This document shows positions 1 to 36,256 of a stretch of DNA of 36,256 nucleotides, in pieces. The stretch spans positions 4,672 to 40,927 of the forward strand of contig LFRY01000082.1 of NCBI GenBank assembly GCA_001512995.1. Direction: 5' to 3'. How positions within the stretch are numbered: position 1 is the stretch's first letter; each line of letters starts with the position of its first letter. The stretch is from Acholeplasmatales bacterium DTU067. GTDB taxonomy: Bacteria > Bacillota_I > Bacilli_A > ML615J-28 > CAG-698. Made by a program: the position numbers and the translations under genes. The notes below the pieces were generated by a model. The model saw nothing but the letters and a program-made list of their open reading frames with translations, ran no database searches and was not told where the DNA came from.

Positions 1-1364
1 TCTCCTGTTTCCAACAATTTGACGCTGAGGATTTCGGAAAAGATTCCGGAGCTTTCTTTGGTTGCCTTTCTCAGAGTTCTGATTTTGAAGCTCTCTGCGC
101 CCCGCGGATTCAAAACGAGGACGTAAACGGCGCCGTTGTTCGCGGTGAAGCGGAAATCCCTGTTCGTGTAGCGGATTGCCTTTTCGCTCCACATCCCTTC
201 GGCGGTTTCCGTCGGCCCTTCTCCGAAGACCAGGAAGGGTTTGGCTCCATAGATCGCTTCCCCGTTCGCCTTGAGCCAGGCGCCGACTTCACTCAGGGCC
301 TTTATTTCGTAATCCGGAATCGTTCCGTCCGCTTTCGGGCAGATGTTCAGGAGGAGGTTGCCGTTTTTGCTGACGACGTCAATGAGGAGCGTGAGCAACT
401 CCTCGACGCTTTTATAATCCAAATCCTGCGTGTAAGCCCAGGAGTTGTTGGCGATTGAGGTTTCCGTCTGCCACGGAAAATGCCTGAGTTCTCTGAAACC
501 GCCCCTTTCGATATGGATAACTCCCGTCCCATATCCGAACGCGTCGTGCTTGTAACAGATGACCGCGTCATGGTTGCAATGGACGGCATGATTATAATAA
601 TAAGCGGCGGCTTTCTTCAGAAAGGGTTTGAAAGAGCGGTGCTGGACCCACCAATCGAAATAAAGAATTTCCGGGCTGAACCTGTCGATGATTTCTGTCA
701 CCCGCTCCAGCCAATCCTCAAGAAATTCCCGGCTCGGTTCCGGAGCGCTTGTAAAGTCAAAATGATCCCGTTCCGGTTCCGAAGGCCAATAGAAATCGCC
801 CTTTTTTAAGTCTTCCCCGATGTCGCTTGCGAATTTCCTGCCGTTATAAAAGAAAAACCAGTGCTCTGCCCTGTGGCTGGAGGCGCCAAATTTCAAACCC
901 GCTTTTCTGCACTCCTCCCTGATCTCGAAAAGGAGGTCGCGCTTCGGGCCCATTTTTTTGGCGTTCCATTCCGAAATTGCGCTTTCATACATCTGGAAAC
1001 CGTCATGGTGCTCCGCGACCTGAACCAGATACCTGGCTCCGGAGTCTTTTATGAGCTTCGCCCAGACCTCAGGGTCAAATTTTTCGGCTTTGAAAAGCGG
1101 AATGAAATCCTTGTATCCGAAGTTTTTATGTTCCCCGTATGTTTTCAGATGGTGGAAATATTCCTCAGAGCCTTCGATGTACATGTTGCGGGGATACCAT
1201 TCGTTTTTGAAAGCGGGAACTGAGTAAACGCCCCAGTGAATGAAAATCCCGAATTTGTCTTTTTGGAACCATTTCGGAATCTCCTTTTTCTGAAGCGATC
1301 CCCAATCGTCCGTGAAAGGTCCCCGGCTGATCATTTCCTCGATTTCTCTGATCCTTTTTGCCAT
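1..1364 (-). CDS. Alpha-L-fucosidase, GH29 family (3' end cut by window edge)
   Basis: Retaining exo-glycosidase expected to remove terminal alpha-L-fucose from oligosaccharides. About 454 codons are visible and the frame is open at base 1, so the C-terminal end lies outside. The start is ATG at 1364 (MAKRIREIEEM), which shares its A with the TGA of the GH3 gene (TGATG), so translation is probably coupled. Seen: KFGIFIHWGVYSVPAF near residue 40, EHHDGFQMY near 110, and ILYFDWW with Asp237, the position of the GH29 nucleophile. There is no signal peptide, so it should be cytoplasmic. It is the third gene of the GH43-remnant/GH3/GH29 operon behind the LacI-type operator at 4445-4456. Together with xylose genes this suggests fucosylated xyloglucan-type oligosaccharides, which is inference. 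The family call is firm; the acid/base residue was not located. Confidence 0.93.
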   Translation of the reverse strand, partial: MAKRIREIEEMISRGPFTDDWGSLQKKEIPKWFQKDKFGIFIHWGVYSVPAFKNEWYPRNMYIEGSEEYFHHLKTYGEHKNFGYKDFIPLFKAEKFDPEVWAKLIKDSGARYLVQVAEHHDGFQMYESAISEWNAKKMGPKRDLLFEIREECRKAGLKFGASSHRAEHWFFFYNGRKFASDIGEDLKKGDFYWPSEPERDHFDFTSAPEPSREFLEDWLERVTEIIDRFSPEILYFDWWVQHRSFKPFLKKAAAYYYNHAVHCNHDAVICYKHDAFGYGTGVIHIERGGFRELRHFPWQTETSIANNSWAYTQDLDYKSVEELLTLLIDVVSKNGNLLLNICPKADGTIPDYEIKALSEVGAWLKANGEAIYGAKPFLVFGEGPTETAEGMWSEKAIRYTNRDFRFTANNGAVYVLVLNPRGAESFKIRTLRKATKESSGIFSEILSVKLLETG

Positions 1365-3460
1365 CAGACTTCTATCTCCGTCCGGTAAATGATGTTTTCC
1401 ACAGAAGTGCCGATGAAAATGCGGTATTGTCCCTTTTTCACCGCGAAGCGCTTCGCCTCTTCGTCATAGCGGCTGAAAGCATCCTCATCCAAAATGATGC
1501 TTGCCTGCTTTTCTTCGCCTCGCTTTAGGAAGATTTTTTTATAGGCCTTCAGAACCCGTGGCTCACCCTCCTCGCTTTGCACATAAACCTGAACGGTTTC
1601 CGCGGCGTCAAAGCTTCCGATGTTTTTGATATTGAAACGGAAACGGAAAAGGTTTCCTTCTTTTTCATGGGTAAAACCGCTAAAGGAAAATTCGGAATAG
1701 CTCAGGCCGTGCCCGAAGGAAAATAGTGGCTTAACTTTGTTTTTCAGGAAATGGCGGTAGCCGACCAGCTCTTCTTCCCGATACAGGACCCGCTTTCCGC
1801 CAGGAAATTCCCCGATTGCGTGTGAGGAATAATCCTCAAGAGCATATGCGAAGGTCTGGGCGAGTTTTCCGGAAGGGGAGGCATTCCCGAAAATCACATC
1901 CGCAAGGGCGTTTCCGGTTTCCATGCCGAGATAGCCCGACCAAAGAATTGCCTTGGCTCTGCCATGCCATGCGGACATGTCGACCGCAGAGCCCGAAAGG
2001 ATGTGGATCACCGCGTTCGGGTTCGCTTTCAGAACTTCCGAAATCAGCTCGTCCTGCCCGTAGGGAAGGCGCATGTCCTTCCTGTCCGCGCCCTCAACAT
2101 CGTGCTCCCTGTTCAAACCGGCAAAGACGAGCACGTGTTCGTAGTCTTTTGCTAGGGCCACGGCTTCTTCCAAATACTCCCTTTGCTTTGCTTTAATCTC
2201 TTCGTTAAGCCTGTTTTCCATTTCCGTTCTTTCCTCAAGGCTGAGTTCCTGCCAATGCCTTGCTGATGTCTCTTTTTCCGGAACATAATAACCCCTAGCG
2301 TACCTGATTTCCAGATCGCCCAGCCTATTCCTTATTCCCAAGAGCGGCGGGATTTCATAGAGCGCCTTTATTTCAGCGCTCCCGCCCTTGTGGGCATGGA
2401 GCCTCGTGGCGTTGTCGCCGATGACGAGGAGTTTTTTCAGGTTTTTGCTTAGCGGGAGGACGCCTTCGTTTTTCAAGAGCACGATGGACTCCAGGGCAAT
2501 TTCGTAAGCCCCCGCGCGGTGCTCCCGATCATTGTAGGCGCCCTTTTTCCGGTTTTCCGTATCCCCCAGCTTCTTGATCGCGAACATCGTTCTCAGGATG
2601 TTCCTGACTTTTTCATCAATGTGCGTTTCCGAAATCTCTCCCTTTTTTATTTTTTCCAACAGTGGCATGGCGAAGTGGTAGTTCTCAAAACCGCTCGTGA
2701 CCGACATTTCGACGTCAAGCGCGGCTTCCGCTGCCTCTTTGCTATCATGGACCGCGCCCCAGTCGGAAACGGTCAGGTATTTAAAACCCCATTCCTTTCT
2801 CAGGATTTCGTTCAAAAGCCACTTGCCGTGGGAACAGTACTCACCGTTCAGTTTGTTATAGGCGGTCATCACGGCAAGGATGCCGGCTTTCGTGGCAACG
2901 TCCCGGAAGGCCTTGAAATAGATTTCATGCAGTGTTTTTTCGGAAACGATTGCATCGACATGCAAACGGTTCGTCTCCTGGTTGTTTGCCACGAAGTGTT
3001 TTGCGCAGGCGGCGACGTCGGACTCCTGAATCCCCTTCACCATTTCTGCCGCGAGCGAGCCCGCAAGCTGGGGATCTTCCGAAAGATATTCGAAGTTCCT
3101 CCCGCAGAGCGGACTTCTGATGATGTTGATGCTCGGAGCGAGGATGACGTCCTTGCCGCGAGCACGGGCTTCCCTGCCCAGGATTTGCCCGTATTTATGA
3201 GCCAAGGAGGGGTTCCACGTGCAAGCAATGGCGCTCCCGCCGGGAAGATAAGTCCCGCGGTCATCCCCGCGGTTTAAGGGAATCCATTTGTCATTCTGGA
3301 ACTCTTCGCGCACGCCCATGGGGCCGTCCGAAAAATACAGGGGCTTGATGCCGAGCCGCTCGACACCCGCGGTCCGGAAAAGGCCGCTCCCATGGATCAT
3401 GCCGATTTTTTCTTCCAAAGTCAGTTCTTTCAAAATGGCTTCTATTTTTTTCTCAATCAT
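1364..3460 (-). CDS. GH3 family beta-glycosidase (beta-glucosidase/beta-xylosidase)
   Basis: Retaining hydrolase of beta-linked glucose or xylose at non-reducing ends. About 698 residues: GH3 N-terminal barrel, GH3 C-terminal alpha/beta domain, and a fibronectin-III-like tail (about 590-690). The nucleophile Asp233 sits in LTVSDWGA, and Glu456 in EGADRKDMRLP fits the acid/base of the BglB-type subgroup. There is no signal peptide, so it is likely intracellular. I chose ATG 3460 because AGGAG lies 7 bases upstream and the start overlaps the upstream stop by 8 bases (ATGATTGA); an ATG 15 bases earlier (3475) has no good ribosome site. It is coupled downstream to the fucosidase by TGATG. GH3 specificity cannot be settled from sequence; the xylose operon next door favours xylo- or xyloglucan-oligosaccharides. 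Confidence 0.94.
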   Translation of the reverse strand: MIEKKIEAILKELTLEEKIGMIHGSGLFRTAGVERLGIKPLYFSDGPMGVREEFQNDKWIPLNRGDDRGTYLPGGSAIACTWNPSLAHKYGQILGREARARGKDVILAPSINIIRSPLCGRNFEYLSEDPQLAGSLAAEMVKGIQESDVAACAKHFVANNQETNRLHVDAIVSEKTLHEIYFKAFRDVATKAGILAVMTAYNKLNGEYCSHGKWLLNEILRKEWGFKYLTVSDWGAVHDSKEAAEAALDVEMSVTSGFENYHFAMPLLEKIKKGEISETHIDEKVRNILRTMFAIKKLGDTENRKKGAYNDREHRAGAYEIALESIVLLKNEGVLPLSKNLKKLLVIGDNATRLHAHKGGSAEIKALYEIPPLLGIRNRLGDLEIRYARGYYVPEKETSARHWQELSLEERTEMENRLNEEIKAKQREYLEEAVALAKDYEHVLVFAGLNREHDVEGADRKDMRLPYGQDELISEVLKANPNAVIHILSGSAVDMSAWHGRAKAILWSGYLGMETGNALADVIFGNASPSGKLAQTFAYALEDYSSHAIGEFPGGKRVLYREEELVGYRHFLKNKVKPLFSFGHGLSYSEFSFSGFTHEKEGNLFRFRFNIKNIGSFDAAETVQVYVQSEEGEPRVLKAYKKIFLKRGEEKQASIILDEDAFSRYDEEAKRFAVKKGQYRIFIGTSVENIIYRTEIEV

Positions 3461-4371
3461 TACCATGCTCCTCATAATTCGGTTCTTCCAATAAGATCAG
3501 AGAATCGACGAAGATTCCCTTCGTCCCCCTGCCCTTCGAAAAGAGCCCGAAGAGCGTTCCCGTGAAGGGGGAGGAGGAAACCTCGGTCGCCAAGATTTCG
3601 GTCCTCATCCTTGAGATGATCTTCGTTTTGTTTCCTTCTTTGATTCCAAAATAATAGTGGTCTTCATCGCCCCTCAGCACCAGCGAGATTCGCTCCGTTT
3701 GCTCAAGGGCATGGGTTTCACGCTGCACGATGTCATAGCATTGTTTTTTGATCAGAATTTTGCCGTTTTCTATGAGCATCGTGGCATGATGGGTGCCCCC
3801 GTTCAAAACAGCGATGCCGTTGGCGCCGCTCGAAACCGCGAGGTCGAGCGTTGCGGTGAACGAAAATCGGTATTCTTCCTGCCGATGCAGAAGCAGGCTG
3901 GTCGCGCCGCCCTCGCCGATGTCGGCTGCGAATGCTTTCAGAACCAAACCCCCGGGAGTTAACTCGGTGAAATCCGAATAATCAATCCGAACGGAGCACC
4001 ATTCAGGGGGAATGGTTTTTAGTTTCCGCCACTCATAATTCCTGCAGTTTCTCCGGATTTGTTTTGCGGGCATGGGTTCGTGGGGACGGATCTCCCTTCC
4101 CAAATCGGGCCAAAAACCATCCCATGAAAATTGCTTCGCGAACACTTCCCGGCCAAGATTGTGGCGGAGGAGCGACCTGGGGCGCACTCCCAAAAGGAAG
4201 ACATGCCACTCGCCCGAATCCGTCCTGACAAAATCCGCATGGCCGATGTTCTGGAAGGGGTGGTTCGCATAATCGCGGTGGGAGAGGAGCGGATTCTTCT
4301 CATAGGGAGCGAAGGGCCCCCAAACTGAATCGGAGACAAAGATCGTCACCATGTGCCCTTCATTTTCTCAT
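3453..4371 (-). pseudogene. GH43 family glycosidase remnant with large internal deletion
   Basis: The readable part (ATG 4352, 299 residues) starts inside the last stretch of a GH43 five-bladed propeller: HMVTIFVSDSVWGPF, NPLLSHRD, NIGHADFV, GEWHVFLLGVRP. It continues into the C-terminal beta-sandwich domain (about 100-290). The first ~180 residues of a normal GH43 enzyme, with catalytic Asp residues of the early blades, are absent. A perfect ribosome site and start (AGGAGG, 5 bases, ATG 4371) precede it, but that frame reads only Met-Arg-Lys-stop. GH43 similarity begins directly after this in another frame (Glu-Gly-His-Met). This looks like an in-gene deletion joining the original start to the last third. 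The fragment may still be translated weakly from 4352, and its stop overlaps the GH3 start. An assembly join is the alternative. Confidence 0.8.
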
Positions 4372-4396
4372 ATGTCCCTCCTTTTGTCTATTTTCA

Positions 4397-4413
4397 AAAG
4401 CGTAAAACGCTTT
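4397..4413. promoter_or_regulatory. cre-like palindrome upstream of the GH operon
   Basis: Perfect 7-base arms AAAGCGT/ACGCTTT around AAA, 15-30 bases before the ribosome site of the GH43 remnant. The core GTAAAACGCTTTC fits a catabolite-response (CcpA cre) pattern, and a nearly identical core, GTAAAACGTTTTC, lies upstream of xylA. It is distinct from the GTGCAC operator 40 bases further upstream. The CcpA assignment is inference; no ccpA gene is in the window. Confidence 0.5.
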
Positions 4414-4434
4414 CCAAATACCCAAAAAAATATA

Positions 4435-4468
4435 TTAAGAAATCGTGCACGTGCACACATTTTCTTAA
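4435..4468. promoter_or_regulatory. Operator O3 for the LacI-family regulator
   Basis: Core GTGCACGTGCAC (4445-4456) is a perfect palindrome centred on CG, the hallmark of LacI-family operators. It sits within nearly coaxial outer arms TTAAGAAA and TTTCTTAA. Fifteen bases (4442-4456) match the two sites before xylA except at one position. It lies just after the regulator gene and before the GH43 remnant/GH3/GH29 operon, so the regulator probably represses that operon. Confidence 0.8.
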
Positions 4469-4494
4469 GATATTTTTGTTTGCGTTTTGGGGGA

Positions 4495-5505
4495 TTAAGC
4501 CTTCGTTTCGACAGGGAACTGGAGGTGGCGCACATGAACCCTGTTAGTGGTGATGTTGAGAATTTCCGCGGGCCTGCTGTTGTAAAGGAGGAAATCGCGC
4601 ACGATCTGAAGCGATCTGCTCCCCTGTTTGTAGGGCTGCTGCGTGATAGTCGCCAGAATCTTCCCTTCCGCAAGCCCCTTCCGCACTGCTTGCGTTTCGT
4701 CGACCGTGATGACTTTGATGTCCGATTTCATCTCTTCGATTGCTTTTAGTCCGCCGGAAATACCGGCAGCCGCGTAGTAGATCAAATCGAATTCATTGCT
4801 TTTGATGATTTCCTTGGTGAGCTGATAGCTGACTTCCTCATCGTCCTGGTTCTCGAATGTTTTCACCAGTTTCCCCCGGCTTCTGAAAGTCCGTTTGAAA
4901 CCCTCGATGCGCTCGACATGGCCCCTGATTTTATAGGAGCCGACGATGATAGCGACATTCCCGCCCTCCGGAAGGGCGATGTTGGCGATGTCGCCGGAAA
5001 GCTGTCCGCTGTTGAAATAATCGCAGCCGACGAATGCAAGTTTCTCGATGTCAATGTCATTGTTCATCGTCACGATCGGGATTTTAATTTTGCTTAAGGT
5101 TTCGATGATCCTTTCTGTGTTGAAGGGGTTGATGATCAGGGCGTGGATTTTTTCCTTCATGATGCTTTCAATTGCCTCAATCTGCTTTTCTTCGTCGTAG
5201 CCCTTGAAATTCCTGATAATCAAATGAATGTTGCTATGCTTTTGGGTTTCATATACCAAACCCTCTAACACATAATCAAAAAATTCGTTCCCGATGTTGT
5301 TGATGACGACGCCGACGCGGTAAGTCTTCTTGGAATTGACCAGACCCTGGGCGTAGCGGTTGGATTGATAATTATATTTTTTGATGATCGCTTCGATTTT
5401 TCTTCTGTTTTCATCGCTCACGCCCCCGCGGTTGTGGAGCACGCGGTCCACGGTTCCCCTGGAAACATTGGCCAGTTCTGCAATTTTCTTGATTGTAATT
5501 GACAT
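4495..5505 (-). CDS. LacI-family transcriptional regulator (likely xylose/xyloside repressor)
   Basis: DNA-binding repressor with an N-terminal helix-turn-helix (TIKKIAELANVSRGTVDRVLHN, first ~25 residues), a hinge helix, and a periplasmic-binding-protein-like effector domain (from about residue 60, YRVGVVINNIGNEFF). About 336 residues, usual for the family. ATG 5505 is preferred because AAGGA lies 8 bases upstream; ATG 5511 is only 2 bases from it. It is third in the xylA-xylB operon (9-17 bases after xylB) and is followed by operator O3. Three operators of one sequence around xylA and the GH operon make it the obvious candidate to bind them, with xylose or a xyloside as inducer (inference). 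It may autoregulate as part of the xyl operon. Confidence 0.92.
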   Translation of the reverse strand: MSITIKKIAELANVSRGTVDRVLHNRGGVSDENRRKIEAIIKKYNYQSNRYAQGLVNSKKTYRVGVVINNIGNEFFDYVLEGLVYETQKHSNIHLIIRNFKGYDEEKQIEAIESIMKEKIHALIINPFNTERIIETLSKIKIPIVTMNNDIDIEKLAFVGCDYFNSGQLSGDIANIALPEGGNVAIIVGSYKIRGHVERIEGFKRTFRSRGKLVKTFENQDDEEVSYQLTKEIIKSNEFDLIYYAAAGISGGLKAIEEMKSDIKVITVDETQAVRKGLAEGKILATITQQPYKQGSRSLQIVRDFLLYNSRPAEILNITTNRVHVRHLQFPVETKA

Positions 5506-5520
5506 GTTCATCTTCCTTAT

Positions 5521-6990
5521 CTATTCTCTAATCATTTCAAAGAACGGTTCTATGTTTTTATATAATCTGAGATAGTTCCGGTATTTTTTTTCATATATTC
5601 GGACATTTTCCGCGATGGGCAGGAATTCCTTTTCCACCCGCACCAAGTCGGCACAGGCTTCCTGGACATCGGGGAAGAGCCCGTCCCCAACCATCGCCAT
5701 TATCGCGGCGCCGAAGGAAGACCCTTCCGTTATCGCCGGCCTCTGGACGGCAATGTTGAAGACGTCAGCAACCATCTGGCACCAATGGTCGTTCTTCGCT
5801 CCCCCGCCCGTGATCCTGATCTGTTTGGATTCAATGTTGAGGTTTTTAATTGCCTCATAGCAGTGGCGGAGCGAAAAAGTGACCCCTTCCACAACCGCCC
5901 GGCTGAAATGCTCGGGCCCATGGGTTGCGCAGAAACCGCTGAAGGTCCCTTTCGCCAGCGGATTGTTGACCGGTGACCTTTCCCCGAATATGTAGGGGAG
6001 ATAATAAAGCGTGTCGTCACTTTCTGTTTTTATGAGATCGGAAAAGATCTCATCATAACTTTTCTCGGGACGGAAACTCTCCTTCCACCATTTGAGCGAA
6101 CCCGCGGCGGCGAGCGTCACGCCCATCAGATGGTATTTCCCGTTCGCATGGGCGAAGGAATGGAGGAAACTCTTTCTGTCCGCGGCGTACGCGTCGGTCG
6201 CGACGAAAACGACACCGCTGGTCCCGAGGGAAATGTTTATGTCACCCCCACTCACCGTTCCCGTGCCGACGGCGCCGATCGCCTGGTCCCCGCCTCCGAC
6301 AATGACTTTCACAGGTTGTGGGATGCCCAGTTTACCGCGGACTTTTTCCGTAAGCATGCCCGCTACTTCTTTGCTTTCCAAAACCTTGGGAAGCATCCCG
6401 GAATCAATTCCCAGAAAATCCAGCATCTTCCGGCTGTAGGTTTTGTTTTTCACGTCAAAGAGCAGGGAGCCAGAGATGTCGGAGACATCGCTCACGAAAT
6501 TCCCGGTGAAACGGTATGCCAGATAATCCTTTGGAAGCATGATCTTCCTGATTTTTCGGTAATTTTCGGGTTCATTGTTCTTTACCCAGAGAATTTTCGG
6601 TGCGGTGAAACCCGTGAGGGCGATATTGCCCGTCTCCTCGAGCAGGTTTTCGATGCCGATTTCCCTGTTCAGAGAGTCGGTTTCCGAAATCGTCCGCTGG
6701 TCGTTCCACAGGAGCGCCGGTCTGATGATCCGGTCCGCTTCATCGAGGATGACCAGGCCGTGCATCTGGCCGGAAAAACTGAGGGCTTTGATTTCCGTTT
6801 CATGGCCGGCAATGCATTTTCTTATGGCTCTGAGTGCGCTTTCGTACCAGTCGCCCGGGTTTTGTTCGGTCCAAAGCGGGCGCGGCGTCAGGAGCTCATA
6901 GGTTTCGGTTACGGAATTAAGCAAATTCCCCCTTCCGTCTACCAACAGCACTTTGACGCCCGTCGTGCCCAAATCAATGCCAATATACAT
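5521..6990 (-). CDS. xylB: Xylulokinase
   Basis: FGGY-family sugar kinase phosphorylating D-xylulose with ATP to xylulose 5-phosphate, feeding the pentose phosphate pathway. 489 residues, normal length. Seen: the N-terminal phosphate loop IGIDLGTTGVK with Asp6, the xylulokinase signature SGQMHGLV (about 74-80), WNDQR (95-99), the catalytic Asp235 in GGGDQAIGAVGTG, and TGGGAKN in the C-terminal ATP domain. The start ATG 6990 has AAAGGAAG upstream. It lies 22 bases after xylA and directly before the LacI-type gene, so the three form one transcription unit. XylB identity is strongly supported by the xylA neighbour. Confidence 0.97.
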   Translation of the reverse strand: MYIGIDLGTTGVKVLLVDGRGNLLNSVTETYELLTPRPLWTEQNPGDWYESALRAIRKCIAGHETEIKALSFSGQMHGLVILDEADRIIRPALLWNDQRTISETDSLNREIGIENLLEETGNIALTGFTAPKILWVKNNEPENYRKIRKIMLPKDYLAYRFTGNFVSDVSDISGSLLFDVKNKTYSRKMLDFLGIDSGMLPKVLESKEVAGMLTEKVRGKLGIPQPVKVIVGGGDQAIGAVGTGTVSGGDINISLGTSGVVFVATDAYAADRKSFLHSFAHANGKYHLMGVTLAAAGSLKWWKESFRPEKSYDEIFSDLIKTESDDTLYYLPYIFGERSPVNNPLAKGTFSGFCATHGPEHFSRAVVEGVTFSLRHCYEAIKNLNIESKQIRITGGGAKNDHWCQMVADVFNIAVQRPAITEGSSFGAAIMAMVGDGLFPDVQEACADLVRVEKEFLPIAENVRIYEKKYRNYLRLYKNIEPFFEMIRE

Positions 6991-7012
6991 AAGCTGCTTC
7001 CTTTACTTAATT

Positions 7013-8329
7013 TTATGAAAACAGAATCTGATTGATGATGCTTTCCAAATATTCTTGGCGGCCGCTTTCTACCTCTGGTTCGCCTGCTTTCAGCGCGTAT
7101 TCATATAGTTCTTCCAAGGTCACTTCCTGGTTGGCGATATTTTTGCCGATGCCCCGGTTGTAAGAATCATATCTTTTTTGTACAAATTCATCGAGCCTTC
7201 CGTCCTCAATGAGGGCGATGGCTTTTCTCAATCCGAGCGCATAGGTGTCCATGCCCATGATGTAGGCAAGCACAAGATCCTCAACCGTGTTCGAGGGCCT
7301 CCTCGTCTTTGCATCGAAATTGATGCCCCCGTTTTTGAAACCGCCGGCTTTCAGGATTTCATACATCGCAAGCGTCGCGCAATAAACATTTTTCGGAAAA
7401 TGGTCGGTGTCCCAACCGAGCTGGGGATCACCTTCGTTGGCGTCGATTGAACCAAACATGCCTTCGATCGCGGCCGTTCTCAGTTCGTGCTGGAATGTAT
7501 GCCCGGCAAGCGTCGCATGATTCGCCTCAACATTTATCTTGAAATCCTCATGCAGATTATGCTTTCTCAAGAACCCGATTGCCGTCGCCGTGTCAAAATC
7601 ATATTGATGTTTGGTGGGTTCCATGGGCTTCGGTTCGATCAGGAAATCGCCTTTGAAGCCCTGCTTGCGTCCGTAATCCCTGGACAATTTCAAAAAATAA
7701 GCGAAATTGTCCAGTTCTTTCTTCATGTCGGTGTTGAGCAGAGTTTCATACCCTTCTCTTCCTCCCCAGAAAACAAAGCCCGTGCCGCGGAGCCGGATTG
7801 TCGCATCAATCGTCTTCTTCACCTTGGCCGCGGCGATGGCATAGACGTCGGCATTGGGGGAGGTCGCGGCACCGTTCATGAATTTCTTGTCAGCGAAATT
7901 GTTCGCCGTTGCCCAGAGCAGCTTCTTACCGTGCTTCGCTTGCAATCCCTCGAGGTAATCAATCATCTGATCGAAGAGCGCGAAAGTCTCTTCCAGATCC
8001 TTCCCCGGGGGAGCGATGTCAACGTCATGGAAGCAATAGTAATCAATCCCCAGGATGTCCATGAGTTCAAATCCGAAATCGGCCTTTGCTTTGTATGTTT
8101 CCAAAGGATCGGATTTTTGAAAGCTTTTATCCGCGGTCGCATTCCCGAACATGTCCGTCCCTTCCGCGCAAAGCGTGTGCCAATAACTCATGGCGAATTT
8201 CAGATGGTCTTTCATCTTCTTTCCGAAAATCACTTCTTCCGGATTGTAGTGTTTGAAACTGAACTTCTCCTTGTTTTTGCTGCCCCTGTACTCAATTTTT
8301 CCGATTTTCCGCAAGTCATCAATCTTCAT
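7013..8329 (-). CDS. xylA: Xylose isomerase (class II)
   Basis: Converts D-xylose to D-xylulose in the cytoplasm using two divalent metal ions. 438 residues with the N-terminal extension typical of class II enzymes. His101 and Asp104 in YYCFHDVD are at the standard class II positions of the catalytic pair. Other motifs are WGGREGYETLLNTD, the metal-ligand stretch FLIEPKPMEPTKHQ, VEANHATLAGHTFQHEL and DANEGDPQLGWDTD. GGAGAG lies about 7 bases before ATG 8329. It is the first gene of xylA-xylB-lacI. A promoter (8435-8463), two LacI-type operators (8353-8364, 8417-8428) and a cre-like box (8471-8484) precede it, which implies xylose induction and perhaps glucose repression. Confidence 0.98.
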   Translation of the reverse strand: MKIDDLRKIGKIEYRGSKNKEKFSFKHYNPEEVIFGKKMKDHLKFAMSYWHTLCAEGTDMFGNATADKSFQKSDPLETYKAKADFGFELMDILGIDYYCFHDVDIAPPGKDLEETFALFDQMIDYLEGLQAKHGKKLLWATANNFADKKFMNGAATSPNADVYAIAAAKVKKTIDATIRLRGTGFVFWGGREGYETLLNTDMKKELDNFAYFLKLSRDYGRKQGFKGDFLIEPKPMEPTKHQYDFDTATAIGFLRKHNLHEDFKINVEANHATLAGHTFQHELRTAAIEGMFGSIDANEGDPQLGWDTDHFPKNVYCATLAMYEILKAGGFKNGGINFDAKTRRPSNTVEDLVLAYIMGMDTYALGLRKAIALIEDGRLDEFVQKRYDSYNRGIGKNIANQEVTLEELYEYALKAGEPEVESGRQEYLESIINQILFS

Positions 8330-8352
8330 ACCATACTCTCCGTTCTATTATC

Positions 8353-8364
8353 GTGCTCGTGCAC
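8353..8364. promoter_or_regulatory. Operator O2 upstream of xylA
   Basis: GTGCTCGTGCAC, CG-centred, within a 15-base stretch (8350-8364) identical to that at O1 (8414-8428). It sits in the xylA 5' leader. Its centre is 64 bases from the O1 centre, about six helical turns, suitable for repressor looping or cooperative binding. Confidence 0.75.
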
Positions 8365-8416
8365 GGATGGCGATATGAAATTAAGCCAGGCAAGAATGAT
8401 GCCCCGCAAGCTAATC

Positions 8417-8428
8417 GTGCTCGTGCAC
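8417..8428. promoter_or_regulatory. Operator O1 overlapping the xylA transcription start
   Basis: GTGCTCGTGCAC lies 7 bases downstream of the -10 box of the xylA promoter, where bound repressor would block initiation. It matches O2 exactly and O3 at all but one of 15 positions. Confidence 0.8.
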
Positions 8429-8434
8429 ACCATT

Positions 8435-8463
8435 ATAATATCACTAGGGATTTTCCTTGTCAA
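8435..8463 (-). promoter_or_regulatory. xylA promoter
   Basis: On the minus strand: TTGACA (8463-8458), a 17-base spacer, then TATTAT (8440-8435), a near-consensus vegetative sigma promoter. Operator O1 follows directly. Confidence 0.85.
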
Positions 8464-8470
8464 TAGGAAA

Positions 8471-8484
8471 GTAAAACGTTTTCG
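8471..8484. promoter_or_regulatory. cre-like box upstream of the xylA promoter
   Basis: GTAAAACGTTTTCG contains a perfect 10-base palindrome AAAACGTTTT and lies 7 bases upstream of the -35 box. It shares its core with the palindrome at 4397-4413. Catabolite control is inferred. The next ~100 bases (to about 8586) are AT-rich and show only two adjacent TTTTCGTAA copies. Confidence 0.45.
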
Positions 8485-8586
8485 TAATTTTCGTAAATTC
8501 TTTTTATAATCATTATTTGTTATTGGGGACAGTTCTCAATAGATAAAATTTTGTTAATAATCATAAAACTCTACATATGTTCCAAA

Positions 8587-8611
8587 TAAAAAAGCAAGCC
8601 GGGCTTGCTTT
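8587..8611 (-). terminator. Rho-independent terminator of the DUF3307-like gene
   Basis: Inverted repeat AAAGCAAGCC / GGCTTGCTTT with a one-base centre (8591-8611), overlapping the stop codon. On the minus strand it is followed by a run of T, then ATTTGG. Confidence 0.85.
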
Positions 8612-9372
8612 ACATGAATTCATTGAATAACGCAAATATCGAAGCGTAGTTTACAAAAACGAGGGAAAGAATCGCTATCAGAAAACTGAGAAGCGTACCG
8701 ACCAGATACCTTTCCGCAACCCTTCGTTCAGCTAGTTGTTTGAAAAGTGCGATTGTTTTGGCGATGAAAACTAAGGCGATCGCGGTGTACAAACCCATGA
8801 TCCCCAGAGTGAGGATCAGAAGCCTTTCCAGTTTACCGATGAGAACTGCAGTGTCTTCTTCCTCGGCGCTTTTTTCCGAGAACATAACAAAGAAATGCTT
8901 GATGAAAACGGATGCGGGCGACAGGACGACCACATAGGCAAGCAGAATTCTCAGGAAATTATCGACGCTCAGGGGCGCAAGCGCACCGGCAAGCGCTTCA
9001 TAGAGAATTTCTCCCAGTCGGCTGGAATCCGAAGGGCTGATGCTTTCGGTCAGCATGAAGACGGGCAAAACATGGAGCGCTTGGCCAATGACAAAACCTA
9101 CGAAACGTACCTTTCCGGATGGAAATTTCTTTTCAAGAGTGCGTCTTCCCATATTGATCAAACCGTGGCTGACAAAGAAAAGAATCGGGAAAATGATAAT
9201 GATTATTATGTCTCCGATGAGGAGAGTTGCAAGCATCATAGTGGAGGCGTAAATCAGGTCACTATAAAAAAGAAATCTATTGTGCTCCTGCTTCTTTTTT
9301 TTCGAAGGAACGGGGTTGAAAAGCAAAGTCGCCGAGGAAATGGGCAATCAAAAAGATGATGAAAAACGGCAT
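8610..9372 (-). CDS. DUF3307-like multi-pass membrane protein, frame broken at an A8 tract
   Basis: ATG 9372 opens MPFFIIFLIAHFLGDFAFQ, the typical N-terminus of DUF3307 membrane proteins (HxxxDFxxQ), but this frame stops after 31 codons (TAG 9279-9277). The remaining ~240 residues continue in another frame (EHNRFLFYSDLIYASTMM onward) with five to six hydrophobic segments and no start with a good ribosome site. Removing one A from the A8 run (T8 on the plus strand, 9295-9302) joins the two into one protein of about 254 residues (FEKKKQEHNRF). A sequencing indel, a phase-variable tract, transcript slippage or a real mutation would all fit. The gene has its own promoter (9408-9435) and terminator. 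Function of the family is unknown. Confidence 0.75.
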
Positions 9373-9407
9373 GGTATCCTATCCTTTCTAGTTTTAAATA
9401 TAACCCT

Positions 9408-9435
9408 ATTTTACAAAATTTTTATGAACTGTCAA
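9408..9435 (-). promoter_or_regulatory. Promoter of the DUF3307-like gene
   Basis: Minus strand TTGACA (9435-9430), a 16-base spacer, TAAAAT (9413-9408), 36 bases before ATG 9372. AAAGGA lies about 10 bases before the ATG. Confidence 0.75.
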
Positions 9436-9448
9436 CTCGCCCACAATA

Positions 9449-9475
9449 TTAAAAGGATATCCTGAAGATATCCTT
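9449..9475 (-). terminator. Terminator closing the 14-gene locus
   Basis: Perfect 9-base arms AAGGATATC / GATATCCTT with a 5-base loop (9453-9475), overlapping the stop codon of the phosphodiesterase gene. A TTTT run follows on the minus strand. Confidence 0.8.
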
Positions 9476-10934
9476 AATCAAAAATGTCCATCCGCCCGAC
9501 ATTTGCATCCTTTAAAGTGAAGCCCAGCATTTCCGCCATCGCCACGCCGAATTGCGGGACGAGATATTCCTTCTCCTCAAGGCCGATTTTTTTGACCCTG
9601 TAACCCCAAACGATTCCGTAAATATGCCTGGAGCTGTCAAGTATCGTATCGTGCTGTCCGCGCACGGCATAGTTTCCAGAGGGGTTTTCCCTGCCGTGGA
9701 AATGATATCTTTCGCTCGGAATCACCAGCAAATCCACATTCGCGCCCCGCCAATATCCCTGCTGAAGCAATTCCTTCTTGGTCAGCACGGCCTGGACATA
9801 CTCTTCCTTAAGCAATTCCCGCTTGATGCTTTCCAATTCATTTTCCGTCACCGAACTGTCAAGAAAGGTAAGTTGCATCTGCAATCCGACGCCGACGCCG
9901 ACGATGGTTGTTGAAGGGGATGGTTTTTCTCCCGGACCAAGGTATTCGAAAACATAATCCTTGTTGATGCTTTTCAGTTTGTCGCGAAGAGCCGGCCATT
10001 TCGAATGGCTGTATTTACTGAAGAGGGATTCCAAAATACTTGGAGCGCCGAAGGGAGTCATCCCGTGGTCGGTGGTCAGGAAAAAAGTTGTTTTCTCATA
10101 AATGCCACGATCCTTGTATGCCTGGATCAGCTCCGCCAGTTTTTGATCGATGGTTTCCAAGGCAGCCAGGACATTATTTAACCTTCCGTTTTCGGTGCTT
10201 GCTTTTTTATATCCGTACGCGTCTTTTTCATTATGCCCCAACGCATCCAAATCATCGCAATAGATGGTTAAGAAACGCGGAACTTCTTCAAGCCGCATCG
10301 GACTTGTTCCGTTTTGGAAGGAATTGCCCCTGACCAGTTTTATCGCCTGATCAAATCTCGCGGCCGCATCCGCTTCCGTCCCGCTCGGTTCTGTCACATA
10401 GAGACGGGTGGGATCGGTCGGAGAAAAAACGGATTCGGCGGGGAAATGCCGCACGGAGACCGAAGGTATCCCCAATTCGACTGCTTTGTCATACAAGGTT
10501 TCCGCTTTGTTTTCCCTGCCCTGCTGGACGACGATGTTGTTGAGACGGTCGTAATAACGGTAAACATTTTGGGTTTTTCCGGAGGTCGCGCCGGAAATGA
10601 TCATTGCCTGATTGGGATTGGTGATCGACGGCGGCAAATTATACAAGTTTTCAAACATCACGCCTTCCTGAATTAGTTTCCGCAAAGTCTGCACGCCGCC
10701 CCTTTTCACCGCTTCGTCATAATAGTATTTCGCAAACCCGTCCAGATTGATGTAGACGACATAATTGTCGGAATCCCCTGGCTCTCCGGGAACTGACGGG
10801 TCGTCAATGGGATCTTCCGGATCCTCGGTTCCGTTTTCCCCAGGATCGTCGATTGGCTCTTTCGGTTTTTCGGGAACCGTACAGCCGACCAAAAGCAGGA
10901 AAAAGGAAAGTAAACAGATCAAATATTTACGCAT
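9474..10934 (-). CDS. Lipoprotein type I phosphodiesterase/nucleotide pyrophosphatase-like (PDE1)
   Basis: Alkaline-phosphatase-superfamily hydrolase of the phosphodiesterase/NPP type (PF01663-like), predicted to cleave phosphodiester or pyrophosphate bonds outside the cell. 486 residues: signal peptide with lipobox LVGC (Cys18), a Pro/Asp/Glu-rich linker (19-57), then the catalytic domain. The metal and catalytic set is complete: Asp65 (INLDGF), nucleophile Thr105 in SITNPNQ, Asp230 and His234 (DALGH), Asp289-His290 (TTDHGM) and His428 (RGQHDT). GGAGG lies 6 bases before ATG 10934. It is the last gene of the 14-gene run, 92 bases after the LTD lipoprotein, with a hairpin between. It is a full-length paralogue of PDE2 at the other end of the locus. 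Substrate (nucleotides, teichoic or glycan phosphodiesters) cannot be read from sequence. Confidence 0.9.
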   Translation of the reverse strand: MRKYLICLLSFFLLLVGCTVPEKPKEPIDDPGENGTEDPEDPIDDPSVPGEPGDSDNYVVYINLDGFAKYYYDEAVKRGGVQTLRKLIQEGVMFENLYNLPPSITNPNQAMIISGATSGKTQNVYRYYDRLNNIVVQQGRENKAETLYDKAVELGIPSVSVRHFPAESVFSPTDPTRLYVTEPSGTEADAAARFDQAIKLVRGNSFQNGTSPMRLEEVPRFLTIYCDDLDALGHNEKDAYGYKKASTENGRLNNVLAALETIDQKLAELIQAYKDRGIYEKTTFFLTTDHGMTPFGAPSILESLFSKYSHSKWPALRDKLKSINKDYVFEYLGPGEKPSPSTTIVGVGVGLQMQLTFLDSSVTENELESIKRELLKEEYVQAVLTKKELLQQGYWRGANVDLLVIPSERYHFHGRENPSGNYAVRGQHDTILDSSRHIYGIVWGYRVKKIGLEEKEYLVPQFGVAMAEMLGFTLKDANVGRMDIFD

Positions 10935-10969
10935 GAGGCCTCCTTTCCACGGGTGGTTGATACCAAACA

Positions 10970-10994
10970 GCGAAGGGGCCGTTGGCCCCCTCGC
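10970..10994 (-). terminator. GC-rich hairpin between LTD2 and PDE1 (attenuator or processing stem)
   Basis: Arms GCGAaGGGGCC and GGCCCCcTCGC around GTT, one mismatch per arm. No proper T run follows on the minus strand, so full termination is doubtful. It may lower or stabilise expression of PDE1 relative to the upstream genes. Confidence 0.45.
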
Positions 10995-11026
10995 CTTCTC
11001 CTACTGCAAATAAGGGATATTCTTGA

Positions 11027-12799
11027 TTACACCGGAACCGTGAAGTTCGCGGCGATGCCCCTGCCGATGGTGTTGTATCCGTTCCTCAGGTAGGTGGTGG
11101 GATAGGCTTCCGATTCGAAAACAAGGATTTCCGCGCTGTCGTTAATTTCCGGATATTCCGGTCCGACGCCGGAGAGTTTGAAGGTGTTCAGCGCGGCTAT
11201 GACTGGATCGGTGACACCATCATTGGAGAAATAGGCTTCATAATCCGCTCTTGTTCCGGCCAAAGGAATGAAGCGCATCAGGTGCGAATCCGCTTCCGGA
11301 AGCGTGTATTGCAGGCCGCGGTATTCTCCCCATTTCTCGTATTTCATGCTTTCTTCTGCTTCGACGAGTTTGCCGTAGAGCAGGGCAGTGGAAACGGGCG
11401 TCACGATGTCTCTGTACATCTGCAAATATGCGACTGTGTTGGCATTGTAGACATCGAGGGCCGCGCTCTTGTTTGCATAGCCGAGGAGATTGTCCTCCGC
11501 GTCATAATAAGCGATCCTTGCATAGAAGGCGTTGATGCTTTCCCTGCCGCCCTTCACCTGGATCTTGGAGCGGTCAAGGGTTCCATCCGCATAGATCTCT
11601 TCTTCAGGATTGAGAACTCCCACATCGTATTTGTAATAGGCAGCCGTTTCAAAGCCCGGTACGTTTTCGACGAGGATTTGTTTCTCCAAATCGAATTTTT
11701 GGATCTGCAGGCCGCGGTCGTCGACGCTTGAATTGAAGGAAGCGAAACGGTTGGACTCGCCCTTGACCGGCGCCGCTCCGAAGCCTTCGTCATCCCCCGA
11801 GGAGGTTCCGTTCATCAGACAGGGCTGCGGGCGAACCGGGAATACAAGGACATCTTCGCCGAGCCCGTAGACGGCGCGGAATTTATCGATGCTTAAGTTT
11901 TCTTCGCCGTCGCCGAAGAGATGGGCTGCGGCTCCCGAAACTTCCTGCATGATCCTGCCGCTCGAACCGATAAGGAGTTCTCCGTTGACCTGCTCCCAGG
12001 GGTAGGAAGCCACGATCCAAAGAACAGCGGAACTGAGCGCCGGGATCTTGTAGTCCTGATAGATGTAGACGCCGCTTGCCATGCCGATGGGCTCTTCGAA
12101 CAACCCGAACTCCGACAGCAGAGTCGCTTCCTGATTTTTCAGGTTCGCAAAGACAATCCTGTGGTTTTTCAGATTGTATTCTTCGGTGGTGTTGTTAAAG
12201 ATTTCGACATAGCTGTACTCATACATTTCCACTCCGATCTCGGTGATTAAGAGATCCGGAGCTCCCTCGATGACATCGGTGGGCTGTTGGGTGGCGATTT
12301 TCGAGAAGTCGATGTCGGTGATTGTCTTCGTGGGAATCGATGTCGCTTCTTCCGCCGTCAGAACAACTTCGATGTCAAAGGCGGTGGTTCCGTTTTCGGT
12401 GACGATGGTTACCTCATGCTCTCCGAGTTCAAGGTCTAGTTCATGCAAAACATCGCCGAAAATGGTTAATTCGCCGTCTTCAAACTCATAATCAAGGTAT
12501 TCTTCCAAAACCTTGCCCGCAAACAGAACCATTAAATTTTCCGCGCCTTTCAGATCGACTTCTGCCGTCACATTCCCTTGGATTGCCCCAGGAACCCAAT
12601 GATAGACAACGGGCGTAACCGTGGGTGACGGAGTCAGATCCTCGGGCTCGCAAACCTGGCATTCTTCACATTCCGGACATTCTTCACATTCCTGACATTC
12701 TTCGCATTCCGGACATTCTTCGCATTCCGGGCCATCCTGGCAGCCCACCATTGCGAAGACAAAAAGTACACACAACAGTGCTGCAAAGAATCTTTTCAA
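11027..12799 (-). CDS. Lamin-tail-domain lipoprotein with Cys/Glu repeat stalk (LTD2)
   Basis: Surface lipoprotein of about 590 residues, function unknown. In order: signal peptide with lipobox MVGC (Cys20); a stalk with a cysteine every third residue from 26 to 50 (CEE-CPE/CQE units); a Ser/Thr/Pro linker; an Ig-like domain resembling CBM_X2 (about 72-147, LDYEFEDGELTI, LGEHEVTIVTENG); a lamin tail domain (about 181-300, LLITEIGVEMYEYSYVEIFNN, YNLKNHRIVF); and a C-terminal region shared with LTD1. The start is probably TTG 12799, because GGGAGG ends 9 bases before it; the next upstream TTG (12808) touches the ribosome site. It lies 14-23 bases after the RDD gene. Bacterial LTDs are common in secreted nucleases and surface proteins, so a polymer-binding role is plausible but unproved. 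Confidence 0.85.
   Translation of the reverse strand: MKRFFAALLCVLFVFAMVGCQDGPECEECPECEECQECEECPECEECQVCEPEDLTPSPTVTPVVYHWVPGAIQGNVTAEVDLKGAENLMVLFAGKVLEEYLDYEFEDGELTIFGDVLHELDLELGEHEVTIVTENGTTAFDIEVVLTAEEATSIPTKTITDIDFSKIATQQPTDVIEGAPDLLITEIGVEMYEYSYVEIFNNTTEEYNLKNHRIVFANLKNQEATLLSEFGLFEEPIGMASGVYIYQDYKIPALSSAVLWIVASYPWEQVNGELLIGSSGRIMQEVSGAAAHLFGDGEENLSIDKFRAVYGLGEDVLVFPVRPQPCLMNGTSSGDDEGFGAAPVKGESNRFASFNSSVDDRGLQIQKFDLEKQILVENVPGFETAAYYKYDVGVLNPEEEIYADGTLDRSKIQVKGGRESINAFYARIAYYDAEDNLLGYANKSAALDVYNANTVAYLQMYRDIVTPVSTALLYGKLVEAEESMKYEKWGEYRGLQYTLPEADSHLMRFIPLAGTRADYEAYFSNDGVTDPVIAALNTFKLSGVGPEYPEINDSAEILVFESEAYPTTYLRNGYNTIGRGIAANFTVPV
12650..12724 (-). repeat. 18-base tandem repeat encoding the Cys-x-x stalk
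   Basis: About four copies of an 18-base unit (consensus ACATTCTTCACATTCCGG on the plus strand) within the LTD2 gene. Each encodes a hexapeptide with two cysteines (Cys-Glu-Glu-Cys-Pro/Gln-Glu). Copies differ by one or two bases, so the tract is probably length-variable between strains. Confidence 0.85.
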
Positions 12800-12822
12800 A
12801 ATTTTCAACCTCCCTTTAAATA

Positions 12823-13410
12823 TTATTGATCATTGTGTAAGTCGAATTTGATGACCACGGTCCCTGCCAACAAATCATGGAGGGAACGGGAATCCTTGCG
12901 GAACAAAACCAAAAACATGGACACTATGTGGGGCAGGATCAGCATCGTTTCCAATAAGCCCTTGCCGACAAATTCCCTGAAGATCAGGCGGGAAGCTGAG
13001 ATTTCCTCCAAATTGGAGCGGTTGACCGCTCCGATGCCGGCGAACATTTTGCCGACGGTCTGCCCCCTCCCGATCAGGGCCGGAGCGAGGGAAAAATAAG
13101 CTGTCTTGATGAAAATCCAGTAAAGAAAAATCTTCAGGTAGAGTTGCCAGAGCAAATCGCGGAACTGCAGAAACAATTCCAGATCCGTGAAATCGGATTC
13201 GTTCAGGCCGATGCTCTCCACAAAAAGTTCAATTTCCTTAAACAGATGCCGCGTCGCCAGATACCAGATGACAACGACGAACAGCAAATCGACCAGATAA
13301 GCCAGGAAGCGGCGCAACGGGCTTGCCGTCTCAAAGCTCACCCTTTCAATCAGGTCTTCCGTGAAATCAATGACATTGCCGACGATATCCCTAATTTCTT
13401 TTTCTTCCAT
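12823..13410 (-). CDS. RDD-family membrane protein
   Basis: 195 residues with the RDD pattern: SPLRRFLAYLVDLLFVVVIW (about 30-50, Arg in the first helix, Asp at its end), a second helix (about 90-115), GQTVGKMFAGIGAV (about 125-138), a third hydrophobic segment and SRSLHDLLAGTVVI near the end. RDD proteins are integral membrane proteins of mostly unknown role; some act in ion exchange. AGGTGA lies 7 bases before ATG 13410. It is 8 bases after the metallophosphoesterase gene and directly upstream of LTD2, so it belongs to the locus. It could be an accessory for the neighbouring surface proteins, but nothing in the sequence shows this. Confidence 0.88.
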   Translation of the reverse strand: MEEKEIRDIVGNVIDFTEDLIERVSFETASPLRRFLAYLVDLLFVVVIWYLATRHLFKEIELFVESIGLNESDFTDLELFLQFRDLLWQLYLKIFLYWIFIKTAYFSLAPALIGRGQTVGKMFAGIGAVNRSNLEEISASRLIFREFVGKGLLETMLILPHIVSMFLVLFRKDSRSLHDLLAGTVVIKFDLHNDQ

Positions 13411-13418
13411 GGAATCAC

Positions 13419-15749
13419 CTATCCGAAGTAATCAGTCAATATTCCGTACCCTCTTCCCTGCAAATCGAAGGCATAATGGAATTCCAGGGTCTCACGGTAA
13501 TGGTCGCTGTCTTCGCTCAAAAACAAATCAGAATCCCGGTAGTATGGTGAATATAATCCGAAAAGGAGCAGATTGTTTCGAAAATCAAAATCAATCGTCC
13601 TGAAAAATGTCGCTCCGTAGAGATCTTCTTCCTCCTGGAAATTTGTGAGGAGCTGCAGAACCCGGCGGTCGGCAATGCCGTCCCCGTCGTCGTCCAAGTA
13701 GTCAATGAGTTTTGCGGAACCGTTGAGATGGCCGCTGAAAACAAATTTTACATTCCCATACTCCTTGACAAGTTCCGAGAAGACCTTTTCGCCCGTGGGT
13801 GTCCGCGTTCCGTTTGCCCGCAGGTATTCATGGGTAGCCAAAATCACCGTGCAATCAGGATGCGCATCAAGGACCGCTTTTGCCCAAGCGATGTCCTGCG
13901 AGGAAACATGGACGTAGGGGAACGAAGACCCCCAGCCCAGATAAAGAATCAGGAACGGATGCCCGTCGACTGTTAACAGGTCATAGTGGCTCCGGTTGTT
14001 CTGGAAGGATTCGCCGTAATGGGGAAAATCCTTAAAAACGTCCTCCCCCAGATAATCCCAAAAATAATCGTAAACCAATTCGGAATCGAGAGCATTAACC
14101 CCTTTCGGATGGTAGGAAGAGATGGCCCCCACATCGTGGTTCCCGCTGGAGACGCCCAGCGGAAGCCCCGAAGCAAGCAAGGGATCGAGGAAATGCGTTC
14201 TGACATTTTCCCATTCGGAAAGGGTCACACCCCGCTGTTGCTGCACGAAATCACCGGTCATGAGGAAATAACGGAGTTTTTCAGTTTCATGTTCCCAAAG
14301 CAAATATTGAACCATGGCATCAAAAGCCGCCTTGGCTTTCTTCCAAACAGCAGAATCTTTCTCGGAAAGGCTGAGCATTTGCGTGATGTATTGGAAGTCC
14401 GTGCCATGGATCAGCCGATCGCTGAAGGAGATTCCGGAAAAATCGGTAAAGGCGGAAGAGATGCGGACATAAACTGCATCTTCAAAAAGATATTTTTCTT
14501 CCCCCAAATAATCATAAGCCAAGGTGAGCGTTTCTCCGGACGCCCTGGCCGTGGAGACGGTCTCCCAGAGGTTTTCTTCAAAATTATAAAGCTGCATGAA
14601 GGCCGTCCGACCTTCATTGGCCTTTCCCTTCCAAACCAGGGCTGTTTTTTTGCCCCTTTCAACAACAAAACTTATCACTGGAGCTTCAGAAAAAGGCGTC
14701 CTGTCATAGTTTCCGTCCGTTTCCAGAAAAGCCGAGATGTCGGAAAGTTCCGCGCCCAGATCTTCAAGCGTGGCGGATGGGGAAGCCGCGACTCCCGTTT
14801 TATAAACCCTGTAACTTAGCTTCCCTGAAACTTCCGGCTTGCCCGTGAGCGAGAAACTCAAGGTTTTTGTTTTTTCAAACCCGTGTTCGTTTCTGGCTCT
14901 GATTTCCAAATCATGCGTTCCTTCGGACCAGGCATGCCTGGAAAAAGTCAGGTTCGGGGGGATGGGGATTCCGTCCATTTTCACTTCGAACCATTCCGCA
15001 TCCGCCGTGACTTGAAGCTTTTTGGTTTCGGAAATCACCTCGCCGTCATTGATGTTGCAGTCAATGCCGATGTGGGCTTCGTTTTTGATTTTATGAATCC
15101 TGTTTCCGGAAACTATCTCCAATTCTTCCCCTTCAAAATCTTCCAGAACTGCGCCGTATTTTTTGAGCAGTTTCTCATCCACATGAAAGGTGAAACTCAC
15201 GCTTTCCCGAAAATTCGAACGCAGGTCCTGATTCATGCCGTTTTCCCCGAGATTGATCGGTTCGTTGAAATACTCCGCTTCCGGATACTCCTCTGACCAG
15301 AATTCTTTGCCCGCAACTTGGATCCTGACATTTCTGATGCTGAAGGTATTGAGGTTTTCGGACAGGTATCTTCCTGCCTTGAAGGTGATTTCCAGTTTTC
15401 CGGAAACAATGTTCGGCCCGATGAGCGCAATCTCGTTGGAGATAAAGTTTTTATGGCTGTATCTTCCCGCCTTTAGGGGAAGAACCGCGTAGCCGTTAAT
15501 GATGATTTGGTTTTCATAATTGTTGTCCAGGTTTCTGCTCTCAAAGAGGATTTTAACCTGTTCCGAAGTGGTCCGATAAACAGGAACCGTTTTGCCGTTG
15601 ACGGTGATTTCTTCGGTTTCCCTGACGATGATTCCCATTTGCCCATTCCCGTATAGGGCTTGAACGCGCGCGGGTTTGAGAATCAGCCAAAGGCCCGCGC
15701 CGATGATGATGATTACGCAAAGCGCGATTGCCAACAGTTTCTTTTTCAT
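13419..15749 (-). CDS. Membrane-anchored metallophosphoesterase with altered metal ligands
   Basis: 776 residues. An N-terminal anchor helix (about 4-25, no lipobox) is followed by ~400 residues of beta-rich sequence, including an Ig-like stretch (about 255-310), and then a calcineurin-like phosphoesterase domain (about 440-690). Motifs: Asp451 in HGTDFQ, Asp500 in TGDFVQ, Asn537-His538-Asp539 in SGNHDV, His640 in ATHEYL and His674 in SGHLNG. The canonical DxH reads Asp-Phe-Gln and the canonical GHxH reads Gly-His-Leu-Asn, so both histidines that normally bind the first metal are replaced. Most of the protein should be outside the cell. It starts 7 bases after LTD1 without a strong ribosome site, suggesting coupling. 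It could be a single-metal or non-standard phosphodiesterase; substrate unknown. Confidence 0.87.
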   Translation of the reverse strand: MKKKLLAIALCVIIIIGAGLWLILKPARVQALYGNGQMGIIVRETEEITVNGKTVPVYRTTSEQVKILFESRNLDNNYENQIIINGYAVLPLKAGRYSHKNFISNEIALIGPNIVSGKLEITFKAGRYLSENLNTFSIRNVRIQVAGKEFWSEEYPEAEYFNEPINLGENGMNQDLRSNFRESVSFTFHVDEKLLKKYGAVLEDFEGEELEIVSGNRIHKIKNEAHIGIDCNINDGEVISETKKLQVTADAEWFEVKMDGIPIPPNLTFSRHAWSEGTHDLEIRARNEHGFEKTKTLSFSLTGKPEVSGKLSYRVYKTGVAASPSATLEDLGAELSDISAFLETDGNYDRTPFSEAPVISFVVERGKKTALVWKGKANEGRTAFMQLYNFEENLWETVSTARASGETLTLAYDYLGEEKYLFEDAVYVRISSAFTDFSGISFSDRLIHGTDFQYITQMLSLSEKDSAVWKKAKAAFDAMVQYLLWEHETEKLRYFLMTGDFVQQQRGVTLSEWENVRTHFLDPLLASGLPLGVSSGNHDVGAISSYHPKGVNALDSELVYDYFWDYLGEDVFKDFPHYGESFQNNRSHYDLLTVDGHPFLILYLGWGSSFPYVHVSSQDIAWAKAVLDAHPDCTVILATHEYLRANGTRTPTGEKVFSELVKEYGNVKFVFSGHLNGSAKLIDYLDDDGDGIADRRVLQLLTNFQEEEDLYGATFFRTIDFDFRNNLLLFGLYSPYYRDSDLFLSEDSDHYRETLEFHYAFDLQGRGYGILTDYFG

Positions 15750-15756
15750 GGTGCAA

Positions 15757-17148
15757 TCACGGCCTTGTGAGGTTGATCTTCTTTATTTTGTCCGGGGCTG
15801 CGGAGCTCAAACGGCCCTCGCTTTCCACCTCGTCAGCCCTCCAATTGATGAGTTTCAATCCGAGCGCGGGATCCGTCTTCAGTTTTATCGTCTTTTTTAC
15901 AAACCTATACTCAATCACGTCCTCAGTTGAAAAACGCATCAATTCGAACTGATCCCTTTTCATGTACTCTTCATATTTGGAATATTCGCGGAGGGGTAGC
16001 TGCCATTGCATGATCCTTTCGCCGATCCGGGGCGGGCGGAACTGCAAGCCCACGGTGTTGTCCCAACCGAGCACGCCGGGATTGGAAGTCGCTCCGAAGT
16101 CAACATATGTCTGACCGGGCGCCATTCCCGCGGGATTGACGCGACCGCAGAAATTGATACGGACGATCGGATCAAAGTACTTCCAACAGTTCTCATAATA
16201 ATAGGCATCCACGACTTCCCCGCCGTCCCTGATTTCCATGACATTGAAGCATTTCTTTCCGTAAACGGGATCGGGGTTTTCCTGTTTTTCCGCAGGCAGT
16301 TCGGAGTATTTATTCAAAAGGCTGATTTCCGCGCTGCCGCCCTGGTCATTGAATTTTTGGATTTCCAGGGATCTGAGGAGGCTGCTGTTCAAATGCGTGT
16401 ACATCGTTCCCGAGGCGGGAGTGTAAATCGGAAAGAGCTCTTCGGTTCCTCCTTCGGTTCTTCTGCCGACCAAGCCCATGTTCGTGAGCTCATAAACCGG
16501 GATGTCTGAATCGAGATGCCAAAAGGCGCGGAAATCGTCCACTGTTTGTGAGAAAGCACCTTTTTTATCCGTGTCTTTATGGATCAGGACCGCGCTGAAA
16601 GGTTTGTTGTAAGCATTGGAACCGCAGCCGGCAGTCCAAAAATAGGGCTTCAGCCAAATCAGAGCTGTTGAAAGGCTCGGGATGATGAAATCCTCGTCAA
16701 TCAGTCCCATGAAGAGAAAGCCGGTGCACAGAGCTTCGTTCCCGACCTTCACGTCCGGGTTTTCCGCATTTTGCCCCTGCGTGGTGTTGCAGAGGACGAC
16801 GCGGTGCCCTTTCAGGTTATAGTCGGAGAGGGTGTTGTTAAAGACTTTGAGGTATTCGTACGCGGACATGGTTTCGTAATGGTAGTAATGATAGGTGTCA
16901 AGCACAACTTCCAAAATAAGGAGTTCCGGAGCATCCTCAACAACCGCCAGCGCATCCGCATCCTCCAAGAGTTCCGTCGAAGGCAGTTGGATTTCGAGAT
17001 CATAGATTTTCTCTTCCGGTTCCCCGTTGCCGTTTTCGCCGTTATTGTTCTCATCACCGTTCTCGTTACCTCCGTTATTCGGGGTATCGACATTGTTGCA
17101 TCCCGCGAGCAGCAGAATCAATAAGAGCATGAGGAGTAGCTTTTTCAT
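15757..17148 (-). CDS. Lamin-tail-domain lipoprotein (LTD1)
   Basis: 463 residues: signal peptide with lipobox LAGC (Cys17), an Asn/Gly/Glu-rich linker (18-47), then a lamin tail domain (about 73-200, LLILEVVLDTYHYYHYE, YLKVFNNTLSDYNLKGHRVV) and a C-terminal region resembling LTD2 (DDFRAFW, LEIQKF). It lacks the cysteine stalk and Ig-like domain of LTD2, so the two are paralogues with different surface linkers. AAGGAG precedes ATG 17148, and the start overlaps the MocA stop by 4 bases (ATGA). No catalytic motif was recognised; a binding role on the outer face of the membrane is the likeliest reading. Confidence 0.82.
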   Translation of the reverse strand: MKKLLLMLLLILLLAGCNNVDTPNNGGNENGDENNNGENGNGEPEEKIYDLEIQLPSTELLEDADALAVVEDAPELLILEVVLDTYHYYHYETMSAYEYLKVFNNTLSDYNLKGHRVVLCNTTQGQNAENPDVKVGNEALCTGFLFMGLIDEDFIIPSLSTALIWLKPYFWTAGCGSNAYNKPFSAVLIHKDTDKKGAFSQTVDDFRAFWHLDSDIPVYELTNMGLVGRRTEGGTEELFPIYTPASGTMYTHLNSSLLRSLEIQKFNDQGGSAEISLLNKYSELPAEKQENPDPVYGKKCFNVMEIRDGGEVVDAYYYENCWKYFDPIVRINFCGRVNPAGMAPGQTYVDFGATSNPGVLGWDNTVGLQFRPPRIGERIMQWQLPLREYSKYEEYMKRDQFELMRFSTEDVIEYRFVKKTIKLKTDPALGLKLINWRADEVESEGRLSSAAPDKIKKINLTRP

Positions 17149-18419
17149 TGTTCGCTCCTTTCGTTGAGAAATCTCTTGAGTTCAATCATTTCGCCTCCCC
17201 TGAGGCGGGATTCTTCCGCAGCAAAAGCCATCGCATGGCTTTCGATGGACATCGGCAATGTGGAAGCGAAGGATTTGCCGTGGAGGTAGGTTTCCATGAA
17301 GTTTTTCATGAACGCCGTGTCGGCGCCACCGTGCCCCCCTGCCAGCGTTTCGGTTCTAATGACTTCTTTTTCGGAGCTGCCGAAATAAGTGATTTCGATT
17401 TCTTTTTTCGTCTCGATGGCGCGGATTTCCCCGTATTCGCACATCACCTTCAAAGAACGGTGGATTTTATCGGTGAAGGCGCTGATATTGAAGGTGGCGT
17501 GCACTCCGCCTTCAAACTCGAGGATTGTGACCTGATGGTCGGGCACGTTGTTGTCGCAATTGAAGACGCAGCGTCCGTAAAGGCTGGTTTCCAGATCCTT
17601 CTTTAGGGCTTCCGCGGAAGAGTCGTCAAAAACGACGCTTCTGATTTTTCCGCTCGAATAAATTTTCAGCGCCGAATAAGGGCAGGAGCTTTCGATTGAG
17701 CAATCCACGCAGCGCGGAGCCATCCGTTCTTCGTCGTAATTATTGCGGGTGAAAAAGTTCAGGCTGCCCATGGAAGCTAGTTTAAGGCAATGCTTATCCC
17801 CCAGCAAATAAAGGAGAATATCAAAATCATGGCAACTTTTGGCGACCGCCAGGGGAGCTGCGATTTCCGTATTCCGCCAATTTCCCCGCACATAGGAATG
17901 GGCGAAATGGTAATAGCCGATGTTTTCGTTGTGCTGGATGTCAATGACATTGCCCAGCTTTTTTTCAGAAATAATTTCTTTGATTTTTCGGAAGAAGGGC
18001 GAATGGCGGAGCACATGGCAGACCGCGACCAATTGATTGGGATGCTTATCTCCCAGGCGCCCGATTTCCAACACTTCCTCAAGCGAAACGGCAATCGGTT
18101 TTTCCAGAATCAGATCATAGCCTTTTTCAAGCGCGGAAATTGCCGGCAGATAGTGCATGTTGTCGAGAGTAGCGATGATGACAACGTCGGAGAGCCGGGG
18201 GAGTTTGCTGAATTCTTCGTGGCTGTCAAAAATCATGTCATCGGGAATGCCGTACTTCTTCTTGTAAAGTTCCTGCTGTTCTTTTCTTGGTTCCGCGACC
18301 GCCACGACCTCAAATCCATCCGGATAGTTTTCTTCCAGCGCCCGGAGGTAGCCCCCCGCGCGGCTTCCGGCGCCGACGATGCTGAAGGTGACTTTGTCGA
18401 CTTTTTTTGTCATTCTCAC
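17145..18419 (-). CDS. Gfo/Idh/MocA-family NAD(P)-dependent oxidoreductase
   Basis: Sugar dehydrogenase or epimerising oxidoreductase of the cytoplasm, about 424 residues. Rossmann motif VGAGSRAGGY (15-24), EKP motif (106-108) with the usual catalytic Lys107, and a second-domain motif CHDFD (His197, Asp200). An extra cysteine group (Cys237, Cys240, Cys246 in RCVDCSIESSCPYSA) may hold a metal. Start: GTG 18419 has GGGTGG 6 bases upstream; ATG 18413 is the alternative. It follows the binding lipoprotein gene and overlaps LTD1, which places it in sugar catabolism of the locus. Substrate not predictable; a role on the imported glycan is inferred from context. Confidence 0.88.
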   Translation of the reverse strand: MRMTKKVDKVTFSIVGAGSRAGGYLRALEENYPDGFEVVAVAEPRKEQQELYKKKYGIPDDMIFDSHEEFSKLPRLSDVVIIATLDNMHYLPAISALEKGYDLILEKPIAVSLEEVLEIGRLGDKHPNQLVAVCHVLRHSPFFRKIKEIISEKKLGNVIDIQHNENIGYYHFAHSYVRGNWRNTEIAAPLAVAKSCHDFDILLYLLGDKHCLKLASMGSLNFFTRNNYDEERMAPRCVDCSIESSCPYSALKIYSSGKIRSVVFDDSSAEALKKDLETSLYGRCVFNCDNNVPDHQVTILEFEGGVHATFNISAFTDKIHRSLKVMCEYGEIRAIETKKEIEITYFGSSEKEVIRTETLAGGHGGADTAFMKNFMETYLHGKSFASTLPMSIESHAMAFAAEESRLRGGEMIELKRFLNERSEQ

Positions 18420-18422
18420 TTT

Positions 18423-19853
18423 TTACCACCCGTTGGTGTCGAGAATGTATTGGACGCGGTCGGCGCATTCATCAAGTACGGCTTCGATATCCCTTGTGCA
18501 GTCGTCGTAATATATGCCCTTCACGTATTTCGAAAAATCATCGTCCGCCAGAGCTTTCGCGCGTCCCACGGGGATTTTCAGATCGCCCTGGGGAGCAAAT
18601 ACCATCAGCGAAATGACACGGTCCAGCAAGGGGTTGATTTCGGAATAATCCTTCCAAAGCTGGGTTTCGGTTGCGGCTCTTGTGCTGGGAAGATAGCCGG
18701 TGTTGATTGAAAAATAGGCAGTCTGTTCGGGGGCTTGCAACCAGCGCAGGAATTCGATCGCCGCTTGGATTTTGCTTTCCGATTTGTTGTTAAAGACGAT
18801 CAGAGCGCCCCCGCTTTGATTGGAGTAGAAATTGCTGTCTTTCGGGAAGGGAAGGACGTCGATTTCGAAAAGGGGCTCCTCCCCCTGTTCCACTCTGCTT
18901 TCATGGATGTTTTCGTACAGGCTTTTGATTATGGATGAGGTGTTCCAAAGCAACCCCACTTTCCCTTCAACAAACTTCCCCTGAATCTTTGTTCCGTGAT
19001 TGGGGTCGAGCACGGGATTCAGCATGTTCCCCTCAACCACCAAACTGCGCCAATAATTCAAAGCTTTGACTCCGGCTTCGTTATTGAAGAGGACTTCGGT
19101 TGCCGTTTCATTGTAAATCGGAAGGCCCTGCGTGTAAAAGGACTCGTAGAGCGCCGGACCGTTTGCAGCCAAACCGTAGACATCCTCATCTTCCGCCTGT
19201 TCGCTGATTTTCTTGGTGAGTTCTTTCATGTAATCCCAGGTCCAGATGGAATTCTCAGGATCGGCGATGATTTCATCGACCGTCGGCACGTGCATGCCCG
19301 TGGATTCAGCCAGGGTGCGATTGACCATAAAGATATTCGTAGAGGCATAGAAAGGATAGCCGATGAATTTATGCCTGTACATGGCAAACTGGAGAAAACC
19401 TTCGTAGAAGTCGCGGATCTCATCATAAGTGAAGATTTCCCGCATGTCGACGGTGTTGTCCAGGTAGAGGGCAAGGGAGGAAACGCCGACCATGGCTATT
19501 TCCGGATTGGTTTTGCCGATCAGGGCAGCTTGAAGCTTGGTGTTTTGGGTGATGTAGCCCCCCTGGAAGGAGATGTTCACCTTGATGTAGGAATCGGGAT
19601 AGGTCTCCTTTTGGTAGGCGTTGAAGCGGTCCACCAAATCCGCCTGGACGACGCCGTGGAGGTCGACTGCGGAGTTGGCCGACCAGAATTCGATTTCCAC
19701 AGGTTTCGTGAGCAGATGCTCACGGGGATAGATTTCCCATTCCTTATCAACAAAAATTTCGCCGTTGTCAGTAATCTCTTCAATGTCTTCGCAGCCCGCG
19801 AGCATAACCAAAACGGTAAAAAATGCGCAGAGGAGAAGAAAATATCTTTTCAT
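18423..19853 (-). CDS. ABC transporter sugar-binding lipoprotein (family 1 extracellular solute-binding)
   Basis: Substrate-capture component of the ABC importer, held at the outer membrane face by a lipid. Lipobox MLAGC after a 20-residue signal. The binding fold starts with PVEIEFWSANSA, continues with KLQAALIGKTNPEIAMVGVS, and has typical C-lobe pieces (AIEFLRWLQAPEQ). About 476 residues, somewhat long for the UgpB/MalE group. ATG 19853 is preferred (AAGGAAAGG 8 bases upstream); GTG 19862, overlapping the permease stop, is possible. Overall it looks more UgpB-like than MalE-like, so a sugar-phosphate or glycerophospho-compound is a possible ligand, but this is weak evidence. Confidence 0.92.
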   Translation of the reverse strand: MKRYFLLLCAFFTVLVMLAGCEDIEEITDNGEIFVDKEWEIYPREHLLTKPVEIEFWSANSAVDLHGVVQADLVDRFNAYQKETYPDSYIKVNISFQGGYITQNTKLQAALIGKTNPEIAMVGVSSLALYLDNTVDMREIFTYDEIRDFYEGFLQFAMYRHKFIGYPFYASTNIFMVNRTLAESTGMHVPTVDEIIADPENSIWTWDYMKELTKKISEQAEDEDVYGLAANGPALYESFYTQGLPIYNETATEVLFNNEAGVKALNYWRSLVVEGNMLNPVLDPNHGTKIQGKFVEGKVGLLWNTSSIIKSLYENIHESRVEQGEEPLFEIDVLPFPKDSNFYSNQSGGALIVFNNKSESKIQAAIEFLRWLQAPEQTAYFSINTGYLPSTRAATETQLWKDYSEINPLLDRVISLMVFAPQGDLKIPVGRAKALADDDFSKYVKGIYYDDCTRDIEAVLDECADRVQYILDTNGW

Positions 19854-19858
19854 CTTTT

Positions 19859-20893
19859 TCACCTTTCCTTGATGGCGTAATTTACGTCTGATTTGTTTAA
19901 TTTCTTTATAATTGCTCTGAACCCGCGTTTGAGCAGGGAGCCTTTTTTGCTTCCGGCGAATTCGATCTTCCTGCCGCCGATCATCGCCCGCTTCATCTGT
20001 TGGTTACCGAAAATATACATCAGAAGAATCGGCGCAAGCTGCATCACGTTTCCGGCCATGACCAAATGCCAGGGGGGAAGGACGCCTTCCGCTTTGAGCA
20101 AACCCCTGACCGCCACCGGCAGGGTTTTCAGTTTCTCGCTGTTGGTCATGACGAGAACCCAATAGTAGGAATTCCAATTGGAGATGAAAGTCAGCAAGAA
20201 ATGGGTGATGAAAATCGGGAAGATCATAGGTACCATGATTTTAAGCATGATCGTCCGGTTTTTGGCTTTGTCGAGAACCGCGGATTCGATGATTTCCTTG
20301 GGGATGGTTTTGAAATTGTTCATAAACAGGTAAATCCCGAACATTGAGAAAAGGGAAGGCAGAACCAAACCCGTCCAGGTATCGACCAGTCCCATTTTGG
20401 AATAAAAGAAATAAACCGGTATGAGAGTCGCTTCGCCGGGAAGCATCATCCCCAGTTGCTTGAGGTAGAAGAGGAATTTATTGCCTTTGAACTTCATTCT
20501 GGCAAATGCGTAGGCCGCGGGGACTATGAAGAAATATTGCAGTCCCAATACCAATGCCGCGTAGGTCACGGAATTGCCGAGATAAGTACTGAAGCGGGCC
20601 CTGTTCCAAGCCTGGATGTAATTTTCCCAATGCCATTCGTTCACCCAAAGGCCGGGCGAGAAGAGAACGGCTTCCTCATAGCTCCTGACCGACATCAAAA
20701 ACATCCAGACAAAGGGATAGACGAAGGTCAAACCCACGGCAATCATTGCCAGATAATTGATGATTTTGAGAATGTATTTGACTCTCTTGACGATTCTGAT
20801 TCTTCGTTCCTGTTTGGGCGTGAGCTCACTGATTACGGGAGAATAGGAAAAAGCCTCTTCCCTTTCAACATCAAATATTTTTTTGAAATCCAT
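19859..20893 (-). CDS. Sugar ABC transporter permease (MalG/UgpE type)
   Basis: Second membrane subunit of the importer. 344 residues: a charged cytoplasmic N-terminus of ~40 residues, six predicted helices (first about 50-70, LAMIAVGLTFVYPFVWMFLM), and the EAA coupling loop EIIESAVLDKAKNRTIMLKIMVP that docks to the ATPase. The C-terminal tail is extended and basic (RGFRAIIKKLNKSD). It is 15 bases after the coiled-coil permease and immediately before the binding lipoprotein, giving a complete importer in one operon. Confidence 0.94.
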   Translation of the reverse strand: MDFKKIFDVEREEAFSYSPVISELTPKQERRIRIVKRVKYILKIINYLAMIAVGLTFVYPFVWMFLMSVRSYEEAVLFSPGLWVNEWHWENYIQAWNRARFSTYLGNSVTYAALVLGLQYFFIVPAAYAFARMKFKGNKFLFYLKQLGMMLPGEATLIPVYFFYSKMGLVDTWTGLVLPSLFSMFGIYLFMNNFKTIPKEIIESAVLDKAKNRTIMLKIMVPMIFPIFITHFLLTFISNWNSYYWVLVMTNSEKLKTLPVAVRGLLKAEGVLPPWHLVMAGNVMQLAPILLMYIFGNQQMKRAMIGGRKIEFAGSKKGSLLKRGFRAIIKKLNKSDVNYAIKER

Positions 20894-20908
20894 ATTGCCC
20901 GCCCCTTT

Positions 20909-22678
20909 CTAATAATTAATGGCTTTTTCCACAACTCTATCAAAATACAAGTTCTTCAACAACGTGCAAACCGCAATCATTAAAGTCAGGATGATTGCTC
21001 CGGCCATGGCGGTTCCGTAATTGAAACCAATCCTTCCGACCTTGTAAATCCAGTAGCTCAGGACCATTGAAGACCCCATCGGGCCCCCGTTGGTCATAAT
21101 CTCAATCGGAGCAAAAACTTTGAAGGAATTGATGAACTTGGTCAGAAAGACAAAGGACATCGTCGGCGCCAGGAGCGGCAGGGTGATTTTGAAGAAAGTC
21201 GTGGTTTTGCCGGCTTTGTCCAAAAGGGCAGCTTCGTACACATAGGCAGGAATGCCCTGGAGGCCCGAAATAATTATCAGCACATAATAACCTATGTCCT
21301 TCCAAACCGTGACCAGGGATACCGAAAAGAGGGATGTGTTTTCCTGCAAGAGCCAGGCGGGACCCTTGATTCCGAAGAGGGCGAGGAATTGGTTGATGAT
21401 TCCCGTCGGATTGAGCATCGCGATCCAGAGGATGGAAATCGAAACCAAGGAAGCGATGTGGGGCGTGAAGACCATCGTCTGCGTAAGATTGTGGATTCTC
21501 GTGTTCTTCGCCAACCAGGCCGCCATTCCGACCGTGACAACAGTCAGGAGCACGATCGTAATCAAAGCATAGATAGCCGTGTTTCCCAGGGCTTTCTGGA
21601 ACTCGGTGTCCTTCGTGAAGATGTTTATGAAATTGGAAAGACCCACGAAGCGCGATCTACGCATGTTTGCAAAATCAATCCTGAAGAAGGAGCCCACAAT
21701 CATGAAGATGAAGGGCAGCAAAGTGAAGAGCACCGCCCCCAGAAATGCCGGGGCAACATAGATGTAAGCGGGATTGATTCTCTTGAAGATTTTTGCTTCC
21801 AAACTGTCCATGCGCTTGAGCTTCCGCAGGCGAAAATCCTCTCTGATATATTTTTGCAGTTGTTTGTAGAGATTTCTTTCCTCGGGAGACATCCGCCTCA
21901 CTGTTTCCCGCGCTTCCAGCCTGATTTCCTTGATTTTTGCTTGCGCGTCCTTTTTTACATTAAGATAATCCAAATAAAGTTTTCTGACCTTGTCCGCATC
22001 CCGCGCTTGCTTTTCCCGCATCAGCTTCCGCTCGGCTTCAATCCGGGCGTTGAGGCCGGCTATCAGAGCAAGTTTTTCTTTCTTGAATTCCTTTTTTGGA
22101 GTCTGGCGGTGTTCATTCAAGAGGGTATTTTTTTCTTTTTCATAATCACCGTTGAGTTCAATCAATCTGTTCCGGTAATCAGCAAGAATTCTGAGGCGCG
22201 CCTCCTCCTGTTCCCTGAGTCTCCTTTCGAGCTCCGCCGCCCGGTATTTCTGAAATTTCGTTTCGAATTCACGGAGTTTGCTTTTCGCTTCCGGGTGGCC
22301 CTTTTTAATTGCCGCCAAAAATTCTTTTTTTGCTTTCCGGTAGTTGGCGTCAATTTTTGCCATGACCAAAGCGACGTGCTGCTTGCTCTCTTTGAGGATG
22401 AAATTCTTGTTTTCTTTCAGTTCGGAAACCCGGTTCCGATGTTCGCGGCGGAGTTTCCGCATTTCATCTCGAAAATCCCGGCGGCGCCCTTTCAACAGCG
22501 CTTTTTGGAGGTTGCGTTCCGCCACCAAATCCTTGGTTTGCTCATTGAAGTGCAGACGATGCTTGTATTTTTCGGAAAGAAACAAATCCTTCGCTGCATC
22601 AATTCTGTCCAACTGAGCAAAGATTTGCTTTTGGACGATGCGGTTATAGCTGGTTTCCAAATGCTCTAAAGGATTCAT
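20909..22678 (-). CDS. Sugar ABC transporter permease (MalF/UgpA type) with ~300-residue coiled-coil N-terminal extension
   Basis: First membrane subunit of the importer, 589 residues against the usual ~300. Residues 1 to about 300 are highly charged and alanine/leucine-spaced with no hydrophobic helix (EFETKFQKYRAAELERRLRE, ARIEAERKLMREKQARDADK), predicted as a long cytoplasmic coiled coil. The permease then begins at INPAYIYVAPAF (about 302), with six helices and an EAA loop (AYVYEAALLDKAGKTTTFFKITLP). One open frame covers both parts. ATG 22678 has GAGG just upstream, and the gene overlaps the ATPase by 35 bases. The extension is on the ATPase side of the membrane and could regulate coupling, scaffold the cytoplasmic enzymes or tether the importer; I know no standard domain for it. 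Confidence 0.9.
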   Translation of the reverse strand: MNPLEHLETSYNRIVQKQIFAQLDRIDAAKDLFLSEKYKHRLHFNEQTKDLVAERNLQKALLKGRRRDFRDEMRKLRREHRNRVSELKENKNFILKESKQHVALVMAKIDANYRKAKKEFLAAIKKGHPEAKSKLREFETKFQKYRAAELERRLREQEEARLRILADYRNRLIELNGDYEKEKNTLLNEHRQTPKKEFKKEKLALIAGLNARIEAERKLMREKQARDADKVRKLYLDYLNVKKDAQAKIKEIRLEARETVRRMSPEERNLYKQLQKYIREDFRLRKLKRMDSLEAKIFKRINPAYIYVAPAFLGAVLFTLLPFIFMIVGSFFRIDFANMRRSRFVGLSNFINIFTKDTEFQKALGNTAIYALITIVLLTVVTVGMAAWLAKNTRIHNLTQTMVFTPHIASLVSISILWIAMLNPTGIINQFLALFGIKGPAWLLQENTSLFSVSLVTVWKDIGYYVLIIISGLQGIPAYVYEAALLDKAGKTTTFFKITLPLLAPTMSFVFLTKFINSFKVFAPIEIMTNGGPMGSSMVLSYWIYKVGRIGFNYGTAMAGAIILTLMIAVCTLLKNLYFDRVVEKAINY

Positions 22679-23735
22679 AAACCTCAGCCACCTCCCTTTC
22701 GCCGTAGATTCTTTTTTCTTTCTCGTCGAAAGCGTAGGCGTTTTTCCGTTTCAAAATAATTTCCGCAGATTCGCCGATCGCCTTCATCCTGCGGTCGGAA
22801 TCCTTAATGTAAATTTTTCCGATGCCGATGTCCACATAGTATAAGAATTCCGAACCATGGTTTTCTATTGCCAGTATTTTGCCGCGGATTATGCAATCGT
22901 CCGTTTTTGGGACATTTTCTTCGTTTACAAAATTTATGTTCCTTGGCCTGAAGCCAATTTTTTTTCCGTTTTCAAGTGTAATGACGTTCATCCCGGGGTC
23001 GCCGATGAATTGCGCAACAAAAACGCAATTCGGCTCGTCGTAAATCTCAAGCGGCGTTCCGACCTGTTCGACGACGCCCTCATTCATCACCACGATGTTG
23101 TCGCCCATGGTCATCGCTTCGACCTGGTCATGGGTGACATAGACAAAGGTTGACTCCAAGGACTCATGGATCTGAATCAGTTCCGTCCGCATCGAGGATC
23201 TCAGCTTCGCGTCCAGATTGGACAGGGGTTCGTCCATCAAAAATACCTTCGGTTTTTTTGCTACGGCCCGCGCCAGGGCGACGCGCTGCCTTTGCCCGCC
23301 GGAGAGATTGGCGGGGCGCCGGTGGGCATACTCCTCTAAATTCACCAGTTTCAGGACTTCTTTGATCCGACGGCTGATTTCATAACTCGGCATGCGTGCG
23401 TTTTTCAAACCGAATTCGATGTTCTTCCAAACCGTCATGTGCGGGTAAAGGGCATAGGATTGAAAGACCATGGCGATGCCGCGGTCGCCTGGAGGGATGT
23501 TGGTGATGTCGACATCGTCGAGCTTGATGGTTCCCAAAGTGATGCTTTCCAGTCCGGCAATCATCCTGAGCAAAGTCGTCTTTCCGCAGCCCGAGGGCCC
23601 GACCAAAACCGTGAAACTCCGCTCGGGAATGACCATCGAAACGTTATTTACCGCCCGCACCCCTTCCGGCAACAGCCCTTTCCTTTTGGGTTCGCCGTAG
23701 ATTTTCGTAATGTGGTTGAGTTCAATCCTCGACAT
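22644..23735 (-). CDS. Sugar ABC transporter ATPase (MsmX/UgpC type)
   Basis: Energises the importer. 363 residues: Walker A GPSGCGKTT (46-54), Q-loop FQSYALYPH, signature LSGGQRQR, Walker B VFLMDEP, H-loop VTHDQVEA, and a C-terminal TOBE-like regulatory part (about 235-350, GFRPRNINF). GGAGG lies 6 bases before ATG 23735. It overlaps ChbG by 14 bases and the coiled-coil permease by 35. Unlike many Firmicutes that share one distant MsmX, this locus carries its own ATPase, which may be needed for the unusual permease. Confidence 0.95.
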   Translation of the reverse strand: MSRIELNHITKIYGEPKRKGLLPEGVRAVNNVSMVIPERSFTVLVGPSGCGKTTLLRMIAGLESITLGTIKLDDVDITNIPPGDRGIAMVFQSYALYPHMTVWKNIEFGLKNARMPSYEISRRIKEVLKLVNLEEYAHRRPANLSGGQRQRVALARAVAKKPKVFLMDEPLSNLDAKLRSSMRTELIQIHESLESTFVYVTHDQVEAMTMGDNIVVMNEGVVEQVGTPLEIYDEPNCVFVAQFIGDPGMNVITLENGKKIGFRPRNINFVNEENVPKTDDCIIRGKILAIENHGSEFLYYVDIGIGKIYIKDSDRRMKAIGESAEIILKRKNAYAFDEKEKRIYGEREVAEVYESFRAFGNQL

Positions 23736-24474
23736 ATCTTGCCTCCGTGTAATTTGTTAATTCTATCCGATGGATGGCCAGCAAGTTTTTGATCCTCGCG
23801 CTGGTCAGGACTTTCAGTTCAATCAAGCGTTCGCGGTTGTATGAAGAATTCTTCATCAAAAAAGCATCGAGAAAAGCCGGATGAACCATCATCTCAGCAT
23901 ATTCCAAGGCAGCCAAATCCCTGATGCGGGCTTCAAACCTCCTGAAAAGCGCTTCTTTCGTCTCGAATTTTCCGACCTTGAACCAGGGAAGAAAGGGGAT
24001 GGGTGGAAACCCGTCTATGATCATCCCGCGGACGGGTAGCTTCTTTTCCAGCGCGAATTCCCGGATCGCTTCTCCCACAGTCCTGTAAACCTGGTGCGCA
24101 TAGAGGTGCGTATCCAAATGTGATGGAGGCTTCCCAAATTTCCGGATGAATTCATTGTACTGCGCTTGAAATTCCTGTTTGATTTCCTCTTTTTTAAACA
24201 GGGACTCGTCGGGTTTGTCTTTCGGTTTATAAAAAAGCCCGCCTTTCTTGGTTAAACTGGGAACGGAAGCAAGGGGCTTCCCGCAGGTGATGTTCAAATG
24301 CAGGCCGATGGCTAAGCGGGGGTGGAAACGGGCGATTCCCACGGCATGGTCGATGGACGGCATCGTGACCATCGCGGAGGTGGAGGTGACGATGCCCGAC
24401 CTGTGCGCTTCAATGATCCCAAGGTTCACTCCGTCGGAATACCCGAAGTCGTCGGCATTGACTATCAGCTTCAT
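23722..24474 (-). CDS. YdjC/ChbG-family carbohydrate deacetylase
   Basis: Metal-dependent deacetylase family; the E. coli member ChbG removes one acetyl group from chitobiose-type sugars, including phosphorylated ones. About 250 residues. Motifs: NADDFG (6-11, metal Asp residues), IGLHLNIT, SHLDTHLYAH and EMMVHPAFLD. ATG 24474 overlaps the GH4 stop as ATGA, so it is preferred over ATG 24489. Its place between a GH4 6-phospho-glycosidase and an ABC ATPase suggests it acts on the same imported sugar, perhaps an N-acetylated and phosphorylated oligosaccharide (inference). Confidence 0.92.
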   Translation of the reverse strand: MKLIVNADDFGYSDGVNLGIIEAHRSGIVTSTSAMVTMPSIDHAVGIARFHPRLAIGLHLNITCGKPLASVPSLTKKGGLFYKPKDKPDESLFKKEEIKQEFQAQYNEFIRKFGKPPSHLDTHLYAHQVYRTVGEAIREFALEKKLPVRGMIIDGFPPIPFLPWFKVGKFETKEALFRRFEARIRDLAALEYAEMMVHPAFLDAFLMKNSSYNRERLIELKVLTSARIKNLLAIHRIELTNYTEARYVED

Positions 24475-25814
24475 TTTAGCACCGGCCAATAATCCTTGTT
24501 GGCGATAATCAGTTCGTCAAGGATTTTTTTTGCTAGTTCCATGTCAATGATGGTGCGGTTCAAAGTCAGGGCCTGGAGAGCTTTTAAATAACTCCCTTCA
24601 AAATAAGCATCGCAGGTCAACTTTTCATATGCATATTGCTGTTCGATCAAGCCCTTATGATAAGTTCCGATTTTTCCGACCGGAAGCGGCTTCGGGCCTT
24701 CTTTTCCGAGCTCGCAAACCACTTCCACAATCGCTTCTTCCGGCAAATTGGGAATCACGCCCCTGTTTTTCACCATCATCACATAATGCCGCCCCTGATC
24801 ATGAAGGATCGCTTCCGCTATCTCCAAAATCATTTCCCCATGCGCATCTTCTTTGTTCATTTCCTTTTCGACCAAAGCACTAACCCTGATTGTTCCGGAA
24901 CTGATGACGCGTTCGCATTCCGAAAAGACACGCTTTTCGCGCCCGTCCATCACTTCGTTGGCGCGCGTGTATTCAGGATTTAAGTGGGAAAGCGTTCTTC
25001 TCGGAAGCAAATAATACTGGAGATAAGTATTCGGCAGATACGTCGGGTCAAGTTCCAACATGTGGCGCACCGTTTCATAGGTGACGAGCCAGGAGGGGTC
25101 CCGGCTTTCCTTGTCGGCGGGATAAAACCCTTCTTCAAGGATCTTTTGCTTGATTTTCTCCGTCAAGTCTTCGTTGTTGTTTTTATTGATTATCTTGGTA
25201 AACCAGCCGAAATGATTCAAACCGAAATAATGGGGAATCATGTCCTGGTATTTAATGTTTCCGAGCAGGCGCGCGTAAGCCATCATGAGACTGATCGGCT
25301 GGTCGCAGATGTTGAGGATTCTTTTTTCATTGGGGAAGGCCATGTCCAGAGCGAGGGCGACGATGGCCGCAGGATTTGTATAATTGATGATCCAGGCCCT
25401 TGGTGAATGGATTCTGATTTCTTCAACCAGGCGGATCATGTCCCCGATCGAGCGCATTCCGTAAGCGAAACCGCCGGCGCCGCAGGTCTCCTGGCCGATG
25501 GCGCCGTTTCTTAGAGGAATCTTTTCGTCGAGTTCGCGCATTTTGAAACCGCCGGTCCTGATCTGGCAAAAAACGAAGTCCATGTCCTTGAAGGCGGTTT
25601 CTTTGTCAGCGGTATATATCACTTCCAACTCGGGATAATATTCTTTCATCAAAAGGAGGGCATATTTGCCCATCTTTTCCAATCGCTCAGCGTCGATGTC
25701 ATAGAGGACGAGTTTTTTTAGCGGGAAACTCTTCTTCTTCTTGATCATCCCCACCAAAATTCCCGGCGTGTAGGTGCTCCCGCCGCCGGCAATGCAGACA
25801 CGCAGTTTTTCCAT
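24471..25814 (-). CDS. GH4 6-phospho-alpha-glucosidase-like enzyme
   Basis: NAD- and metal-dependent glycosidase acting by oxidation and elimination. 447 residues, normal for GlvA. Dinucleotide motif GGGSTYTPG (11-19), NYTNPAA (144-150), NICDQP with Cys170 and Asp171, and GLNHFGW with His201. These match the metal Cys171/His202 and catalytic Asp172 of B. subtilis GlvA, and Tyr264 matches its Tyr265. Asp after the cysteine points to the alpha (CDMP-type) rather than the beta (CNVP-type) subgroup. GGAGATGATAGG precedes ATG 25814, 32 bases after PDE2. GH4 phospho-glycosidases usually serve PTS systems, yet an ABC importer is encoded here, so the substrate may already carry phosphate or a kinase may act elsewhere. 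Confidence 0.93.
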   Translation of the reverse strand: MEKLRVCIAGGGSTYTPGILVGMIKKKKSFPLKKLVLYDIDAERLEKMGKYALLLMKEYYPELEVIYTADKETAFKDMDFVFCQIRTGGFKMRELDEKIPLRNGAIGQETCGAGGFAYGMRSIGDMIRLVEEIRIHSPRAWIINYTNPAAIVALALDMAFPNEKRILNICDQPISLMMAYARLLGNIKYQDMIPHYFGLNHFGWFTKIINKNNNEDLTEKIKQKILEEGFYPADKESRDPSWLVTYETVRHMLELDPTYLPNTYLQYYLLPRRTLSHLNPEYTRANEVMDGREKRVFSECERVISSGTIRVSALVEKEMNKEDAHGEMILEIAEAILHDQGRHYVMMVKNRGVIPNLPEEAIVEVVCELGKEGPKPLPVGKIGTYHKGLIEQQYAYEKLTCDAYFEGSYLKALQALTLNRTIIDMELAKKILDELIIANKDYWPVLK

Positions 25815-25846
25815 CCTATCATCTCCTCACATCATCTAACGGATTA

Positions 25847-27304
25847 TTATTTTTCGAACACGTCCAAGACTATGCCGTTGGCGTTGGGAATCACTAGTCC
25901 CAAAGCCGCCGCCATGGTTGTTCCGAAATCAAAGTTGTAAGCCCTATTTTGATAGACATAGTTTTTCTTGATTCCCTTCCCCCAAATGACACCGAAAACA
26001 TGATTCGAACTGTCGAGCAGGGAATCGTGCTGCCCGCGGGCAACATATTGCATGAAATAATTGGAACTGAAAACATATCTGTCCGCCGGGGTGATGATCA
26101 TGTCAGCGGCGCCTTCCATGTAGCCCATGGCTTTCAGATCTTCGCGGATAAGGACCTTACCGACAAAGTGGAGTTTTGCAAGTTCCGTGCGTAGGGCTTC
26201 AAGCTCTTCGTCGCTGATTCCCTGCTTCCAAGTGAGTTGCAGGTTCAGGTTCGCTCCGACGGCCACTACATCCGTTCTCGGTTTTGGGGAGGAACCGGGC
26301 GCGACCATTTCCAAAACATGTCCGTGGTTTTGGAAGAATGTCTGCAGGTCCCCCAATTTGGAAGTCCCGTAATCACCGCTGTCGTCCAGCGACTTCAGGC
26401 CATAGGGAGTCATGCCATGATCGGTCGTGAGGAAGAAAGTCATCCGCTCGTAAATCCCGGCGTCCTTGCAAGCCTGGATGAATTCGCCGAGCTCTTGGTC
26501 CATTTCCTCGAGCCTGGCGAGAACATTTTCCATCCTGCCCGCTTCGGTCTCCGCGCGCCTGATGCCGTAGGCATCCTCAAAATTATGCCCCAGAGCATCC
26601 AAGTCATCGGCGTAGAAAACAATCAGGCGCGGCAGCTCTTCAACTGTGACTTGATTTCCCCCGACATGCACGCTCTCCCCCTTAACAAGCCTTTTCAGTT
26701 GCGTGAAGCGGGCAAAGTAATCATTCGCCTGCCCCCTTTGGATGATTTCGGGAAGGTTTGGGTCAGAGGTGATGTAATAGGTTTTATCCTGTTTCAGCAC
26801 GGTTTCCAAAAGATAGTGGGAAACGCTGGCGACGCTCAATCCGGCTTCCACCGCGACATGGGCAATGGTTTTGTTTGCGTTTTCTCGCTCTTGCTGGATG
26901 ACGGTATTGATCGTCCTGTCATAGTAGCGGTAAACATTCCTCGTAATTTCGGAAGTGGATCCCGAAAGGATCATGTTCTGGCAAGGATTTGTGATTGAAG
27001 GCAGCGTCGTCCGCAGATCCTCAAAAAAGACACCCTCGCTGATGACCTGCCGCAGAACGGGCAGGGCATCGGGATTTTTTTCTAGCAATTCGTCAAAATA
27101 ATAACGGGCAAAACCGTCCCAATTGATGTAGACTACATAAGCGTTTTCTACCATGGCTACTCCTTCCTGATAATCCGGCGCATTTTCGCGTCCGCGGATG
27201 CTGTATTCGTTCTTCGGTTCCGGCTCCGGTTCATCCTGGTGCGGTTTGCATCCCGGAAAGATTAGAAATGACAAGACTATGAGCATCAGAAATATTTTCT
27301 TCAT
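25847..27304 (-). CDS. Lipoprotein type I phosphodiesterase/nucleotide pyrophosphatase-like (PDE2)
   Basis: Paralogue of PDE1, about 485 residues. ATG 27304 (GGAGTGG upstream) starts a clean signal peptide with lipobox FPGC (Cys19); the longer frame to 27340 has no such start. Glu/Pro-rich linker, then the catalytic domain: Asp63 (INWDGF), Thr105 in SITNPCQ, DALGH, TTDHGM and RGQHDS. The asparagine that normally follows Pro in the nucleophile loop is Cys108 here, but Asn in PDE1. It is the first gene after RpiR, behind a promoter and a 14-base inverted repeat, and 32 bases before GH4. The two phosphodiesterases thus bracket the structural genes and may take different substrates. Confidence 0.9.
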   Translation of the reverse strand: MKKIFLMLIVLSFLIFPGCKPHQDEPEPEPKNEYSIRGRENAPDYQEGVAMVENAYVVYINWDGFARYYFDELLEKNPDALPVLRQVISEGVFFEDLRTTLPSITNPCQNMILSGSTSEITRNVYRYYDRTINTVIQQERENANKTIAHVAVEAGLSVASVSHYLLETVLKQDKTYYITSDPNLPEIIQRGQANDYFARFTQLKRLVKGESVHVGGNQVTVEELPRLIVFYADDLDALGHNFEDAYGIRRAETEAGRMENVLARLEEMDQELGEFIQACKDAGIYERMTFFLTTDHGMTPYGLKSLDDSGDYGTSKLGDLQTFFQNHGHVLEMVAPGSSPKPRTDVVAVGANLNLQLTWKQGISDEELEALRTELAKLHFVGKVLIREDLKAMGYMEGAADMIITPADRYVFSSNYFMQYVARGQHDSLLDSSNHVFGVIWGKGIKKNYVYQNRAYNFDFGTTMAAALGLVIPNANGIVLDVFEK

Positions 27305-27327
27305 AAACCACTCCGATAAAATGAAAA

Positions 27328-27392
27328 TAAGTATAATCAAATTGCCAGGCGCTTCAAGGCAGCGCTTTCACTCCGCACTTTGATTATACTTA
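27328..27392. promoter_or_regulatory. Perfect 14-base inverted repeat, candidate RpiR operator pair
   Basis: Arms TAAGTATAATCAAA (27328-27341) and TTTGATTATACTTA (27379-27392) with a 37-base spacer. The right arm contains the -10 box of the PDE2 promoter; the left arm lies in the 5' leader. Arm centres are 51 bases apart, close to five helical turns. Confidence 0.6.
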
Positions 27393-27412
27393 ATTGATGC
27401 TTTTTTTATCAA
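27383..27412 (-). promoter_or_regulatory. Promoter of the PDE2-GH4-ABC locus
   Basis: Minus strand TTGATA (27412-27407), an 18-base spacer and a consensus TATAAT (27388-27383), about 80 bases before ATG 27304. The -10 lies within an arm of the inverted repeat at 27328-27392. Confidence 0.75.
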
Positions 27413-27508
27413 CGCCCAACCATTACATAAAAAGTAATACATGACAATCTGCTTGTCTTTTGGGGCAAAGCATGAAACCCCATGTTTTTGTTGTGATTAC
27501 TATATGTA

Positions 27509-28270
27509 CTAATCCGTTTTGGTTTTTTGGTTGACATAGGTTGTGATGATGATGTTGAGGATGAAGAGAATGGGAAGCCGCGAGGAGATGTCCTGTCTGT
27601 TACTGCAGGCTTCTTCACTGGAGATGGAAAAATTATAATCCCCGATTTTGGACAATTCGTTCCCGGTGTTGGATGAAATCGTGACGACCGTCGCCCTCCT
27701 GCTTTTCGCAATCTGCGCCATGCGCACAACCTGATGCGTGTTCCCGCTCAAGCTGCAGGCAAAAAGGAGGTCGTTTTCGGTCATCGATTCCGCCACCAAA
27801 TAAGCGATGTGCGTGTCCTTATAGATGAAATTGGCGCGGTTGTAGGTCAGCAATTGCTTGGACGCATATTCAAGAACCGTCGCGGTCAAACCCTTCCCGA
27901 AGAAATGGATGTTTGTGGGTTTGAGCATCAGTTCCACGATTTTCAGGATCTTCTTCTCGTCCAACATCGCCGCCGTTTCCACAATCGCCTTCACGTTCTG
28001 ATCCAAAGTGTCCGTAAACGTGGCGTCCCGGTGGGCTTTTTCCATTTGGCTGAGCTCTTCCCTAATGTGGAATTTGAGTTCGGTGAACCCGGAATAGCCC
28101 AGTTTCTTGCATAACCTCATCACGGTCGCCGTCGAAACAAAGGTCGTTTCCGCAAGCTTCTTGACGCTTAAACTCAAGACGAGTTTGCGATTGTTCTGAA
28201 TGAAACGCAAAACATCCAATTCGGAAATGGTAAGAGAATTGATTGTGTCGATGCTGATACTGGAAAGCAT
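27509..28270 (-). CDS. RpiR-family transcriptional regulator
   Basis: Sugar-phosphate-sensing regulator. About 253 residues: N-terminal HTH_6 domain (about 1-75, LAETTFVSTATVMRLCKKLGYSGF) and a SIS sugar-phosphate domain (about 100-235, IHFFGKGLTATVLEYASKQL, LLFACSLSGNTHQV). ATG 28270 is chosen because GGGGGG lies 4 bases upstream; the frame extends to a TTG at 28297 without a ribosome site. It is transcribed in the same direction as the locus but separated from PDE2 by 204 bases holding a promoter and the inverted repeat. A phosphorylated sugar effector fits the GH4 enzyme downstream. Divergent from pflB. Confidence 0.9.
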   Translation of the reverse strand: MLSSISIDTINSLTISELDVLRFIQNNRKLVLSLSVKKLAETTFVSTATVMRLCKKLGYSGFTELKFHIREELSQMEKAHRDATFTDTLDQNVKAIVETAAMLDEKKILKIVELMLKPTNIHFFGKGLTATVLEYASKQLLTYNRANFIYKDTHIAYLVAESMTENDLLFACSLSGNTHQVVRMAQIAKSRRATVVTISSNTGNELSKIGDYNFSISSEEACSNRQDISSRLPILFILNIIITTYVNQKTKTD

Positions 28271-28574
28271 TTTTCCCCCCATCATGTGGTTGATCAATGT
28301 TTGTTATATTAAGACAAATTAATAAATAAAAAAACTAAGGCATCAGTTGTGTGCCAAGGAAAATGGGGAACGGCATAAATAAATGTTCCGTAAACTTTAA
28401 TTATATTATACAACCAAGCACTGTAATTTGCAATGGATTTCCGAAAACGATAAAGCGCGGTTCGATGGAATCCATGACAAGCACAGGTCAAAAATCCCTT
28501 CTAAAGAAGATGCTTTTCGCCAAAAATATGCAACCAAAAATAGGAAGTTTTTCTTAAGCAAATAAAGGCAAAAA

Positions 28575-28601
28575 AGTAAACGTTCTCTGTAAACGTTCTT
28601 T
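28575..28601. promoter_or_regulatory. Tandem cre-like boxes upstream of pflB
   Basis: AGTAAACGTTCTCT (28575-28588) and TGTAAACGTTCTTT (28588-28601), a direct repeat with 13-base period. The second matches the start of the cre consensus (TGTAAACGTT) well. They lie 36 bases and more upstream of the -10 box, so activation or repression by a CcpA-like protein is possible. Confidence 0.55.
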
Positions 28602-28636
28602 TCATCGATTTTCATTCTTTTTCATTCCGTCAATGC

Positions 28637-28642
28637 TATAAT
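28637..28642 (+). promoter_or_regulatory. -10 box of the pflB promoter
   Basis: Consensus TATAAT 52 bases before the pflB ATG. No good -35 hexamer is placed 16-18 bases upstream (ATTCTT region), which suits a promoter that needs an activator. Confidence 0.6.
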
Positions 28643-28693
28643 ATATATACATTTAAGAAAACGGCTAGATAGAGATTATAAAGAGGTGAGGCA

Positions 28694-30940
28694 ATGAAAG
28701 CTTGGAGAGATTTTAAAGCCGGCATCTGGCAGGAGAAAATCAATGTCAGAGATTTCATACAAAAGAATCATGAGCCCTATTACGGGGACGATAGTTTCTT
28801 GGAGGGGGCATCGGATAGAACCAAGAAACTCCTGAATGAGTTCAGGAAACTTCAAAAGCTAGAGATGGAAAAGGGCGTCGTCGACATGGAGACGAAAATT
28901 CCTTCGACCATCACTGCTTACGGACCGGGATATGTGGACCGAGAAAACGAGGTCATCGTCGGCCTGCAGACCGACAAACCCCTGAAAAGGGCCTTCATGC
29001 CCTTCGGGGGGATTCGGATTGCGACCAAGGCAGCGGAAGCCTACGGATATGAAATCAATCCTGAGTTGGTCGATTTCTTTACGAAATTCCGTAAGACCCA
29101 CAACCAGGGCGTGTTCGACGTTTATACGAAAGAAATGCGTCTGGCAAGAAAAGTGGGAGTCATTACCGGGCTTCCGGACGGATACGGAAGGGGAAGAATC
29201 ATCGGCGATTACAGGAGAGTTCCTTTGTACGGCGTCGACCGCCTGATTGAAGAAAAACAGGAAGAAAAGGACGCGTTTATCGGGGCTATGACCGAAGAAG
29301 TGCTCAGGGCAAGGGAAGAGTTACAGGAACAGATCAATGCCCTGCATGAACTGAAGGAAATGGCCTCAGAATACGGTTTCGACATCTCCCGCCCGGCCGA
29401 AAATGCGCGGGAAGCCGTCCAGTGGCTCTATTTCGCTTATCTGGGCGCCGTCAAAGAACAGAACGGGGCGGCCATGAGCCTCGGAAGGGACACCGTCTTC
29501 CTTGACATCTACATCGATAGGGACATGGGGGAAGGCACGCTTTCCGAAAAAGAAGCCCAGGAATTGATTGACCAATTCGTCCTGAAACTCCGCATGGTCC
29601 GTTTCGCGAGGACCCCCGAATATAATGAACTCTTCACGGGGGACCCAAATTGGGTGACGGAATCCATCGGCGGCATCGGGCTTGACGGAAGACCCCTGGT
29701 CTCAAAGACTTCCTACAGAATGCTGAACACGCTCTACACGCTCGGCCCTTCCCCGGAACCCAATCTCACGGTTTTGTGGAGCGCTTCGCTTCCCGAACCT
29801 TTCAAGAGATTCGCGGCGAAAGTGAGCATCGACACCAGTTCCATTCAATATGAAAACGATGATTTGATGCGAAAACTCTGCGGGGATGACTACGCAATCA
29901 GTTGCTGCGTCTCCCCGATGGCCCTGGGAAAAGAAATGCAATTCTTCGGAGCCAGGGCAAACCTCGCAAAGGCTTTGCTTTATGCAATCAACGACGGCGT
30001 TGATGAAATCAAAGAAGTGAAAGTCGTCAATGGCGTCGGGCAAATCGAATCCGAAATCCTCGGTTACGACGAGGTCATCCGGAAATTTGACCATGTCCTG
30101 GATTGGCTTGCGGGAATATATGTAAACACCTTAAACGCCATCCACTACATGCATGACAAATATGCCTATGAAAGGCTGCAGATGGCGCTCCATGATTATC
30201 ATGTAAAAAGGAATTTCGCGACGGGCATCGCCGGGCTTTCCGTCGTCGCCGATTCCCTTTCGGCCATCAAATACGCGAAAGTAAAGCCGATTAGGAACGA
30301 AAAGGGCATCGCCATTGCTTTCGAAACTGAGGGCGACTTCCCGAAATACGGAAACAATGATGACAGAGTCGATGTGATTGCCAAGGAATTGGTGGAAACC
30401 TTCAAACAAAAAATTGAGAAGCATGAAACCTACCGGAACGCGAAACACTCGCTTTCGATTCTCACGATCACATCCAACGTGGTCTACGGAAAGAAAACGG
30501 GGGCGACCCCGGACGGAAGAAAGAAGGGCGAAGCCTTCGCTCCGGGCGCGAATCCGATGCACGGGCGCGATGTTTCCGGCGCGCTTGCTTCCTTGATGAG
30601 CGTCGCGAAGATACCTTTCTTCGTGGCAAACGACGGAATCAGCAACACCTTCAGCATCATCCCGAACGCTTTGGGAAGTGACGGGGGCATGCTTTCCGAA
30701 GAGGAAGGCGACGCTGCTGTCTGCAATCTCGTGCAGCTCCTCGACGGCTATTTCGCCAACAAGGCCCACCATCTGAACGTCAATGTCTTGAACAGAGAAA
30801 TGCTGATCGACGCGATGAACAATCCCGAAAACTATCCCAATCTTACAATTAGGGTTTCCGGTTACGCCGTCAACTTCCATAAGCTTACCCGAGAGCAGCA
30901 GGAAGAAATCATCGGCAGGACCTTCCACGAGCGCCTATGA
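28694..30940 (+). CDS. pflB: Formate acetyltransferase (pyruvate formate-lyase)
   Basis: Glycyl-radical enzyme splitting pyruvate with CoA into acetyl-CoA and formate under anaerobic conditions. 748 residues, close to the usual ~750. The catalytic cysteine pair Cys404-Cys405 is in AISCCVSPM, and the radical glycine Gly723 is in RVSGYAVNF near the C-terminus. AGAGGTGAGG lies before ATG 28694. The stop overlaps the activase start (ATGA). Tandem cre-like boxes and a -10 box lie upstream. The CC pair separates it from glycerol dehydratase-type relatives, which have a single cysteine. It marks the host as fermentative and at least facultatively anaerobic. Confidence 0.98.
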
Positions 30941-31686
30941 TCGGAAACGTCCATTCGATCGAGACCTTCAGCAGCGTTGACGGCCCCGGCATCAGGTACG
31001 TCCTCTTCCTCCAGGGCTGCAACCTGGCCTGCAAATACTGCCATAATGTTGATGCCACCTTGAGGACGGAAAACAAGCGGATGACTGCTGATGAGGTTGT
31101 GAGGGACTTCCTCAAGTACCGCTCCTTCTACAAAAACGGCGGCATCACCGTTTCCGGCGGCGAACCGCTCCTGCAAAAAGAATTCATCATTGAACTCTTT
31201 ACGAAGTTAAAGCAACACGGAGTGCACACCGCCATCCAAACCTCGGGAGCGGTTTATCGGGACACGGCAGTCTTCGATGAGGTAATCAACCTGACGGATC
31301 TCTTCATCGTCGATTTGAAAGGCGCCAATAACTACCAAGCCTATGAGCTTGCCGGCGCAAAGATCAGCAATACCTTCAAACTCTTGGATAAGCTCAACTC
31401 CTTAAACAAACAATTCCGGATCACCCATGTCCTTTTGCCTGGGATTAACGATGATAAGAATACGGCCAGGGCAATTGCGGAACTTTTAAACAAATATGAT
31501 TCCAATAATTATCAGTTCAAAGTCCTGGGCTATCATAAACTGGGAATTGACAAATGGAAAAATCTCGGATTGAAATATGAGCTTGAGCATCTGCGTGAGG
31601 CCACGAATGAAGACATCGCCAACTTCCTGGATATGGTCAGGAAGCATTTGGATACAAAAAAATGGGCAAGGAGAAATGCCATATAA
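30937..31686 (+). CDS. pflA: Pyruvate formate-lyase-activating enzyme (radical SAM)
   Basis: Radical SAM enzyme that makes the glycyl radical on PflB. 249 residues with the 4Fe-4S motif CNLACKYC (Cys28, Cys32, Cys35), the preceding [17 protein letters not shown], and [13 protein letters not shown] for SAM binding. The length and absence of an extra ferredoxin-like insert fit true PflA rather than the glycerol dehydratase or benzylsuccinate activases. It overlaps pflB by 4 bases (ATGA) and is followed by a strong terminator. Confidence 0.97.
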
Positions 31687-31717
31687 AAAAGGTGAAGCAT
31701 CTAGCTTCACTTTTTTT
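31685..31717 (+). terminator. Terminator of pflBA
   Basis: GTGAAGC-ATCTA-GCTTCAC hairpin flanked by A6 and T7, so it could work in both directions. It begins at the pflA stop codon. Confidence 0.9.
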
Positions 31718-32001
31718 ATGCGCAGTTCATCATGACAACCCATGATGTTAAACTTTTGTCTCCGTATTTATTTAGGAAAGACCAGATAAATTTCATTACC
31801 CGCGATGACGAAGGGGTAGAGATCATCAATCTTGATTCCTTCAAAGCAAATTCCGAGAATGACATCAGAAGCAACAGCAATTTCGAAAAGATGTATATAA
31901 AAGAAGCAATCGTGCCCTTACCCCAAACGGACATAAACCAGGTCATACAAGAATTCTTGGAATATGAGAAAGAGATCCAGGAAACAAACATTTCAAGTTA
32001 A
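31717..32001 (+). pseudogene. C-terminal remnant of an AAA-family ATPase (RloA/AAA15-like)
   Basis: About 94 codons match the end of ABC-like AAA ATPases found in abortive-infection pairs: QFIMTTHDVKLLSP (with the H-loop His) and LFRKDQINFITRDDEG, followed by a Leu-x-Ser-Phe stretch. Similarity already begins before the first ATG (31732), at about 31717, directly at the T run of the pfl terminator. The ~300 upstream residues with Walker A and B are missing. There is no ribosome site. It overlaps the RloB-like gene by 38 bases, as such pairs often do. Confidence 0.75.
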
Positions 32002-32593
32002 GCATAGGGTTTATATCGTGGGGGATGGGGATACGGAAAAAGACTATTTCAAACGGATTGCTGAATTAAACATTTTCCCGAACATTGTTTTTGAAACAAA
32101 AAAGGGGAACGAATTAAATTTTGAGATTTTCCTGCAGGAGCATTTTGATTAAGATGTTTTCCTCATACTCGACATTGACAATAAGAATAAGCCCATAAGT
32201 TCAAAATGCAGGCATACCAAGATTAGAAATTTATGGGAAAAATATGAGGCAGAAGACATCATCTTTTTCAATAACTATTCCTTTGAACTATGGCTGATAA
32301 ATCATAAAAAGCAATTTAATAAAGCTGTCCTCTCTCGTTCCGGTTACAACAAACCGATTCAAGACTGTTTCGGAGTAAGAGAGTGGCCCGAGAATAGAAC
32401 CCAGAAGAACAGGAAAAAGATAATGTCTGCCATTGATCAGGAAGCGGTTAATAAGGCCATTAATAATATAAAGCTTGTAGAATCAAGCACTCCATTCAAA
32501 AACCCCAGCTCAAATATGGAGAAGTTGATGGAAATTCTTACTTGCATTAATGAAGAAGCCGTCGATATTATTGAAGAAGCGGGTTTATTCTGA
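31964..32593 (+). pseudogene. RloB-like gene interrupted by an in-frame stop
   Basis: 209 sense positions in one frame, broken by TAA at 32150-32152. Before the stop: RVYIVGDGDTEKDYFKRI, the RloB N-terminal Toprim-like motif (family usually EGxxTExxYF; the first Glu is Asp here). After the stop: FLILDIDNKN (DxD motif) and NNYSFELWLINH (family NPxFExWLLxH), ending at TGA 32593. Both halves belong to one RloB-family protein of ordinary length, so a single nonsense change killed it. Together with the ATPase remnant this is a decayed defence pair. Base composition is more AT-rich than its neighbours, in line with acquired DNA. Confidence 0.8.
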
Positions 32594-32618
32594 GAAAATT
32601 CATACCGTGCGCAAAAAT

Positions 32619-32656
32619 AAAAAAAGGTGAAACTAAGCTCTGCTTCACCTTTTTTT
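32619..32656. terminator. Bidirectional terminator between RloB remnant and CPBP gene
   Basis: Arms AAAAAAAGGTGAA (32619-32631) and TTCACCTTTTTTT (32644-32656) with a 12-base loop. It can serve the plus-strand remnant and the minus-strand CPBP operon, whose stop lies 12 bases away. The arms resemble the pflA terminator. Confidence 0.88.
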
Positions 32657-32667
32657 ATTCCCGGGGT

Positions 32668-33429
32668 TTATGACAAATCGGTTGTCTCTTCTTCATGCAT
32701 GGTTTTGCTTAATTTTAGAAGCAATGCCATGAGGTAGGCGGCGGCCAAAACGGAGAGTATGATTGTGATCACGATCGTTGCCTGATCCGGCCAATCCCCT
32801 TCTCCCATTGTGGGAAGCAGGAGACCGGTAAAATTGAAAAGGAAATGTAAGCTGACGCTCACCCAAATGTTTCCGGATATGAGGAGCGCAATCGCAAACA
32901 TTCCCCCCAAGAGGAACGTATAGCCCACTTGCATCAAAACAATGGGGAAGGATGCGCCTGCCAGCAGATTGAAAAAATGCATGCCTCCGAAGATGGCGGC
33001 CTGAATCAGCACCGCCAAGAATGACCTGAAGGGACCGCGTTTCAAACTTCCGTGCACAGCGGGAAGTAGAATGCCCCGGAAAACAAATTCCTCAAACATG
33101 GCTACCCCGAAGCAATCAACCAGCAAAATAATGCCATAGTGCCACGGCTTTACAAACTGCGCGTCGCCTTTGATCAGGGACAGGAACGGGAAATTGTTGA
33201 TCACGATGAGGAAGCAGGGCAGGAGGGTAATAATTTTCCCATTCAGTCTTTCTGTCCTGTATAATGCCTCATCCTTCCTGATCAAAAACAAAATCAGAAT
33301 GGAAGCGGCATAGCCGACGATGATGGATTCCGCGCTTTCATTCAGAAAGCGGTCGTCGAAAATCTTCAAGTCAACGAACTGGAAAACTAAAACGAGAATG
33401 AAAACCAAAACAACGAGTTTATTTCTCAT
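32668..33429 (-). CDS. CPBP-family intramembrane metalloprotease
   Basis: Membrane-embedded protease-like protein of the CAAX/bacteriocin-processing (Abi) family. 253 residues, about seven hydrophobic helices. Conserved motifs: FEEFVFRG with Glu113-Glu114 and Arg118, FGGMHFF with His151, and a later SLHFLFN. Substrate unknown. Last gene of the five-gene operon; its start overlaps the DUF624-like gene by 11 bases. It may process or protect the neighbouring membrane proteins, but self-immunity or unrelated roles are equally possible. Confidence 0.9.
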   Translation of the reverse strand: MRNKLVVLVFILVLVFQFVDLKIFDDRFLNESAESIIVGYAASILILFLIRKDEALYRTERLNGKIITLLPCFLIVINNFPFLSLIKGDAQFVKPWHYGIILLVDCFGVAMFEEFVFRGILLPAVHGSLKRGPFRSFLAVLIQAAIFGGMHFFNLLAGASFPIVLMQVGYTFLLGGMFAIALLISGNIWVSVSLHFLFNFTGLLLPTMGEGDWPDQATIVITIILSVLAAAYLMALLLKLSKTMHEEETTDLS

Positions 33430-34291
33430 GCTTCCGCCAAACCCCTTTGTCGTGAATTTCCGGGAAATTGTTTTTGTTTATGTGTTTGTCGAATACATGG
33501 CAGGAGAAAAGAAACCAAAGCGACAAAAACACCGGCAGAAAAACCAGGACATAAACGAAGGGGAAGATTAGTTGCATCAGGCTGTTTCTGACAAGCAACA
33601 AAAGCAGGGGAAGGATGCCGGCCAGACAAACAAGGAGGGTTTTCGGAAGATTCAATAGGTAGAGTTTCAAAGCTATCATTAGCTTTTTTGCGAATTTCTC
33701 TTTATATATTGCCGTGAGGGAAATGAAATAAGCCAGAACCGGAAAGATGATGGCAACAAATACAACCTCGGGCAAATAGGACAAAAGATTGTTCGCAGGA
33801 GTGTCCGAAAAAACATTCAGCGCCCGCAGATGCGAAAGCAGGAAATTTCCCAAACCCATAAGCAAGAAAACCGCGCCAATATGAAGGCTGTTCTCCTTGA
33901 TGCCGGCAAGCAAATCATGCCTCGTGCTGATGTATTCGCTCCAGGCAAGTTTTTTTACGATTCTGATTACTCCCGCAAGCCCTATCGCAAACAGAACCAA
34001 CAGGGGAATGTGGATCAGATTGATCATGTTATTGAAACTGAGAATCGCCTGGAAAGCAAGATTTTCCTCGAGCTCTCCGCTTACGTATTTTTGGAAAAAA
34101 TCCGTCGTGACCAGCAGCCGCTGGTATCTGGCTATGAGGAAGGGAGTCGCAAAGAGGAGAAGCAAGAAACCCAGGAATAAAATGTCGGTCCAGCGGTGTT
34201 TCAAGAGATCAAAGAAAACCTCTTGCCGGTTGGAAGGAAGGTCTTCGACGGTGAAATCTCTTTTTGCTGCGCGGTACTTCTTCTTAAACAT
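33419..34291 (-). CDS. DUF624-like multi-pass membrane protein
   Basis: 290 residues with about six hydrophobic segments (for example DILFLGFLLLLFATPFLIA and IPLLVLFAIGLAGVIRIV). The segment LAGVIRIVKKLAWSEYISTRHDLLAGIKEN resembles the DUF624/YesL core, a family often found beside sugar ABC transporters. ATG 34291 shares its A with the upstream TGA and has GGAGG 7 bases before it; the in-frame GTG at 34294 is less likely. In this operon no ordinary permease gene is present, so this protein may supply the membrane part. No EAA coupling loop was recognised. Confidence 0.65.
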   Translation of the reverse strand: MFKKKYRAAKRDFTVEDLPSNRQEVFFDLLKHRWTDILFLGFLLLLFATPFLIARYQRLLVTTDFFQKYVSGELEENLAFQAILSFNNMINLIHIPLLVLFAIGLAGVIRIVKKLAWSEYISTRHDLLAGIKENSLHIGAVFLLMGLGNFLLSHLRALNVFSDTPANNLLSYLPEVVFVAIIFPVLAYFISLTAIYKEKFAKKLMIALKLYLLNLPKTLLVCLAGILPLLLLLVRNSLMQLIFPFVYVLVFLPVFLSLWFLFSCHVFDKHINKNNFPEIHDKGVWRKHEK

Positions 34292-34905
34292 CACGATTCC
34301 TCCCGAAAATAGGAAAATATGAGTTCGATGACCGCATGGACATTGTTGTCTGTCTGCGGGTTTTTAAAATATTCGGAATTCCTGTTAATGAGCATATAAA
34401 AAACCTCTTCTCCTTCCCCGCTTTCGTATGTCACGTAATCAGAAAGGAGGTTGATGGAAGCATTGTAAACGGGGATGCCGTAAATTGCATTTCCTTGCTT
34501 TAAGAGCTGATGATCTTGATCGAGGTTGAGGTTTTCTTCGAGATACTCCCGGGCGAAGGGGACATAGTATCGGGCCAAGTCGACTTCCAAATTGCTTGCG
34601 TTGGTGATGATGATGTCGGAACTGGTCAACCCCCGCGTCAAAAAGATATAGTTGAAAAAGCCGTCCCCGTAATACGCGTAATCAACGCTGATGTTTTTGA
34701 TTTTCTTCCCATCAACTAATTTTTTAAGATCCCTTTCCAATTCTTTGGTCCTAACATGGTATGCGGAAATGAAGATCCGCACTTCTTCGTCCCTTTTGGG
34801 AGCGGATTTGATATTAAAGGCTATCGTCCAAAAGATGACGGTGACGAGGGCGAAAATCAAATAATAATGCCAAGCATAGGCGAGATAGTTCTTGATTTTA
34901 TTCAT
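34291..34905 (-). CDS. Membrane-anchored short solute-binding-like protein
   Basis: 204 residues: one N-terminal helix (about 12-32, YYLIFALVTVIFWTIAF) and an outside domain resembling one lobe of an extracellular solute-binding protein (DIIITNASNLEVDLARYYVPFAREYL, NAIYGIPVYNAS). It is less than half the normal length of such proteins and lacks a lipobox. ATG 34905 overlaps the upstream stop by 8 bases (ATGAATAA); the open frame runs further upstream to 35028 but inside the previous gene. Not recognised as a named family; the similarity to a binding-protein lobe is my reading of short motifs. Confidence 0.7.
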   Translation of the reverse strand: MNKIKNYLAYAWHYYLIFALVTVIFWTIAFNIKSAPKRDEEVRIFISAYHVRTKELERDLKKLVDGKKIKNISVDYAYYGDGFFNYIFLTRGLTSSDIIITNASNLEVDLARYYVPFAREYLEENLNLDQDHQLLKQGNAIYGIPVYNASINLLSDYVTYESGEGEEVFYMLINRNSEYFKNPQTDNNVHAVIELIFSYFREES

Positions 34906-35386
34906 TTTCCACCCCATATGCCAGGACAAAATTATCCGCAACCCGCAGTTTGATCTGAACATCGGGCTTGAGGGCCGGATATTCTCGTTCATGCGGGAGA
35001 TAGAAAAGCCTTTCGCCTTCGTCAGCAAGCCGGACGGTCAAAGCCAAAAATGCCCTTCCGTGCAATGTTAAGGGGGAAGCGTCCAATTCCAGAACCTTTC
35101 CCGCGCACTCCTTCTTTTCGGAGGCTTCAATTTTTCGGAAGAATCCCAACGCATTCTTGGTGTTTCTCATGTGATACAGCACAAAGGTGAGCAGAAACCA
35201 CCCCGCAGCCAGGGAAATTCCGATGTTCGCGATCAGGAAAATGTTCTTGGTTTCCTCATCGCTCAAAAGGAAGTTGACCGTCAAAACAAGCAGGGATGCC
35301 AGGGCTGTAAGAATTGCAAGCAGTTTTTGGCGCCGGTATTTTTTCAGAAGCATTCCCGAGTCAAACTTTCCGTACAAGTCAAGCAT
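34898..35386 (-). CDS. Two-helix membrane protein with C-terminal beta-rich domain
   Basis: 162 residues, not recognised. Two transmembrane helices (about 24-44 and 48-72) and then ~90 residues of beta-type sequence (FLALTVRLADEGERLFYLPHE, VQIKLRVADNFVLAYG) that could be a small barrel. Start ATG 35386 overlaps the ATPase stop by 8 bases (ATGCTTGA), with GAGG 8 bases upstream. The neighbouring ATPase is short and lacks a TOBE domain, so this protein might supply a regulatory or coupling part, but that is speculation. Confidence 0.7.
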   Translation of the reverse strand: MLDLYGKFDSGMLLKKYRRQKLLAILTALASLLVLTVNFLLSDEETKNIFLIANIGISLAAGWFLLTFVLYHMRNTKNALGFFRKIEASEKKECAGKVLELDASPLTLHGRAFLALTVRLADEGERLFYLPHEREYPALKPDVQIKLRVADNFVLAYGVENE

Positions 35387-36116
35387 CTTTGAAACCTCCG
35401 AGGAAATCCCGCACGTAATCGTCCGCCGGATGATGCAGAACCTCCAGCGGCTCGCCGCACTGAGCGATCCTTCCGTCCGGCGTCATGATCGCAAGTTTCG
35501 TTGCGAGCGCAAGGGCTTCGGTCAGGTCGTGGGTCGCGAAAATGAAGGTGCCCCGCAGGAGGCGGTGGATTTTTTTCAGTTCCGTGCGCATGGCGGCGCG
35601 GAGGGGCGGATCGAGGTTACTGAAGGGTTCATCGAAAAGATACATCTCCGGCCTTTTTACGATGCACCTGGCAAGCGCCACGCGCTGTTGCTGACCGCCC
35701 GATAGCTGCCGGGACTTTCTGGAAAGCAGGAAATCAATCTGCAATTCCTTCGCAACTTCTTCGACGCGCCGCATCAGTTCCTCAAGGGGGACTTTCGCGG
35801 CTTTGAGAGGCAGGGCGATGTTTTCATAAACGGTCAGATGCGGGTAGAGGGAGAGGTTTTGGGGCAGGAAGGCGAGATTCCTTTCCTTGACGGAAAGCAG
35901 ATCCGCATTCACGCCGTTGATGTGGATTTCGCCTTCATCATAATAAACCAATCCGGCAATGGTTTTCAAGAGCGTCGTCTTCCCGCAGCCGGAAGGGCCC
36001 AGCAGCACCAAAAAATCCCCGGCTTCTGCTGCAAGCGAAAGCCCGTTCAGCGCCACGACAGTTTTTTTCTTGTTTTGGTAGCTGACTTTCAGATTTTCAA
36101 TTCTCAGTTTCTGCAT
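35379..36116 (-). CDS. ABC transporter ATPase, short form without TOBE domain
   Basis: 245 residues. Walker A GPSGCGKTT (40-48), Q-loop LPQNLSLYPHLTV, signature LSGGQQQR, Walker B MYLFDEP, H-loop FATHDLTEA. The sequence is of the sugar-importer (MalK/MsmX) type but ends about 60 residues after the H-loop, without the TOBE domain. ATG 36116 is chosen: AGGGTGA lies 5 bases upstream, whereas ATG 36137 would sit at the transcription start. It heads an operon with no recognisable EAA-type permease, so its membrane partner must be one of the downstream proteins or encoded elsewhere. Confidence 0.93.
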   Translation of the reverse strand: MQKLRIENLKVSYQNKKKTVVALNGLSLAAEAGDFLVLLGPSGCGKTTLLKTIAGLVYYDEGEIHINGVNADLLSVKERNLAFLPQNLSLYPHLTVYENIALPLKAAKVPLEELMRRVEEVAKELQIDFLLSRKSRQLSGGQQQRVALARCIVKRPEMYLFDEPFSNLDPPLRAAMRTELKKIHRLLRGTFIFATHDLTEALALATKLAIMTPDGRIAQCGEPLEVLHHPADDYVRDFLGGFKDA

Positions 36117-36139
36117 ATTATCACCCTGCAAGTTCATTT

Positions 36140-36168
36140 ATTATACCACGGACGGGGCATTCTTTCAA
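36140..36168 (-). promoter_or_regulatory. Promoter of the five-gene ABC-like operon
   Basis: Minus strand TTGAAA (36168-36163), a 17-base spacer, TATAAT (36145-36140). Transcription should begin near 36133, leaving a short leader before ATG 36116. Confidence 0.85.
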
Positions 36169-36201
36169 TAAGAGAAGAGAGGAAATGATTGCTCATATGA
36201 G

Positions 36202-36246
36202 TATATTATGATAATTTCATATTAAGTTATATTATGATTATTTCAT
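36202..36246. repeat. Imperfect 19-base direct repeat at the right edge
   Basis: TATATTATGATAATTTCAT and TATATTATGATTATTTCAT, one mismatch, 26-base period, in AT-rich DNA without a gene. Could be regulator sites for a gene beyond the window; nothing more can be said. Confidence 0.5.
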
Positions 36247-36256
36247 TTCTAAATAA

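What the first reader, a model, noticed from the sequence alone, without database searches (positions are those of the whole stretch)
9474..28270. A 14-gene locus joining surface phosphodiesterases, LTD lipoproteins, an ABC sugar importer and a GH4 phospho-glycosidase
All genes from rpiR to PDE1 run in one direction, mostly with gaps under 35 bases or overlaps. It encodes three extracellular phosphoesterase-type enzymes (two NPP-like lipoproteins, one anchored metallophosphoesterase), two LTD lipoproteins, a full ABC importer, GH4, ChbG and MocA enzymes, and a sugar-phosphate-sensing regulator. The simplest reading is a utilisation system for a phosphodiester-bearing polymer (for example teichoic-acid-like or phospho-glycan): cleave the phosphodiester outside, bind with LTD proteins, import, then deacetylate, split and oxidise. 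I know no described system with this gene set.
Basis: partly seen in the sequence, partly recalled or inferred. Interest (0 to 1): 0.78.

Follow-up and report, generated by a model that had tools for sequence, protein, structure and literature searches.

The report
PTS-free operon for phosphodiester-linked sugars
A conserved 14-gene cluster in bacteria related to Acholeplasma appears to cut phosphate links in a sugar-containing material and import the pieces, so that the sugar may arrive already carrying the phosphate that related bacteria add during uptake.

Summary
In detail: 14 same-strand genes, 11 of 13 junctions at 32 bases or less or overlapping. The locus is conserved. The same order recurs in two Acholeplasmataceae MAGs and Acholeplasma granularum (type A). 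A reduced type B (three genomes of the window's own family) keeps RpiR-GH4-ChbG-ABC-permeases-SBP-MocA, and in the two that are not cut by a contig end also RDD and NPP; it has no LTD lipoprotein or metallophosphoesterase, and its NPP has no signal peptide. A 17-base inverted repeat precedes the first structural gene; its exact form occurs 6 times in nine genomes, always at this cluster. GH4 is a 6-phospho-alpha-glucosidase by sequence and active-site residues. Non-cluster relatives lie beside PTS genes in 15 of 17 loci read; the 7 cluster copies lie beside an ABC importer, with no PTS gene in the cluster. Best reading: NPP opens a phosphodiester and leaves the 6-phosphate that PTS would otherwise add. 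The substrate is unproven; a teichoic-acid-like polymer or glycerophospho-glycolipid headgroup fits. New variant of a known kind.

The parts
27509..28270 (-). RpiR-family regulator (HTH_6 + SIS)
   Evidence: Pfam; groups with the type B RpiR of G021 in the tree
27422..27438 (-). operator-like inverted repeat ATTACTTTTTATGTAAT, 9 bases upstream of the -35 hexamer
   Evidence: exact form 6 times in nine genomes, always at this cluster
27383..27412 (-). promoter-like site TTGATA-18-TATAAT
   Evidence: 11 of 12, one of the two best in the region
25847..27304 (-). NPP1, phosphodiesterase lipoprotein (lipobox FPGC; start at the ATG inside the ORF)
   Evidence: PF01663 86 bits; lipobox; catalytic residues kept
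24471..25814 (-). GH4, 6-phospho-alpha-glucosidase type
   Evidence: 6vc6 518 bits, 1u8x 409 bits; active-site residues
23722..24489 (-). ChbG/YdjC deacetylase
   Evidence: PF04794; NF002559 223.3 bits, cut-off 227
22644..23735 (-). ABC importer ATPase
   Evidence: PF00005
20909..22678 (-). ABC permease with a long charged N-terminal extension
   Evidence: PF00528 in residues 388-577
19859..20893 (-). second ABC permease
   Evidence: PF00528
18423..19862 (-). solute-binding lipoprotein
   Evidence: PF13416; lipobox; 35-37% identity between types A and B
17145..18419 (-). Gfo/Idh/MocA oxidoreductase, cysteine-rich
   Evidence: PF01408, PF02894; alignment A4
15757..17148 (-). LTD2 lipoprotein
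   Evidence: homology to LTD1; lipobox; weak lamin-fold matches
13419..15749 (-). anchored metallophosphoesterase-like protein
   Evidence: no Pfam hit; N-terminal helix; model matches SMPDL3A
12823..13410 (-). RDD membrane protein
   Evidence: PF06271; also in type B
11027..12808 (-). LTD1 lipoprotein
   Evidence: PF00932 E 2e-4, below cut-off; lipobox
10969..10995 (-). strong hairpin between LTD1 and NPP2 (attenuator or partial terminator)
   Evidence: 12 pairs; -25.5 kcal/mol, z -2.15; a hairpin in the same gap of A. granularum
9474..10934 (-). NPP2, phosphodiesterase lipoprotein (lipobox LVGC)
   Evidence: PF01663 98 bits; lipobox; catalytic residues kept
9453..9475 (-). terminator-like hairpin at the operon's end
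   Evidence: -10.8 kcal/mol, z -1.78

Best explanation
An RpiR-controlled catabolic operon for an alpha-gluco(samin)ide that carries a phosphodiester at its 6-position. Surface NPP lipoproteins, helped by LTD lipoproteins and an anchored metallophosphoesterase, cut the phosphodiester so that a 6-phospho-oligosaccharide is left; the ABC importer brings it in; ChbG removes acetyl groups; GH4 splits the 6-phospho-alpha-glycosidic bond to a hexose-6-phosphate; MocA oxidises a product. The phosphodiester thus supplies the 6-phosphate that related GH4 systems receive from PTS. Type B clusters probably import the intact diester and cut it inside. Shown by sequence: gene set, conservation, the operator-like site, the GH4 type, and the lack of a signal peptide on the type B NPP. 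Inferred: every catalytic step, which side of the diester keeps the phosphate, the imported form, activation by RpiR, and the substrate.
For: GH4 matches 6-phospho-alpha-glucosidases over its whole length and shares nine active-site residues with all 7 cluster copies and 3 PTS-linked ones (the equivalence to the residues listed in PMC13197890 is mine). GlvA and BglT need a 6-phospho substrate (PMC10628242 passages). Non-cluster GH4s lie within four ORFs of PTS genes in 15 of 17 loci read of 21; the 7 cluster copies lie with an ABC importer and ChbG and have no PTS gene in the cluster. NPP keeps its catalytic residues in all 7 sequences aligned, both types (roles recalled). In A. granularum each of the two tandem NPP genes has its own exact operator copy. 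SBP is 35-37% identical between types while permease, ATPase, GH4 and MocA keep 56-63%, as expected if the imported form differs.
Against: No enzyme step or transcript was measured. A kinase or PTS elsewhere in the genome was not searched for; A. granularum has a PfkB-family kinase two ORFs upstream of its first NPP. ChbG (37-45%) and RDD (38-43%) also differ strongly between types, so SBP divergence is not unique. In the GH4 tree a PTS-linked sequence (G150) groups with type A at 0.955, so A and B are not shown to be sisters. Two of 17 non-cluster GH4s have no PTS gene nearby. The operator is absent at up to one mismatch in UBA5769 and untestable in G010.
Confidence: 0.45

Rival explanations
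1. An ordinary ABC-fed alpha-oligosaccharide operon: a cytosolic kinase encoded elsewhere makes the 6-phosphate, or GH4 no longer needs it, and NPP and the metallophosphoesterase serve phosphate or nucleotide scavenging beside it.
For: CUT1-type ABC importers usually carry unphosphorylated sugars (recalled). A PfkB kinase lies near the A. granularum locus. The best PDB sequence match of NPP2 is a nucleotide phosphodiesterase, ENPP4.
Against: NPP is kept with the GH4-ABC core in both types, and in A. granularum NPP genes carry the cluster's operator. GH4 keeps the active-site residues of phospho-enzymes. No kinase is in the core.
Confidence: 0.2
2. Salvage of membrane phosphoglycolipids (the cell's own or a neighbour's), such as glycerophosphoryl-diglucosyl-diacylglycerol, not use of a polymer. 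The chemistry would be that of the best explanation.
For: A. laidlawii membranes contain glycerophosphoryl diglucosyl diacylglycerol (PMC3942410 passage). Many parts are lipoproteins. The SBP and permease resemble Ugp proteins weakly.
Against: A housekeeping lipid-turnover system should be widespread, but the cluster is in 6 of 395 class genomes. No lipase or deacylase is in the core; an SGNH hydrolase flanks rpiR in two type A genomes only. Ugp matches are far below cut-off.
Confidence: 0.15
3. A chb-like system for N-acetylglucosaminides, in which ChbG and GH4 work as in chitobiose use and NPP acts on GlcNAc-1-phosphate or nucleotide-sugar diesters.
For: GH4 and ChbG are adjacent in all 7 clusters. 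ChbF needs ChbG to act on the 6-phosphate disaccharide (PMC13197890 passages).
Against: GH4 has Asp after the metal Cys (CDQP) where the paper lists Asn for ChbF, and it matches alpha-type enzymes best. No PTS is in the cluster, and no chitinase was seen among the cluster genes.
Confidence: 0.1

Closest known systems
glv-type operon: PTS EIIBC + GH4 6-phospho-alpha-glucosidase + RpiR-family GlvR (B. subtilis)
   Same: GH4 of the same clade by sequence, RpiR-family regulator, site placed for activation; GlvR is a positive regulator (PMC2908567 passages)
   Different: ABC importer in place of PTS; phosphodiesterases, ChbG and MocA added
chb operon: PTS + ChbF (GH4) + ChbG
   Same: GH4 next to ChbG
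   Different: alpha-type GH4 (CDQP) and no PTS
Ugp system for glycerol-3-phosphate and glycerophosphodiesters
   Same: ABC importer with phosphodiester-related enzymes; weak similarity of SBP and permease
   Different: scores far below equivalog cut-offs (29.6 of 411; 118.9 of 335); sugar enzymes present
NPP/alkaline-phosphatase-superfamily phosphodiesterases
   Same: PF01663 and the catalytic residues
   Different: one weak PDB sequence match only (ENPP4, 28 bits); lipoprotein form in type A, no signal peptide in type B

Membership tests
GH4, 6-phospho-alpha-glucosidase clade | full-length match to characterised members | tested here: met
   6vc6, 6dux, 1u8x at 518, 426 and 409 bits over nearly the whole length
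GH4, 6-phospho-alpha-glucosidase clade | active-site residues incl. Cys-Asp and the subsite arginines | tested here: met
   R93, E109, T110, N147, C170, D171, H201, Y264, R284 in 10 of 10 aligned; mapping to PMC13197890's list is mine
GH4, 6-phospho-alpha-glucosidase clade | activity on 6-phospho-alpha-glucosides | not testable with these tools
   needs enzyme assay
PTS-linked glv-type operon | PTS transporter gene beside GH4 | tested here: not met
   no PTS domain in the 14 genes
chb (chitobiose) operon | ChbG beside GH4 | tested here: met
   NF002559 just under cut-off
chb (chitobiose) operon | beta-type GH4 (Asn after the metal Cys) and PTS | tested here: not met
   D171 in all seven; no PTS
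NPP family (PF01663) | score over gathering cut-off | tested here: met
   98, 86 and 54 bits against 23
NPP family (PF01663) | catalytic Thr and metal ligands | tested here: met
   D65, T105, D230, H234, D289, H290, H428 invariant in 7 of 7; roles recalled
Lamin-tail domain (PF00932) | score over gathering cut-off | tested here: not met
   21.8 against 34.3 in LTD1; LTD2 no hit
Lamin-tail domain (PF00932) | lamin Ig-like fold | tested here: inconclusive
   16 of top 17 PDB matches are lamins, but E 0.0064 or worse on a poor model
Calcineurin-like metallophosphoesterase | Pfam match | tested here: not met
   no Pfam family at 0.001
Calcineurin-like metallophosphoesterase | fold | tested here: inconclusive
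   SMPDL3A E 2.4e-5, target TM 0.42, model pLDDT 65
UgpB/UgpA glycerol-3-phosphate importer | equivalog cut-off | tested here: not met
   29.6 of 411 and 118.9 of 335 bits

The most novel reading that the evidence does not exclude
A sugar-catabolic strategy in which a phosphodiester in the food molecule replaces PTS or kinase: an NPP phosphodiesterase frees a sugar-6-phosphate glycoside that a PTS-lineage GH4 can use, in two versions that differ in where the diester is cut (lipoprotein NPP outside, signal-less NPP inside). It would let acholeplasma-like bacteria feed on other bacteria's teichoic acids or phosphoglycolipids without spending ATP or PEP on that phosphorylation.
Probability: 0.35. 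Interest if true: 0.72.

Novelty: new variant of a known kind. Interest (0 to 1): 0.52.

Why it matters
If right, it gives a defined route by which acholeplasma-like bacteria use phosphate-linked glycans, and shows a PTS-lineage glycosidase re-wired to an ABC importer by using the phosphate already in the substrate. A named strain with a public genome, Acholeplasma granularum ATCC 19168, carries the locus, so it can be tested. The short operator and the two-version comparison make the substrate form and the site of cleavage testable.

Tried and rejected
Glycerate as a product: a glycerate kinase gene lies beside rpiR in A. granularum and UBA5769, and all 6 cluster carriers searched have the gene, but so do 35 of 43 genomes of the order; the two flanking copies are only 34% identical, and elsewhere it lies with GntP or other genes. 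Dropped as evidence, kept as unexplained.

MocA as a marker of wider spread: of 15 non-cluster places I read 8; none has GH4, NPP, ChbG or LTD hits, and one (G082:C49) lies with another CUT1-type importer. LTD1 hits in G011, G110 and G141 cover only short N-terminal stretches and were not counted. No Rfam family or tRNA in the window. The glycyl-radical enzyme upstream is pyruvate formate-lyase and the FGGY kinase downstream is xylulokinase, so neither helps with the substrate. MocA matches are too weak to name a reaction. Profile searches of solved structures with the metallophosphoesterase and LTD2 found nothing of use. Ten paper searches found no description of this gene set in their listings; they cover open-licence PMC papers only, and mostly the top 8-20 rows of long lists were seen. 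PMC3539956 passages gave nothing on teichoic acid structure.
Full report
What is there. The window is 36 kb of a 40.9 kb contig of a 1.47 Mb genome, 90% complete (list). Relatives of its LTD2 gene in named genomes are two Acholeplasmataceae MAGs and Acholeplasma granularum ATCC 19168. The 14 genes from rpiR (28270) to NPP2 (9474) lie on the minus strand. Pfam supports RpiR, two NPP-family enzymes, GH4, ChbG/YdjC, ABC ATPase, two permeases, a solute-binding protein, MocA and RDD. NPP1, NPP2, LTD1, LTD2 and the SBP have lipoboxes; the metallophosphoesterase has an N-terminal helix instead. One of the two best promoter-like sites of the region (11 of 12) precedes NPP1; the other precedes the gene after NPP2. 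The scan finds 24 promoter-like sites against 17.6 in shuffles and 27 terminator-like sites against 27.4, so single sites carry little weight. A hairpin lies between LTD1 and NPP2 (-25.5 kcal/mol, z -2.15), and one lies in the same gap of A. granularum (-31.6, z -7.66); NPP2 may be expressed differently from the rest.

Conservation. LTD1 found a long homologue in 1 other genome of 43 in the order (G010) and in 2 others of 395 in the class (G010 and G341). Both carry the locus in the same order, though the G010 contig ends inside NPP1 and shows no rpiR. A fourth locus is in MAG UBA5769, where MocA is split and NPP2 is missing. These four are type A. NPP and GH4 searches then showed type B in G038 and G027, and in G021 (the window's own genus), cut by its contig end in MocA. 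Type B runs RpiR, GH4, ChbG, ABC, permease, permease, SBP, MocA and, in G038 and G027, RDD, a GNAT and NPP. It has no LTD lipoprotein and no metallophosphoesterase, and its NPP starts almost at the catalytic domain, without signal peptide. In A. granularum one of three NPPs also lacks a recognisable signal peptide, with a stop just before it in the frame, which may be a truncation. In the class sample the cluster is in 6 of 395 genomes. The samples hold one genome per species and the class was drawn evenly from a larger group, so rarity is approximate.

Regulation. The region upstream of the first structural gene holds an inverted repeat, RTTACWTTTTWTGTAAT, next to the -35 region (promoter positions outside the window read by eye). 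In nine genomes the exact form occurs 6 times, all at this cluster: window, G021, G027, G038 and twice in A. granularum, where each copy precedes one of two tandem NPP genes. Three genomes without a cluster (G020, G029, G039) have no exact copy. The pattern was read from five of the six sites, so only the second A. granularum site and the absence elsewhere are independent. With up to one mismatch there are 21 matches in all against 31 for the reversed pattern, so only the exact form is informative. G010 has none, but its upstream region is not assembled. UBA5769 has none at up to one mismatch; a three-mismatch copy lies just before a TTGACA at the expected place, a match that the rate would give by chance in roughly 0.004 of such stretches (rough, since base composition differs). 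The position suggests that RpiR activates, as GlvR does (PMC2908567 passages); that is inference.

The key inference. GH4 matches 6-phospho-alpha-glucosidases end to end (6vc6 518 bits, GlvA 1u8x 409 bits) and keeps the active-site residues checked in 10 of 10 sequences. GlvA and BglT need a 6-phospho substrate (PMC10628242 passages), usually made by PTS. Of 21 non-cluster GH4 hits in the class I read 17 neighbourhoods: 15 have PTS genes within four ORFs, and none matched the cluster's permeases, SBP, NPP or ChbG there; two have an ABC-type ATPase of another kind (PTS by Pfam in five, by BLAST to those in the other ten). The two exceptions are the second G112 copy and G214. All 7 cluster GH4s lie with an ABC importer and ChbG, without a PTS gene in the cluster and without a sugar kinase in the core; A. 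granularum has a PfkB kinase two ORFs upstream. The missing phosphate is most simply supplied by the phosphodiester that NPP opens. In type B the diester would be imported and cut inside. In keeping with this the SBP is 35-37% identical between types (60-70% within type A), while permease, ATPase, GH4 and MocA keep 56-63%; but ChbG (37-45%) and RDD (38-43%) also diverge. I have not shown that NPP leaves the phosphate on the sugar, nor that no kinase or PTS exists elsewhere.

Substrate. Structures that fit are main-chain poly(alpha-glucosylglycerol phosphate) teichoic acids, lipoteichoic-acid anchors and glycerophosphoryl-diglucosyl lipids. Two facts were read: A. laidlawii has glycerophosphoryl diglucosyl diacylglycerol (PMC3942410 passage), and S. 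aureus lipoteichoic acid joins glycerol phosphate to C-6 of a glucosyl in a beta-linked anchor (PMC8866510 passages). The rest is recalled. ChbG points to an acetylated sugar; in chb systems ChbG must act before GH4 (PMC13197890 passages).

Evolution. In trees of GH4 and permease the window groups with G010 (support 0.93 and 0.97), A. granularum and UBA5769 pair, and type B stands apart; in the GH4 tree a PTS-linked sequence joins type A at 0.955, and in the SBP tree the window's place is unresolved (0.44). RpiR of the window instead groups with G021, the type B locus of its own genus (support 0.98; 68% identity against 46-51% to A. granularum and UBA5769). The locus therefore looks mosaic: type A structural genes under a type B-like regulator. 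This rests on six ingroup RpiR sequences.

Weak points. The LTD assignment is below Pfam's cut-off, and both structure models are poor. The metallophosphoesterase has Gln and Asn where the motif as I recall it has two histidines. MocA's reaction is unknown. Glycerate kinase and SGNH hydrolase genes flank rpiR in two type A genomes and are unexplained.

Verdict. It is a new variant of a known kind: a sugar-utilisation operon of known parts, with PTS replaced by an ABC importer plus phosphodiesterases. The ten paper searches listed in Tried and rejected showed no description of it.

Noticed in passing
window 20909-22678: The ABC permease has an N-terminal extension of about 300 charged residues in type A; in type B the protein is 377-393 residues, with a much shorter extension. 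Role unknown.
   Followed up: partly
window 11027-12808: LTD1 carries a linker of CEEC/CPEC repeats right after the lipid-anchor cysteine; short look-alikes occur in unrelated genomes.
   Followed up: no
L156 2502-5094 and L016 4136-5272, L015+L016 joined 26159-26803: Glycerate kinase and an SGNH hydrolase flank rpiR in UBA5769 and A. granularum, at opposite ends of the operon.
   Followed up: partly
L158 6019-7692: A GH13 protein like sucrose phosphorylase (222 bits, below the 334 cut-off) lies beside a second glycerate kinase in UBA5769, about 10 kb from the cluster.
   Followed up: partly
L019 8363-9626: MocA of UBA5769 is split into two ORFs: a broken gene or an assembly error.
   Followed up: no
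L037 44-1447: A protein with a CBM77 domain lies upstream of the type B cluster in G021.
   Followed up: no
window 1364-6990: GH3, a GH43 fragment, a LacI regulator and xylulokinase form a separate xylan-type locus downstream.
   Followed up: no
window 28694-31686: Pyruvate formate-lyase and its activator, divergent from rpiR; in G021 a homologous pair lies beside glycerate kinase on another contig.
   Followed up: no
window 32668-36137: CAAX-protease-like protein, three proteins without Pfam hits and an ABC ATPase on one strand, unrelated to the finding by annotation.
   Followed up: no

Follow-up and report, generated by a model that had tools for sequence, protein, structure and literature searches.

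The 36,256-nt stretch of DNA analyzed here (hereafter the window), from Acholeplasmatales bacterium DTU067, a member of the Acholeplasma group that lacks a cell wall, encodes on its minus strand (20909-22678) a stop-free frame in which about 300 charged, helical residues are followed by a six-helix MalF/UgpA-type permease. Judged from its sequence, this 589-aa protein serves as the F-type subunit in a dedicated carbohydrate importer of the MalFGK2 kind. We tentatively read its N-terminal arm as a stalk or spacer, which is the leading interpretation although we hold it at somewhat less than even odds. The cytoplasmic N-terminus of the F-type permease would have become a long antiparallel helical hairpin of 11-residue (hendecad) repeats, projecting about 17 nm into the cytoplasm beyond the ATPase dimer. 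Like the b stalk of ATP synthase, it would serve mechanically as a stalk or spacer and set a constant distance between the importer and a partner, such as another importer, a pathway enzyme or some other cytoplasmic structure. The arm is not unique to the window: there are six other long forms as well as forms with a short version, and a second permease subfamily has similar arms; we found no description of a permease arm of this kind in the open-access literature searched.

The principal parts of the protein are:
20909..22678, minus strand, permease with an N-terminal cytoplasmic arm, 589 aa (one ORF, ATG start)
21779..22678, minus strand, the extension, aa 1-300, a charged helical arm (no family match, hendecad period, pLDDT mostly about 90)
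20912..21778, minus strand, six-TM MalF/UgpA-type permease domain, aa 301-589 (Pfam, Foldseek)
21179..21235, minus strand, EAA coupling loop, aa 482-500 (EAA motif at aa 482)

Matches to known families are confined to the C-terminal half. Pfam detects BPD_transp_1 on aa 388-577 (E 4.6e-13, 49.7 bits against a cut-off of 26.4), the nearest NCBIfam model is UgpA (aa 297-583, with a score far under its cut-off), and Foldseek matches the fold of the permease domain to the mycobacterial SugA (7cad_A, TM-score 0.84 by target length). Hydropathy gives six transmembrane segments, the first near aa 311 with 310 residues ahead of it. Hydropathy, Pfam and the ORF therefore agree with the original prediction of a MalF/UgpA permease with six helices and an EAA loop in one frame with an extension. 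The frame is kept in independent relatives, which rules out both a chance fusion and an assembly join. The protein shares with CUT1 permeases of the MalF/UgpA/SugA type (E. coli MalF, mycobacterial SugA) the BPD_transp_1 domain, six transmembrane segments, the EAA loop and an operon with a partner permease, ATPase and binding protein. It differs from them in its approximately 300 extra cytoplasmic N-terminal residues; a usual but non-defining trait of the class is a short cytoplasmic N-terminus or the MalF-type elaboration, E. coli MalF having extra transmembrane segments and a periplasmic loop instead.

Six loci (the window and L038-L042) have in common the order GH4, YdjC, ATPase, long permease, MalG-type permease, binding protein and Gfo/Idh oxidoreductase, and the dedicated ATPase originally noted for the locus is present as a MalK/UgpC-type gene of the same operon. 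The genes around the long permease are:
17145..18419, minus strand, Gfo/Idh/MocA oxidoreductase (Pfam; conserved neighbor)
18423..19862, minus strand, lipoprotein-type substrate-binding protein (Pfam)
19859..20893, minus strand, second permease, MalG/UgpE type (profile searches)
22644..23735, minus strand, MalK/UgpC-type ATPase, whose end overlaps the start of the long permease by 35 nt (profile searches)
23722..24489, minus strand, YdjC/ChbG-type carbohydrate deacetylase (profile searches)
24471..25814, minus strand, GH4 glycosidase (profile searches)
25847..27340, minus strand, type I phosphodiesterase-like protein (Pfam)
27509..28297, minus strand, RpiR-family regulator with HTH_6 and SIS domains (Pfam)

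The combination of GH4, a YdjC protein resembling chitin-disaccharide deacetylases, Gfo/Idh and RpiR suggests, on gene context, an N-acetylated or otherwise modified oligosaccharide as the substrate. The importer operon is flanked by two type I phosphodiesterase-like genes, at 9474-10934 and 25847-27340 (minus strand). Downstream of it (11027-17148, minus strand) lie genes for proteins of 593, 776 and 463 aa with no Pfam match and an RDD protein, and lipoprotein-like genes come after the operon in relatives also. An adjacent xylan/xylose cluster (1364-8329, minus strand) comprises GH3, part of a GH43, a LacI regulator, an FGGY kinase and xylose isomerase. In its GH43 gene (3453-4352, minus strand) the catalytic domain is reduced to its C-terminal end (profile positions 210-285 of 288), accompanied by GH43_C2, and the gene appears to be 5'-truncated.

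The long form was recovered in seven records, with lengths of 585-711 aa (one record is cut by a contig end). Apart from the window these include, from a scan of named contigs, Acholeplasma granularum (598 aa) and Acholeplasmataceae MAGs (585, 593 and 711 aa and the one cut by its contig end), as well as a MAG labelled Clostridia (588 aa, counted from the shared start). Whole-genome searches added long forms in two further genomes (G037 and G341), which the comparison suggests are identical or very near to those of L039 and L038. At E below 1e-80, the only matches among 395 genomes of the class were these two, the window's own protein and three short forms, indicating that the subfamily of long and short permeases is rare. 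Across the seven long sequences compared, the arm diverges far more than the membrane part: the window and its closest relative are 36% identical in the arm and 82% in the membrane part, and the other pairs 23-28% and 72-83%, respectively. Blockwise identity dips slightly in the middle of the arm relative to its two ends, and codon position 2 differs in 39-53% of arm codons, which points to weak constraint. What the sequences indicate is kept is a length near 300, the charge (net +23 to +37 in every long-form arm) and the periodicity described below. Retention of length, charge and periodicity at 23-36% identity is as expected of a spacer, and it points to a stalk or spacer more than to a domain that binds and senses a ligand.

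The weak constraint would also be compatible with drift. We regard it as rather improbable that the arm is a tolerated helical tail enlarged by largely neutral growth with little function. The fast divergence, the range of lengths from about 95 to 426 residues and the arms of varied length in a second permease subfamily would fit such an origin; however, five of the six complete long-form arms have 300-313 residues (the sixth has 426) despite their low identity, each with its periodicity kept, and small genomes tend to shed useless sequence.

The extension itself (aa 1-300; 27% K+R, 17% D+E, net charge +32) yielded no match to a known domain in Pfam, NCBIfam or the sequences of the PDB. In six arms pooled, the hydrophobic residues recur with a period of 3.64 (3.66 in the window protein), their autocorrelation peaks at 11 and 22 with none at 14, 21 or 28, and the hendecad register reaches z = 18.2 as against 6.3 for the heptad. 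The same procedure returned 3.46-3.48 for GCN4, 3.40-3.42 for the RecN coil of the same genome and 3.66-3.72 for E. coli ATP-synthase b (a sequence agreeing letter for letter with PDB 6oqr); a b subunit sought as a control in the window's own genome was not found. A heptad coiled coil is ruled out, since the period is 3.64 and not 3.5, with the heptad controls at 3.40-3.48. Thus, of the cytoplasmic coiled coil originally proposed, the long charged helical arm stood and the heptad gave way to 11-residue repeats; its placement outside the usual permease family is borne out by the profile searches of aa 1-300 against Pfam and NCBIfam, and its placement on the ATPase side by the homology of the permease half, which makes it cytoplasmic.

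An alternative with some bearing on these properties is that the arm is basic and amphipathic and places the importer by binding an acidic surface, the inner membrane leaflet or nucleic acid. The net positive charge of all long forms is in its favor, and an 11/3 period is also seen in surface-binding helices of the synuclein/perilipin kind. Nevertheless, the mean hydrophobicity of the arm is about 0, hydrophobic moments are modest in most 18-residue stretches and the predicted helix lengths and turns fit a hairpin pairing with itself, and we consider this alternative improbable.

For the stalk or spacer reading, the analogy is with the peripheral stalk of ATP synthase, where subunit b forms a hendecad (11/3) helical rod rising from a transmembrane helix (PMC6131620). 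The likeness is one of architecture: the window arm is predicted to be an intramolecular hairpin, whereas b is a b2 dimer, and the Pfam and NCBIfam searches of the window protein gave no ATP-synt_B match, indicating no sequence relation to b.

The hairpin emerges from an AlphaFold model of the window protein built on a 15-row alignment from which one plasmid-collection row was left out. The model has helices at aa 11-125, 130-192, 195-226, 228-261 and 265-300 followed by TM1 at 303-329; pLDDT is mostly about 90 in the arm, and the overall pTM is 0.44, too low for the model to fix how the arm is oriented to the membrane. Its elements are:
22304..22648, minus strand, outgoing helix, aa 11-125 (AlphaFold model)
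22292..22303, minus strand, hairpin turn, aa 126-129 (AlphaFold model; orthologs are rich in G/P/N/D at about the same place in the alignment)
21896..22291, minus strand, returning helices, aa 130-261, with breaks at 193-194 and 227 (AlphaFold model)
21779..21886, minus strand, juxtamembrane helix, aa 265-300, common to long and short forms (model and alignment)

That the arm is part of a single chain, is helical, turns near aa 126-129 and joins TM1 through the helix common to the short forms is shown or strongly predicted; we infer its antiparallel packing from the helix lengths and turns. The predicted 115-residue helix would measure about 17 nm (115 x 0.15 nm). The model of the 711-aa ortholog (helices 3-134, 140-179, 184-225, 233-382 and 388-424; mean pLDDT 69.8) reads, with lower confidence, as the hairpin of the window protein tipped by an additional short one.

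Two group-specific motifs in the partner proteins are candidate contact sites for the base of the arm:
20816..20848, minus strand, SYSPVISELTP, cytoplasmic N-terminal motif of the second permease (possible contact site)
23661..23696, minus strand, conserved GEPKRKGLLPEG insert preceding Walker A in the ATPase (possible contact site)

The first takes the form Y-x-P-x-I-x-x-L-T at the start of the second permease in all seven long-group loci and is absent from the short group. The second, GEPKRKG-LPEG ahead of Walker A, is found with minor changes in six of six long-group ATPases; the short group differs, and two other ATPases of the same genome (L067 and L072) lack the insert and have a short loop instead. 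Co-adaptation of the arm with its partners is hinted at by these motifs, which in the stalk or spacer reading may steady the arm base.

The same insert, lying near the nucleotide site, would also suit a regulatory arm, in which the hairpin folds on the ATPase dimer and gates its closure. This would be a permease-borne counterpart of the C-terminal regulatory domains of MetN and ModC. The juxtamembrane helix exits TM1 beside the ATPases, as such an arm would need; however, aa 1-300 lack a known domain, the sequence is highly variable for a precise binding surface and the length of the arm exceeds the depth of the ATPase dimer, and we judge regulation unlikely. Fused regulatory domains are a common theme among transporters, and the C2 domain of MetN and the C-terminal domain of ModC are precedents for an extra cytoplasmic part on an importer (PMC10710835). 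Those domains are globular, bind ligands and sit on the ATPase, whereas the window arm is a helical rod on the permease.

Short forms with about 95 residues ahead of an N-P-A-Y motif occur in L009, L010 and L011, of the same family, and in a Subdoligranulum variabile plasmid record (L065), whose gene content is again GH4, YdjC, ATPase, two permeases, binding protein and oxidoreductase. A tree of the membrane part unites all eleven proteins in one group (support 100/100) and places long and short forms to either side of a single branch (94/91). A juxtamembrane segment, L-S-x-E-E-x-x-x-Y ... IFKK[IVL]NPAYIY, is common to most of the long and short forms, and several have a loosely similar start, M-x-x-L ... 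Y-N. The start codon is conserved within the end of the ATPase gene, with overlaps of 23-35 nt in the long and short forms measured, and is preceded there by a probable ribosome-binding site:
22690..22696, minus strand, probable Shine-Dalgarno sequence GGGAGGT, inside the end of the ATPase gene (AGGT/GAGGT equally spaced in the long orthologs inspected)

The simplest reading of these sequences is that start and base stayed fixed while the arm between them either grew or shrank; the short forms presumably function without the long arm. It is very improbable that the frame yields two proteins through an internal start at Met263: this residue stands just before the segment common to the short forms and P0003 has a Met there too, but it is absent from P0002, P0004 and the short forms, and the first start codon is the conserved one. 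We accordingly rejected aa 263 as a start, its Met not being conserved across long and short forms.

A survey of large permease frames in the family revealed a second MalF-type subfamily (L093/L101) with a charged N-terminal part of 183 residues, whose relatives in the 395 genomes of the class have open frames of 310 to 494 aa. In five members (L101, L102, L104, L105 and L107) the N-terminal parts, of 98-194 residues, look helical and are for the most part basic, with a pooled period of 3.54. As in the window protein, these arms are charged and graded in length; they differ in belonging to a separate subfamily and in a period nearer the heptad. Helical permease arms thus seem to have arisen more than once. 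A broader proposition, which we hold to be possible but doubtful, is that, in relatives of Acholeplasma and in allied lineages, the permeases of carbohydrate ABC importers recurrently bear cytoplasmic helical stalks, a feature so far undescribed that would have arisen at least twice and would set the spacing of importers from one another or from pathway enzymes. The known extra parts of ABC importers are for the most part either ligand-binding domains attached to the ATPase or externally fused binding proteins; a permease rod that keeps its length but not its sequence would add a different, structural type to these. Short (95), long (300) and longer (426) arms form a natural series within a single conserved operon, so that the role of the rod can be tested.

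Three other long permeases of the same genome are not of the arm type. One, a 776-aa frame on contig C66 (L003:1462-3792, minus strand), is an apparent fusion of a signal peptide and binding-protein-like part to a MalF-type permease. Another (L006:1450-3132, minus strand) is a MalF-type permease of 560 aa whose N-terminus is predicted to hold about four additional transmembrane segments. The third (L008:40-1932, plus strand), whose open frame runs past the locus, is a MalF-type permease with a long, non-basic and perhaps extracellular N-terminal part.
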